Shown here one piece after another: positions 1-64,000 of a DNA stretch of 64,000 nucleotides. Location of the stretch: the NCBI GenBank assembly GCA_022414725.1, contig CM039463.1:22701511-22765510 (forward strand), written 5' to 3'. The notes under the pieces are model-generated. The model made no database searches. It worked only from the letters and a program-made list of their open reading frames with translations, and was not told where the DNA came from. A program made the translations under genes and the position numbers. Origin of the DNA: Microglena sp. YARC. Taxonomy: Eukaryota; Chlorophyta; Chlorophyceae; Chlamydomonadales; Chlamydomonadaceae. The stretch's first letter is position 1. Each line of letters begins with the position of its first letter.

Positions 1-621
1 GAGCTGCAGCCCGCAGCAGAAATTAAAAGCACTGTCCATAACACGTTACTTGGTTCTGAGAGAAAATTGAACGAGATGCTGAAGGCGAGCCGCAGTGAAG
101 AGGATGGTTCTGTCCACCATCTGAGCCAGCTCTGGTCGTGATCAGATTATGACTGTATGAGGAGGGCATGCAATTGAGGGAAATGTGTGTTCAATGACAT
201 ATCCCAGCCACCCCTGGGGCCCACTTTGACTTCCCACCCACACACTTTACCCACTGCCAAAACAACCACCCAGCCGCAGGCACCAGCCACGCAACATATC
301 CCACCCAGCCGCTCACCCGACATAGCGGAATCGACATATCCCACCTGCCCTTGATGCCCACAACTACTTCTCACCAACAAAATAATCCGCCGAAATGTGT
401 GTTCAATGTTGTATATGAGTGTTGATGGGGAAGGACAAATTGTGTGAAGTCAAGGTGACCTGTGCGTTGAAGAGGATATTAGATAGTGTGGGTGTGAATA
501 CCAAGCGAGGGTGTCGATATTGGATAGTGTGGGTGTGGATATTTGATTGAGTGCTTTGATTGAGTACAAAAACAGTCCGCGGACTCCGCAAATCCGAGCT
601 TTTCTTGGAACGGACACTTCA
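1..621. other. No gene recognised at left edge
   Basis: I see no supportable gene here. The short reading frames are unremarkable and lack family motifs or credible splice context. The stretch leads directly into the minisatellite that begins near 622. Confidence 0.4.
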
Positions 622-905
622 GATTTAATTGTGATCTACAGAATGGCTGGCATGAATTAAATTGTGATCTACTGAATGGCGTGCATGAATTTATAATAAC
701 TGTGATCTACAGAATGGCGTGCATGAATTAAATTGTGATCTACTGAATGGCGTGCATGAATTTATAATAATTGTGATCTACAGAATGGCGTGCATGAATT
801 AAATTGTGATCTACTGAATGGCGTGCATGAATTTATAATAATTGTGATCTACAGAATGGCGTGCATGAATTTAATTGTGATCTACAGAATGGCGTGCATG
901 AATTG
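622..905. repeat. Minisatellite, two-part unit of about 35 + 35-40 bp
   Basis: Tandem copies of a unit containing TGTGATCTACAGAATGGCG and GTGCATGAATT. Two half-unit versions (ACAGAATGG and ACTGAATGG) alternate, with TATAATAA inserted in every second copy, so there is a higher-order period of about 70 bp. It ends in a diverged half copy near 905. Confidence 0.9.
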
Positions 906-1709
906 AATGATCCACAGCCGTTAACACGAAATCAACCGTTTTCAGTTTGCAGCACCTATCGATGATACCGGCAAACGGTTTGCATGGAATTTACAAGCTC
1001 TGCAAACCCATAAGTCCCTGCACCTGCTGCTAGCGTTTCAGTTAGGCGACAGTAGCGACAGTTGTCTGAATAACCACATTGGCTGACTACCTGTTGCACC
1101 TGCTGACACAGAGTCCCGATGAGCAGATTTCGCAGGCGTGTCGACCAGTACATATGAAACGAGCTGTCAAATACTCGTTGGCGCCTCTGCATGGTGAGTC
1201 GGTGACGCTATGAGATTCTAAAGTAAGGGATGGGCTGATGACAAGTTGCCAACGCATTACGGAGTACTCTGGTTTCATCCGCTATGGCTACCAGGCTACG
1301 GCTGCCCGTGGCTGCCCCTGCTGCCCCTGCTGCCACACGTATCCGCGGGTCCATACCAAAACTTCCACGGGTATACAGTGATTTGTTTGTGCAACGGTTC
1401 AAGTTTCAACTGTGTGTTTTTACTCCTCGACACGCGTGCTGGTTTACACAACCGAAACCCCACAATTCGATACACGAAAGCCGTTTTGATGGATTCTTTG
1501 TTGTCGCGCGAAAAAAGAGCAGGCCATGCATTCTGAGTTTTTTTTCTAATTTTTCAAGTTTTTACAGTCAAGGCAAACTAGGCACCAGGCAACCTGGCCC
1601 GGTCAGAATAAAGCGTCATCAGTGTCAGCCGTTTTTAATTCTTCGTGGGAGTCCGTTACGATTCCCTCCTCTCTATTGCGCAATCAAGCTCAGTGATACC
1701 GAGCCTCTG
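906..1709. other. Region upstream of gene A
   Basis: Probable upstream and 5' untranslated sequence of the + strand gene starting at 1710. An open frame runs in phase from an ATG at 1284 into the signal-peptide exon. That longer start would bury the hydrophobic segment about 145 residues into the protein, so I prefer 1710. No clear TATA-type element was seen. Confidence 0.35.
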
Positions 1710-1773
1710 ATGATGCCCAGGGGCTTCGTACTGCTTTGCGGAATCGTGTTTACTGTTTTCTTGTGCTTGCATG
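1710..1773 (+). CDS. Gene A exon 1 (signal peptide)
   Basis: Starts at a double ATG and encodes 21 residues with a hydrophobic core of about 15. It ends CATG|GTAAGTG in phase 1, which matches the first two bases of exon 2. No counterpart was found next to gene B, where a Copia element occupies the equivalent upstream side. Confidence 0.6.
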
Positions 1774-4700
1774 GTAAGTGTCCGACTTTAGGTAAATTAT
1801 GGCACGTAATTTCCGTTCCCTACCGCAGCCCTAGGTAATTTACCTGCTAGGATAGGAACCTGCCAACCTAGGATATAATAGCTGCACCAGGGATTTACCC
1901 CCCCCCCCCCCCCCGCTATATCCGATCGCTAGATTTGACCCCGTGCTGGCGATTTTTTTTGCTGTATAATGTACCCCCCCCCCCCCCCCCCCAAATGGCC
2001 CTTCAACGCCCGTTAAAACCTATACAAAGCTGTATGACGCTGTACCTACCTGTGAGGAGGCCTACAACCATGAAGCTAGGAATCCCAACTTTCAGATTTA
2101 AAAAAACTGAGCTGCTCGCCGTGTTCGTAATTAGGATTATGTAATTATGTTCATTCCGCCGCATTTTGATAAGGAGACAAAAAAAACAGGTGACAATTAA
2201 TTAATAAAACCAATCAATATCTCGCCTTATTACGAGGCGTGAAGTTGAGGGGGAGCAGCCCGTTTGATTTAACTGGGGCAACCACCTAAAATCAAAGTGG
2301 TAATTTTATATAATCACGTGAAATTATCGCATTAGGGGTTGACATGACATAAAAACACGGCTCGCCGTATACGTAACTAGGATTAGGTCCATTCCGCCGC
2401 ATTTTGATAAGCAGACAAAAAACAGGTGACAATTAATTACTACAATCAATCAAACAGGTGACAATTAATTACTACATAGCTCGCCTTATTATGAGGCGTG
2501 AGGTTGAGGGGGCCAGCCCGTTCGATTTAAGTGGGGCCAACCACCTAAAAGTAAGGTCGTAATTTAATGTAATCACGTGAAAGTCTTGCACTTAAAGTTG
2601 ACATGACACAAAAACACAGGCGAGATGACTGATGATGAGGTCTCTGAGTACCTCGATGAGTACCATGCTGGACTCCGTGAGGATGCATCAGCAGCTCGTG
2701 CTTTTTGCAACGATGAAACCTTTGGGGAAAGACCATGTGGCTGGGCCAGCGATGAAGAAATAACGAAGACCCTTGCTAACCAGTGCCCCTTCTGTGGTAC
2801 CTACTGGTATGGAGAGCCCAGGCCACCTACCGAGCTGACATCCCACTTCTCGTACTACCAGGTTAGCCAACCTCCTATCTTCTGCGGTGTGTATATATGT
2901 GTGTATGCAGTGTTTGTTATTATAAGACCTTTTTTGCATTTACACAGATTTGCACGAAAAAGTGTTTTCCTTATTTCCAGCTGTAGTCATTTTTGTTATA
3001 CGAAATGTTTTCTTAGATTCCCAACCCCTTGGCGGAAGCCCAAAACCTAATGGCTCATTAATATTGAGGAAACACCACCGCATCGGATGATGTTGATGGT
3101 CAAATTTCCTTGTGCCCTACTGGACTCTACATGTGCCCGCAGCTTGACGCAGCCAATTGAAAGGGGACTTAAGAACATCATGCCCAAAATGAACAAAAAT
3201 AAAAAGAAAACAAAAATAAAACAAAGTTCTTTTTCTGGTTGCGTTTGTGGGGGAGTGTGGGGGTCTGGGAGACTGACATGTGTTAATAGTGTTAGATCAA
3301 CCATTATTGGCATCTGGCCAAATGTCAAGAATGGTAACTGTAACTCTCTTAACAACCTTGGTGGCCTAAAATGAGGCCAGTCTGTCATATCTAATGATTG
3401 GGGTAGGAGACAGTTTTGTTAAGGGGTTTCAAACGACAGACGCAGCGAACCCTCCAACATCTGAGTCTGTGATGCATGATGCAGCGTCTTGAAACACCCT
3501 GGTCGAGTAACCTATCAATGGTCAGGAGCCACTTTAGAAGAGGAGTGAATCTTACAAGTTTGTCGTAGAGTTTCTTTTCGGCTGCGAGCAGCAGCTTCTA
3601 AGCAGCTCCCCTGGCTTGCTACCTGTCAGCGTTATCTGTCATCTTGTCTCACCGTCTTGCGTGTTCCTAACTGTCTCGTGTGTCGGCGTCCCCCTGATGA
3701 ACCAGCTATACGCATACCCTACTCTAGACCCTTGATCTCTGAACACTGCCGGCTGCTTCCTAGCTGACTCCTAGCAGGGTACTACTAAGCACTTTTTGTT
3801 TTCAAGTGCGCTAAAGCGCTGGCCAATTTTGTCAGTGGAAGTACCCTGCTGCCGGCTGCTTCCTAGCCGACTCCTAGATCCTTTCTGTTATTTCTCTTCC
3901 GCTCTCGTTCTCCTCTGTCCTTAACCGCCGACACTACCCGGCAAAACCTAGAGCAAGTGTATCTGCAGACGGTGTATCTGGAAGCCGGCAGAATCAGCTT
4001 TCCAGTACTGTTGACGTCCTACTTGGGTCTTGACCCAATCGCTGGCTCAGGGAGCTGCCGAGAGGCTGCTGCATGCTCTCCAGGATTGTTAACATATTGG
4101 GTCTTAGCCCAATGGCTGGCTCGGGGAGCTGCCTAGAAGCCGCTGCATACTCTCCAGCACTATTGATATATTGGGTCTTAGGCAAATCGATGGCACGAGG
4201 AGCTGCCTAGAAGCTGCTGCATACTCTCCAGCACTGTTGATATATTGGGTCTTAGGCAAATCGATGGCACGAGGAGCTGCCTAGAAGCTGCTGCATACTC
4301 TCCAGCACTGTTGATATATTGGGTCTTAGGCAAATCGATGGCACGAGGAGCTGCCTAGAAGCTGCTGCATACTCTCCAGCACTGTTGATATATTGGGTCT
4401 TAGGCAAATCGATGGCACGAGGAGCTGCCTAGAAGCTGCTGCATGCTCTCATGCATTGCTGACAAATTGGGTCTTAGCCCAATCGCTGGCACGAAGACCT
4501 ACCTAGAAGCTGCTGCATGCTCTCCAGTATTGTTTACATGTTGGGTCTTAGCTAAATCGCTGGCACGAAGAGCTACCTATAAGCTGCTGCATACTCTCCA
4601 CATTGTTTACATATTGGGTCTTGGCCCAATCCCTGGCACGAAGATCTACATAGAAGCTGCTGCTTGCTCTCATGCATTGCTGACATATTGGGTCTTAGCC

Positions 4701-6340
4701 CAATGGCTGGCACAAAGAGCTACCTAGAAGATGCTGCATGCTCTCATGAATTGTTTACCTATTGGGTCTAAGCCCAATCACTCGCACAAAGAGCTGCCTA
4801 GAAGCTGCTGCATACTCTCCAGCATTGTCTACATATTGGGTCTTGGCCCAATAGCTGGCACAAGGAGCTGCCTAGAAGCTGCTGCATGATCTCCACATAG
4901 TTTACATATTGGGTCTTAGCCCAATCGCTGGTACAAAGAGCTGCCTAGAAGCTGCTGCATGCTCTCCAGCATTGTTGACATATTGGGTCTTGGCCCAAAT
5001 GCTGGCACAAGGAGCTGCCTAGAAGCTGGTGCTCTCCAGCATTGCTGACATATCGGGTCTTGGTCCAATTGCTGGCTCAGGGAGCTTCCAAGAAGCTGCT
5101 GCATGCTCTCCAGCATTGTTGATATTTTGGGTCTTAGCCCAATCGCTGGCATGAAGAGCTACCTAGAAGCTGCTGCATGCTCTCATGCATTGCTGACATA
5201 TTGGGTCTTAGCCCAATCGCTGGCACAAAGAGCTACCTAGAAGCTGCTGCATGCTCTCATGCATTGCTGACATATTGGGTCTTAGCCCAATCGCTGGCAC
5301 AAAGAGCTACCTAGAAGCTGCTGCGTGCTCTCATGCGTTGCTGACATATTGGGTCTTCGCCCAATTGCTGGCACAAAGGGCTGCCTAGAAGCCGCTGCAT
5401 GCTCTCTAGCATTGTTTACATATTGGTTCATAGCCCAATCGCTGGCACGAAGAGCTACCTAGAAGCTGCTGATTGCTCTCATGCATTGTTGACATTTTGG
5501 CCTTAGCCCAATCGCTGGCACAAGGAGCTGCCTAGAAGCTGCTGCATGCTCTCCAGCATTGTTGATATTTTGGGTCTTAGCCCAATCGCTGGCACAAAGA
5601 GCTACCTAGATGCTGCTGCATGCTCTCATGCATTGCTGACATATTGGGTCTTAGCCCAATCGCTGGCACAAGGAGCTGCCTAGAAGCTGCTGCATGCTCT
5701 CCAGCATTGTTTACATATTGGGTCTTGGCCCAATAGCTGGCACAAGGAGCTGCCTAGAAGCTGCTGCATGCTCTCCAGCATTGTTTACATATTGGGTCTT
5801 GGCCCAATAGCTGGCACAAGGAGCTGCCTAGAAGCTGCTGCATGCTCTCCAGCATTGTTTGCATATTGGGTCTTGGCCCAATAGCTGGCACAAGGAGCTG
5901 CCTAGAAGCTGCTGCATGCTCTCCAGCATTGTTTACATATTGGGTCTTAGCCCGATCGCTGGCACAAGGAGCTGCCTAGAAGCTGGTGCTCTCCAGCATT
6001 GCTGGAATATTGGGTCTTAGCCCAATTGCTGGCTTGGGAAGCTTCCAAGAAGCTGCTGCATGCTCTCCAGCATGGCTGATATTTTGGGTCTTAGCCCAAT
6101 CGCTGGCCCGAAGAGCTACCTAGAAGCTGCTGCATGCTCTCATGCATTGCTGACATGTTGGGTCATAGCCCAATCGCTGGCACAAGGAACTGCCTAGAAG
6201 CTGCTGCATGCTCTCCAGCATTGTTTACATATTGGGTCTTAGCCCAAACGCTGGCTCATGGAGCTACCTAGAAGCTGCTGCTCGCAGGTGAAAAGAAATG
6301 CTATGCAGTTGGTGGTTGGCCACAAAGCAAGCAAAAGGGC

Positions 6341-6378
<38 letters not shown>

Positions 6379-7738
6379 CCCTCAACCTCACGCCTTGTGA
6401 TAAGGCGTAATGTGTATTTATTGATTTCTTTATGTATTTATGTTACAAGTGATATCAGTGAATCCTTGTAGATAACTATTTGTTTGTACGCATATCAGTC
6501 ATTTATGCTGATTCCCAGATTATATATTCATATTGGCTTTGGAATTCCTTCGTTGAACTGTTACCATACTGATTACCGGTATTCTATCAGTATTCAGTCA
6601 ATTCTTGAATGTTCCCTATTCCATTCCTCTCTCAGGTTGCCGGCCGGATTGTTTCCCTTGCATGCCAAGGACCTGTTGTTGTGCGTGCCGTGCTCAAGCT
6701 GATTGAGCAGGGAAGTAATAGACCTCCAGGGGCGAGCGACTTCCCTGAAGATTGCGCAGAGGCACGGCTAGGAGAACCAGGGCAGAGTGTGACGCGCTGT
6801 GAGCTTTTGGTGCCAGAGGGCAACGAGCAGGACGAGATTGAGCGTGTGACAAGTTCAAAGGAAGTCAATTGCAAAGCATGCCACCCATGCAGTGAAGGTG
6901 AGCGGTGTCCATGCAATCAGGTTATCGTGGTTCATATATAATTAAGGGTCCAATATGTATGATCTGAAATGGTGTTTCCAAAATTTAAAATACCAGAGTA
7001 AATATCTGGAATTTGTGAAAACCGAGATATCAGAAATATCCACAAAAGCGAGGGACCAAGGAGGGGAGCATCCGCCGTAAGGGTCCAAGGGTCCAATATA
7101 CAGGTTGAGTACTCAGTAGTGTTTCAGGAGCCCCTCCCTTTCCGCATACGGTTTTAGGGGGCAGAGGCAGGGGGCGGGGTGACAGATCAATCCAGTTTTG
7201 AATGGCGGCTGCTGTTGCAAGCTCAATTTGAATTTCAATTTGATTTTGAAACTGGACCTTGTTGGGCACTCTCTAGGCTCTATGTGGCTCCTTTGGTTAG
7301 TCCAAACTTCAGGGTTTGCATTACCGTATGCAAATGCATGACAAATTACCTTAAATTATCACTGTGGCACAAACTCAGGGTCCCCGGTATTTGACGTAAA
7401 ACGGTTGTTTGGGGTTCGGTTCATCAATGCTTTTCCTTTTTTAGCCCTTCCTATCACGGCTGGGCAAGTCCCTTTACCAATTTGGCATACCCCCGATCCC
7501 TAATATACATACAGGTGGTTGCCCTATGGAGAATGGCCGTTGGTATGCTGACAGCTTCACCACCACACTGGATGGCTGTTCAGCAGTACAAGACACCAGC
7601 AAGGGGTACACACCGACGATCATGTCTTTGTCCATGAATGCGGATGTGACGATTTACCTGGCAAAATTCGAGGTCTGCAATGATGCTGGTTGCTTCGACG
7701 CAGCATACGAAGAAACCAAAGCAAATAGTCAACCCTAG
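1710..7738 (+). CDS. Gene A: secreted cysteine-rich protein, unknown family (4 exons)
   Basis: Exons 1710-1773, 2620-2861, 6636-6897 and 7515-7738 join in phase to 264 codons including the stop (263 aa). Residues 1-21 look like a signal peptide: MMPRG, then a hydrophobic run ending near LCLHG. The mature part is acidic and rich in cysteine, including CPFC, NCKACHPC and GGCP, which suggests a disulfide-bonded secreted or lumenal protein. Introns use GT-AG borders (GTAAGT, GTTAGC and GTGAGC donors; CACAG, CTCAG and TACAG acceptors). I do not recognise the family and assign no function. A degraded second copy lies at 20.4-30.7 kb, so the exon model is supported by conservation of three exons between the copies. 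Intron 2 holds a large minisatellite. The upstream ATG at 1284 is an alternative start. Confidence 0.65.
1870..2044. repeat. Intron 1 repeat with poly(C) runs
   Basis: Contains two poly(C) runs (about 1899-1914 and 1975-1992) and a segment around TTGACCCCGTGCTGGCG. A related segment precedes the dispersed repeat R2 near 40,045, so this is probably the upstream part of the same dispersed element. Confidence 0.55.
2045..2110 (+). repeat. Dispersed repeat R2, copy 1
   Basis: Core reads GAGGAGGCCTACAACCATGA, followed by AAGCTAGGAA and CTTTCAGATTTAAAAA. Related copies lie at 9,612, 20,130 and 40,150, all in intronic or intergenic DNA. No terminal repeats or coding capacity were seen. Confidence 0.75.
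2150..2611 (+). repeat. Tandem duplication containing repeat R3 (two copies of about 230 bp)
   Basis: Both copies run from TTCATTCCGCCGCATTTTGA through a CGCCTTATTACGAGGCG-type hairpin (TATGAGG in copy two) and a GGGGCCAACCACC-like segment to TGACATGACA(C/T)AAAAACAC. The second copy ends at the acceptor of exon 2. Gene B has one copy only (20,228-20,448), so the extra unit arose after or during the segmental duplication, or was lost from B. Confidence 0.8.
2620..2861 (+). CDS. Gene A exon 2
   Basis: Begins after AAAACACAG and is read in phase from exon 1 as G-E-M-T-D-D-E-V. It encodes an acidic segment, then CGWAS and NQCPFCGTYW, and ends YYQ|GTTAGC in phase 0. The homologous exon at 20,449-20,692 preserves most of the protein but in a shifted 5' frame. 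Confidence 0.7.
2862..3989. other. Gene A intron 2, 5' part
   Basis: Intronic sequence with no coding signal. About 3,010-3,080 and 3,170-3,400 match the DNA on either side of the LINE in gene B (20,832-20,900 and 27,755-27,985). This stretch therefore approximates the uninterrupted pre-insertion site. Around 3,715-3,900 are two copies of a GCCGGCTGCTTCCTAGC segment related to the downstream minisatellite. Confidence 0.65.
3990..6280. repeat. Minisatellite, about 74-bp unit, roughly 30 copies
   Basis: Repeats of GAGCTGCCTAGAAGCTGCTG, then CATGCTCTCCAGCATTGTT and ACATATTGGGTCTTAGCCCA. Unit spacing is 74 bp where copies are nearly identical (for example 4,181 and 4,255). Later copies vary and some lose about 10 bp. 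The array lies wholly in gene A intron 2. Gene B keeps only two or so degenerate units near 27,985-28,060 and 28,460. Confidence 0.93.
6290..6420 (-). repeat. Repeat R3, inverted copy, with 35-nt poly(C)
   Basis: Reads as the reverse complement of R3: GTTGGCCAC...GGGCTCC, a poly(C) run at about 6,343-6,377, then CCTCAACCTCACGCCTTGTG and ATAAGGCG. A matching copy in gene B lies at about 28,525-28,620. The poly(C) interrupts the element at the position where other copies read GGGGG. Confidence 0.7.
6636..6897 (+). CDS. Gene A exon 3
   Basis: Acceptor TCTCTCAG|GTTGCC. Encodes VAGRIVSLACQGP through NCKACHPCSEG and ends GAAG|GTGAGC in phase 1. Gene B's copy (28,916-29,147) is 30 nt shorter, an in-frame loss of ten codons, and lacks the acceptor AG. 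Confidence 0.7.
7379..7511 (-). repeat. Dispersed repeat R1, copy next to gene A exon 4
   Basis: On the - strand it reads GTAGGCC-like sequence, GACTTGCCCA, GTGATAGGAAGGGC, AAAAGCATTGATGAACTGAA, CCCAAACAA and CGTTTTACG, as in at least seven other copies in the window. Its end lies just before the exon 4 acceptor in both gene A and gene B, so the insertion predates the gene duplication. Confidence 0.8.
7515..7738 (+). CDS. Gene A exon 4 (terminal)
   Basis: Acceptor ATACATACAG. It continues SEG|GCPMENGRWYADS and ends at TAG 7,736-7,738. Three further cysteines lie in DGC, VC and GC contexts. It is nearly identical to the gene B exon at 30,445-30,668, apart from a few substitutions and different final residues. 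Confidence 0.7.
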
Positions 7739-8289
7739 ATTTTAAATGTGGGTTTGTTTTTTTGTTTTGAAAGGAATTTCACCCCTAGAGGTTGTTCTCC
7801 CGACACAAACCAGCGGCGCCGAGGATTCAGTTCGAATGGTGTTGCCACTAAATCACCATATCATAGCATGGGCGTTAATCTAGGTTAATGACCAGAATAA
7901 AGAAGATTAAAGCCTATGTGGCTGAAGGCCATGCAAATATGCCTACGACTGAGACTATCTCTAATACTATTGTTGCCTAAAACACCGGGGAGAAGTTGTG
8001 CATTTAATCTTCTACCACTCCTCTACCATCAACCACCATATCACAGCACCTGCAAGCTCTACTAGAACGACAGGTACTCCTATCAGATTCACTGTCAATA
8101 TTCGGGGCCTTTACCGAACCCGTTACATAGGGTTTACATGGGGTTTACAGAGGTCTGAGTCTGTAAACGCTCTGTCAACATGTACTCCACTCTGGTTGCA
8201 GACCTTGGTTGCTGAACGTTAACACTCTGTTATGGTTCGGTTGAGCTTTGGTAAAACGCACAAGTTGTTAACGGTCTGTGAATGCTTAC
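7739..8289. other. Gene A 3' flank
   Basis: No gene. About 7,740-7,960 matches 30,670-30,870 downstream of gene B, marking the right part of the segmental duplication. The remainder shows nothing I recognise. Confidence 0.6.
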
Positions 8290-8580
8290 ATATTTTGTTA
8301 CAGACTCTGGTTTATAGACCTCAGTAACTGTGTATGTAAATACTTTGTAGCTGTGTCTGTAAACCCTCTGTAACTGGGTCTGTAAACCCTCTGTAGCTGG
8401 GTCTGTAAACCCTCTGTAACTGGATGTGTAAACCCTCTGTAACTGGTTGTAAACCATCTGTAACCGGGTATGTAAATCGTCAGCAACTAGGTCTGCAAAT
8501 CATATGTACCTGGGTATGTAAAGCATCTGTAACTGGGTCTGTAAAGCATCTGTCACCGTGCCCTTAAACCATCTGTCACC
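8290..8580. repeat. Minisatellite, about 24-bp unit
   Basis: Around ten degenerate copies of GGTCTGTAAACCCTCTGTAA followed by CTGG. Central copies (8,350-8,460) are most alike and the edges are diverged. The open frames across it are repeat artefacts. Confidence 0.88.
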
Positions 8581-8621
8581 TGGTCTTTTAAATGGTGGGA
8601 AATGGGATGCAGCTGCAGGAA

Positions 8622-8655
8622 TTGAATACACTGCCCTGAGAGGGACGTTTTTTTA

Positions 8656-8729
<74 letters not shown>

Positions 8730-8736
8730 ATATATA

Positions 8737-8795
<59 letters not shown>

Positions 8796-8830
8796 TAAAA
8801 AACGTCCCTCTCAGGGCAGTGTATTCAATT
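8622..8830. repeat. Fold-back element with (TA)n core
   Basis: Left arm TTGAATACACTGCCCTGAGA...GGGACGTTTTTT and its exact reverse complement on the right, separated by about 140 bp of (TA)n. CACTGCCC lies inside TA dinucleotides on both sides, as in Tc1/mariner-type MITEs. That family link is inference; the perfect hairpin is directly visible. Confidence 0.85.
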
Positions 8831-8927
8831 TTTTTTATATATATATATATACTTTCAATAAGTGCACGGTGCTAGGAGTCCATTGATTGCAAGCTGCAGT
8901 CTAGCAAATGAAGCTATTGCAACTGAA

Positions 8928-9492
8928 TTAGGCGGTGCTCATCAAGAATAGTGACTTGCAGTATGAATCAGCGGAGATGCCGCCTTCAACCTTCAAGGAC
9001 ATCCCTTGAGCACTCCAGTAGATGGGAGTGCCAATGGCAGGAGCCATGTCATCCAAGGGCTCAAGGGAGTCTGCCATCTTGGCACCCATCCAGTATATCT
9101 GGTAGGCCTCTGCAGCCCTCTCCAACCTAATAATGGCAGCGTTGTCCATCTGCACCAACTTTACCCCAAAGCCATCAACAGACACATCGGTGGGTTGGAC
9201 CATCTCAGCAGAACCCACCTGAACAGCAATAGCCTCTTCCACAGCATCGGATAAGCTGAGCACCAGCTTGGTGCCAGATTCGATGTGCGTGCCTTAGGGC
9301 AGGCACTCCAGGTTGCCCCATTCACAATCACCGACGTCTGCCGTCGACACTAACTGGCCTACAGGACATGCCTGCAGCCGTTTCATGTTCTGTAGCTTGT
9401 CCCTCATCGTCAAATTCAGCACACACTCCATCACGCCTGAAAAGTTTTGCAGCTGGCTTCCAACTAAAAAACTCCGTCTTGAGCCTCTTGAT
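8928..9492 (-). pseudogene. Gene C 3' coding-like segment, frame broken
   Basis: Entered after CTTCCAG at 9,493-9,494 as IKRLKTEFFSWKPAAKL. The better frame then shifts to MECVLNLTMRDKLQNMKRLQ and reaches TAA after NLECLP. The same frame resumes as GTHIESGTKLVLSLSDAVEE and runs 110 residues to a stop at 8,928. Exon C5 ends with the same IKR-x-KT words, suggesting either a duplicated boundary or a boundary I have misplaced. A second possible acceptor, CTTTTCAG, lies inside the segment. Confidence 0.4.
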
Positions 9493-12400
9493 CTGGAAGG
9501 GGAGCACATGTGGTTGGTTAGTTTGTGAGTGCATTTTATTTTTGCCCTAAATGGCTTTAAAAAGCTGTAAAAGGTTACAAAGCTTTAAAAGGCTACACAA
9601 GCACTACAACGCAGTCCCTGGAGGAGGTCTAAAACCATAAAGATTGTAAAAACCCACTTTCAGATTTGAACAAAAGCCCTGCTCCAAGAGACACACACGT
9701 GTAGGGATCGGCATATCATATGATGTTGACCAAGGCGAGAATGATATCATATGATATCATACAAATTGCATCATATGATATTGTATAAAAAGGGGAACTT
9801 CAGCCTAGTCATACTGCCGGCATCATATGATGTCATATGATACTGTATATATATGATGACATGATATCAAATGATATCGTATTACAGTTCCCTACACATG
9901 TGCGATAAGGCAGGCACATAGAAGCAGATGGGCAGGCGCATATAGGCAGGAACAAAGAGGCAGGGAAGATACATATGTGGGAGTGAATGAACAACATCTG
10001 AGAGAGGCAGATAGGAAGACACATATAGGCAGGGCAGATACATATGTGGGAGTGAATGAACAACAGCTGAGAGAGGCAGATAGGCAGGTACAAAGAGGCA
10101 GGGCAGATACATATGTGGGAGTGAATGAACAACATCTGAGAGAGGCAGATAGGAAGACACATATAGGCAGGGCAGATACATATGTGGGAGTGAATGAACA
10201 ACAGCTGAGAGAGGCAGATAGGCAGGTACAAAGAGGCAGGGCAGACACATATGTGGGAGTGAATGAACAACAGCTGAGAGGGGCAGATACGCAGACGCAT
10301 ATAGGCAGGTGCATATATAGAGGCAGGTTGACTGAGGCAGGGCAAAGGCATACATGGAAGCAAACGAACAACAAACAGCTGAGAGGGGCAGATAAGCAGA
10401 CGCACATAAGCAGGTACATATATAGAAGCAAGTTGACAGAGGCAGGGCAGAGACATACATGGAAGCGTATGAACTACAGCTGAGAAACACATGTGTCTGA
10501 ACTTCTTATTAGCAACCTATGTTTTTTGCCTCTTGATCGCGTCACTGTCCTTAATATCCTTCCAATGAGTGCCGCTTGGATAGGCTTTCATCCCTGTCCG
10601 GGCCATCTGCTTGGCGACCTTAACCCGAGATGCTGGGACATCAAAAGACGTGGGAACCTTCTTCCGTTTCCCACCCGTCATAGGCTGACTGACAGTGTCG
10701 ATATCCTTGGCACTCTTCTCTGCGGATGCCAACACCAGCCTGCCAGGCAACGGATCAGAGAGGAGCTTCTGCAAACAATCTGCCACTTGCAAGTGAACTC
10801 CGAATGTCCTAACAGGCAGGTCCGGCATGCCTGCCAAAGTTTCATTGAGCTTGACAACCAGCTTGTCCAGGCTTTTACTGTCCAGCGCCGTCACTTCTAG
10901 GGGGGAAAGGCCAAGCTCATTGAGCACATCAGCTACCTGTACACCAGAAAGAAGATATATAATCAAAACAATGCAGGTGGGGTCGGGTGCTGGTGGGACA
11001 GGGTGGGTATAGTTGGGAGAGATGCTGTTGTGTGGGGCTTTGGTGCTTGTGGGACAGGGTGCTGGTGGGGTAGGGTGTTGTTGGGACGTGCATGTCTTGG
11101 TGAGTGGGGCTTTAGTGATGGACGGGGTGCTGGTGAGGCAGGGTGTTGTTGGAACATGCATGTGTTGGTGAGTGGGGCTTTAGTGATGGACGAGGTGCTG
11201 GTGGGGCAGGGTGTTGTTGGAACATGCATGTGTTGGTGAGTGGGGCTTTAGTGATGGTGAGATGGGGTGCTGGTGGGGTAGGGTGTTGTTGGGAGAGATG
11301 CTGTTGTGTGGGGCTTTGGTGCTGGTAGTACAGGATGGTGCTGGGACGGGGTGCTAGTGGTACAGGGTGGTTTTGGGACGACGGGGTGTTGGTGGGACAG
11401 GGTGTCGTTGAGACTGGGTACTCACTGGTGGTGCACGGTGGTGTTGGGTCTGGGTACTGGTTATACAGGGTGATGTTGGGACGGGTGGTGGTGGGACAGG
11501 GTGTTGTTGGGATAGGTGCTGGTGCGTGGGGCTTTGGTGCTGGTGGTAAAGGGTGGTGCTGGGACGGGATGCTGGTGGGACAGGGTGTTAGTTGTTGCGA
11601 CATGTGCTGGTGCGTGGGGCTTTGGTGCTAGTGGGACAGGGTGGTGCTGGGACGGGTTGCTGGTGGGACAGGGTGTTAGTTGTTGCGACATGTGCTGGTG
11701 CGTGGGGCTTTGGTGCTAGTGGGACAGGGTGGTGCTGGGACGGGTTGCTGGTGGGGTAGGGTGTTGTTAGGACAAGCATATGCTTGTGAGTGGGGCTTTA
11801 GTGATGGTGTGACGGGGTGCTGGTGAGGCAGGGTGTTGTTGGGACAGGTGCTGGTGCGTGGGGCTTTGGTGCTAGTGGTACAGGGTGGTGCCGGGATGGG
11901 GTGCTGGTGGGGCAGGGTGTTGTTGGGACAGGTGATGGAGGGGGGGGCTACGGTGTTGGTGCGATAGGGTGGTGTTGGGGCGGGGTGCTCGTGGGACAGG
12001 GTGGTGTTGGAATATGTGCTGGTGCGTGGGGCTTAGGTGCTGTTGGTACAGGGTGGTGCTGGGAAGGGGTGCTGGTGGGGCAGGGTGGTGTTATAATAGG
12101 TGCTGATTTGTGTGGGGCTTTGGTGCTGGTGGTACAGGGTGGTGCTGGGCCAGAATGCTGGTGGGAAAGGGTGTTGTTAGGATAGGTGCTGGTGCTTGGG
12201 GCTTTGGTGCTCGAGGGACCGGGTGGTGCTGGGACGGGGTGCTGGTGGGACAGGGTGTTGTTGGAATAGGTGCTGGTGCGTGGGGCTTTGGTGCTTGAGG
12301 GGCAGGGTGGTGCAGGGACGGGGTGCTGGTGGGACAGGGTGTTGTTGGAATAGGTGCTGGTGCGTGGGGCTTTGGTGCTCGAGGGACAGGGTGGTGCTGG

Positions 12401-15400
12401 GACGGGGTGCTGGTGGGACAGGGTGCTGTCTGGTGGGGTCAAGCATGGACTGATCAGTGCCATTTGCACTTCACCCACTAGATAGATCAACAGGTATAAA
12501 TACAGCAGGGTGTTATGAATTATAGAACATAGGAGTAGGGAAAGGCTAAGTTAGTTAATACAAGTGAATGAATAATATTAGTGAATACAGGTGATTGTTA
12601 GATAATATTAGACTGATGAGCCATCTCACCAGAATTTTGATTGTTTTTGAAAAACTAATATTATTGTGACATTTTAATAATATTAGGTTATAAGAGTTCC
12701 AAACACTAATATTAGTTGCCGTTCCCTACATTGGAGACACACACAGTGGGTAAGTATGCAGGCCAGGCCAGGCAGGCTTGTGGGTATGCACGAATATCAC
12801 TGGCATGATGATGATGTGTAAATATAGTAAGGGCTGCACCTGTTCAGTGAAGCTGACATTGTCCTCTTTGGCCAAGCCCTGGCACTGCATTAAGATTGAC
12901 AGCCACGTGCATTCTTTCTTCACTGAGGGAGCAGATGTAGGAGACAGCATAGTTCCGATTCCGCCAGACTCGACAGCGCCTGTCGGCGGGGCGGGACGCG
13001 GACTAACCAGGATGACGGGCTGCAGTAGGGAAACTTTAGAAGTAGCTTTGACACCGGGAAGTGGTAGTGGCAAAGTTGCAAAATCCGTTGACTTCTGTGC
13101 CTGAGTATTATCCTTTGCCTTTTTCGCAATCGGGTCACTGGGAATAGGAGGAGAGCCTGGTCGTATCACCCTAGGTGGCAACCAATCGGCTGATGAGCGT
13201 CCAGCAACTGCAGTCAAATTGTGTGGTGTGGTGTGGTGTGGTGTGGTGTGAGGTGAGGTGGTGTGAGGTGAGGTGGGGTGGGGTGGCCTAGATCGAGGCA
13301 ATGTAACAAGTGCTGAATCAAATTATGTGTTAGCCGCATAATTTGCCCCTGGCCTCAAAATGATGGCTGCGATTTGACAACCCATCGTGGATGGATGGAT
13401 TGCATTTGATATTACTAATACATGGCCTTGTGTCGTCATTATCACAATTTGCACTAACGCAAAAACATCCTCCATGCAATATCACTTGCCCCCTCTGGGG
13501 GCAAATTCTTTTTGCTGCCACCCCAGAGCACCGGAAATATGTTGGGATGCCGTGGGGTTCAGGTAGATGCCTAAAAGCTGCTGCTAGTAGCAGAAAAGAA
13601 AAACAGTGGGCTAGAACAGACAAAAATGGAGGTCTCTGGGGAAATTTCAGATCAGAGCATTGTGTGATATTCAATGTAACAAGTGCTGAATCAAATTATC
13701 TATCGTATATAGTATATGTTTTTATACAGTTTTGCACCCATGGTATTTGTATGGTATTATACCCATGGAAACCACGGTAGGAAACAGGGAGAACACAAAA
13801 CATATTCGGCAGTTTAAATATTTCCACGGCAATGCGGGAGTATAAAAAAAAAGGGGGGGACACTTATCCCTAAAAAACCTGAGGGGGGCTGACACCCCCC
13901 ACCCCCCCCCTTTAAATCGAAATACCCCCTTTTTTTAAAACTTAGATATGGATTGTGGGGGTTTACATTATGGCGCACATAATGGCATCCTCGAAATTCC
14001 CACACAGGGATTGTCTGATAGTCAAAATTCAGTTTTTCAACCCCATTCACCCAACAACCCACCCACCCAAGGGGTAGATACTTATTGCATAAGGTCCAAA
14101 GTGGTGCCAATGGACTGCTCTTGCCAAGGCCTACTCATGGGTGGTCTCAGAATGTCATTTGGAGGTCTGAGTAAAAAGTTAGAAAACAACTGAGGAAGGC
14201 TGACCCCATTCACCCACCCACCCAAGGGGTAGATACTTATTGCATTCACCCACCCAAGGGGTAGATACTTATTGCATAAGGTCCAAAGTGGTGCCAATGG
14301 ACTGCCCTTACCAAGACCTACTCAAGGGTGGTCTCAGAATGCCATTTGGAGGTCTGAGTAAAAAGTTTGAAAAAAATCTGAGGAGGGCTGACCCCCCCCC
14401 CCCCCCCCCCCCCTAAATGAGGTGCTCAGAATGACCTGAAAAATGTCTCATAATATCGCAATGATACATGCGATAACAGCCCCATTATCAGAAAAAATCA
14501 ATCGGGAGAATGAAATTTTTGGAGGCCTTGACACCTCCTGGGCAATGTATAGGGAACGGCAACATGACATCATATGAAATAATATGATGCCGGCAGTCTG
14601 ACTAGGCTAAAGTTACCATTTAAGCACAATATCATATGATGCAATTTGTATGATATCATATGATATCATACTCGCCTTTGGTCAGTATCATATAATTTTC
14701 CGGTCCCTAGTAATGTTATATCGATGTCTCACCTGCACGTGTGTCGGCTTCATGTTTCACAACTGCCCAGCCACCATGCTTGCCAACAAAAGTCTTCACA
14801 CACTTGAACAAGTCCAGAGCGTCCCACGACTCCCATATCAAGCACTGGGTTTCTGGGTGCACCACAAGGAAACCCAGTGCTTGATATGTTTATAATCAAG
14901 CACTGGGTTATAAACATAACCCAGTGCTTGATTATAATTTTTTTTTTTTTTTTTTTTTTACATACCGCAAGGACGTCAAACCTATTGGCATTCTTGTCCT
15001 TGCGTCCTAGCTGCTTGACTGCCCATGAGGGAGCACACGACCGATGTGACGCTGCCGCAAATTTGGTCCTCGACTCTTCTGTACTCAACCCTTGCCATGC
15101 CTGCTGCAACTCTAGGCATGTCACAGGCAGGAGCTTGAAGAATACCTTGGAATCCTCGGTCTTCATGCTAGCTATTGTCTTTGATGGGTCCACTAGGAAG
15201 AGCCCAACCTGCCAAATTGGAAATTGCTGTACCATGAGCACAAAACATACTAGATAGGCCAAATAAGTGTTTATGTTTCCACGTAATTAGCATGGCAGCT
15301 TGCAGTCAGCCCCACTTGGCCAATCCTCAAGATTTATTCTGCATTCGATTGCCCTTTATGTCACCTGGAAGGCACACTAGGTAGCTCCAGGTATGGCCCG

Positions 15401-15736
15401 AGGAGAGGGAAAGAGAGCTGCCTAGATGCTGGTAGCCCGAGGAGTTGCCTGGAAGCTGGTACGTGTAGCCCTAAGTAGAGACTGAGAGCTAAATATGCTA
15501 GCATGCACGACATATCAAACACGCACCTGGTAGTAGTCTCTTCCTGCTGAGACAGCGGATCCGTCACTGCAAACTCCAGCCCGGAGTCGCACAGCAACAA
15601 GCCCAGGGCCGAGGCCGATCCCGTACGCAGGCTTGTAAGATAGGTCGCGCGGCGGAACATACCTACACAACTCGCCAGCCTCCTCGAGGTAAGTGATGGC
15701 TTGCGCTCTGGGGTGGTTCGAATATCTGCCATGCCG
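8928..15736 (-). CDS. Gene C: multi-exon gene of unknown function
   Basis: Five exons splice with matching phases on the - strand: 15,736-15,527; 15,208-14,966; 14,844-14,733; 13,207-12,840; and 10,936 down to about 10,517. A final coding-like segment at 9,492-8,928 contains a frame change and an in-frame TAA. Visible protein features are a segment with PPRDLSYKPAYGIGLGPG and VGLFLVDPSKT; then HGGWAVVKHEA; then a Pro-rich linker; then a basic stretch GGKRKK that could be nuclear. I do not recognise the family. The first exon has no start codon in frame, so upstream exons are missing from the model. The 3' lesions mean this may be a pseudogene or need another intron. Confidence 0.45.
9612..9672 (+). 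repeat. Dispersed repeat R2, copy 2
   Basis: GTCCCTGGAGGAGGTCTAAA, then ACCATAAAG and CCCACTTTCAGATTTGAA. It is preceded by TTTGCCCTAAATGGCTTTAA, as in the copy at 40,100-40,215. It lies between the last two gene C segments. Confidence 0.75.
9702..9894. mobile_element. hAT-type MITE, copy 1
   Basis: Termini TAGGGATCGGCA and GTTCCCTA are near-inverted repeats. The interior is built of palindromic ATCATATGAT blocks with a CTAGTCATACTGCCGGC segment. Flanking octamers CACACGTG (9,694-9,701) and CACATGTG (9,895-9,902) match at 7 of 8 positions, consistent with the 8-bp target duplication of hAT elements. Confidence 0.8.
9903..10485. repeat. Minisatellite, 60-bp unit
   Basis: Copies of ACATATGTGGGAGTGAATGA, ACAACA(T/G)CTGAGAGAGGC and AGATAGGCAGG at 60-bp spacing (for example 9,968 and 10,028). 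The right-hand units are longer and diverged. Frames on both strands are open because 60 is divisible by three; I do not treat them as genes. Confidence 0.9.
10517..10936 (-). CDS. Gene C exon 5
   Basis: Acceptor GTGTACAG|GTAGCTG, phase 0. Encodes VADVLNELGLSPLEVTALDS, a leucine-rich helical-looking segment, then FGVHLQVADCLQKLLSDPL, then GGKRKKVPTSF. The frame ends KRQKT and a stop. The true donor is unclear, so the 3' limit is approximate. Confidence 0.5.
   Translation of the reverse strand, partial: VADVLNELGLSPLEVTALDSKSLDKLVVKLNETLAGMPDLPVRTFGVHLQVADCLQKLLSDPLPGRLVLASAEKSAKDIDTVSQPMTGGKRKKVPTSFDVPASRVKVAKQMARTGMKAYPSGTHWKDIKDSDAIKRQKT
10990..12430. repeat. GT-rich minisatellite array in gene C intron
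   Basis: About twenty irregular units built from GGTGCTGGTGGGACAGGGTG, TTGTTGGGACAGGTGCTGGT and GCGTGGGGCTTTGGTGCT. Unit length varies around 60-75 bp. A subfamily at 11,090-11,260 has GAACATGCATGTGTTGGTGA. Open frames on both strands are repeat artefacts. Confidence 0.92.
12536..12728. mobile_element. hAT-type MITE, divergent member
   Basis: Termini TAGGGAAAGGCTAA and TTGCCGTTCCCTA resemble those of the other MITEs. Flanks CATAGGAG (12,528-12,535) and CATTGGAG (12,729-12,736) match at 7 of 8 positions. The interior is rich in TAATATTA and lacks ATCATATGAT blocks, so it is a separate subfamily sharing ends. Confidence 0.7.
12840..13207 (-). CDS. Gene C exon 4
   Basis: Acceptor GACTGCAG|TTGCTGG completes the phase-1 codon from exon 3, and the donor is GAACAG|GTGCAG in phase 0. 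Encodes VAGRSSADWLPPRV, a Pro/Ser-rich low-complexity linker, and then the more conserved-looking ECTWLSILMQCQGLAKEDN. A GGTGT microsatellite follows at 13,220-13,285. Confidence 0.5.
13330..14545. other. Gene C intron 3, with a 145-bp direct duplication
   Basis: No exon seen. A direct duplication spans about 14,060-14,205 and 14,245-14,395, sharing AGGGGTAGATACTTATTGCA, AAGTGGTGCCAATGGACTGC and CATTTGGAGGTCTGAGTAAA. A diverged third relative starts near 13,860. Poly(C) runs lie at about 13,898-13,910 and 14,393-14,413. Confidence 0.7.
14550..14709. mobile_element. hAT-type MITE, copy 2
   Basis: Termini TAGGGAACGGCAAC and TTTTCCGGTCCCTA. The interior carries ATCATATGAT blocks and GCCGGCAGTCTGACTAGGCT, the reverse complement of the segment in copy 1. 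Flanks GCAATGTA and GTAATGTT match at 6 of 8. It ends 24 bp before gene C exon 3. Confidence 0.75.
14733..14844 (-). CDS. Gene C exon 3
   Basis: Reads CLIWESWDALDLFKCVKTFV, then GKHGGWAVVKHEADTRA, with donor GCAG|GTGAGA in phase 1. The acceptor AAACCCAG lies inside a palindromic repeat. Both flanking phases fit their neighbours. Confidence 0.5.
14837..14936. repeat. Repeated palindrome at a splice acceptor
   Basis: Two inverted-repeat pairs built of TCAAGCACTGGGTT and AACCCAGTGCTTGA. One has a 22-bp spacer; the other (14,898-14,935) is a tight hairpin with loop ATAAACAT. The gene C exon 3 acceptor is in the first arm. A 20-nt poly(T) follows. Confidence 0.85.
14966..15208 (-). CDS. Gene C exon 2
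   Basis: Acceptor TTTGGCAG|GTTGGGC, donor GCG|GTATGT; exactly 81 codons, phase 0 to 0. Encodes VGLFLVDPSKTIASMKTEDS, a helical segment CLELQQAWQGLSTEESRTKF, and ends NANRFDVLA. No family recognised. Confidence 0.5.
15361..15490. repeat. Dispersed relative of the 74-bp minisatellite unit
   Basis: Contains CCTGGAAGGCACACTAGGTA, GCTCCAGGTATGGCCCGAGG and GAGCTGCCTAGATGCTGGTA. Similar single copies occur at about 32,485, 34,965 and 54,290. The core GAGCTGCCTAGAAGCTG is that of the gene A intron array. Confidence 0.65.
15527..15736 (-). CDS. Gene C exon 1 of model
   Basis: Seventy codons, phase 0 to 0, donor CCAG|GTGCGT. I chose the frame with ITYLEEAGELCRYVPPRDLS because it joins exon 2 in phase. 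An alternative frame starting at ATG 15,747 is open but does not continue. The frame is blocked upstream by TAG, so the exon must begin at that AG or later. Confidence 0.4.
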
Positions 15737-16430
15737 CTACCATTCATTTCTGGAGTTAACTCAACTACTAACTATATAAGCCATTAGCCCCCTCTAGACC
15801 CTGGACCCCGCAAGGGTCCCAGGGCGATATAATAAAAGGTACAACTTTATCATAAGGGGCACTTAGTTGACTGCGGCAGGTGTGCGAGAGACTAATGTTT
15901 TCGAGGGCCGCGGCAGGGTCGCGGTACACTTAATAAGTCCCAGCGTACTAATTTGCGCACCGATTCCAATTCTAAAGCTATAACCGCATATTGCTGAATG
16001 TGCTCTTCATTTTGTTGCCACCAATTCCGCTTCATCTTGCGCACTGACAAAGTTGGTATCTGGCCCCGGCTCAAGGTCCATGTCTTCTCGCTGACTCTGT
16101 CCTGAAGATCGTGGGTCTGACGACTGACTAGATCGAAGCTGTTACGCCCTTCGTATTGTCGGCATGCCTGCTTCGACTAGTACGGCTGCTGGAGACGACT
16201 CAGCGATGGTTGACCGGTCAGTTGGTTCGGAGTCTGAGACCCCAGCTATAAGCCTCAGACTCTCAGAATCCCTTCGGTACACGGTTATTAAGAAGTTGTC
16301 CCCACAATCTGGTCAAATTCAGACTACTGCCTCCTCCTATTCGAAGGACAGATTTCAAAGTTCTCTTTCGCGCAAGCGGACATGGTGTGCTTGCAGAAAC
16401 AGCCTCTTCCACTGTTTGGGGAGCAGATAG
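15737..16430. other. Spacer with an unassigned + strand frame
   Basis: A + strand frame from ATG 16,164 to 16,430 starts MPASTSTAAGDDSAMVDRSV and is Ser/Thr-rich. It could be the first exon of a divergent gene, but no downstream exon or donor was convincing. The rest of the stretch shows nothing recognised. Confidence 0.3.
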
Positions 16431-16434
16431 CCTC

Positions 16435-16975
16435 CACACAATTGCAAGACACCCACCTGCATGGAAACCTAACTACATGCAGGTGCGCATATATGTTTGT
16501 GGGTGGTTGGTGTGTATGTGTGGGGATGTAATGGTGTCAATGTGTCATACACCCACCTGCATGGACACCCACCTACATGCAGGTGCGCATATATGTTTGT
16601 GGGTGGTTGGTGTGTATGTGTGGGGATGTAATGGTGTCAATGTGTCATGCACCCACCTGCATGGACACCCACCTACATGTATGTGGGTGTTTGTGGGTGG
16701 TTGGTGGTGTCAATGTGTCATACACACACGCATGGACAAGCACCTACATGCATGTGTGTGCGTGTGGCTATGCTTGTGTGTGTGTCCATGAATGTCGGTG
16801 CGTTTGCATGTGAGATAAAGTACCTGTGTATGTTTGTGTGTGTGTGAATGTGTTAGGATGCATGATGTCCATGCATGCAGGTGTGTGTGTGTTGGTGTGC
16901 TTGTGTGTGTAGATGTGTGTGTGTGTGCGCGCGTGTACTCGTGTAATTGTGTGTGTGTGTGTGCGTCCATGAAGG
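16435..16975. repeat. Tandem 118-bp repeat, then GT-rich microsatellite
   Basis: Two full and one partial copy of CACCCACCTGCATGGACACC, TACATGCAGGTGCGCATATA and TGTGTCAT (16,440-16,740). These are followed by GTGTGTG-rich DNA to about 16,965. Open frames here are repeat artefacts. Confidence 0.85.
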
Positions 16976-17339
16976 GAGGGGCATCTGTTTCCCCCTTTAA
17001 TTAGTGAGCTTCGATTTGTCAGACACAGCTTTCTTGGGCACGAACTTAAAGAAAGAAAGACCTTCAACCCAAGGAACATTAGTGGAGCACTGGCTGGGTC
17101 CACAGCTAGGAGCTCCACATGCACCAGCCTTCCAGGCCATGGCTTAGAGTACCCAGCAGCTAACCCCTTGCAAGCTGACACCTGGACCTCACGCCAGTCT
17201 TTTACAGCCTTTAATAACCTTTTAGGGCTATTTAGGGGGGGAAACATTTGTTTTTCATCTGTATAGCTGTGTATAGCGATAATTTTGCCAAACAGGGACA
17301 ACAACTGAAGCTTTCCGGAGTGACAAAACTGAAGCGACA
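16976..17339. other. Spacer with weak coding-like sequence
   Basis: A - strand frame shows VSACKGLAAGYSKPWPGRLV and an adjacent frame ends VPKKAVSDKSKLTN before a stop at about 17,000. This could be a decayed exon, perhaps connected with the Copia end, but I cannot place it in a gene. Confidence 0.25.
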
Positions 17340-17554
17340 CAGGGAATGGACTGGGGGATTACAATCAAGTCGATACGAGATAGCAATCGGGCAGTTGAGC
17401 CCGGCATAGGAAAGGAGATGGCGGCAGTACATCAGGGTACTGGCGCCGCTAGGTGCAAGCCCTATCGGGCAGAAGCACTACAGCGGGTGCAGCCAGGCGG
17501 GGAGCCTGGCGCCCTAGGACACTCTAGCAGGACCGGGAGAACCGGTCAATAACA
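17340..17554 (-). repeat. Probable Copia 3' LTR (outer end uncertain)
   Basis: On the - strand a purine-rich tract GGGGGGGA (PPT-like) is followed immediately by TGTTATTGACCGG, a typical TG start for a Copia LTR. The outer CA end was not located and no 5' LTR copy was found in the window. Confidence 0.5.
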
Positions 17555-18011
17555 TCCCCCCCAATTCCTGGTATTCTCCATTAGGAAGAATTCCGGGAAT
17601 TATAGAGTATAAAGATAAGAGGAAGCTAGAGTGAAAATAAAGAGGAGATAGGATTTGGATGTACATGTGGAGGTACAGTCAGGTGCAAGATTCTATTTTG
17701 GGAGGTAAAGGGGCAACTGGAGGTGATCTCCTTAATTTAGACTGGATTCCAGCTTATAGCTGCTAGGAAGGTTAAAAAAAGGACAAGGGGTGTATTCTCA
17801 CAGGGGTCACAGGCTTCTAGGCTAGAGGTGGAGAATAGTCAATCAGTCTAAGAATGTATCACACAGGTTTATATCAGTCAAGCTATAGCTCCCCCCTGAT
17901 CTGGGGTTTTCAATGCCCTTTATCTGGGGTTGTCAATCACATCTGGGGTTGTCAATCACATCTGGGGTTGTCAATCACATCTGGGGTTGTCAATCAAAAG
18001 GAATTGCTTGA

Positions 18012-19877
18012 TCAGAATCTGTAGGACTTTCCAATGCAGCCAATCTGTTCTCTGAAGTCACAGAACTTGGACCTTGGGAGGGCCTTGGTGAGCATGTCAG
18101 CCATGTTTGCAGCAGTGGGAATCCAGTTGAGCTTGATGCCTTCTTTCCTGGACTGTTCTTTGAGGAAGTAGAATCTGGTCTCCATGTGCTTGAGTCTGGA
18201 GGAGAGCTTTTCTTGGTTCCATGCACTGAGTGCAGCTTGGTTGTCACCATTGATAGTGAGAGCAGGTGGCACGGTGCCTGTGGCAGAGTACTGCAGTTTC
18301 ATCAACCACATTCCCTCTTGGGCTGCAGATGTGGCTGCCATGAACTCAGCTTCTGTGGTTGACAGGGCTGTAGCAGATGCTTGGATCTTGGATGCCCATG
18401 AGATGGCCCCCCCTTGGTTGAGGAAGACGAACCCTGTGGTTGATTTCCTTGTGATGGGGCAGGCAGCATGGTCAGAATCACAATAGCCAATGAGAGGTTT
18501 CCTGGAGTGGGTGTAGGTGATGCCATGGTCTGGGGTGTTGGACAGGTATTTGAGGATACCATTAGCAGCTTCCATGTGGTCGTGCAGAGGGTGGGAACTG
18601 TGTCTGGCTAGCCTGTTGACAGCTTGGGCAATGTCTGGCCTGGTGTTGACTGCTAGGTAGTTGAGGGAACCTACAATCTGTGCAAGTGGAAGGCCAGTGA
18701 CTGGTGTCCCTTTGTCAGGATAGGGGAGTGATGCATCAGGTTGTAGGGGAACTGGGAACCTGGTGCTGTTAGGCTCAGGGAGCATGCTGTGTGCTCAGAG
18801 GAGGTCTTGGATGAACCTGGATTGGCAGATGTGGAGGGTTCCTGCTGAGGCATCTCTGGTGATCTCATAGCCAACAAATACAGATGGTTCTCCAAGATCT
18901 CTTGTTTGGTAGAGCTTCATGATGGTGTCCTTGTACTGTCGAAGGATAGCTTTGTCAAAGGATAGCAACAGGAAGTCATTGACCCAGAGTAGGACCCAAA
19001 TGAGGGATCTTGTGGTAGGTCCAGGCAATATGAATAGCCCTTGGTCTACATCAACATCTCTGAATCCAATAGCGGTCATGTCCTGTTTGACTTCGAGATA
19101 CCACTGGCGGGACGCTTGCTTAAGGCCATAGAGGCATTTCCACATGCGGCAAACTCTGTGATCCTTTTCAAACCCAGGTGGTTGGCTGCAGTACAATTCT
19201 TCTTCTACTTCCCTATTCAGGAATGCAGTGGAAACATCTAGCTGGGCTAAGTGTGCTGTGGGGTCTGCGGCCATGGAGAGGATGTAATGGATAGTTGCAT
19301 GCTTGGCAACCGGGGCAAACACTTCGTCATAGTCCATGCCAGGTCGCTGAGCGTATCCCTTGGCAACTCGTCTTGCTTTATATCTTACAATCTCTCCATC
19401 TACGGATTGTTTGATGTCAAAGACCCACTTGGTCCCAATGGATTTGGAGCCACGTGGGAGTTCAGAGAGAGACCAGGTGTTCATTTCTGCAAGTGCTGCT
19501 AGTTCTTCTTCCATGGCAGCTTTCCATTGCTCTGCTTGATGACTAGCCAATGCTTCTCTGACATTTTTAGGAATGATGATATGGTCTGCAGCTAAGTAAG
19601 CAAGAAAGTCTGGGGCATTCCTTTCCCTACCAGTACGCCTTGGTTCTACTAGGATAGGATCTGGGTCATGTGTAGGAGAAGGTGGCCCATCAGGAATTTC
19701 AGTTTCGTTTGTTTCTTGGTTGTGCACAGGGCTTGTGGGATCAATCTCATTGTGTGCAGGGTTATTCTCATGCTCATGCTCCACAGTGTCATTGTGACCT
19801 TGTGCACTGGCTTGTGGTATGATGTATGGTTGGTAAACAGTGCTGGGGCTGAATGAGACATCACTTGGAGAAGACAT
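18012..19877 (-). pseudogene. Copia pol remnant: reverse transcriptase and RNase H
   Basis: RT words in order: KWVFDIKQSVDG, YKARRVAKGYAQ, LDVSTAFLNREVEEELY, CLYGLKQASRQWY, then LLWVNDFLLL. The usual YVDD catalytic box is WVND, so one of the two adjacent catalytic Asp residues is lost. After ICQSRFIQDLL there is an in-frame TGA (18,795-18,797). The frame then continues with GSLNYLAVNTRPDIAQAVN and the RNase H words GYCDSDHA, STTEAEFMA and NGDNQAAL. The frame opens at 19,877 in a Pro/Glu-rich hinge. I treat it as non-functional. Confidence 0.92.
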
Positions 19878-20129
19878 CTACATATATTTTAATTTTTAAT
19901 TTGATTTTTCGGAACACACCATTTCAAATTCAAATTCAAACATGTGGCTGAACCACTATAGCTTACTGGGCGATGTATGTGTGTTCTACTACTCTTTAAG
20001 TTGACGCTGTAAAAATCCCCATACAATTTGAGAAAGATATGACCCTTTTATTCCACTTTTCCCTAATCAATGTTTTGGTATTACCGGTAATACTCGGCAA
20101 CCCAGGACAGACAATAAACGGCCATAAAA

Positions 20130-20448
20130 GTCCCTGGAGGAGGCCTAAAACCATAAAGCTAGAAAAACCCACTTTCAGATTTAAAAACATCTCTGAGCTG
20201 ATCTTCGTATTTGTTGTTAGGAGTAGGTTCATTCCGCCGCAATTTGATCAGCAGACAAAAAACAGGTGGTCATTAATACATAAAATAAGTAAATAGCACG
20301 CCTTACTACGAGGCATGAGGTTGAGGGGGCCAGACCTTTTACTTTCACTGGGGCCAACCACCTAAACCTAAGCTGGTAATACTGGTGGTAATTTAATATA
20401 ATCACGTAAAATGATCGCACTTCAGATAGACATGACACAAAAACACAG
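20130..20448 (+). repeat. R2 + R3 repeats upstream of gene B exon 2
   Basis: R2 (CCCTGGAGGAGGCCTAAAAC) is followed by one R3 copy (TTCATTCCGCCGC, GCCTTACTACGAGGC, GGGGCCAACCACC). The same order occurs in gene A intron 1, confirming that the duplication includes intronic DNA. Confidence 0.75.
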
Positions 20449-20692
20449 GCGAGATGACAATGATGAGGTCTCTAATAAGTACCTCGAGGAGTACGATGCT
20501 GGACTCCGCGAGGATGCATCAGCAGCTCGTGCTTTCTGCAATTATGAAACCTTTGGGGAACGACCATGTGGTTGGGCCAGCGAGGAAGAAAGAACAAAGA
20601 ATCTTGCTAACCAGTGCCCCTTCTGTGGAACTTACTGGTCTGGAGAGCCCAGGCCACCCACCGAGCTGACATCCCACTTCTCATACTACCAG
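20449..20692 (+). pseudogene. Gene B exon 2 copy
   Basis: Protein words NEVSNKYLEEYDAG-like, ARAFCNYETFGERPCGWAS and NQCPFCGTYW match gene A exon 2. It opens in frame from ATG 20,432 (MTQKHRRDD) and ends YYQ|GTTAGC. Confidence 0.65.
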
Positions 20693-20904
20693 GTTAGCCA
20701 AACTATTTATCTTATGCGGTGTTTGTGCGTGTGTGCAGTGCTTGTTATTATAAGCATTTTTTTGCATTAGCACGAATATGTATTTCCTGTATTTCCAGCT
20801 GTAGGCATTGAAGGTCTGCAAAATGCTTTTTAGATTCCCAACCGCTTGGCGGAAGCTTAAAACCTAACAAGGAAACACCACGGAAACGCATTTGATGATA
20901 CCGC

Positions 20905-23790
20905 AGCCCTGAGGAGGGCCGGGCCCTCAAGCTGGGGGATCTGGCTGCCATCAGTGCATAGCTGCTGGCCAACATGGGGGGTGTTTTGGTAGTTGCAGGG
21001 GTAATGTGTGGGGTGGGTGATGGGAGGGGGAGGGGGGGAGGGGGCACTCCCAGGTGCCTGGAGGATGAGTCGGAGAGCCTTGGGTGGGGGGGGGAAGGAG
21101 AGGGGAGCAGGGCCGATGGCAGGGTTGGGGATGGGTTGGATGCTTTTGTGGGAGGGATGCAGGTGGTGCATAGCCTTATTCCATGCTTGGGTAAAGGAGG
21201 TGGCCGGGCCGGGTGGCCCAGGGGGGTGGCAATGAGGAGGAGTTGGTGCCCCTTTGTCCTTGCAATGGTTGAGGTGATTTCCCCCCCAGTCCAGATGGAC
21301 GGTTGGTGGATAATGGGGGCTCTAGCTGGGATGGTATCTAGGACCTGAACCCAGGGGTGGGCGGTGTGTGTTTCGTAGGCTGTGTGCTTTGTGTGTGGGA
21401 CCAAAAGGAGGGTGCGGGTTGGGATGGAGTGAGTTTGGGCTGCCTTGGCACTGGTGAGTGCCCATCTGACTGCCTCCTGGGCTTCCTTGGCATCCTGTTG
21501 GGAGTGTATCACTGATGCTCCTGTCCATGGGTGAGAGTATGGGTCTGAGCTTGCCCCAAACAGGTGGTCATGAGTGCGGGGGGAGGAGCAGTGGGGGAGA
21601 GATGGGTGGCATAAGAGTGGCCCTGTTGACCTGTCTATCGAACCTCCAAAATGTGAGGACTTGAAGGAGGGTGGAGTGAGGAGCGGTGGGGCGGTGACCT
21701 TGAGACGGTGGAATAGGCTGGCTAGGTCTCCAGCAAAGGACCCTTGGGATTGTGAGCGCACCAGGCTGGGTATGGTTGCTTGGGAGGTGTTGTACTGGTG
21801 TTGGATTCTGTTTGCCGAGGAGGTAGGGAGGTGACCAATGCAATTGCCAGAGGGGGAGTACAGGTGTGTGGTGGTGGGGTGGATGGGTGGAGCCCCACTG
21901 GGTTGGGCATGGTTATGGAGGCCTGTTTGGATATGATATTGTCCAGGGGCTGGGATGTCCAAGTCTGGGTGCCTGTCCAGGGGATCTATGTGGATGAGTT
22001 GCATGAGAGTGCGGTACCCCTGGGCATTGAATTTGCCTGTCAGGGTCCACTGCCCTTGGGATTGGGCGTTTGTGAGGTGGGCGTCCTTCCTAGGGGGGTA
22101 AGAGGGGTTGTTAGCTGGTTTGGTGTGCGAGGCTGCTTAATGGGCCTCTAGGAGGGCGGTGAAAGCTTGGCCTCCTATGCGCTCAATCAGCTCTGTTTTA
22201 GTAATGCTGATGGGTTTCCAGTGAGCCTGGGTTTGGCCAAATGGTAAGGGTGTCTCATGCTTGAGAGTATATCCTAGTGCTAGGTAGGATGGGAGGTGGG
22301 ACGGGTGCATGGTGATGGGTCCATGCTGGATACGCAGATGGGTGGTGGGGGTGTCCTGAATCTGTTGGACTCGGATGCCAAGTATAGCAGTGTACTCGTA
22401 TTGGGATGCATAAAGGAGGTGCAGGAGTTTGGGGGGTAGGCAGGGGGAGTCAGGAGCAAGGTGCCTTGTGCAGGCACGACGAAGGCCGTCAGTGCCGTTG
22501 CATTTGGCGATACCCAGCACCAAGGTGGCTGCATCCTTGCTGTGGCAGAATTCTCCTTTACATAGGTCGTAGCGGGCTACCCAGAGATCCGGGTGGGCAG
22601 GGTCTAAGGCGGTGACGACCTGGCCCCTCCTGTGTTTGTAGCCGGGGCGGGCGTCTGGGTGGAGGTTTGGCATGGGAGACAGCCATTTCCACCAGTGTCC
22701 CTGCGAGTCAATCAAGGGGGCCTCGGGGGGGGGGGTCACCGCGATGGGTAGAGGATTCGGACGGGAAGGGGGGTGACAGTGGTTATGGTTAGTTGTGGTT
22801 GCAACTGGCTGGTTGTGTTTGTGTGTGTTTGCGTATGGTCGGTTGGGTTGGTTGGGTTGCGTGAGAGAAGGGACACCAGGAGGGAGCGTCTTGCGGCTGT
22901 GTTGGGGGGGGGGGAGGGGGGGGGGGGGATCATGGGCATGGGGAGGGCCCTACATGCCATGGAAATGGGTTGGGATCTGTTGAACGTGGTATTAGGGGGT
23001 GAGTCCCCGGGTGGCGGGTGCTGGCTAGGATGGAGGCTGAGCCTGTTGAGGGAGGCCTTCTGGTAGTGGGTGACAGTTTTACCAAATCTCAGGGTGAGGT
23101 CAGTGGTGGTAATCAGGTGGGTGCCCGCTGGGGTGATGGGGTCCAGGTAGCTTGTGATACCAAGTGGGAAGAGGGGGCTAAGCAGTCTCCAGGGGACAAC
23201 AGGTTCTGGGGGGATCTGGGTGGGGGTTGTGATATCATCATTTAGGTGTAGTTGGATGTCAGCTTGCTGGAGCAAGAGGAGCTTCTTTGATAGTGAGGTG
23301 TATCTCGTGAGGTTCTGGGGGATGTCTGGGCGGGCTTTGATCAGGGTTTGTTGCACGGTCAAGAGAGCCTTTGTGGTAATACCCAGTCTCCCATTGTCAT
23401 CGAGAGACCTTGTAAGGGTGGTCGTCGTTATCTGGGTGTAGTCAACAAGGAGGGAGGGCACCCCTAGGTCTGCTTGGGTAGTGGGTAGGCAAACAGACGC
23501 AGAAAGAAAAGTGGTGGGCAGATTGCAGCACGCTTTTGCCAGAGCTGCTATGGCCCTATCTAGGGTATGAATGTCTCCAAGGTTGTAGGAGTGCAGAGTC
23601 ATGGGGTATGTGATTGCAGGTTTGACATATGTCTTGATGAGGTGTATGCATTGCCTTGGGGTGGCACCCCTGGATTTGGTAGATTGTAGTTTTGGGGTCC
23701 CTTTCTCTTGGATTTGGTCGATTGCTCTAAGTATTTGGGTTTGCCAGTTCAGCGTGAGGGAGATGAGGACCCCCAGGTAGAGGTAGACCC
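20905..23790 (-). pseudogene. LINE: RT C-terminal part to RNase H start
   Basis: Begins with YLGVLISLTLNWQTQIL (the post-palm YLGV motif) and LIKTYVKPAITYPMTLHSYN. It continues through LDRAIAALAKACCNLP, then DLCKGEFCHSKDAATLVLGI with a C-x4-C and further Cys/His, and ends near LCTDGSQIPQLEG, which looks like the first RNase H strand. The homology stops within about 30 residues of TDGS. Frames change at several G/C runs. Confidence 0.65.
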
Positions 23791-24400
23791 ATAGTGTTGT
23801 TGAGTCCTACGGGTCTATAGTTACTAGGGGCAGTGGGCTCCCCTTTATTGTACAGCATGACAGTTAGATGTTTTCCAGCATGGGGTATGGCCCATGATGC
23901 ACATGAGGGTGAACAGTTGGTGAATGGTGGTATGCCATTCCAGGGGAAGGCATTGCAGCGTTTTATTGAGGATAATATCAGGACCGGGTTCTTGTTTTTT
24001 TGCAAGATGCTTGACACATGTTTAGTACACTGAGGGCTCCATGAGGTAGGTGAGGGCCTCTAGATGGTGTCTGAGAGGTTGGACAGGTGTCTTTAGAGTG
24101 AAGGGGTCCAAGTCAGTGTTGGTCCATGGGCCCTGTGGGGCCGTTCCGGTTTGAGGGAGGTAGTTTCTTGTGGAGTTTGCCCTAGGGGGGGCTATGATGC
24201 ACCCAAGGTGGGAGCCGAGAATGTCAAGTCGTTGGGCTGTGTCAGTGCAAACTATTCCATGGTGGTTGGTAAGGGATTGAGGGGTGGAGGGGTGGGCTGA
24301 TTTCCTAAAGATGGCCCTATGGACTGACTTAGGTTGTTTGGCTAGTCTGGCCCTGAAGGTCTCAAGGCGCTTGGTGGTGGAGTCTTTCTCGCGGGTGGTT
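23790..24400 (-). pseudogene. LINE: RT N-terminal (fingers) remnant
   Basis: Contains LYNKGEPTAPSNYRPVGLNN, the conserved K-G-x-P...NYRP start of LINE RT, preceded by FPWNGIPPFTNC. It is joined directly to the YLGV region; the palm including the (Y/F)xDD box is missing. Confidence 0.7.
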
Positions 24401-24615
24401 TGGATGCAGGTCAGGTTGGATGCGGGTGGTTTGGATGCGGGTCAGGTTGGATGCGGGTGGGTGGTTTGGATGCGGGTCAGGTTGGATGCGGTTGTTTGGA
24501 TGCGGGTGGGTGGTTTGGATGCGGGTTAGGTTGGATGCGGGTGGGTGGTTTGGATGCGGGTCAGGTTGGATGCGGGTGGTTTGGATGCGGGTGGGTGGTT
24601 TGGATGCGGGTCAGG
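24400..24615. repeat. Minisatellite inside the LINE
   Basis: About a dozen copies of GGTTTGGATGCGGGT alternating with CAGGTTGGATGCGGGTGGGT. It lies in what should be the endonuclease-RT linker. Confidence 0.88.
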
Positions 24616-25419
24616 GTTGAGGTGGCAGATGTGAGGGCATGGCCTATAGTTATCATGACCTCGTCATGGGTGGTGGCTGCCTCAATGGGTCGTGTATTGA
24701 TGTTTGGTGGGAACTGGTTCAGTTTGCTTGTATGAGAAGGTTTGTGATGTATGTGTGCAGGTCTGGTGGGCTATATCTGCTTAGGTAGTTCTGAGCGGTC
24801 CTAAGGAGGGTAACAATTGTGTTAAGGCGCTTATACTCCCCAACTACCGTCCTACAGAGATAATTGCCTGGTAGGGTGGGTGGGTGGGTGGGGGGGGGGG
24901 GTAGGGCAGGTCTTCAGAAGGATTTGGTGGGCCAGGCAGATCTGTTCCATTATGGTATCAGCTAGGGCGGTGATGTCCAATTGCTCGAGGAGGAGGGCGT
25001 CTCTAGTGTTGGCAATGCTCGAAGGGGAGTGGTCTGGGTTAAGAAGGGTTGTGGCCCTGTCGTACGCCAGGGTAATGGGGTGGGTGGCAGAGTGTAATTG
25101 CGAGGTGAGCTCGGTGTGTATGACTTGTTTTGTGGCAATGAGGTGTTTCTTGAGGATGGGGAGGGCTGGCCGTGGGGGACCTGGGGGTGTTGGGGGAGTG
25201 CTGGAGGGGAAGCCAGGTGGCGGGTTTTTTCTGAGTTAGGAGCAGGTGATCCATGTTGGCCCCTACCGATGTGGTGGATTTGTCAAGGTAGGTGTTGGGG
25301 GGTAACGGTGGGTATAGGAAGATATTGTATATTCTAGTAGAGTGAGCTAGTTGCAAATGCTCATAGCAGTGGTAGGTGTGGGCCTTGATAGTGGTGGTGT
25401 TGGACCCGGATTTTTTTGT
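24616..25419 (-). pseudogene. LINE: endonuclease C-terminal part and linker
   Basis: Reads HLQLAHSTRIYNIFLYPPLP, then NTYLDKSTTSVGANMDHLLL. STRIYNIF and MDH correspond to the final R-I-D-x-I and SDH strands of APE-type endonucleases, with Ser replaced by Met. The linker to 24,616 is frame-shifted. Confidence 0.55.
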
Positions 25420-25992
25420 TTGTTTATTAGATGTACAACTCGAGTCATGAACTTCTCGAGTCCTGCAGACCTGAAGCTACTTTGTTTGACTAATGGGTTG
25501 ATTGGTTGATTGTTGCAACGGCATAAGGCATGGGCGAAATTTATCATTCTAAACCGCACGCGTCTGCGCTGCTCGTTTGTCGAGCGTTTTCAAGCCAGTC
25601 GCGGCTACTCCTTTGAACCCCGTTAGAACAGCCATGCGACTATGCGAGTCTATACGCACCACCCACCCCTCTTCCAACATCCTACCAAAGCACCACCACT
25701 ATCTCTAGTCGTCGACTTCATGGGAGAAGTCGGACCTTGGACGTGGCCCCCTCCCCCTCAACCCCTGTGTTGATGACTAGGCTCTGACTTAGGAAAATTG
25801 CTTAGGCTGAGGTCTAGGCTAAACCGGCAGAGGTTGCAACAAGAGAGGAGACAGGTGTGATGAGGGTAGTTATTGTGTTTGTGTGTGTATGTGTGTCTTG
25901 CGTGTTTGTTTTTGTGTGTGTACATGCTGTGTACAATCACACATCTGTGGACAAACAGACATGCGTAAAATAAAATGCATGTTTTCTTAAAG

Positions 25993-26041
<49 letters not shown>

Positions 26042-26415
26042 ACGCTGACACCACAGTTTGATCATATCACATTTTGCATGATGTGACATGATCAAGCAGA
26101 CCCTTTTCTTATGTTGCGCAAGGAATGTTAATACACATATTGATGATAACTTAATAGTGAGTATGGTATGGATTTTAGGTTTACCGGGCTAGGGTGTAGT
26201 ACTAGACTAGTGTTGACTGTTCTGTAGAATTAGAGGCTTGACAAAGTTGTTACAAACCAGTGTAGCTTATGGCATTCATGTGCAAAATGCATGTTTTCTA
26301 AGACCCCCCCCAAAAAACATCTGGGGGGCTATGCCCCCCGGCCCCCCCTTAAAGGTAGCGGCGCTCCGCGCCGAGCGCTTTGCGCTCTACAGACGGTGCT
26401 ACCCAAACTTCCCAG
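25420..26415. repeat. About 1 kb insertion within the LINE endonuclease, with 52-nt poly(C)
   Basis: LINE reading stops at RLILG, where GDxN is expected, near 26,415 and resumes near 25,420. The insert contains a poly(C) run at about 25,987-26,038 and a second, diverged copy of AAAATGCATGTTTTCTAA followed by CCCCCCC at 26,284. A (GT)n stretch lies at about 25,870-25,925. No coding capacity was recognised. Confidence 0.5.
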
Positions 26416-27030
26416 GATGAGCCTGTGGTCGCCATTTGTGGCTACCAAATTGGCCTGAAGATTTATGGGGAAAAACTGGTGCTGGTGGGGGGGAAAGTCA
26501 TCTGCATGCACTGGGATTGATGGTGTGCGTCCATGTGCTGCGTGGGGGCTAGGGGGTGTCTGTCTTGGGGGTTGGATGTGATTGTACGTGGCCTGTGCCT
26601 GGGAGTTTGTTCCCTGGCATGTAGACGCCTACAATATGGACTGTGTGAGTGTCTTGGCTGTCGATGGTGATGTGGGCTAGGCTGCCTGCTAAGTGAGGGA
26701 GGACCTCATACTTGACGATGTTTAGGCTATATGTTTTGTGGACCATAATGATTTTTCCACTGCACCTTGTTGGGGGTGAGAGGGTGGTTGTATACCTGGG
26801 GTGTTGGTATTGGGTGTCCTAAGGAGGCTGCTATGATGAAGGTAGTACTCAGGGAGTTCAGCCTTGTTGCGTTGGGTGGTTTTCATGCAGGAGACAAGCT
26901 TGGTCTCGGTGAGGATGAGGACTACAGGCTTTCTGGCTTTGATTGTCTGCAATATGGCTTCCCAGTTGCTCCGGAGGCCTCTGCGGTCGAGGGTTGCCCC
27001 AGATATAGTTGGAGGGTTGGGGCTGGTGTT
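26416..27030 (-). pseudogene. LINE: endonuclease N-terminal part
   Basis: Words in order: LRSNWEAILQTIKARKPVVL, ILTETKL (catalytic Glu of APE endonucleases), VHIVGVYMPG, and NGDHRLILG just before the insertion. Frameshifts separate the blocks. Confidence 0.65.
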
Positions 27031-27750
27031 GAGGTTGGGGGAGATGCGGTGAGGGGTTGGGGGATGGGGGGGGGGGGGGGGTCGAGGGGATGTCCTTCTC
27101 TTATTTGGGGGTAGGAACGACGTAATTTTGGTCTGTGTTGGCCGTTTGGGTTGTGTGGTGGGGCAGAGTTGGGGATGAGTGAGGAGGTTTGTGGGCTGTG
27201 TGATTGTGACTGAGGTGCATCGGGGTGGGGTGGGGCTGGGAGGGGTGGGGTGTATGTGCGCGACAGGTGTTCATGGCCATTGGTATGGGGGTGGGGGTGG
27301 TGTTCAGGTCCTCCTCCATGGCTGTGTGATCTGGGTTTCTGGCACAGCAAAAATTGTAACAGTCATCACCATCAGCAGCAGCAGCAGCAGCAATATGTAT
27401 TGGGGTGTGAACTAGTCCCCAAGTATTTTGGTATAGCCATTCTTCATTGGGTGACCCAGGTTGAAGGCATGGCCGTGTGTTCTGGCCCATTTGCTGGGGG
27501 TGTTCAGGCAGATTGGTTGGTTGTTGAGGGAGTTGATCATGTACCACTCACCATGTGAGTGTTTAATTGTGGCTGCATGGCCTCCCAACCCAGTCTTGGT
27601 GCGGAGTATGCAGGCCATGTGAGGGTGGAGGCGCTCTAATACCTGCTCCTTGGTGCTTCCACGCATGATGCCTGTAGGGTACATCTCTGCGCATCCCTGA
27701 TTGGTGAATTTGGTGATGGGTGATCGGTGATTGATGAAGTGGACGGGGAC
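27031..27750 (-). pseudogene. LINE: Pro/His-rich 5' region
   Basis: Low-complexity Pro/Ser/His-rich frames (for example TASPPTSTPAPTLQ), typical of a linker or ORF1 tail. Upstream words such as RLHPHMACILRTKTGLGGHA could be ORF1, but no zinc knuckle was seen. The 5' boundary is set only by comparison with gene A. Confidence 0.4.
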
Positions 27751-27754
27751 TTAT

Positions 27755-28520
27755 GAGCATGCCCCAAAAGAACAAGAGCAAAAATAAAATAAAAATAAAA
27801 CAAAGTTGTTTTTCTGGTTGCGAGTCCGTTGGGGAGTGTGGGAGTCTGGGAGACTGACCTGTGTTAATAGTGGTAGATTAACCATTCTTGACATCTGGCC
27901 AGCTGTCAAGGAAGGTGAATCTACCACTCGTTACAACCTTGATGGCCTACAATGAGGCCAGTCTATTATATATAATAATACATTCTCCAGCATTGTTGAC
28001 ATATTGGGTCTTAGCCAAATCGCTGGCTCAGGGAGCTGCCTAGAAGCTGCCTCCAACATTGTTGACATTGTTAGAGTGTGCATATGGCCATACTGCCACA
28101 TATGTCCGCGTCCCCTGTGGGCTCACACCCCAGTGTATATCCTTCACATGTCGGTCCCCCTTGATGTACGTGTATCCTTAGAATCTCTATACCCTGTGAT
28201 CGTGAGTGACGGCTTCCAAAAAAGCCATGCCACCAGGGTACTACATTTTTGTCAAATTGGTCAGCGCTTTTAGCGCACAAAAGTCAAAATTGGTCAGCGC
28301 TTTTAGTGCAAAAAGAGCAAAACTGTGCGCTGCGCCCACGGGTTGAAAAACTGCGTGAAATGCGCAGTGGGGCTCAAAAAGTGTGTGCAAAATTGCGCAG
28401 CCTCCCTTCTTATCTCTTTCGTCTCTCGTCCATCTCATCCTCTTACAGAGTAACAGACATCTTGGGCCTTAGCCCAATTAGAAGCTGCTGGTCGTAGCCG
28501 AAATGAAAAGCTATAACGTT
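27755..28520. other. Gene B intron resumes after the LINE
   Basis: 27,755-27,985 matches gene A 3,180-3,400 (AAAATAAAACAAAGTT, GGGAGTGTGGGAGTCTGGGA). Next come two degenerate 74-bp minisatellite units, then unmatched DNA with a duplicated TCAAAATTGGTCAGCGCTTT segment (28,252-28,310). Confidence 0.7.
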
Positions 28521-28524
28521 GGAG

Positions 28525-28620
28525 GTTGGCCACAGTGCAAGCAAACGGGCTGCCTCCCCCCCACCCCCACCCCACCCTCACACTCTCTCAACCTCACGCC
28601 TCGTAATAAGGCGTACTATA
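28525..28620 (-). repeat. Repeat R3, inverted copy in gene B
   Basis: Reads GGTTGGCCACAGTGCAAGCA, CTCAACCTCACGCCTCGTAA and TAAGGCG, matching the gene A copy at 6,290-6,420 but with a C-rich tract shortened to CCCCCCACCCCCACCCC. Confidence 0.75.
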
Positions 28621-28915
28621 TATGTATTTATGAATATTACAAGTGATATCAGTGAGCGAGTAAGCCCTTGTAGATAACTTTTTGTTTTGACAGATATCAG
28701 TCATTTAGGCTGATTCCCAGATCACATAATATATATAAGTGCGCCTACTCTTTTGTAGGAGTGGTAACGCCAGTCGATCTGAATCCTCGGTGCCGCTGGT
28801 TTGTGTAGTGAAACCCACTACCTGGGGTGAAATACCTTTCACACAAAAACGGAGTTGGAATACCTTAGTTGGACTGTTGATTACCGATATTCAAGCATGA
28901 TAAAGTAAACTATTG

Positions 28916-29147
28916 GTTGCCGGCCGGATTGTTTCACTTGCATGCCAAGGTCCTGTGGTTGTGCGTGCCGTGCTCAAGCTTACGAGCGACTACACTGGAA
29001 ATTGCGCAGCAGCACGGCTAGGAGAACCGGATCAGACTGTCACGCGCTGTGAGCTATTGGTGCCAGAGGGCAGCGAGCAGGACGAGATTGAGCGTGTGGC
29101 AAGTTCAAGTGGAGTCAACTGCAAAGCGTGCCACCCATGCGATGAAG
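28916..29147 (+). pseudogene. Gene B exon 3 copy
   Basis: VAGRIVSLACQGPVVVRAVL, then a ten-codon deletion, then CELLVPEGSEQDEIERVASS and NCKACHPCDEG|GTGAGG. The position of the acceptor reads ACTATTG instead of CTCTCAG. Confidence 0.7.
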
Positions 29148-29391
29148 GTGAGGGCTGTCCATTCAATTCAGGTGGCGTGTCCATGCAATCAGGTTCACGT
29201 GGTTCATAAAGGTCCAATATAATTATATTAAGGGTCTGGAATGGTGTTTCCTAGTAACTTAAATCTTAAATGTCAGCAGATGTCAGAGTAAATATCTGGA
29301 AGTCGTAACAACCGAGATTTCATAAATATTCACAAAAGCGAGGAACCGAGGAAGGGAGCATCCGTCATAAGGGTTCAGGGTCCAATATATA

Positions 29392-29591
29392 TAGGGAACG
29401 GTAAATCATATGATGTCGACCAAAGACGAGTATATATGATATCATACAAAAATCATATGATTTAATATCATATGATATGATGGCCCAGGCCAAAGTTACC
29501 TAGTCAGACCACCGGCATCATATGATATCATATGATGACATGATATCATATGATGGCATGATATCATATGATATCATATTGCGGACCCCTA
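29392..29591. mobile_element. hAT-type MITE, copy 3, with empty site in gene A
   Basis: Termini TAGGGAACGGTAA and GCGGACCCCTA, ATCATATGAT-rich interior. Perfect 8-bp duplication AATATATA at 29,384-29,391 and 29,592-29,599. The matching gene A intron (about 7,085-7,115) reads straight through GGTCCAATATACAGGTTGAG, so it is an empty site. Confidence 0.9.
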
Positions 29592-29841
29592 AATATATAG
29601 GTTGACTGGTTCAGGAGGCCCTCCCTTTCCGCATACGGTTTTGGTTTTTGGGGGACCAGAGGCATGGAGTGGGGGGCGGGGTTACATCAATCCAGTTTGA
29701 ACGGCGGCTACTACATGTGGCTCCTTGGGTTAGTCCAAACTTTAGGGTTTGACCTATGCAAATGCATGTCAAAATAACCTGACGGGATACCGCATTACCC
29801 CGGTCTCCTCATATGTGATAAGTGTACATAACTAAAATACG

Positions 29842-29949
29842 ACGCCGTATAACGAGGCGTGAGGTTCAGGGGGCCAGCCTGTTTGCTTGCACTGGGGCCA
29901 ACCACCTATTAGGGGGGTGGGGTGGGGTGTGGAGGGGGGGGGGGGGGGG
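29842..29949 (+). repeat. Repeat R3 copy with poly(G)
   Basis: CGCCGTATAACGAGGCGTGA, GGTTCAGGGGGCCAGCC and GGGGCCAACCACC, then a G-rich tract ending in about 16 G. It has no counterpart at this position in gene A. Confidence 0.75.
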
Positions 29950-30095
29950 ACTGTCATAGTGTCATCTCCCTGGTCCTCATATGTGTTCATCTCTTCACCT
30001 ATATTTCCTTGGTTTGCACCGACACAGGTGGCTGCCCATGTGGGATGACGATTTACTTATAATTGTACAATTAAAGGAGCCCTATAGCAAGAACT

Positions 30096-30440
30096 CAGGG
30101 TCCCCGACCGTCGGTAAAACGATTGTTCGGGTCTCAGCTTATCAATGCCTTTTCTTTTAAGCCCTTCCTATCACGGTTGGGCAAGTCCCTTCTTGGCGTC
30201 CTAGAATGGGGGGCATGGCCAATGTTTGGTGCAACTGGGGTTGTGGAACCTATTTGAAGGGATCGGCATAACAAATGATGTTGACCAAAGGCGAGTATGA
30301 TATCGTACAATATCATACAAATTGCATCATATGATATTTTATACCGGTAAATGGTATAAATGGTAACTTAAGCCATGTCAGACTGATATCATATTGCCGT
30401 TCCCTACCTATTTGGCCTACCCCCGAACCGTAACATACAT
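30096..30440 (-). repeat. Dispersed repeat R1, split by a MITE
   Basis: R1 sequence (GACGG, AACGATTGTTCGG, ATCAATGCCTTTTCTTTT, GGTTGGGCAAGTCC) is interrupted before CCTATTTGGCCTACCCCGAA resumes. The inserted part contains the MITE at 30,257-30,406. Confidence 0.8.
30257..30406. mobile_element. hAT-type MITE, copy 4
   Basis: Termini AAGGGATCGGCATAA and TTGCCGTTCCCTA, with palindromic ATCATATGAT interior. Perfect 8-bp duplication CCTATTTG at 30,249-30,256 and 30,407-30,414, inside R1. Gene A's R1 copy has the unfilled equivalent, ACCAATTTGGC. Confidence 0.9.
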
Positions 30441-30444
30441 ACAG

Positions 30445-30668
30445 GTGGTTGCCCTATGGAGAATGGCCGTTGGTATGCTGACAGCTTCACCACCACACTG
30501 GATGGCTGTTCAGCGGTACAAGACACCAGCAAGGGGTACACACCGACGATCATGTCCTTGACCATGAATGCGGATGTGAAGATTTACCTGGCAAAATTCG
30601 AGATCTGCAGTGATGCTGCTTGCTTGGACGTGGCATACGAAGAAACCAAAGCAAAAGGGACACCCTAG
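30445..30668 (+). pseudogene. Gene B exon 4 copy
   Basis: Acceptor ATACATACAG intact. GCPMENGRWYADSFTTTLDG and the rest follow gene A with few substitutions and end at TAG 30,666-30,668. Confidence 0.7.
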
Positions 30669-32484
30669 ACCTTAAATGTGGATTTGTTTTGGAGTTGTGG
30701 AAGGAATTTCACCCCTAGAGGTGGGTCTCCTGACACAAACCAACGGCACTGAGGGTTGAGTTTGAATGGTGTTGCCACTGAGTCACCATCTAATATCATG
30801 GGCGGCAATCTAGATTAATGACACGAATCAAGAAGATTACGGCCTCTGTGGCTGAAGACCATGCAAGTATTGCATTGGGCAGAAGGCCATGCAAATATGA
30901 AACCTAAAGTCAGCCAGTAAACACAACACAAATACGCATTTGGAAAATTAAAGCGTGTGCAGGAACTGCAAAACGATGACCAGTGGTAGTGAGTGAACTT
31001 AACACCTTTTCTGCTAACTTAACATCTTTTCTTTTCTTAACACCCCAGACAATAGGTGGCACTGGCGAGGAGGATTTTCGTCTAAAATGGTGGGTCTCCC
31101 CATCCCAGTCCTCACACTAGTCCTAGACTGGAGGGATTGGCTGTGGTGTGGCGGAGCCTCCCCTACTTGGAACGAGGTACTAGGGGCCATGTTTGCGTGA
31201 GGTTCATTCGTTACCCACAACTAATATATGTAAACTTGAACTCAATTACATGGCTCCAGCCTCAAATCTGATCCTCATTTGTGGCAGTGCTGACAATGAT
31301 ACAAAGTCTTCTTACCATTGTCGCCTACTCTGTAATATTGTATAATTAAATCATCACTGTAGCACGAACTCAGGGACCCCGTCGGTTCAATGATTGTTTA
31401 GGGTTCAGCTCATCAATGCCTTTTATTTTTAAGCCCTTACTATAACGGTTGGGCAATTGCCCTGAGCCTGAGCCTAATTGTCCTAACCCTGGACTGTAAC
31501 ATACCGGTATATACGTACTGTCGGCGACTCGGCGCATGATGTAATGGCGGCACACGGATTGGCAGAAAGCACCCATAAGTAAGGCTCATTTCTGCGCACT
31601 AAGGTTGGCGAATGTTCAAGATCAGGGCGCTCCATAACTTAGCTCACGTTACATAATGGCATAATCTTTTAAACTGATTTTCCCACACTCAAACAGATTC
31701 AAGTGTGACTCAAAACTAGTTATTCTGGGCCTATGCATCAAAACTATCATGGGCTTGGGCATATATCCATCTATCTGTATATCTACCGGTATAACCATGG
31801 TGCCGGTTTACTGTACAATCCCTTGACATGCAGACAGTGAGCTTATTTAATTGCAGATCCACATTTACATGCAGAGAGGGAGTAGTCTGCAGGCTGCTGG
31901 TAGGCTTTTCAATAGCACCGTCTGGACACTTCTGTAAACTTTCTCATTTTAGAAGTACACTATTGCATTCTGTGCTCTACAGTGTAACCAGAGTTATTGT
32001 TGTCAAAAGTAGGCACCAGTAAGCAGATAGGGGGAAGAAGGAGCCAACGTAGGTTCCGGTGGCTCCCGAGCGCCTTCAGTTAGTTGGTGTACATCGAAGG
32101 GCTGTAATTAAATTACATGGCTCCCCTTTGACTCGCAGTTAACGCTTTTAAGGGAGTTAATTTGAAACTTAAACGTGTGCTGTACTGAATTGTAGAGTCC
32201 CTCGCCTTAATGTTGGCGGATAGCACTATTCCCAACCTCTCCTAGTTCTGGCCTAATCGCCAGACCCAAAAATATTTGGCGTACCCCTTCCACCATTTTT
32301 TATACCATTATATCAGAATATCAGATGCCAACGGTAAATAACTAACAAACCAAATCATTGATACGGCAATCTTTCCAAGGTCCCCAGTTACCTCCACCCA
32401 CTCTTTCTTTTTCAGCTTCCAGGCACCTTTACAAGCCAGCCTCTTGGCCAATCCCAAATCTTCTAAGCGCGTTAGACTGCTCAT
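30669..32484. other. Gene-poor region
   Basis: Up to about 30,870 this is the 3' flank shared with gene A. An R1 copy (- strand) lies at about 31,345-31,520. A G-to-A-diverged sequence block follows with no exon I can support. Confidence 0.55.
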
Positions 32485-32575
32485 CATGCCAGCTTTCAGA
32501 CGCACTAGCTAGCTCCAGGTTCGGCCCAAGGACAGGTAAAGGGAGCTTCCTAGAAGCTGGTAAACATAGCCCCTA
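32485..32575. repeat. Dispersed relative of the 74-bp unit
   Basis: CAGCTTTCAGACGCACTAGC, TAGCTCCAGGTTCGGCCCAA and GAGCTTCCTAGAAGCTGGTA. Closely similar to 34,965-35,075. Confidence 0.65.
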
Positions 32576-33120
32576 AACACAACATTGGCTTCCTCCAGTC
32601 CTCCAGTCCTCTCTGCTAACCCCCCCCCCCCCCCCCCCCCCCTCTCCTGCACACTAAACACTGTTTGACCACAATCATTTCCACACACAAGCACGAGTCT
32701 CCTGCCCCAACCCCCACCCCCCCACTGTGATAGCCCAAGATACCGAGGATTCTGCTGATGTTGAAGGTGGAGCCATTCCTTCAGAAGCAAGCGCCCAGGA
32801 CGGCAGGAGATGCCAACCCACCACCTATCACAACAGCTGAAAGAGTGATCCAGCCTTCCAGCCCACCACCTATCACAATAGTTGAAAGAGTGATTTAGCC
32901 CTCCAGCCCACCACCTATCACAACAGATAAAATAGTGACCCAGCCCTCCACCCCGAATGTGGGCAACACCTGTTATCACACTACCACACAACTGCTCTCT
33001 GCTTCAATCTATTCTTGTACTTCTCAAAGACACTAAGAATGCAACCCCTCCCCCCCCTTCCCCCTCTCCCCCTTCCCACTCAAATACACTAAAAAAAACA
33101 AGTTTCAAGCCCATCGCTAG
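32576..33120. repeat. Poly(C) run and 3 x 60-bp repeat
   Basis: Poly(C) at about 32,620-32,642. Around 32,815-32,945 are three copies of a 60-bp unit containing CAGCCCACCACCTATCACAA. No gene. Confidence 0.75.
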
Positions 33121-33124
33121 CACC

Positions 33125-33715
33125 TAGAGCTGTCATTCCAGGTGCCAGTGACTGGGCCGGGTTGCATGCAAGATAAGGTAATGCAATTTGTACCTAAGTG
33201 GGTATGCACCTGAGGTGACTGCTGCATATGCCAACATGCACAAACATTTGCCAACATGCACCTAAAGTGACTGCAACATATGCCAACGTGCAACAACATG
33301 CACCTGAGGTGACTGCTACATATAACAACATGCTCCAATATCCGCCAACCTGCACCTGAGATGACAGCTGGTGACTGCAACATATGCCACCATACGCCAA
33401 CATACGCCAACATGCACCTGAGATGACTGCACCATATAAAAAACATGCGCCTCCATCCGCCAACATGCACCTGAGGTGACTGCAACATGCACCATGCACC
33501 TGAGGTGACTGCAACATGCGCCAACATATGCCAACATGCACCTGAGGTGACAGCAACATACGCTAACATGCGCCAGCATCCGCCAACATGCGCCAACATA
33601 CGCCGACATGCGCCAACATATGCCAACATGCACATGAGGTGACAGCAACATGCGCCAACATATGCTAACATGCACCTGAGGTGACTGCAACATACACACA
33701 TGTATACCTTTGAAC
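33125..33715. repeat. Minisatellite of CACCTGAGGTGACTGCAACA units
   Basis: Irregular units with CATGCACCTGAGGTGACTGC followed by variable runs of CCAACATACG or CCAACATGCG. Open - strand frames rich in Cys and Met are artefacts of the repeat. Confidence 0.9.
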
Positions 33716-34221
33716 AGGCATGACAAACTTAGTGAGCAGTGCATGCATCCATGCATCCATGCCTAGAACTGTTTCTATGCATCCATGCATACAACTGTTT
33801 CTATGCATCCATGCATACACACATACAACTAGGGCATAAGGCCTAACCCCAAACTAAGCTAACCCGAAAAATTAAACTGAGTAAAAACACTGTTTCCTTT
33901 GGGGGCTATGAAAGGCAGCTTCCAGCTAGCTCTACTAGCCACGCACATTACATTACATTACATTACATGTTAAAGTCTACTTGACACCGCGAGGGTGTAT
34001 GAGACTCTGTGCTTTAAACAAAAAGAAAAAGCACCCACAAAGCAAAAAACCCCATTACATCAGGGGTGTGTCGAGGACAAACAAACCAAACTCCAACCAC
34101 CGTTTTGGTGGCGTAGGTATTAAACCCCTTAGAGCAGGACCCAGATCTCAACCACTTACAGTGGCGGAGGTAAGAAGCTAACAAATGAGAAGTCTCAAGA
34201 AGAAAAAAAAGGGATAATAAA
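33716..34221. other. Non-coding stretch with short repeats
   Basis: Holds three CTATGCATCCATGCATACA-like repeats (33,720-33,830) and a (CATTA)n run at 33,948-33,967. No gene recognised. Confidence 0.5.
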
Positions 34222-34860
34222 TTACGGTGCCACTAAGCAGTCCAGGGCTTCCTGTCTTGCTCTTCTACAAGTAGAAAGATAGTCGGCTAGGTTGCTCCAA
34301 AAAGACTTAGTGCCATTTCCATTCATAAAGGTTCTGAATGTGGAATCGCAGAATTCCACATTCCATACGGTTAAGTCGGTATCCTCATGGACATGCCTAT
34401 AAATATCTGTAAACAGATTCTGGTAGCGGAGGCGAATATCATTATAAAAAGGGCACTCAAACATATGCATTTCATCCTCAGTTTTTTGGAACCCACACAT
34501 TTGACAGTGTCTCATTGAGCGAGGGATGTGTGCTCTATCCACCACCCTCATTCTTTCTGTGTTCAGCCAATGGGAACCCATTCTAAACTGTGCTATAGAA
34601 CGAATCTGATCCTGCTTATGTAAGGCGGATGTAAAGGGAATCAAGCCATTCTCATCATTGCTGTTGGCTGCGAACCATTTTTGGTATCGGAGGCGTTTAA
34701 AGCCAACCCTTCTCTCATCAGGGGTGTCTCTAACTGCATTGGTGTCACTTGGGTACTTAAACCTCCATGACTCAAAAACTTCAGACATAATACCTTCGAC
34801 ATCGACAGCCTCCAAAATGTTGATGTTTTTACTGGATCCTAGCTTGTGGAGAGCACAAGA
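34222..34860 (-). pseudogene. LINE 3' fragment (zf-RVT-like C-terminus)
   Basis: About 200 residues with FRMGSHWLNTERMRVVDRAH, then CQMCGFQKTEDEMHMFECPF: a C-x2-C...H-x4-C motif typical of the C-terminal region of LINE reverse transcriptases. RT itself is absent, so this is a 5'-truncated insertion, the usual LINE fate. It ends LDCLVAP with a stop at 34,222 and is followed by a T-rich tail on the - strand. Confidence 0.75.
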
Positions 34861-34940
34861 TCCAGTTTTTAGCTTTACTGGATCCTAGCTTGTGGAGAGC
34901 ACAAGATCCAGTTTTTACTGGATCCTAGCTTGTGGAGAGC
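34826..34940. repeat. Three tandem 40-bp units at the LINE 5' end
   Basis: TTTTTACTGGATCCTAGCTT then GTGGAGAGCACAAGATCCAG, three times. The first copy overlaps the LINE reading frame (SCALHKLGSSKN), so part of the element was locally duplicated. Confidence 0.88.
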
Positions 34941-34964
34941 ACATATTCTATCTGAGAGCTTTCA

Positions 34965-35075
34965 ACAGCATAGGAATGCTCGTCATGCGAGCTTTCAGAT
35001 GCACTAGATAGCTTCAGGTTCAGCTGAAGGTCAGGAAACGGGAGCTGCCTAGCACCTGCCAAGCATAGCCCCCAA
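34965..35075. repeat. Dispersed relative of the 74-bp unit
   Basis: CGAGCTTTCAGATGCACTAG, ATAGCTTCAGGTTCAGCTGA and GAGCTGCCTAGCACCTGCCA, similar to 32,485-32,575. Confidence 0.65.
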
Positions 35076-35182
35076 AACAAACACAGAAAACAAATCCATC
35101 TTGCAACAACTGCGTTCCACAACTGACTAATTGATATCTCACTTCATGAATTAGCTAATGCTAAATGCCAAGAGCTTTTCCA

Positions 35183-35282
35183 GGTCCAGTTCATCAATGC
35201 TTTTTCTTTTTAAACCCTTCCTATCACGGTTGGGCAAGTCCCTTTAGTCCATATGGCCTACCCCTGGACTGTACATACATAT
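35183..35282 (-). repeat. Dispersed repeat R1 copy
   Basis: TCATCAATGCTTTTTCTTTT, CCTATCACGGTTGGGCAAGT, CCATATGGCCTACCCCTGGA. Shares its orientation with the gene A and gene B copies. Confidence 0.75.
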
Positions 35283-35284
35283 AT

Positions 35285-35964
35285 CCGGGTGAGCAAGGGC
35301 AACAATGATATACCTCTGGACCCAGATCCCACACCATTGCATTACTGTATGCACACACAAGCACAACACGAACTAGACAAGAAGTACAGTGCTCTAATGC
35401 TTCTCTGCGTCAAGATTGTCAAGGAAGATGAAATTCAGCCTCCAGATCCCACACCATGACAGAACTGTACGCACACACAAGTACAACAATAACTAGACAA
35501 GAAGTACAGTGCTCTAATGCTTCTCTGTGTCCACATCGTCAATGAAGATGAACTTCAGCACCTAGATCCCACACCATGACAGAACTGCTCGCACACACAA
35601 GTACAACAACAACTTGGCAAGGAGCACAGTGCTCTAGTGCTTCTGCCCGTACCATAGCAATGGACAGACCTAGACAAGGAGAACAGTGCTCTAATGCTTG
35701 TCTGCATGAACATGGAAAACAAATATAAACTTCTGCACCCAGTTACCACACCACTCCCACAGGCCTGCAAAAGCCAGTGCTGCCAGTCCCATTGCAATGG
35801 TCAGACCTAGAAAAGGAGTTCAGAGCTCTAGTGCTTGTCTGCGTGAACATGGTAAACAAATATAAACTTCTGCACCCAGTTACCACACCACTTCCACAGG
35901 CCTGCAAAAGCCAGCACTGCCCGTAGCATAGCAATGGTCAGACCTAAGCAAGGAGAACAGTGCT
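35285..35964 (-). repeat. Tandem copies of the PAO-like gene's last-exon 3' end
   Basis: Units of roughly 120-150 bp sharing GAGAACAGTGCTCTAGTGCT, ATAAACTTCTGCACCCAGTT and CCACAGGCCTGCAAAAGCCA. Two nearest copies (about 35,930-35,820 and 35,790-35,680) still read FAGLW(E/K)WCGNWVQKFIFV; the first also keeps the final HADKH and stop. More distant copies (35,300-35,640) are degenerate. All lie downstream of the stop codon of the main reading frame. Confidence 0.85.
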
Positions 35965-36213
35965 CTAGTGCTTGTCTGCATGAACATAGTCAACAAATAT
36001 AAACTTCTGCACCCAGTTACCACACCACTCCCACAGGCCTGCAAAAGCCAGTGCTGCCAGTCCCATTGCGATCGTCACGATTTTGAGCGTGGTAGCAGTG
36101 TCAGGGCCAAGAGGAGGGGCGTTCTGTAGGTTGGAGAGGAGAAGGGCACCGGAGGTAACAGCACAGCCTAGCAGACAGGCCGCAGTCCCAGCAGCAGCGA
36201 CCATTTGGGCCAC
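35965..36213 (-). CDS. PAO-like exon 11 (terminal)
   Basis: Acceptor TTTTCAG|GTGGCCC, phase 0. Encodes VAQMVAAAGTAACLLGCAVT (first membrane helix), IVTIAMGLAALAFAGLW (second) and ends KFIFVDYVHADKH. The FxDYVHA ending is family-like. Confidence 0.9.
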   Translation of the reverse strand: MAQMVAAAGTAACLLGCAVTSGALLLSNLQNAPPLGPDTATTLKIVTIAMGLAALAFAGLWEWCGNWVQKFIFVDYVHADKH

Positions 36214-39200
36214 CTGAAAACCAGTACGGCACAGTTAGTTGGGGGTGGGAGGGTGGGTGGGTGGGGGGGTGGGGAGGAAGGAAGGGGGGAGGTAATGGCA
36301 CAGCCTAGGAGACAGGCCACAGTCTCAGCAGCAGTGACCATTTGGGCCACCTGAAAATCAGTATTGCACAGTTTGTTGGGGGTGGGAGGGGGGGTGGAAG
36401 GGTGGATGGGTGGGTGGGGGGTGGGGAGGAAGGAAGGGGGGGAGGTAATGGCACAGCCTAGGAGACAGGCCACAGTCTCAGCAGCAGTGACCATTTGGGC
36501 CACCTGAAAATCAGTATTGCACAGTTTGTTGGGGGTGGGAGGGGGGGTGGAAGGGTGGGTGGGGGGTGGGGAGGAAGGAAGGGGGGGAGGTAATGGCACA
36601 GCTTAGGAGACAGGCCACACTCTCAGCAGCAGTGACCATTTGGGCCACCTGAAAATCAGTATTGCACAGTTTGTTGGGGGTGGGAGGGGGGTGGAAGGGT
36701 GGATGGGTGGGTGGGGGGTGGGGAGGAAGGAAGGGGGGAGGTAATGGCACAGCCTAGGAGACAGGCCACAGTCTCAGCAGCAGTGACCATTTGGGCCACC
36801 TGAAAAATCAGTATGTACGGCACAGTTAGTTGGGGTGGGAGGGGGGGTGGAAGGGTGGGTGGGTGGGGAGGAAGGAAGGGGGGGAGGTAATGGCACAGCC
36901 TAGGAGACAGGCCACAGTCTCAGCAGCAGTGACCATCTGGGCCACCTGAAATCAGTACGGCACAGTTAGTTGGGGAGGGGGGAGGGGGGGAGGAAGGGGG
37001 GGAGGTAACGGCACAGCCTAGGAGACAGGCCATAGTCCCAAAAGCAATGATCAGTTGGGCCACCTAAAAATCAGTACAGCGCAGTTAGTCGGGGTGGGGG
37101 AGGGGGAGGGAAGGGGAGGGTGGGGAGGGAAGGGGGGGGGGGGGGGGGGGGTAATGCGCGCAGCCTAAGAGACAGGCCACAGTCCCACCAGCAGCGACCA
37201 GTTGAGCCATCTGAAAAGCAGTACGGCGCAGTTAGTTGGGGTGGGAGGGGGGATGGGGGAGGGATGGCGGGGGAGAAGGGTGGGGAGGGAAGTGTGTGTG
37301 TGTGGGGTGAACAAGGGGGGAGGCAATCACAAGGATTATATGCTTTCTACTCCTTAAGCCTATTTGGCCTACCCCTGGACTATAACAACGTTCAATACTC
37401 ATTAGTCCTTGAATCCACTCTTTATTCACACATCCATCCATTCACTCACTCACTCCCTCACCCATTAACTCACTCACTCACCCGTTATCTCACTCACTCA
37501 CCCACCCACCCACTAACTCTCTCACTCACCCATTATCTCACTCGCCCATTCACTTACTCACCCAGTCATTCACTCACACACCAATTGACTCACTCACTCG
37601 CCCATTCACTTGCCCACTCTTTCACCGACACACCCATTAATTCACTCACGCACTCCACCAACGCAACTTGTCAGAGCTCCTGTAGTAAACAAATGACTAA
37701 AAGTACCAGACTTTCCCCTGCCTTACAAAATGTTTTCCACTCTAGCAAGATTGGATACATCGTTTCTCACCTGGAAGTTGTGCATGCCACCTCAGCAAGA
37801 TTTGCAATGCTTGGTGTGAGATTCGACATCAAATAATCCACATAATTATAGAGTGAGCCCCCCCCCCCCCATCTAAAAAAAGCCTCACATCCACACACCT
37901 AGACCCACACTTACAAATTGTTTCTCACCTGGAAGTTGTGCATGGCACCTCGGCAAGACTTGCAGTGCTTGGTGTGAGATTCGACATCAAATAATCAGCG
38001 AGTTAGAGAGTGAGACCCCCCCACCCCCCCACCCTCACACACACACACACACACAAATCCTCACATCCACACACCTACACCCACACCTACAAAATGTTTC
38101 TCACCTGGAAGCTGTGCATGGCACCTCGGCAAGACTTGCAGTGCTTGGTGCGTGTGTTTATTTTATAGGAAAAGGAACTTTTAATAGCACCCGGGTGCTC
38201 CTAGGAGCTTTTGGAGTGCAATTATTAGTTTTGGGGCTCTAAAGGCAAACCCTGCTACTCACCTGAAAATTGTGCATGGCACCTCGGCAAGACTTGCAGT
38301 GCGTGGTGTGAGAGTTGACATCAAATAATTCACACAATGATATAGTGAGACCCTCCCCCACCCCCCGACCCCCACCCCACCCCAAAAAAGCCACACACTC
38401 ACACACCTAGACCCACACACATACACATGGAGTCTCACCTGGAACTTGTGCATGGCACCTCGACAAGAATTGCAGTGCTTAGTGTGTGAGTCGACATCAC
38501 ATAATCAACATGATTCAAGAGTGAGACCCCCACCCCCACCCCCCACCCCCCCCAAAAAAGCCACACACCCACACACATACACCCACACATACACATCAAG
38601 TCTCACCTGGAAGCTGTGCATGGCACCTCGACAAGACTTACAGTGCTTAGTGTGAGATTCGACCTCAAATGATCTACACGATTCAAGAGTGAGACCCCCC
38701 CCCCCCCCACCACCACCACCACCACCACCACCACCACCCCCCCAAAAAAGCCACACACCCACACACATACACCCACACATACACATCAAGTCTCACCTGG
38801 AAGCTGTGCATGGCACCTCGACAAGACTTACAGTGCTTGGTGTGAGATTCGACCTCAAATAATCTACACGATTCAAGAGTGAGACCCCCCCCACCACCCC
38901 CCCAAAAAGCCACACACCCACACACATACACCCACACATACACATCGAGTCTCACCTGGAAGCTGTGCATGGCACCTCGACAAGACTTACAGTGCTTGGT
39001 GTGAGATTCGACCTCAAATAATCTACACGATTCAAGAGTGAGACCCCCCCCACCCACCCCCCCAAAAAAGCCACACACCCACACACATACACCCACACAT
39101 ACACATCGAGTCTCACCTGGAAGCTGTGCATGGCACCTCGACAAGACTTACAGTGCTTGGTGTGAGATTCGATCTAAAATAATCTACACGATTCAAGAGT

Positions 39201-42200
39201 GAGACCCCCCCCCACCCACCCCCCCAAAAAGCCACACACCCACACACATACACCCACACATACACATCGAGTCTCACCTGGAAGCTGTGCATGGCACCTT
39301 GACAAGACTTACAGTGCTTGGTGTGAGATTCGACCGCAAAATAATCTACACGATTCATGAGTGAGACCCCCCCACCCCCCCCAAAAAAAGCCACACACCC
39401 ACACACCTACACCCACACATACACATGGAGTCTCACCTGGAAGCTGTGCATGGCACCTCGACAAGACTTACAATGCTTGGTGTGAGATTCGACCTCAAAT
39501 AATCTACACGATTCAAGAGTGAGACCCCCCCCACCCCCCCCCCCCAAAAAAGCCACACACCCACACACCTACACCCACACATACACATGGAGTCTTACCT
39601 GGAAGTTGTGCATGGCACCTCGACAAGACTTGCAGTGCTTGGTGTGTGAGTCGTAGCGATCCAGTAGCTGCGTCCTCGGAATATCCTGCACAAATCATAT
39701 TAATAAGGAAGTTGTTACAGTCCAGGTGTAGACAAAATAGGCTGAAGGGACTTGCCCAACCATGGTAAGGAGAGTCAGTAACGGAAAAGCAATGCTGAAC
39801 TGAACCCAACCGATCCTTTTACCAATGGGGGCCCTGAGTTCGTGATATTGTGTGTAAATAGGTAAATGGATAGTGAATAATATATAGCAAATAATATACA
39901 ATATATGATATCCTGCATATTGTGGGTAAATAATAATGAATAGTGTGTAATATATTTGCGATCGCTGATTGCGATTTGAAATCATATATATTGTGGGCAA
40001 ATAATAATGAATAGGGATTTCCCCTGATATATATAGAGATCGCTAGTTTTGACCCCGTTTTAGCGAAACGATCGCTACAAGAAGGTAAAAAAAAAGGCTT
40101 GTTTGCCCTAAATTGCGCTTTAAGCTGTAAAAAGCACCAATACGCTGTCCATGGAGGAGACCAAAAACCATGAAGCTAACAAGAAAACCACTTGCAGATT
40201 TGAAAAAAAATCCCTGTAGCACATAGGACATATTATACAATATGTAATATCCTGCACACATATTGTGGGTAAATAAGAATGAATATTGTTAAGTATATCA
40301 TACCTAAATATAAACAATATACAACATCCTGCACACAGGATATCGTGGGTAAGTAATAATGAACATTGTAAAATACATGATACATTATATAAATAAAAAA
40401 CTCTCATCAATCTGATCCCCCATGAAAAACAGTATCGCGAAGAAGTGGGCCATGGGGGCCAGGCCAAGTCAATCATGAATGATGGAGGCCAAGCCATCAG
40501 TATGGTGAAAAATGGAGGCCAAGCCATAAGTATGGTGAACCAAGGAGGCCAAGCCAACATAAGTATATAAGTATCATGAACAAGGTAGGCCAAGCCAAGC
40601 CAACTGTGGTCGTACCAAGGGTGCTTGTGGTGCACCTGGAGGGAAGGAGGGTCCTCCCCCGGCCACTGAGCGCAACCACTTGCAACACTTGGCCACCATA
40701 CCATCGGCGGATGTAGCTAGGTAGTAGTCCTGAGATTGGGGGTGGGTGAGGTGGTGAGGGTGTGTCAGGCGGTGGTGGTTTGTTAATGTGTAAGACTGGG
40801 GTTGTGTTGTGTTGTGTTGTATTGTGTTGCATTGATTTGCATTGATTTGTGTTGCAACACATGGCCACCATAACATCATGGGGGGGGGGGGGGGGGGGTC
40901 CTGTCCTGTGTTGTATTGAGTTTTATTGCTTGGTCTTGCAACACTTTGGCCACCATAAACATCGGCGGATGTAGCTAAGGTAGTAGTCCTGAGATTGGGG
41001 GTGGGTGAGGTGGTGGTGGTTTGTTAAGATGTATAACTGGGGGGGAGGGGTGGGGAGTTGTGGTGTGGTGCATTGTGGTGTGTTTCGGTGTGCTGTATTG
41101 TGTTATTTTGTGTTGCGTTGCTTTGTGTTGCTTTGTGTTGCAATACTTGGTCACCATTCCATCAGCAGCTGTACCTGGCTGTTGTCTTGCTATAGCATGC
41201 GGGTGAGGGTTGCAAGGGCGGGTGAGGTGGTGGTGGTTTGATGGGGGTTTTGTTGTGTTGTGGTCCTTTGTGGTGTGATGCATTATGTTGCGTTGCTTTG
41301 TGTTGCAATACTTGGCCACCATGCCATCAGCAGCTGTATCTAGGTTGTAGTCATGATACAGCATGCGGGTGAGGGTGGCAAGGGCGGGTGAGGTGGTGGT
41401 GGTTTGATGGGGGTTGTGTTGTGTTGTGGTCCTTTGTGGTGTGATGCATTATGTTGCGTTGCTTTGTGTTGCAATACTTGGCCACCATGCCATCAGCAGC
41501 TGTATCTAGGTTGTAGTCATGATACAGCATGCGGGTGAGGGTGGCAAGGGCGGGTGAGGTGGTGGTGGTTTGATGGGGGTTGTGTTGTGTTGTGGTCCTT
41601 TGTGGTGTGATGCATTATGTTGCGTTGCTTTGTGTTGCAATACTTGGCCACCATGCCATCAGCAGCTGTATCTAGGTTGTAGTCATGATACAGCATGTGG
41701 GTGAGGGAGGCGAGGGTGGATGAGGTGGTGGTGGTTTGCAAGGGCGGGTGAGGTGGTGGTGGGTTGCAATGGGTGGGTGAGGTGGTGGTGGTTTGATGGG
41801 GGTTGTGTTGTGTTGTGTTCTGGTGCATTACGGTGTGTTGTATTGTGTTGTGTTGTGTAGAGTTGCTTTGTGTTGAAGCAGTTGGAAAGCATGCCATCAG
41901 CAGCTGTAGCTTAGGTGAAAGGTGGGCGAGGGTGGGTAAGGTGGAGGTGGTTAGTTAAGGCTTATCTGACAGTGAGGGTGGGTGAGCTGGTGGTGGTTAG
42001 TAGGTCGGTAGAACATGAAGCTGAGTGAGTCATCCAAGGTGTGTGGTGCGCGGTAGGATCCCCCCCCCCCCCCCCCCCCCCCCAACTCCCCCCACACACA
42101 CACACTACATCACACACACCACCACATACACACACCACCGTGAACCACTGCACAGCACACACCTTGCTTGTCTTCCCGCTCAGCTTCATGTTCTCCCCTT

Positions 42201-45200
42201 GATAGTGCAGGAACACACCGTCACCGTCAAAGATGCCGTGACCAAAGTTTAGGTGGCCAAGCCAAGTAGGGAAGAGTTTCTTCATCATATTAGCCTTAAA
42301 CTGCTCAAAACCTTTCTTCGTCTGCAGATGGTAGGAGGGAGGGAGGTGGTAGGTGGGATGCGGGAGGAGGGAAGTGGGTGGGAGGTGGTGTGGGAGGTGG
42401 TAGGTGGAAGGTGGAAGGTGGATGTGAGAGGAGGGAAGTGGGTGGGAGGTGGTGTGGTAGGTGGAAGGTGGAAGGTGGTATGAGGGAGGTGAAAGGTGGG
42501 ACGGGGGAGGAGGGAGGTGGGATGTGGTCAGTGGTAGGAGGGAGATGGAAGGTGGGATATGGTAGGTGGTAGGTGGTAGGTGGTATGAGGAAGGTGGAAG
42601 GTGGGACGTGGGAGGAGGGAGGGGGGAGGAGCACGGTGGATGGGAGGAGGGAGGTGGGATGTGGTAGGGGGGAGGTGGGATGTGGGATGTGGTAGGAGGG
42701 ATGTGGGAGGAGAAAGGTGGTAGAAGGAAGGAAGGTTGTAGGAGGGAGGAAGGTGGTAGGAAGAAGGAGGGAGGTGGTGGGAGGGAGGTGGTAGGAAGGA
42801 GAAGGGAGGTGGGTAGGAGCAGGGAAGTGGGATGTGGTAAGTGGTAGGTAGTAGGAGGGAGGTGGAAGGTGGATGTGGGAGGAGGGAAGTGAGTGGGAGG
42901 TGGTGTGGTAGGTGGTAGATGGAAGGTGGAAGGTGGTAGGTGGTATGAGGGAGGTGGAAGGTGGGACGTGGGAGGAGGGGGGTGAAAGGTGGGACGTGGG
43001 AGGAGGGAGGTGGGATGTGGTCAGTGGTAGGAGGGAGATGGAAGGTGGTAGGTGGTATGAGGGAGGTGGAAGGTGGGACGTGGGAGGAGGGAGGTGGAAG
43101 GTGGACGTGGGAGGAGGGAGGGGAAGGTGGATGGGGAGGAGGGGAGGTGGGATGTGGTTGGGGGGAGGTGGGATGTGGGATGTGGTAGGAGGGATGTGGG
43201 AGGACAAAGGTGGTAGAAGGAAGGAAGGTGGTAGGAAGAAGGAGGGAGGTGGAGGGAGGAGGGAGGTGGTAGGAAGGAGAAGGGGGGTGGGTAGGAGGGA
43301 GGAAGGTGGTAGAAAGAAGGAGGGAGGGAGGGAGGGAGGTGGTAGGAAGGAGAAGGGGGTGGTAGGAGCAGGGAAGTGGGATGTGGTAGGTGGTAGGTGG
43401 TAGGAGGGAGGTGGAGGGTGGGACGTGAGAGAAGGGAGGTGGGATGTGGTAGGCGGTAGGTGGTAGGAGGGAGGTGGAAGGAGGGAGCTGGGTGGGAGGA
43501 GGGAGGTGGGATGTAGAAGGTGTTAGGAGGGAGGTGGGTGGGAGGAGGGAGGAGGGAGGTGGGATGTGGTAGGTTTAGGAGGGAGGTGGTTGGGAGGAGG
43601 GAGGTGGGAGGTTGGATGTGGTAGGTGTTATGAGGGAGGTGGGTGGGAGGTGGGAGGAGGGAGGTGGGATGTGGTAGGTGATAGGAGGGAGGTGGGTGGG
43701 AGGAGGGAGGTGGGAGGCGGGAGGTGGTAGGTGTTAGGAGGGTGGTGGGTGGGAGGAGGGAGGTGGTAGGTGGGAGGTGTTAGGAGGGAGGTGGTGGGAG
43801 GAGGGAGGTGGGATGTGGTAGGTGTTAGGAGGGAGGTGGGGGGGAGGTGGAGGTGATAGGTGGGAGGAGGGAGGTGGGTGGGAGGGATATGGTAGGAGGG
43901 ATGTGGGAGGAGAAGGGTGGTAGGACGAAGGAGGCAGGTGGTAGGACGGAGGGAAGTGGGAAGAAGGAGGAGGCAGGTGGTAGGAGGCAGGTGGTAGATG
44001 GTAGGAGGCAGGTGGTAGGAGGCAGGTGGTAGGAGGCAGGTGGTAGGAGGCAGGTGGTAGGAGGGAGATGGGAGTAGGAAGGTGTGAGGTGTGAGATGGC
44101 CAATGCCGATAATGAAGGGTAGAAATGGAGGTCACACACACACATACACAGACATATACACACACAAACACACACACACACACTCACACATATACACACA
44201 CGAACAGACACACACACAAACAGACACTCAAGCACAGACATACACACACTGTGCAAGTATACGAACACAGACACAGACACACACTAACATACGAAGACTG
44301 TGCATGTATACAAACACAGACATACAGGCAAACAAACAAACAGACACACACCGTGCATGTATACAAATACATACAGACATACATACTGTGCATGTATACA
44401 AACACAGACAAACATACAGAGACGGATACACACACTGTGCATGTATACAAACACAGACATACAGGCACACAAACAGACACACACTGTGCATGTATAAAAA
44501 ACATAACATACACACACTGTGCATGAATACAAACACAGACATACAGACACACAAACAGATACACACTGTGCACGTATACAAAACACAGACATACACACAC
44601 TGTGCATGTATACGAACACAGACATACAGACACACAAACAGATACACACTGTGCACGTATACAAAACACAGACATACACATACTGTGCATGTATACGAAC
44701 ACAGACATACAGACACACAAACAGACACACACTGTGCACGTATACATAACACAGACATACACACACTGTGCATGAATACAAACACAGACATACAGACACA
44801 CAAACAGATACACACACTGTGCACGTATACAAAACACAGACATACACACACTGTGCATGTATACGAACACAGACATACAGACACACAAACAGACACACAC
44901 TGTGCACGTATACATAACACAGACATACACACACTGTGCATGAATACAAACACAGACATACAGACACACAAACAGATACATACACTGTGCACGTATACAA
45001 AACACAGACATACACACACTGTGCATGTATACGAACACAGACATACAGACACACACTGTGCACGTATACATAACACAGACATACACACACTGTGCATGAA
45101 TACAAACACAGACATACAGACACACAAACAGATACACACACTGTGCACGTATACAAAACACAGACATACACACACTGTGCATGAATACAAACAGACATAT

Positions 45201-48200
45201 AGACACACAAACAGATACACACAATGTGCACGTATACAAAACACAGACATACACACACTGTGCATGTATACAAAACACAGACATACACACACCGTGCATG
45301 TATACGAACACAGACATACAGACACACAAACAGACACACACTTTGCACGTATACATAACACAGACATACACACACTGTGCATGTATACAAACACAGACAT
45401 ACAGACACACAAACAGATACACACACTGTGCACGTATACAAAACACAGACATACAGGCACACAAACAGACACACACACTGTACACGTATAGAAAACACAG
45501 ACATACACAAACTGTGCATGTATAAAAACATAGACAAACATACAGAGACAGACACACACACTATGCATGTATACAAACACAGACATACAGGCACACACAA
45601 TCAGACACACACACTGTGCATGTATACAAAACACAGACAGACGCACACTGTGCATGTATAAAAACACAGACAAACATACAGAGACACAGACACACACACA
45701 CACACTGTGCATGTATACAAGCAGACATACAGGCACACACACAAACAGACACACACACTGTGCATGTGGTCTTACCTGTGGCTGCATACCAGAGAAGAAG
45801 TTGAACAAGAAAACAACGGATTTCCCAGGGGATGTGGGACTCAGGTACAGAATCGTTGCGCCCCATCTCCCTCCCATTGAAGACCCAGACCTGGTGGTAG
45901 TGGTGGTGGTATTAGTTGTGGTGGTGGTAGTGTTGGTTGTGGTAATGATTTTGTTTTTTGCTGGGGGTTTGGTGGCGGTGGTAGGATGTGGGAGTCAGGT
46001 ACAGAACCGTTGCGCCCCATCTCCTTCCCATTGAAGACCCAGACCTGGTGGTAGTGCTGGTGGTATTAGTTGTGGTGGTGGTGGTGATGGTGGTAGTGTT
46101 GGTTGTGGTAATGTTTTTGTTTTTTTGTTGAGGGTTTGGTGGCGGTGGTAGGATGTGGGAGTCAGGTACAGAACCGTTGCGCCCCATCTCCCTCCTATTG
46201 AAGACCCAGACCTGGTGTTGGTGTTAGTTGTGGTGTTGGTAGTGTTGGTTTGTTTTTGGTGGATGTGGTGGTGGTGGTTTTGGGTATGGGTTTGGTGGCA
46301 GTGGTTTTTGTAGTGGTGGTGGTGGGATGTGGGAGTCAGGTACAGCTCAACTAACCTCTGTCTGTTGTAGCGAAAATGGGCTGGTGCGTGGAAGGCAAGG
46401 TTGGTGTAGGCAGCCATGAATCGAATGGTGAATGAATGCATTTTTAAAGTTTTTCGAGGGAATCGTTCGAAGGGGAAGTTTAGAACAAAGCAGGCAAGGA
46501 GGAGCGGAGCTTTCCTAATTCACTTGTGCCTGAGGTAGGGAACGCGGGCTGGTGCGTGGAAGGCAAGGTTGCTGGCAACAGCAATGAAGTCTAGGTGAAT
46601 GACCTCAAACCTTTTTAGTTTTTTTCCAAGGAATTCTTTTTTAGAGAAGTTAAAAACAAAGCTGGCAAGGAGGAGCGGAGCTTTCATAATTCACTTGTGC
46701 CTGAGGTAGCGAACACGAGCTGGTGCGTGGAAGGCTAAGTTGCTGGCAACAGCCATGCAGTCTAGGTGAATAACCACAAACGTTTTTAGTTTTTCTCCTA
46801 GGAAACAGTTTTTAGAGAAGTTTTTAACAAAGCTGGAAAAGCGGAGCGGAGCTTTCCTCGTTCCCTCGTACCTGAGGTAGCGAACGTGGGCTGGTGCATG
46901 GAAGGCAAGGTTGGTAGCACTCGACATAAAGTCAAGCTGAATGACCTTTAACTCGTTTTTTTTTAGAGGAAATCTGAGGGAATCATTTTTTTAGTAGGTG
47001 AAAACATGGCTGGCAAGGCAGAGCGGAGCTATCCTCATTCCCTCGTACCTGAGGTAGCGAACGTGGGCTGGTGCATGGAAGGCGAGGTTGGTAGCACTCG
47101 ACATGAAGTCAAGCTGAATGACCTTTAACTTTTTTAGAGGAAACCTGAGGAAATCATTTTTTTGTAGTTGAAAACATAGCTGGCAAGGCAGAGCAGAGCT
47201 ATCCTCATTCCCTTTTACCTGAGGTAGCGGACGTGGGCTGGTGCATGGAAGGCGAGGTTGGTAGCACTCGACATGAAATCTAGCTGAATGACCTCAAAGG
47301 TTGCCTTGTCCAAGTCATCAGGGAAGGGGAACATGGGGTCGACCTTGATGCCCTTAAAATGGGCTGGGTCAGCCAGCCCCCCTGAGCCCTCCTCTACATT
47401 GCCCTTGCCGTTGCGCAGGTCGATCATGGGCGTAGGGCCACCGGAGTCCCTGGATGAGCAGTTGGGATAGGTGTGTGTGTCAGTGTGTGTGTATGTCAGT
47501 GTGTGTGTGTGTGTGTGTGTGTGGTGGTGGTGGTGGGGGGGGGGTCATCCATGCCACCGGAGCCCTCCTCTACCTGGCTATTACTGTTGCGTAGGTCAAA
47601 TATGTGCACAGGGCCACCGGAATCTCTGATTAAGCATTTGGGTTGGAGGGAGGTGGTATGAGGGAGGTAGAAGGAGGGAGGAGGGAGGTGGGAGAAGGGA
47701 AGTTTTTACGATGACATGTCGCCATTCCTTTGCCATTCCGTCACTGCATGGCGATACATGGGTCTGGCTGAACTAGTCAGATATGGATCAGAAGCGGGTC
47801 GCACTGGGGTCACACCGAGTCACTCAAATTGCGTCCCTTAGCACAAAGAAAAACTTTTCCATTGCTCGGGTATTATATTCTTGATGAATGAGATGACAAA
47901 CATGCTTGCAAGTTGAAGATTAAAACTTGGAAATTAGTACGCCGTGCCACAGGCGTGAGATTGAGGGAACCCTCCTGTTTGCATGCATGCGTACATACTA
48001 GAGAATGGCTGCCATGTTAGGTTTATTTGGTTTCGCAGGCCCTCTGCGCCTGAGCTTGAATTACCGCGCGACAGACATGCATGATGACGTTTTCCAAACT
48101 GGGTCCTCCAGTGTTTCCAATGTTCACCATGGACATCTGCCAAACAAAACAACACAACTTTAACTGGTTGAGTGCGCATGACTTCAGTGGTGTTCGGGGG

Positions 48201-51200
48201 TTCAAGTTCTGTTGCTTGGGTACCATACTCTTGATGGACAGGGCTGTCAATATCATTCTGGTGAACCATGGCCATCAGCCAAACAAATAACATCATTCCA
48301 ACCTGCGTAGTGCCCATAACTTCCATGGTGTTCAAGTGTTCCAGTTCTATTGCTTGGGTACCATATGCTTGATGAACAGGGTTGTCCTGGTGAACCATGG
48401 CCATCAGCCAAACAAACAAGCACCATAACTCCAACATGTTGAGTGCTTACAACTTTCATGGTGTTCAGGTGTTCAAGTTCCATTGATTAGGTGTGACTAT
48501 GGCCATCAGCCAAACAAGTGAACACAACCCCTGTTGAGTGCCCATGACTTCCATGGTGTTCAGGTGTTCAAGTTCCATTGATTAGGTGTGACTATGGCCA
48601 TCAGCCAAACAAGTGAACACAACTCCTGTTGAGTGCCCATGACTTCCATGGTGTTCATGTGCTCAACTTCCATTGATTGAGAACCATGTCTTTGATAAAT
48701 GAGATGCAAAACTTGCATGGTGACGTTTTCCTAACTGGATCCTCCAGTGTTTCCGACGCTCACCAGCGCCATCAGCCAAACAACAAAACGCAACTCCAAC
48801 CTGTTTAGTGCCCATGCCTTCCATGGTTTTCAGGTGTCCAGGTGTTCAAGTTCCCTTGATTGGGCACTACCATGGCCATCAGCCAAACAACACAGCACAA
48901 CTCCAACCTGTCCATGACTTCCAAGGTGTCCAAGTTCCATTGATTGCGTCCCATGTCCTTAATGAATGAGATAACAAGCATGCATGTACATTGTATTGAT
49001 ACTGTGTCATCATAGTGGATGTTACAGTCCAGAGGTAGGTATAGTGTCCATAACTTCCATGGAGTTCAGGTGATCAAGTAACCCTACTTGGGCACTATAA
49101 TGGCCATGAGACAAGCAAGATAGTTGTTACAGTCCAGGGGTAGGCCAAATAGGCTAAAGGGGCTTTCCCAACCGTGACAGGAGGGGCTAATGAAAAACAT
49201 GCACGATAACATTTGCCAAGCTGGGTCCTCCAGTGTTTCCGATCGTCTCCATGGCCATAAGACAAGCAAGATAGTTGTTACAGTCCAGGGGTAGGCCAAA
49301 TAGGCTTAAAGGGCTTTCCCAACTGTGACAGGAGAGGCTATAACATAGAAGCACTGATGAACTGAACCCCAAACAATTGTTTTACTGACGCGGGCCCTTA
49401 GACCGTGCAACAGTGAAAATGTAATTCAAAAAATAACAGAATGACAGCTTACCTATTGAGTCTACCCAATCCATGGTGGCTAAAGTGTAGATGTCCAGGG
49501 TCCACCAAGTTTTCCAGCATTATATGGGGCCAGATGCTCCCCCCTCCCCACCCCCCCCCCACCCACCACCCACCACTCACCCCACCTACACTCACACAAC
49601 CACGTGCTACACTACAAATATAATTCAAACAAATAACAAAACGGCAGCTTACCTGTTCAGTCTACCCAATCCATGAGTTCATGCTTCAGTAATTAAAACA
49701 TTCAAACAAATAACAAAACTACAGCTTACCTGTTCAGTCTACCTAAGCCGTGGTGACTGAAGGGTAGATGTCCAGGGTCCACCAGGTTTTCAAGCAGCAT
49801 CTCGTAGCTGTAAGGTAGGTGTCTTGAGAAGCATGCCATGGGGTTCAGTTCACTGTACTTCTCCAAGAACTCGGGTACTGGAATGTACGTGTCAGCAGCC
49901 TCGGACACGGAGGCGGCATCAGGCCACACGAACAACATACCAGCGCGGACCTGCGGGGGTGAGGAGAAGGGGAGATGAGGGGAGGGGGGTGAGGAGGGGT
50001 AAGAAGGGGGGGGGCCTGGAGGGGCGTTGGAGGGGGAGGGGGGGGGAGGGGCAGGAAGGGGAGAAAAGGTGATATCTCCAACAACTCTGATATTATGATG
50101 TATATGTCAGCAGCCTCAGACACAGAGGCAGTATCAGGTCACATGAATAACATACCAGCGCGGACCTGTGAGGATGATGAGGAGGGGAGATGAGGGGAGG
50201 GGGGTGAGGAGGGGTAAGAAGGGGGGGAAGGAGGGGCATTGGAGGGGAGGATGAGAAGGGGGGAGGAGGGGGAGCGCTGGAGGGGGTGTGGCGAGGGGAA
50301 GAAGGGGGGGGGAGGAGGGGCATTTGACAGTGGGTGATGAGGGGCAGGAAGGGGAGGAAAGGTGATGTCTCCAACAACTCTGATACTAGGATGGACTTGA
50401 CAGCAGCCTCAGACATGAAGGCAGCACCTGGCCACACAAACAACTGACCAGTGGGGGTACCTGCGGGGGAAAGGAGGAGGGGAGATGAGGGGAGGGGGGT
50501 GAGGAGGGGTAAGAAGGGGGGGAAGGAGGGGCGTTGGAGGGGGGGTGATGAGGGGCAAGACGGGAAGGAAAGGTGATGCCTCCAACAACTCCTGCTTTAC
50601 ATCAGAGCTGAATCAAGGAAACAGGTACACCATTATATTCAGAGCGCTCTTGTCTCACCTGTGTGAGATATGACGTCGCTGCTGAGCGGGGGCTGCTGCA
50701 TGCAGCGGCAGCACAACTAATTATACTGTATCACAGCTTATGTGTGGCCACAGCTAATTATAGTGTGCTCTTGCCTCACCTGTGTGGGATATGACGTAGC
50801 TGCTGAGCGGGGGCTGCTGCATGCGGTGGCAGCACAACTAATTATACTGCGTCACAACTAGTGTGTGTCCAGGGCTAAATCTAGTGTGCCACAAACAATG
50901 TGTGGCCACAGCTAATTATAGTGTGTCACAACCAATGTGTGGCCACAGCTCATTATAGTATGCTGTTCTCTCACCTGTGTGGGATACGCTGTTGCTGCTG
51001 AGCGTGGGCTGTTGCATGCAGTGGCAGCGGCACGGCTGTCCTCAGCTTGCGGGACGGTAGTGCACTTGCCAGCACCACCGAACCTGTGACAGTGGAGGTG
51101 AGAGGGTGATGATAATGATGATGTGGGTGGAGAAGGAGGAGAAGAATGGAAGAGGGGGGAAAGAATGCTTCATGTGATGGCAGCAACACGGCTGCCTTCG

Positions 51201-52406
51201 GCTTGTGGGATGGTAGTGCACTTGCCAGCACAACCGAACCTGTGACAGTGGAGGTGAGAGGGTGATGATGATGATAGTAATGATGTGGGTGGAGGAGGAG
51301 GAGGAGGAGAGGAGGAGGAGAATGTAATAGGGGGGAAAGGCTTCTGCATGTGTTGGTGGTGGCTCGGCTGTCCTATGCCTGTTGCATGGTGGTGCATTTG
51401 CCAGCACAAACAAACCTACGAAAAATGTGTGAGAATGGTGGATTGTGGTGAGTGATGGTTGATGATGGAGGGGGGTGAGAGTGAGGGTGGTGATGATGAT
51501 GAGCAGGATTGGAATTGGGGGAAAAGGCTGCTGCATGTGGTGGTGTTGGCACGGCTGTCCTGTGCCTGTGGCATGGTGGTGCACTTGCCAGCACCAACAG
51601 ACCTGTGAAAAAGGTGCGAGAATGGTGAAATAAATTGAATGATGGTCGATAGGTCTATGATGGTGGGAGTGAGAGCGGAGGTGGAGATGATGATGAGCGG
51701 GATTGGAATTGGGGGGAAAGGCTGCTGCATGAGGTGGTGTTGGAAAGGCTGTCCTCTGCCTGCAGAGATAGATGGTAGGACATGATGGATGGTTGTGGCA
51801 ATGATGGGTGGAGGGGTGGAGGGGGTGGCTGCTAACGCCATGTATTTTTCAGGCAGGGATCTAGGTCCAAAGCAAATTTCTGTATAATTCTCTCATTTAC
51901 ACATAGTATTATATGATATAATATAATCTTTATATGCATATACTATTTTACACATAAGCAGATAGCTATCTATATAAGATATATAGCATATAATAGTATA
52001 TAGCATATAATTATCATTTACCACCCGCAATCTATACCTTACCTCCAACCATGGTATGAATCAAGCTTCAAAAGGAAAATGATATAAAGTGGATATAAAG
52101 CTTGCGATAATTTAAATATCGCTTGACATGTAACCATGGTACGAATTCAGATTTTAAATAAATATACAAACAAATAAATACATAAATAGAATAAATCTTA
52201 CAATAATTGAAATAACGACTTACCTCCACCCATGGTATGAGCATTGTAGAGTTCCATCCGACTCAATTCGTCCCTCTGCAAGTAATACATAAACATCCGG
52301 GTGAGCTGGCATACATAACAATCGGGGTTAGCTGTTCAGGGGGGTGGGGGGGGGGGGGGATTTAAAGGAGGTCATATCAATCTGATCACAAGAGGGGTGA
52401 GCTCTT

Positions 52407-52442
<36 letters not shown>

Positions 52443-55400
52443 AAGGAGGACATAACAATTGGGGTGAGCAGTTGAGGGGTGGGATATGAGAGGACGTAAC
52501 AAAAAGGGTGAGTTGTAGAGGTGGAGCATTTAAAGGAGGACATCACAGTCAGGTCACAACAGGGGTGAGCTGTTGAGGGGGATCATTGAAGGGAGGATGC
52601 CAAAGGGCTCTACAGAGGAGGGAAAACATCATGACCGCCCTTATCAACCTAAGGTGACCAGCTGGTAGGTGATGGTATTAAGGGAACCCCGTCTTACGAT
52701 GGTGGGGAACGAGCTGCTACTTTACCTGGACATAGCTACCATGGCGGTTGACAGCAACCGCAAACACTGAAGCATACCGTAGGGATTCGCTGCCTAATAC
52801 TTGGCAAGTCTTAGGCAGCTTTTAAACCCGCACCTTCATCATTTCAAGGAGCCCTACCATTGAGCCATTTGTCGAAACGGGATCTCCATCTGCATGCGTA
52901 AACTCAACATCGCTCGCCACAAGAGATGAAAGACATGCCAAGCTACTTAAACACTAACCTCCACTCAGTGTGTACCACCCCACCCCACACTAAGTGAGTA
53001 CTGCCCCACATTCAGTGTGTACCGCCCCATACTCACCACTTAGAGGTGCCAGCCGATGCGGGCAGGCATCATCAAACACGCGCCATGCACCCTTGTTTTC
53101 AGTGCTACTGGCAGCTTCCGAGGACTGCGGAGTGTTAGATGCATTGGAGTCCCACCACGCGACATACCGTCGTCCTATCAGTGTGACGGCGTGTGGACGG
53201 CTTTTGTCTAAATGTTCCACCAACAACACCGGCCACCAGTTCTTGAGCCAGTTGAAGGGAGTGGAGGGCTCCTCCAAACTGCATTGGTGTTGGGCAAAAG
53301 ATAAGAGAGATATCGAGGTATAAAAACAGTTTGTATGTATACAGGGGGCCGTCAGATGCATTAAGTCCCACCACACATAATGTCTACACCCTACCATTGT
53401 GACTGCATGTGGGCAGCTTTTTTTTAGATGCTCCACTAACACCGGCCACCAGTTATTGAGCCAGTTGAAGGGGATGGAGGGCTCCTCCACACTGCGTTGG
53501 TGTTAGTCAAAAGCTGAGAGATATAATGCAGTGTAAAAACAACACTACACATACATATATATACACCCACAGGGGGTCTGTCAGATGCAATGTAGTCCCA
53601 CCACACGAAATATCTACACCCTATCATTTTGACTGCATGTGGGCGGCTTTTGTCTTGATGCTCCACCAACACCACCGGCCACCAGTTCTGGAGCCAGTTG
53701 AAGGGGCTAAAGGGCTAAAGGGATAAAGGGCTGCTTAACACGGTTTTGGTAGGCAAGTTGGGCAAAATCTATGAGGCAACTTAGGAAGAAGCTGCTTGGC
53801 AAGTTAGGAAAGTTAGGACAGTTGGGAAAAAGCTGTTAGGCAAGTTGGGAAAAAGCTGCTTATAAAATTCGTATTAGCTAAGTTAGGCAAAAGCTGTTGG
53901 GCAAATAGGGCAAATGCTGTTAGGCAAGTTTGGAAAGAACTAAGACGGACTGGCAACCCAGAGGCGGAGCATTGAGAAAGAACACTGAGCAACAACATAT
54001 GTCGCTCCACAAGCCACACCACCCACAGCTTTTCTTATGTTCTGTTCCGATGCTCTGTTCTGTTCCAATGTACTGTACTGTTCTCTTCCAATGTGCTGCA
54101 AATGTAATATAAATCGCAGCCTTGCCCTCCGCTCCCTTCCCCCTGCCCGTGACTGCTGAAGTGTTTTTCTGTGTAGCTCGGGACATGCCCTTGGGACTTG
54201 TCTTATCCGCTTCGAGCAACAGCTTCTAGACAGCTCCCGGGGCCAGCCACTGACCTAAGCATCAAGATCTCATAAGTATTGGAAATACTGTCTTGTCAGC
54301 TTCCAGATGCACTACTTTGCTGAAGATTTGGCTGGGTGGCAAGCCAAGAGAGCTGCCTAGTAGCTGCTGCTGGTAGCTGAAAAGAAAAGCTATGCTTTCA
54401 ATTTGACTCTTTTATAATGAACCAATTTTGTGAAACCCACAACTTCAAAACAAAAGACAGCGAACCGAACATTCGTCAGAAAAATATACAAAATAATTAA
54501 ATCACAGAATATTTTTTAAGTAGAAAAACGTAGGTAGAGTGTTTGGGGGTAATAACGCCAACATTTTGGCACCTCTTACCCCTCAAAATCGTCATTGTAC
54601 ATGGTGCCTCTAGGCCAGCTATGTATGTATGTTACAGTCCAGGGGTAGGCCAGATAGGCTTAAGGGACTTGCCCAACCGTGATAGGAAGGGCTTAAAAAG
54701 AAAAAGCATTCTTAAACTGAGCCTCACACAATCGTTTTACCGACGGGGGCCCTGAATCCATGCTACATACAGTTACTACTGTGTGCTCAAAAGTGCCCAA
54801 ATTTGAGAATGAACTTGCTAAGCATCAGCTCTTGAGGATCGACGGCACCCTCCATATCCCTGCTCCCTCCATTCTCCCTGCTCAGTTCCCTGCTTTCCTT
54901 CTCCTGCACATCCCAAGCCATCACCAAACATTCACCCACCATACAGCCCACACCACCCCACCTACACCCTCACCCCAAACCCAAACCCACACATCTTAAC
55001 CGTTGCCAGAAATTAACCCACCATACACCCCACCCTACCCCCACATCCCAAACCCTCACCAAAAATCCACTACCATAAACCCCACCCAACCTACAACTAC
55101 ACCCCCACCCTCACACCCACCCTCACCACCACCACCACCACCACCAAACCCACACATCCCAAACCCTTACCAAACATCCACCCACCATAAACCGCACCCC
55201 CGCCTACACCCTCACCCACACCTTCACACCCACACATACCAACCCCTTGCCACCCCCACCACCCCTACACTCTCACACCCACACCCAACCTCACACATCC
55301 CAAACCCTTTCCAAACACCCACCCCCCATATACCCCACCCCACTTACACCCCCCACCCTCACACCCAACCACACATCCCAAACCCTTTTCAAACATCTAC

Positions 55401-57170
55401 CCACCATACACCGCACCCCGCCTACAATCTCACACCCACCTTTACACACACCCAAACATCCCAACCTCTTGCCAAACATCCACTCACCACATACCCCACC
55501 CCACCCCACCCCACCCCACCTACACGCCCACCCTTGCACCCACACCCACACAACTCAACCCTTGCCAAACATCCACCCACCATAAACCCCACCCCACCTA
55601 CACCTACACACTCACACTAACAGCCACACCCACGCATCCCAAACCCTTGCCAAACTTCCACCCACCATATACCCCACCCCCACCCCACCTACACCTAAAC
55701 CCTCACACCGTCCCTCACAGCCACACCCACACATCCCAAACCCTTGCCAAACATTCACCTACCATTTACCCTACCTCACCCCACTTACACACACACACTC
55801 ACACACACACAACCAAACCCTTGCCAAATATTCTCCCAGCATATACCCCAAACCACCCTAACCCACCTACACACCCATCCTCGCACCCAAACATCCCCAC
55901 CCCTTGCCAAACATTCACTCACCATAAACCCCACCCCACCACACTTACTCGCCCACCTCCACACCCACACAATTCAACCCTTGCCTAGCATCCATCTCCA
56001 CAAATTATGCAGTGTAATGGTGTATAAGGCTACAATATATATGGTTTGCTCACCGTGTTTCCTTGTACCTCGTCAATTTCAGAGTAAATATCTGATAATG
56101 ATAAAAACTGAGATTTCGTAAATATCCACAGAAATGAGGAACCGAAGCGTCTGCCCACAAGGGTACAATATATATGGTGTATTCCTTCCCATATTTGCTC
56201 CACCCGCAGACAACATGCAGCTTGAAGGCCAATACGCGATGCATCCAAACCAATCCAAACCTTGCCAAACATCCACCCACCATCCACCATCCACCACCCA
56301 CCAACCTTGCCAAACATCCACACACCACACACCAACCTTGCTAAACCTTGCCAAACATCCACCCACTCACCACCACCACACCCCCAACCACCACCACACA
56401 CTACCACACACCACTACACACCACCCACAGGCTTGAGGTTATACCTCACGTCCTCCTGCTTCGGGACGGTCAAGCCCTGGGTGGAATAGGAGTTCAATAG
56501 GGCACCATAATAATGAAAAAATCATCATGTGGTCCCCGTCTCCATACACAACAAGCTACCTGATGCCCGCCTCCTCCACCACCATGGGGCTACTTCCATG
56601 GAGCTCCTGTGGACACTGGACTCCCACTCACCCACATCCACACCCACACCAACACCCACACCCACACCCACACCCACACCCACACCCACACCCACACCCA
56701 CTCCATCCCATGTCCCATGCCCCAACCCTTGATAAACATCCCACCCACATCCAAACCTTGATAAATATCCCACCCACATCCAACCCTTGAAAAATATCCC
56801 ACCCACATCCAACCCTTGATAAGCATGCCACCCACATCTACCACATCCTCCCCCAACACACAGAGTCAGGCTAGAGGTCACACCTTGGGTCCTCCAGGTC
56901 TATGTTGCCCTCCTCCTTCACCTCCGTTGGACTATCGGCCATAGCGATTCTGGGGACGTGGGTCGTTCTCCGAGGTCTCTGAGCGGCTGCCCTACGGCTA
57001 TGCCTGGCTGGGGTGTTGCCCCAGGCAGGGAGCAATTGCGCGTGTGGGAGGGTCGGGGTTCGCTTCGAAGCCATGATGCTGCCACGCATGGGCCCGAAAG
57101 TGCATGTGGCCTTTAACACCGGGGCATAGCGAGCGGCAGAGCAAGACGTGCTAATATTGGGTCGAAGCAT
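35965..57170 (-). CDS. PAO-like: PAO-like Rieske oxygenase (plastid), 11 exons
   Basis: Eleven exons join in phase to 621 codons plus a stop. Residues 1-95 form a Ser/Ala/Arg-rich transit-like extension. The Rieske [2Fe-2S] ligands are C168-x-H170 and C188-x2-H191 (ACPHRLAPLS and CSYHGW). The mononuclear iron site is N285, D288, H291, H296 (ENLVDPGHLPFSHH). A C528-x2-C531 motif (HTKHCKSCRGAM) is typical of the PAO/PTC52/TIC55 group, and hydrophobic segments at about 542-566 and 583-600 would anchor the C-terminus. Plant PAO opens the pheophorbide a ring using ferredoxin-derived electrons during chlorophyll breakdown; sequence alone does not separate that from PTC52- or TIC55-like roles. Introns are 0.6-3.7 kb and filled with repeats, many made from the gene's own exon ends. 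Despite this the main frame has no lesion, so I think it is functional. Confidence 0.9.
36214..37225 (-). repeat. Seven extra copies of the exon 11 acceptor end
   Basis: Units of about 150 bp (acceptors near 36,350, 36,500, 36,650, 36,800, 36,950, 37,065 and 37,213). Each has TTTCAG|GTGGCCCAAATGGTCACTGC-type sequence, then about 50 nt of exon (VAQMVTAAETVACLLGCAIT), then G-rich intron DNA on the + strand. No donor was seen after the exon-like part, so these could act only as decoy acceptors. Confidence 0.92.
37226..37768. repeat. Low-complexity intron DNA, (CACT)n-rich
   Basis: G-rich at 37,230-37,320, then a partial R1 end (37,355-37,385), then CACTCACTCACCCATT-type repeats to about 37,660. 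No gene. Confidence 0.8.
37769..39440 (-). repeat. Eleven extra copies of the CxxC exon (exon 10)
   Basis: Donor-side ends near 37,769, 37,927, 38,101, 38,260, 38,437, 38,604, 38,793, 38,953, 39,114, 39,276 and 39,434, spaced about 160 bp. Most encode VESHTKHCKSCRGAMHSFQ followed by a good donor (CAG|GTGAGA), with an AG directly before the GTC; that core is 57 nt, phase 0 to 0. Between copies are C-rich tracts and ACACCCACACATACACAT. Whether any is spliced in is unknown. Confidence 0.93.
39599..39685 (-). CDS. PAO-like exon 10 (CxxC motif)
   Basis: Acceptor TTGTGCAG|GATATTCC, donor CAG|GTAAGAC; 29 codons, phase 0 to 0. DIPRTQLLDRYDSHTKHCKS then CRGAMHNFQ. This copy alone has the full LLDRY lead-in known in the family, so I take it as the working exon. 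Confidence 0.88.
39713..39845 (+). repeat. Dispersed repeat R1 in PAO-like intron 9
   Basis: TGTTACAGTCCAGGTGTAGA, GGGACTTGCCCAACCATGGT, GGGGGCCCTGAGTTCGTG. Full-length orientation opposite to the gene. Confidence 0.8.
39850..40600. repeat. AT-rich repeats and R2 copy in intron 9
   Basis: Holds ATATTGTGGGTAAATAATAATGAATA-type repeats (shared core TTGTGGGTAAATAA, 39,850-40,380), an R2 copy at about 40,140-40,215 (CCATGGAGGAGACCAAAAAC) and repeated GGAGGCCAAGCCATAAGTAT units at 40,450-40,570. Confidence 0.75.
40616..40729 (-). CDS. PAO-like exon 9
   Basis: Acceptor AATCTCAG|GACTAC, donor TTG|GTACGA; 38 codons, phase 0 to 0. DYYLATSADGMVAKCCKWLR then GGGPSFPPGAP matches the family's T-x-AD-x-x-V...KWL segment. 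Of eight related copies it is the only one that continues beyond the first 25 residues. Confidence 0.85.
40740..41910 (-). repeat. Seven extra copies of the exon 9 acceptor end
   Basis: Copies near 40,858, 40,950, 41,150, 41,318, 41,489, 41,650 and 41,885. The 41.3-41.7 kb units are almost identical, spaced about 170 bp, and read YNLDTAADGMVAKYCNTK. Inter-copy DNA is GT-rich with TTGTGTTGTGTTGTG. A poly(G) lies at about 40,880-40,898. Confidence 0.9.
42163..42321 (-). CDS. PAO-like exon 8
   Basis: Acceptor CATCTGCAG|ACGAAG, donor AAG|GTGTGT; 53 codons, phase 0 to 0. Encodes a helical segment and GIFDGDGVFLHYQGENMK, the family's D-G-D-x-V-F-L-x-x-Q motif. No self-copies are seen nearby. A poly(C) run follows at about 42,061-42,083. 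Confidence 0.9.
42330..44095. repeat. GGGAGGTGGTAGGA-type satellite in intron 7
   Basis: About 1.8 kb of purine-rich DNA built from GGGAGGTGGTAGGAGGGAGG and relatives, with irregular longer units of about 60-230 bp (for example 42,380-42,480 again at 42,850-42,980). Long open frames rich in Gly, Arg or Pro are artefacts. Confidence 0.93.
44120..45765. repeat. CA-rich minisatellite in intron 7
   Basis: Units of about 60-72 bp: ACTGTGCATGTATACAAACA, CAGACATACAGACACACAAA, CAGATACACAC. A higher-order unit of about 120-130 bp alternates GTGCATG and GTGCACG forms. It keeps frames open for hundreds of codons on both strands; none is a credible gene. Confidence 0.95.
45776..45890 (-). CDS. PAO-like exon 7
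   Basis: Acceptor CTACCACCAG|GTCTGG completes the phase-2 codon from exon 6; donor CAG|GTAAGA. RSGSSMGGRWGATILYLSPT then SPGKSVVFLFNFFSGMQPQ; the T-x-SPGKS-x-V word is a family hallmark. Confidence 0.9.
46000..46345 (-). repeat. Three extra copies of the exon 7 acceptor end
   Basis: Copies near 46,045, 46,215 and 46,340 contain ACCAG|GTCTGGGTCTTCAATG or its tail and read GGRWGATVLYLTPTS before drifting into (GGT)n-rich intron sequence. The outermost copy is fused directly to a decayed exon 6 end. Confidence 0.88.
46365..47125 (-). repeat. Five extra copies of the exon 6 donor end
   Basis: Units of about 170 bp near 46,365, 46,530, 46,700, 46,873 and 47,048. They share exon sequence for FEVIQLDFMSSATNLAFHAP and AHVRYLR, then CTCAG|GTACGAGG-type donors and an intron piece with GCGGAGC. 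Decay grows with distance from exon 6. Confidence 0.93.
47219..47449 (-). CDS. PAO-like exon 6
   Basis: Acceptor CATCCAG|GGACTC completes the phase-2 codon from exon 5 (NR-DSGGPTPMIDL); donor CTCAG|GTAAAA, phase 2. Contains PAHFKGIKVDPMFPFPDDLD and NLAFHAPAHVRYL. Confidence 0.9.
47545..47665 (-). repeat. Decayed copies of the exon 6 acceptor end
   Basis: CACAGGGCCACCGGAATCTC (47,618) and CATGCCACCGGAGCCCTCCT (47,550) correspond to exon 6 start and interior sequence. They follow a (GT)n stretch at 47,470-47,530. Confidence 0.7.
47666..48080. other. Intron 5 spacer with an R3 fragment
   Basis: Contains an R3-like fragment at about 47,938-47,990 (TACGCCGTGCCACAGGCGTG, AGATTGAGGG). Nothing coding was recognised. 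Confidence 0.5.
48080..49265. repeat. Minisatellite in PAO-like intron 5
   Basis: About ten units with ATGACTTCCATGGTGTTCAG, GTGTTCAAGTTCCATTGATT and ATGGCCATCAGCCAAACAA. Three copies also carry a longer block, on the - strand GGAAACACTGGAGGACCCAG (near 48,115, 48,755 and 49,240), which vaguely resembles the start of exon 6 (GGACTCCGGTGGCCC). That relation is tentative. Confidence 0.85.
49130..49395 (+). repeat. Two dispersed repeat R1 copies
   Basis: TTGTTACAGTCCAGGGGTAG at 49,113 and 49,275, both followed by CCAAATAGGC and the CCCAAC(C/T)GTGACAGGAG segment. The second copy continues to GCGGGCCCTTAGACCGTG. They are separated by a minisatellite unit, so the region was duplicated as a block. 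Confidence 0.8.
49446..49680 (-). repeat. Two extra copies of the exon 5 donor end
   Basis: The outer copy (49,530-49,453) reads MLENLVDPGHLHFSHHGLGR then LNR|GTAAGC, retaining the metal-binding N, D, H and H. The inner copy (near 49,655) keeps only HGLGRLNR and the donor. A C-rich tract lies between. Confidence 0.92.
49730..49950 (-). CDS. PAO-like exon 5 (mononuclear iron site)
   Basis: Acceptor CCCCGCAG|GTCCGC, donor AACAG|GTAAGC, phase 0 to 2. VRAGMLFVWPDAASVSEAAD, then the ENLVDPGHLPFSHHG iron-binding segment. Confidence 0.92.
50090..50445 (-). repeat. Two extra copies of the exon 5 acceptor end
   Basis: Near 50,165-50,090 the sequence follows GTCCGCGCTGGTATGTTATT but has TGA in place of TGG. 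Near 50,445-50,385 it is more decayed (TTTGTGTGGCCAGGTGCTGC). G-rich DNA separates them in about 270-bp units. Confidence 0.88.
50650..50840 (-). repeat. Two extra copies of the exon 4 donor end
   Basis: Both carry TGCAGCAGCCCCCGCTCAGC, then TATC(T/C)CACACAG|GTGAG. They lie about 120 and 240 bp beyond exon 4 with AGCTAATTATAGTGTG repeats around them. Confidence 0.9.
50975..51083 (-). CDS. PAO-like exon 4
   Basis: Acceptor TGTCACAG|GTTCGG, donor ACACAG|GTGAGA, phase 2 to 0. RFGGAGKCTTVPQAEDSRAA then PRSAATAYPTQ, matching the family segment between the Rieske CxxH and the V-x-G-L-x-F-VWP word. Confidence 0.9.
51180..51790 (-). repeat. Four extra copies of the exon 4 acceptor end
   Basis: Near 51,240, 51,415, 51,600 and 51,770. 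They read (G/C)AGKCTT(I/M)(P/Q)QA, two with in-frame stops, after CACAG|GTTCGG-, GTTTGTT- or GTCTGTT-type acceptors. Units of about 180 bp also carry (GAT)n- and GGAGGAG-rich intron DNA. Confidence 0.93.
52035..52155 (-). repeat. Decayed copies of the exon 3 donor end
   Basis: At 52,060-52,039 the - strand reads CATACCATGGTTGGAGGTAA, copying exon 3's CATACCATGGGTGGAGGTAA. A weaker copy, CGTACCATGGTTACATG, is at about 52,150-52,128. Confidence 0.8.
52224..52275 (-). CDS. PAO-like exon 3 (second Rieske motif)
   Basis: Acceptor TACTTGCAG|AGGGACG, donor GGAG|GTAAGT, phase 1 to 2, 52 nt. Completes EGRIESDGTLQCSYHGW. The short exon is confirmed by the motif and by both phases. Confidence 0.92.
52310..53036. 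other. Intron 2 with poly(G) and short repeats
   Basis: G runs at about 52,345-52,360 and 52,410-52,440 sit in roughly 70-bp units with GGGGTGAGCTGTTGAGG and AAAGGAGGACAT. From about 52,600 to 53,036 I see nothing recognised, apart from AGTGTGTACCGCCCCA-like repeats near 52,965-53,030. Confidence 0.75.
53037..53278 (-). CDS. PAO-like exon 2 (first Rieske motif)
   Basis: Acceptor CAATGCAG|TTTGGAG completes the phase-2 codon of exon 1; donor AGTG|GTGAGT, phase 1. FNWLKNWWPVLLVEHLDKSR, PHAVTLIGRRYVAWWD, a Ser-rich insert of about 20 residues, and WRVFDDACPHRLAPLS. Confidence 0.92.
53355..53725 (-). repeat. Two extra copies of the exon 2 acceptor end
   Basis: The inner copy (acceptor CAACGCAG at about 53,492) reads EEPSIPFNWLNNWWPVLVEH. 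The outer copy (about 53,722-53,590) reads FNWLQNWWPVVLVEHQDKSR. Both cover only the first half of the exon and end in an intronic segment with ATACATATATATACACCCAC-like sequence. Confidence 0.92.
53740..53930. repeat. Minisatellite GGCAAGTTGGGAAAAAGCTG
   Basis: Irregular 20-40 bp units of AAGTTAGGCAAAAGCTGTTG and relatives in intron 1 of the PAO-like gene. Confidence 0.8.
53931..54290. other. Intron 1 spacer
   Basis: Contains GTTCTGTTCCAATGTACTGT-like short repeats (54,038-54,095). No exon is supported, and exon 1 joins exon 2 in phase without one. Confidence 0.5.
54290..54400. repeat. Dispersed relative of the 74-bp unit
   Basis: GTCAGCTTCCAGATGCACTA, then GAGCTGCCTAGTAGCTGCTG and GCTGAAAAGAAAAGCTATGC. 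The last part matches the right end of the gene A intron array (about 6,270-6,305). Confidence 0.7.
54631..54765 (+). repeat. Dispersed repeat R1 copy
   Basis: TTACAGTCCAGGGGTAGGCC, TTGCCCAACCGTGATAGGAA, CGTTTTACCGACGGGGGCCC. One of the best-preserved copies. Confidence 0.85.
54880..56420. repeat. Minisatellite CCCTTGCCAAACATCCACCC in intron 1
   Basis: About twenty irregular units of 60-100 bp: CACACATCCCAAACCCTTGC, CAAACATCCACCCACCATAA, ACCCCACCCCACCTACACC. Interrupted at about 55,995-56,260 by non-repeat DNA. The Pro/His/Thr-rich frames are artefacts. Confidence 0.93.
56440..56475 (-). repeat. Decayed copy of the exon 1 donor end
   Basis: On the - strand CAGGAGGACGTGAGGTATAACCT-like sequence (two blocks, GGAGGACGTGAG and GTATAACCT) parallels exon 1's GGAGGACCCAAG|GTGTGACCT. 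Short, so tentative. Confidence 0.55.
56630..56840. repeat. (CCACAC)n and TTGATAAACATCCCACCCAC repeats
   Basis: A CCCACA microsatellite (56,635-56,700), then four 30-bp units with CCCACATCCAACCCTTGATA. Intron 1. Confidence 0.88.
56884..57170 (-). CDS. PAO-like exon 1 (transit-like N-terminus)
   Basis: From ATG 57,170: MLRPNISTSCSAARYAPVLK, rich in Ser, Ala, Arg and Thr and poor in acidic residues until MADSPTEVKEEGNIDLEDP. Donor CCAAG|GTGTGA, phase 2. Consistent with a plastid transit peptide. Confidence 0.8.
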
Positions 57171-58202
57171 TGTAAAGGGACAATGGGTATAAGCGGTGGT
57201 GGTGGTGGTGGTGAGGGGGGCAATATGGGCCTTAAGTTTTGAAGTGTGGAGGTACGGTGGTGGGGGTGAATCGTAGGATAGAGGGGGCAGCTGGGGAATG
57301 CGAAAGTGCTGCGCCAGATTTACTATCGATGGTCCTCTTCGCGCTTTAAAAGGAGCAGTATGCAGGCCGTGGCCTTTGGGTGAGAAGTAGGTTGAAAGCA
57401 GATACCTGTTCCACAGACACGTCTGATACGCTATTATTCACGTGTGATCAATTCTGGCCTGTCGAATTCCAGGTGGTGTGTAGCTGTGCGTATGGGTGGG
57501 TGTAGCTAAGGGGTGTAGCTAAAACACCGTGGTAGCTCCGGGGGCGGGGGCCCTCCCGGGGGGTAGCTTGGGCGGGGGCGGGGCGGGGGCGGGGGCGGGG
57601 GCGGGGGGAGGGGGGGGGGAGCTACATCTGGTTACAAGTTTTGGCATGTCTCTAGGTCGGTGTTCCCTCGATCGAGATCATATTTGTTTTGATAGATCTT
57701 CAGTTGACAGCCTTTCGAACATGTTCGCAAAACAATGTTTGATCATATTCGAGGGGACACCTTCAAATTATGGCCTGGGCATGGCTATAAAAGCCGAAAT
57801 TGGGGCAAAACAAAATATCACCGTAGGCCCCTATATTGTTGGCTGCTCATTTGGCGGTAAGGGTATCGCCCAAACCCTGCAATGTTAGCGTATAGGCCAA
57901 CATGTGGTTCGAGCCTAAACCGGGTCTACTGCCAATGTCCGTGCACTGAGCACGATTCAGTATAGTACACATTTTTGATAAAGCCGGCAGAGTGGTTCAA
58001 GTAAAATTGTAAGATCGTTTTAACATTATTGATGGATGCTCCAAGGACGTTGGGCGCTCAAGCGCTCGTACAGTCAGATCATGGTGTGGCTCCTTTCTCT
58101 CCCTCTGCTGGCTGGTCTTGACCCCCCCGCCCCCCCCCCCCCCAATATACACACATACACAGTTACACACCACACCCGCCTTCGCCCCCTCTCCCCTGTT
58201 CG
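57171..58202. other. Upstream region of the PAO-like gene
   Basis: A (GGT)n stretch at 57,196-57,213 and a GGGGCGGGGGCGGGG tract at about 57,575-57,620 suggest GC-box-like or low-complexity DNA. A + strand frame ending IVGCSFGGKGIAQTLQC (to 57,888) is open but has Gly-rich low complexity at its start; I do not call it. Poly(C) at about 58,125-58,143. Confidence 0.35.
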
Positions 58203-58380
58203 AGGTGGTGTTTACCGCCCTATCCCGCAACAACGTCCGGGACAGTCACTGATCTCCACGTTTTTTAACAAGCTCGACCCGCCCGACATCACCGATAGGA
58301 AAGCCGCCGAGATCGGTCGAGGCTGCAGCTTGTGCCGTTCAGGTCGTTGCAAGACTAGCTGCCAAGGGAAGCCTAGCTGA
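58203..58380 (+). CDS. Candidate terminal exon, unknown protein
   Basis: After CTGTTCGAG the frame reads GVYRPIPQQRPGQSLISTFF, NKLDPPDITDRKAAEIGRGC, SLCRSGRCKTSC and stops at 58,380. The Cys-x2-Cys...Cys...Cys arrangement and balanced composition look coding. I found no partner exon, so this is weak. Confidence 0.3.
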
Positions 58381-60352
58381 AGAGTAAAGGATACAGAGAG
58401 TTGCTTCTAAGGCTGCCATGGTCAAGAATGTGTGTTTAAATGTAATCGCTTAAATGTTGTCTTGCACTGTCTGAAATCAAATGTGGCCCTGCATTTACAT
58501 GTGCTCACTGTCTGCAGCACATATGGGTTGCAATATCATGATTGGATGCAAAGTTATAAATGTATGCCCAGTTGTATCTGTTTATAATACCTATGACCAG
58601 GATATTGTATTAAGTTATAAGTTTAATAAGCCTAGGCCCAGGGATCAATTTCCGATAATGGGATATTGAATGTGGTTTAAATGGAACCGCCACAGCCAGG
58701 AATGTGTTTACAAATGTAGCCGTCAAAGCAAGTCCAGATTTGAAATTACCGCCATAGTTAGAGCGAGTGAAATTACCGCCATAGATAGAGACTTAGAGCG
58801 CAGAATGATTTGGTTCACTTTTTCTACAACTGCCAAGTACAGTAATATGACAGCCAACATGGACGCCTACCAGGATAATTCAGCATGCACGTGTCTACGT
58901 GTCAACATTGTGTGTGCAACGTTACCTCTCGGAGATTTTTGAACAACCCTAACGCCCACATAATTTTCCAAGCAAATGTTTTATTCTCGACTCAAAAACA
59001 CACATTGCTACAATGCCCAACTCTGGTAAGAAATGTGAAAGGCCCGCAGTCGGGGAACAGACTCGAGTAGTCCTCAGCGACACAGTTCATTGCAGTGTCG
59101 CATGTGTTGCTAAAACATGACGGAGAGTGTTCACAGCGACAGGTGGAAACGGAATCGAGTTAGTTACGAGACCGTTGGCTGACGTGTCAGGCTTCGTCTC
59201 GGGGGTGCGGTCGGACATTCGTACAAATGGGGAACCCTGGGGGCTCCCGCTCCCGTCCCCCAGAAGGGGGGGGCTCCGCCAAAAACGCATTAGCAGTCAC
59301 GAGCAGGGCAGGGGGCGAATATTTAAGAAACTTGATTTCCAGACTGCGAGAAAGGGCGAGGAGCAGATCCCTAGCGAGGAGGGAGGCTGGGAATTTCGAA
59401 AGTAGTGGAGTAAGAAGCTACTCGTAGCGGAATAAGAATTCCAAATGGAGGGACTCCGGAGGGGGCAACAGCGAACCCCCAAAGTTTTGCCCCCATACAG
59501 CCCCAAATGTGCATGAGATATCATGTTTCAGGAGTCTTACGCAAGTAACATACACAATCCCTGCTGCAAGTAACTAGTTTGCACCCTCCCAGCATATTCT
59601 ACCCAGCTGGATTTGGTTCAGAAGTTTGAGAAGGAAACCCATGATGGGAGATTTGACCTGCACAAGTCAACAAGTACCATACCAGACCCTTTCCAGCCCT
59701 GACAGGCTGGCATACCGACCCGCAGCAGTCGGAATGAGGGAGCAGAATCGAGCAGGTTCTGACAAATGAACTTCAGGCAATGTGATGGATGGCACAATTT
59801 GATGGCGACTGATAGATTCCCTGTCCCAATCTGTGCTCTGTGGAGCTCGAGGCAGTCACTTGCTTACCCTTATGTACCCTTGCTTGGCACTTTCGCGTAG
59901 CTTTCGCCACAAGGCATGGCAGGGGGTGAAACGATAATGCCACCTCCGGAAATCGCTTCGCGACTACCCCTGCACTCACCCCCCTGCACTCAGCTGACCT
60001 TCCCGCACCGCAACCTGTTGGGTCGTGGTTCGGATAAGGTCCTTTTCCCTTCCTGTCGGGTAGGCCTACTAGAGTTTGCTGCTATTATCTTACTGTACTG
60101 GGGATCTCAAAATATCTAAAGAACTAATTGATTTTCAAGGAACGGACAAGGGCAAGGGCAAGAGGTCCTTTTCCCTTCCAGTCGGTTAGGATTACCATAC
60201 CCTGGATGTCAAACTATATAAATAACTAGCATCTGAGCCCGTCGTACCGATGGGCGGACCACCCCCGTGGCCACGCCAGCGACAGGTCTCGGAAAATGGA
60301 GATCCGAAACCACTGAAACCAAAAGCCCAACTGCCTGGGCCAAAAGGGCTAA
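58381..60352. other. Intergenic stretch
   Basis: No family motif or convincing exon. 60,235-60,345 resembles 63,600-63,665 (CCGTGGCCAC, GCGACAGGTC, GAAACCAAAAGC), a further dispersed repeat on both sides of the Harbinger element. Confidence 0.4.
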
Positions 60353-60560
60353 GGGGTAGGTCACACTGCTCTTGCTTTTGGTCGATTTAGCTTTCGCTTT
60401 TGGTCCGCTTTTGGTCCGCTTTTGGCCCGATTTTGGTGAGGACCAAAAGCGACCAAAATCGGACCAAAAGCTAAATCGAAAGCAAAATCTGGTCTTTGAG
60501 ACAATTTATTGATCCGATTTTGCTTTCGATTTTGCTTTTGGTCAGGTACTTAAATACAGT
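60353..60560 (+). repeat. Harbinger left terminal and subterminal repeat
   Basis: TIR followed by palindromic blocks of CGATTTTGG(T/C)C, CTTTTGGTCC and their complements (60,375-60,545). These could form multiple hairpins or transposase-binding sites. Confidence 0.85.
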
Positions 60561-60729
60561 AGTATAGCTGATTGTTTTCAAGTCTAAAAGCTGTAATGTT
60601 TTTGAACTGATGACAATTTTTTGACAGCCCCCAAAGTGCCGATGCCTTCAAAAAATGTGCGCTGTCAAAAAAGCGCACTTGCCTTTGAAAAAGTGCGCTC
60701 GCACCAGTTTTTTAATTGGTGCGCTTTTG

Positions 60730-60870
60730 TTTTTTTTGCAGGACCTGCATGGAGCTGGGAACCTGGAGGACCTGGGAGCTGGGAACCTGGATGACCTGCA
60801 GGGAGCTGGGAACAGGGAGCTGGGAGCTGCCCGCAGCAGGGACGGAGCTACAGGGAGCTGCAAGTAGGGA
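60730..60870. repeat. Short GGAGCTGGGAACC repeat in the Harbinger element
   Basis: Copies of GGAGCTGGGAACCTGGAGGA and CAGGGAGCTGGGA. Upstream are AAAGTGCGCT(C/T)GCACC-like inverted words. Confidence 0.75.
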
Positions 60871-61216
60871 GACTGGATAGTGGAAACAATGCAGATTTGG
60901 GAACCTCTGTTACAACCTCGGTTTAAATTATATGACCAAGTCGTCCATTAATAATAGTAAGAAAAGAAATCCAAGTTGCTTGCTAGAGGGATGTAGCCAA
61001 GTTCAATTGGGGAATAATATAACAATTCGCTTGCTGGGAACAACTGATGAAGTACCAAGTAGGAATAATGTACCACTTTAAATTCAACCTCTCAAATCTT
61101 GCTACATAGGAAATATGACGAGGTTCCTGAATCCATGTTACCAAGTGACAATCTCTCTCGTGGGTACCGCACGAGTAATGTGCCAACGACATGCAACAAA
61201 AAATCAGTATAGCCAT

Positions 61217-61560
61217 CTAGCTAGGGGGGTTCTGGCTCATGTTTGGCATAAATGGACCACCCATCATCCCAGGCGTACCCCCAGACGTACCCATAGGGTA
61301 CGTCTGGGGGTACGCCTGTGTGGCACCAGCCATCATCCCTGCCCCATTGTGTGGGGTGGACATCGTAGGACCCATCATCCCACCCCCATTGTGTGGGGTG
61401 GAGCTGCCAGGAATGGAGTGGTTCATACCCATCATCGCATTGCCCCCTCCAAAAATGTTGGCAATCATGAGAGTGGTCTGCCGGTTCATCTCTGACATGT
61501 GTCATCATCTCCAACCGGTTTTCACTCTTCTCCCTCCTCTCTCTCTCCTCCCCTCTCTAT
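61217..61560 (-). pseudogene. Harbinger partner ORF remnant
   Basis: On the - strand an Arg/Glu-rich stretch (61,565-61,510) leads by a frameshift into MSEMNRQTTLMIANIFGGGN and a Gly/Met/Pro-rich tail. Harbinger elements encode a Myb-like DNA-binding partner with a charged coiled-coil tail; this fits by position and composition only. A 24-bp palindrome (GGGTACGTCTGGGGGTACGC type) sits at 61,276-61,315. Confidence 0.4.
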
Positions 61561-61617
61561 CCTCCCTCAAGATGTGAACAATTACTGGTCCTGCAGCGGT
61601 AGTGACCTGTGGTAGGG

Positions 61618-62233
61618 ATTTGAAACCTTATTTTTAGTAACCCTAGCTGACTGCGGGTGTGCAGGGGATGCTGCTACCTTTAATAGGAGTGGTCTAGGCC
61701 TGAGAATCCAAGAGTACTTGGCAATGCCCCAAGGGTCACAGCCTCGACATATTGATGGGATGGAAGTAATGCCGTATTTAGTTGGCGATGGTGCCTTTAA
61801 GTTGACAGAGCACCTCATGAAGTGTTATGAGGTGGGTAACCCTACACCTGCCCAGTTCAACTTCAACTATGCTTTGATTAGAACAAGGCGGGTTGTTGAT
61901 TGTGCATTCGGTAGACTGAAGGGTCGATTTAGGCTACTGTACAGTACACGTCTTCGAGACCCTGTCACTGCGGTCAAGGTTTCTCGGATATGCTGTGCCT
62001 TGCACAACTTCTTGGAGCGCAAGCATCCTTATCCTCAAGACATGCAGCTGGAACCTGTTGTTCCCTCTGATATCAACACAGTCAATTGGGAACCTGGTAC
62101 CATGGGTGCATCTGGTCACAAGAGGAACTTGCTAGCTTCCTACATGGAAAGGGTGATCGGGGTTGAGCCCGTAACCTACACACACGCACAGTTGGGAAAC
62201 CTTTTTCATGGCCCACTCGGATTTGAGGGATAG
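61618..62233 (+). pseudogene. Harbinger DDE transposase, C-terminal two thirds
   Basis: Entered after GTGGTAG as GFETLFLVTLADCGCAGDAA. GDAATFNRSGL fits the first catalytic Asp block, YLVGDGAFKL the second, and RRVVDCAFGRLKGRFRLLYS the third, where the expected Glu (V-V-E) reads Asp. It then has SRICCALHNFLE, typical of the family C-terminus, and stops at 62,233. About 200 residues; the N-terminal part is missing. Confidence 0.85.
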
Positions 62234-62349
62234 CAGGCACCATCCTCGTTCTGACCTAGAAACTTACCTAGAAACCTAGGCTGCCCAGGCCCCGGTGGCC
62301 CGGTTTCTAGGTTAGTCAGTGCCAGTCCAGGGGTCAGCCTATGACATGT

Positions 62350-62450
62350 CTAGGTCAGTGTGTGACAGTCCAGGGGTAAGCCAAATAGGCTGACAGACTT
62401 GCCAAACCGTGACAAGAAGTGCTGAAAGAAAAAGCGTTGAAAAAGCTGAG
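62350..62450 (+). repeat. Dispersed repeat R1 copy inside the Harbinger element
   Basis: GACAGTCCAGGGGTAAGCCA, AATAGGCTGACAGACTTGCC, GAAAGAAAAAGCGTTGAAAA. Diverged at the right end. Confidence 0.75.
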
Positions 62451-62749
62451 TAGGCAGTTGCTTGACAGCACACACCTAATGATCATGTGCAAGCCCAATA
62501 GGCTGAAGAGACATCCCCAATAGCGAGAGAGAGTTGGATGATTTCGTATTTTTATACAATTTATGTAACATGTTCCTTCTCATTTGCAGCTATTTGGGCC
62601 ATATCTCAACACAATATCAGCTTGCGACTGTGCCGCACCCTCTGAAAAATTTGAAGACTAGAAGCAACAATGATTAAGAATTGGATAAGAAAAGGTATGA
62701 GTGAAACAACTAAGATACGGAAAAGATAACAACAGAAAACAATATAAAG

Positions 62750-62976
62750 TTCCAGAAAAAAATCCGGACCAAAAGCAAAATCGAGGCAAATACCCCCCCC
62801 CCCCCCCCCCCCCCCCCCCCCGATTTTGCTTTTGCTCGATTTAGCTTTTGCTTTTGGTCCGATTTTGGTCCTGACCAATATCGATTCTGGTCAATGTTGT
62901 AGCGTGACCACTAAGATTTTGGTGATCGGCAAAATCGACCAAAATCGGACGGACTAAGAGCAGTGTGACCTACCCC
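62750..62976 (-). repeat. Harbinger right terminal and subterminal repeat
   Basis: Mirror of the left end: GACCAAAAGCAAAATCGAGG, poly(C), GCTTTTGGTCCGATTTTGGT, then the TIR. TAA follows. Confidence 0.85.
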
Positions 62977-63063
62977 TAAATCATCTCACAACCTACTATC
63001 GCCCTACTTTATAAGATGAGACTAGCATGCTAGCATTGAGCCCGCACCGACGGGAAGACCCCC

Positions 63064-63623
63064 GTGCCCGCACGGCAACTTGTGGAGTACAGAAACGTCC
63101 ATTTTAACTTCGCCAGCGTGTCACTCTTATCCACTCGCCGCATGCAAAATCACGAGAAGAGGGTGAAAACTGGTATCGGGAGGAGAGGTTTCTGACTGCG
63201 ATGCTGATGCTCGAAATGAATTCTGTCTGAATGAAGTATTGGCCTAGGATGCTTGTAAGGCCATGGGCTTCAAATATAACCAAACTTTTTCTCAGCGAGT
63301 TAGATCGAGTTCATTTAGTGCGGTGTCGATTCCAACTCACACATTGACGGAATCGACACCTAGGTCCGCGAGCTCCTGCGGTTCCGATCGTCCACCCCTT
63401 TCAAATCTACGAATGGGAGGTATAAGCTCTAATACTGGGCCAATGATCCTGCTATCTAGCGACCTGAACAGTTTCGCATGCGGCTCATAATTTTGATCGC
63501 CCGGAAACTGAGGGCCACAAATAGGGTTTTTTGCCGCTGACATTGCGCTGACGCCCATTCCAGGCCAAATCCCTTGTACCTAATTCAGTACAGCTTTAGT
63601 ACTCCACAAGTTGCCGTGTGCCC
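63064..63623. repeat. Inverted-repeat-bounded segment
   Basis: Left arm GTGCCCGCACGGCAACTTGT...GGAGTAC and right arm GTACTCCACAAGTTGCCGTG. Inside is a 12-bp stem GGTGTCGATTCC / GGAATCGACACC at about 63,322-63,361. No transposase recognised; target duplication not resolved. Confidence 0.7.
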
Positions 63624-64000
63624 GTGGCCACCTGGGCGACAGGTCAGCAAGATATGAAACCAAAAGCGGCTAACCCCCCCTGCGTCAAGTAAACCCAGCA
63701 TTACTCTTCCTAGACATTGTCGTCAGCAGGGGGTTGACAGGTCATGACCAGAAGACTACAGGTCATCGTTTGCAATACAATCGTCAAAGCGCCTGTTCGT
63801 ACCCCTTTGGGACGTTGCATCTAAGAAGCGTAATTCTTTCTCGAAGGCATATCGCTTGATTCGCTGGCTATTTCGCAGTTTCGCAGGCTTCAGATTGAAC
63901 TTTCTACCTTTCTATGGAGACCCACAAAATACAAATGCTAGACGTAAGTCGCGCAACCATAATTTCGGGGGGTCTACTCCCACCACTAGCCCAAAGCGCA
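63624..64000. other. Right edge, nothing recognised
   Basis: Begins with the dispersed repeat shared with 60,235-60,345, then sequence without a supportable gene. Confidence 0.4.

Follow-up and report, generated by a model that had tools for sequence, protein, structure and literature searches.

How can a gene stay readable when the ends of most of its exons have been repeated, in decayed form, inside the neighbouring introns? The question is raised by a gene, here called gene A, that lies in the window analysed, a stretch of 64,000 nucleotides (C2:22701511-22765510) from the Microglena sp. YARC genome assembly (568 Mb in 2390 contigs). A first-pass annotation had described units spanning exon borders, with multiplied splice sites, and had traced a single clean path of 621 codons through them. 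An independent rebuild recovers that path. Gene A occupies positions 57170-35965 of the minus strand and consists of 11 exons separated by 10 GT-AG introns, and its frame has the same length as first reported, with zero internal stops.

The predicted product of gene A is a PaO-type Rieske oxygenase, an assignment made at group level that leaves the PAO, TIC55 and PTC52 types unseparated. Both domains that define the group score above their curated Pfam cut-offs, these being Rieske (PF00355, E 2.9e-19, 69.2 bits versus a cut-off of 20.3) and PaO (PF08417, E 1.3e-9, 38.5 bits versus a cut-off of 27). In alignment the protein is 36-39% identical to five green-algal homologues, the best named homologue being from Edaphochlamys debaryana, and many others are also green-algal. 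The residues C168, H170, C188, H191, N285, D288 and H291 are invariant across the seven aligned sequences, one of which, EukProt P0001, is a prediction of gene A itself. These comprise the Cys and His positions of the Rieske cluster as well as the N-x2-D-x2-H region, both of which are taken to have ligand roles. Adjoining the 3′ end of the gene is a 220-aa frame (window 34225-34884, minus strand) that by eye resembles the C-terminal part of a LINE and has zero Pfam matches. Farther away, a copia-type reverse transcriptase domain (window 18801-19877, minus strand; PF07727, E 7.5e-57) marks an LTR retrotransposon near gene A, and a DDE_Tnp_4 transposase-like frame (window 61616-62230, plus strand; PF13359, E 2.9e-13) marks a DNA transposon upstream of exon 1.

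Each exon was compared by BLAST with the gene A region, and separate border queries added weaker copies (Table 1). Exon-only BLAST detects 48 partial exon copies on the same strand, with a median exon part of 61 bp and an identity to the exon of 72.7-96.1%, in keeping with their first description as decayed. All 48 lie on the expected side, that is with 5′ exon parts upstream and 3′ exon parts downstream, and among them there are no whole-exon, inverted or wrong-sided copies; four of the 48 end more than 10 bp short of any exon end. Copies are present at 12 of the 20 splice sites (the acceptors of exons 2, 4, 5, 6, 7, 9 and 11 and the donors of exons 3, 4, 5, 6 and 10), and the coding end of exon 11 is likewise copied, which confirms the multiplied splice sites of the first-pass annotation. 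The number of exons with copies is nine of 11, not ten as had been stated beside a list that itself named nine: exon 8 has no exon copies by exon-only BLAST or border queries, and exon 1 gives a single match at chance level (12 exon bp, E 0.022, border query). The earlier copy numbers hold for exon 2 (two), exon 4 (four and two on the acceptor and donor sides), exon 7 (three), exon 10 (eleven) and exon 11 (seven, with five more around the stop codon). Two copies reported for exon 3 are indeed found, but only as weak matches of 17 exon bp in border queries; the two and two of exon 5 occur on both sides, one donor copy by border query only; at exon 6 the five donor-side copies stand and the acceptor side has one copy, not two; and exon 9 has five copies, not seven.

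Table 1. Exons of gene A and the arrays of exon-end copies and intron repeats between them, in the direction of transcription (window positions)
Feature	Position	Strand	Remarks
Exon 1	56884..57170	-	start codon at 57170; no convincing copies
Exon 2 acceptor-side copies	53351..53716	-	two, up to 143 exon bp, intron 1; BLAST and border queries
Exon 2	53037..53278	-	
Exon 3	52224..52275	-	
Exon 3 donor-side copies	52038..52144	-	two weak, 17 exon bp plus donor; border queries, E 4e-5 and 5e-4
Exon 4 acceptor-side copies	51178..51763	-	four; upper limit approximate; units interleave with those of the paralogue
Exon 4	50975..51083	-	
Exon 4 donor-side copies	50646..50889	-	two
Exon 5 acceptor-side copies	50075..50510	-	two
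Exon 5	49730..49950	-	
Exon 5 donor-side copies	49424..49675	-	two, one by border query only
Exon 6 acceptor-side copy	47542..47642	-	one
Exon 6	47219..47449	-	
Exon 6 donor-side copies	46367..47124	-	five
Exon 7 acceptor-side copies	45984..46345	-	three; one is a 22-bp piece short of the border
Exon 7	45776..45890	-	
Intron 7 donor-proximal array	44133..45767	-	begins 8 bp into the intron; free of exon sequence
Intron 7 acceptor-proximal array	42326..44099	-	stops at least 4 bp before exon 8
Exon 8	42163..42321	-	no copies
Exon 9 acceptor-side copies	40852..41735	-	five
Exon 9	40616..40729	-	
Exon 10	39599..39685	-	
Exon 10 donor-side copies	37757..39491	-	eleven, 53-55 exon bp, period ~160
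Exon 11 acceptor-side copies	36267..37257	-	seven
Exon 11	35965..36213	-	includes stop codon
Exon 11 coding-end copies	35300..35940	-	five, four with 3′ flank

Gene A is not special in this layout, which it shares with a paralogue and with other genes. The paralogue, gene B, was located by a search with protein P0002 at C2:20915983-20938712, 1.8 Mb from gene A. Exons 2-11 of gene B form an open frame with exon 5 in two parts; an extra intron of 3365 bp lies between parts 5a and 5b, which are a single exon in gene A. Exon 6 of gene B encodes a short alanine-rich repeat that was missed by the search for inside-exon duplications described below. BLAST places 56 partial copies at 13 of the 20 splice sites of gene B, seven of the 56 not reaching the exon end, and here too there are no whole-exon, wrong-sided or wrong-strand copies. 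The copies of both genes are arranged head-to-tail on one strand, as in minisatellite-like tandem repeats (0 of 104 inverted or wrong-sided), with a median spacing of 157 bp (quartiles 127-176, n=98). By hand tally of 19 comparable borders, eight bear arrays in both genes, four only in A, three only in B and four in neither. In trees of the repeat units, clustering by gene holds for the donor units of exons 4 and 6 and for the acceptor units of exons 7, 9 and 11, whereas at the exon 4 acceptor the units of the two genes are intermingled; because of this mixing, the exon 4 acceptor array would be either older than the gene duplication or exchanged between A and B at a later time.

The suggestion that the same pattern be sought in other genes of the genome bore fruit not only in gene B but also in a set of 19 exon cores, each being only part of an exon, from seven gene regions. 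These were drawn from 34 PF01593 matches; the set leaves out 11 matches located on contig C3, three further ones, and one that is a copy in its own right. When same-strand copies within 4 kb are counted (two farther matches for one core being excluded), local copies are found for 14 of the 19 cores, in six of the seven gene regions, and the remaining five cores have zero copies within that distance. The copies comprise 70 partial ones on the expected side and none on the unexpected side, two that are near-whole-core and one that is inverted, and their median spacing is 150 bp. In a phytoene-desaturase-like gene, the 5′ part of one exon is copied many times.

That the arrays are artefacts of assembly is scarcely credible and is rejected: the average divergence of the copies of A and of B from their exons is 12-14%, and the layout is common to two paralogues and to several other genes. 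Copy-derived segments also occur in EukProt P0001, a record that may rest on the same assembly. Retrocopies are rejected as well, since the copies include intron sequence and splice sites.

Local duplication reaches well beyond these genes. Four stretches at round coordinates, picked blind, are 2%, 73%, 30% and 97% locally duplicated; the last (C3:40000001-40010000) is probably a satellite. First-order Markov resamples, built from six other loci fetched from the genome rather than from the window, contain zero local duplication in six of six cases, against a duplicated share of 77% in the introns of gene A (68% without low-complexity stretches). Over the window and fetched loci of 4.4-10 kb, tandem copies have a median spacing of 164 bp (quartiles 118-276, n=251), with no sharp preferred spacing in this sample. 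More dense tandem arrays are present at window positions 4001-6500 and 10001-12500, possibly within another gene. Within the window duplication is dense at 35-57 kb and almost absent on either side (17-29 kb and 57-64 kb), where transposable elements lie, and this distribution by itself would suggest a transcription-coupled origin, with arrays confined to transcribed introns. Such an origin is nonetheless extremely unlikely, and confinement to genes is rejected, as the flanks of gene B are 54% and 56% duplicated (so that confinement is not general, even if these flanks may hold other genes) and the elements flanking gene A may simply be young.

The changes accumulated in the copies of A and B bear on whether the copies do anything. 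In arrays of at least two copies, changes private to one copy fall on codon positions 1:2:3 in the ratio 66:65:72 (p 0.82; counts within an array are not independent), as in non-coding DNA, and the copies thus drift neutrally. A very unlikely alternative is that the copies are functional, serving as alternative exon ends, splicing selectors or regulatory decoys. Its best argument lies in the decoy splice sites themselves: 36 of 41 in gene A retain their dinucleotide (AG 17/20, GT 19/21), and for A and B together 79 of 89 are canonical, where flank identity would predict 68.4 (p 0.003). Some of this excess is to be expected because the functional splice site, being constrained, cannot change, yet it is also the only result that leans towards function. 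Against this stand the private changes, in which coding constraint is not seen, the presence of at most one splice site in each copy of A and B, a net frame-breaking indel in 17 of 104 copies, and a protein of gene A that, free of copies, aligns with its homologues. Alternative coding exon ends are rejected by the private changes, which lack codon-position bias, and the locus differs in the same respect from an array of mutually exclusive or alternative exons, where moreover whole-exon copies with both splice sites would be present (0 of 104).

Changes shared among copies behave differently from private ones. Those common to several copies are distributed 29:22:56 over codon positions 1:2:3 and those common to all copies 15:15:39, and because of this third-position bias the shared changes look like former states of the exon, which would have arisen while the sequence was functional. 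They match the base of the other paralogue at 47 of 154 sites versus 16 of 202 for private changes, or, at only those sites where the paralogue differs, at 47 of 87 versus 16 of 52 (p 0.009); once exons 3 and 4 are left out this excess is not significant (35/74 versus 16/49, p 0.14). In 16 of 22 arrays the copy nearest the exon resembles it more closely than the other copies do on average, in five it resembles it less and in one the two are equal (permutation p 0.0018), and the mean rank correlation of similarity with distance is only -0.18 over 17 arrays. The pattern of shared changes and the similarity of the nearest copy speak for a functional exon end that was copied time after time, the exon 10 donor and exon 11 acceptor arrays of gene A being excepted, as they have no clear gradient of similarity with distance.

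It remains to be asked whether exon borders as such are amplified, as the first-pass annotation had it. Local duplications with copies within 2 kb account for 77% of the intron bases of gene A (68% without low-complexity stretches), and allowing up to 4.5 kb between copies gives 77% for gene A and 65% for gene B. Against this background the borders do not stand out: 20-bp windows at splice sites are covered in 11 of 20 cases in gene A, compared with 75% of random intron windows, and in 13 of 20 cases in gene B, compared with 63%. In the exons of both genes the duplicated share is about 55-60% near the border and falls to 14-24% at 100-150 bp inside. Since cover at the borders does not exceed that of the introns and cover of the exons falls inward, duplication therefore runs through the introns and spills into exon ends. 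The first-pass annotation had itself named arrays placed at random relative to borders as the outcome that would speak against it, and within the introns of genes A and B this is the outcome observed.

If duplication were targeted to splice junctions, for instance through breaks or R-loops arising where exon borders are transcribed, the borders would be hot spots. Arrays at so many splice sites (12 of 20 for gene A, 13 of 20 for gene B) might call such a process to mind, as might breakpoints in exons 3, 4, 9 and 11 that nearly coincide between the paralogues. Exon-linked arrays also take up 39% of intron bases in both genes, a value that has no expected share with which to be compared. We consider such targeting unlikely, and a border hot spot is rejected, because in A and B splice-site windows are not above random intron windows; in addition, the shared breakpoint at the exon 4 acceptor fits an array that preceded the gene duplication or was exchanged, and inspection by eye brought out no clear common breakpoint motif or microhomology.

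A simulation of random duplications, retained only if the coding sequence stayed intact (30 runs per setting), indicates what spillover would yield. With starting introns of 350-500 bp, duplications span 10.7-13.2 of 20 borders, the observed numbers being 11 and 13, and 13-19% of intron bp is exon copy, the observed values being 14.6% for A and 13.8% for B; shorter or longer starting introns fit worse on one measure or the other. The same setting overpredicts the duplicated share of the introns (92-95% versus the 77% and 65% detected), a gap that could reflect old copies decayed past detection or a part of the intron that grew in another way. Expected ratios, scaled to the 25 border arrays of the two genes, predict about 5.2 duplications of whole exons and 4.6 lying inside exons; zero of either kind were found (Poisson P 5.5e-5). 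The non-random feature of these genes is the absence of inside-exon and whole-exon duplications.

The arrays are thus probably the product of introns inflated by recurrent local tandem duplication, in units of some 150 bp, that passed a coding filter and often took in exon ends, leaving many near-intact decoy splice sites behind. Local tandem duplication, widespread in the genome and with units mostly of 100-200 bp, would act on a working gene. Where a duplicated unit takes in a single splice site with some of the adjoining exon, the intact exon would be retained and the spare end would fall into the intron, where it should do very little harm; a duplication confined to an exon, or one taking in an exon entire, would damage the protein and be removed. 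Repeated rounds would leave larger introns with rows of neutral exon-end fossils and their decoys. We infer that the ancestral introns were short (about 350-500 bp, from the simulation) and that the functional exon end was re-copied repeatedly. Slippage, microhomology repair and unequal exchange are candidate mechanisms at the DNA level.

How the decoys would be passed over by the splicing machinery may be considered in terms of exon definition, in which the spliceosome pairs splice sites across exons. Half-exon copies, with no more than one splice site each, would escape such pairing, and we infer that the spliceosome ignores them by this means. Under pairing across introns instead, the advantage would lie with whichever donor copy is closest to the acceptor, and the message would gain fragments of exon. 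A joint reading can be put forward tentatively, as one less likely than not: introns would accrete from exon ends, the arrays would record earlier states of the exon with the youngest copy tending to adjoin it, half-exons would be ignored and whole-exon copies selected out, and the many near-intact decoys would let this genome serve as a natural test of exon definition.

The exon-end arrays are real and occur in several genes of this genome; their extent appears unusual, the elements being known, so that the novelty is one of extent rather than kind. The human interferon-induced gene 6-16 reportedly contains a minisatellite that yields tandem splice donors, and is likewise a case of a tandem repeat multiplying a splice donor, but at one locus, whereas the present arrays multiply donors and acceptors alike, at many exons and in several genes. 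In the AGGT model of intron gain, intragenic tandem duplication supplies splice sites as it does here; however, in that model an AGGT segment internal to an exon is duplicated to form a new intron, while here inside-exon duplications number zero and existing introns grow. The closest case among those consulted is a potato RdRp gene in which one tandem duplication across an intron-exon boundary, present in two copies, became a new spliced intron, as demonstrated by RNA-seq (PMC4974935). There a single event gave rise to a spliced intron; here splice-site arrays number 25, at donors and acceptors of two genes, and hold as many as 11 copies, known from genomic sequence. Compared with that single border-crossing case (PMC4974935), local tandem duplication accounts for the greater part of intron sequence in both paralogues. 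Another green alga, Haematococcus lacustris, has short repeats in tandem that form complex patterns tens of kb long, and the portion of that source drawn on, unlike the present case, makes no mention of arrays that contain splice sites or the ends of exons (PMC7617258).

The copies provide a natural set of decoy splice sites with which to ask how the spliceosome chooses, and the introns possibly hold a fossil record of exon sequence. On the practical side, the arrays mislead gene prediction. In EukProt P0001, a copy-derived insertion follows exon 4, exon 7 is replaced by copy-derived sequence, the end of exon 8 is absent and exon 10 is skipped, and these deviations are annotation errors due to the arrays.
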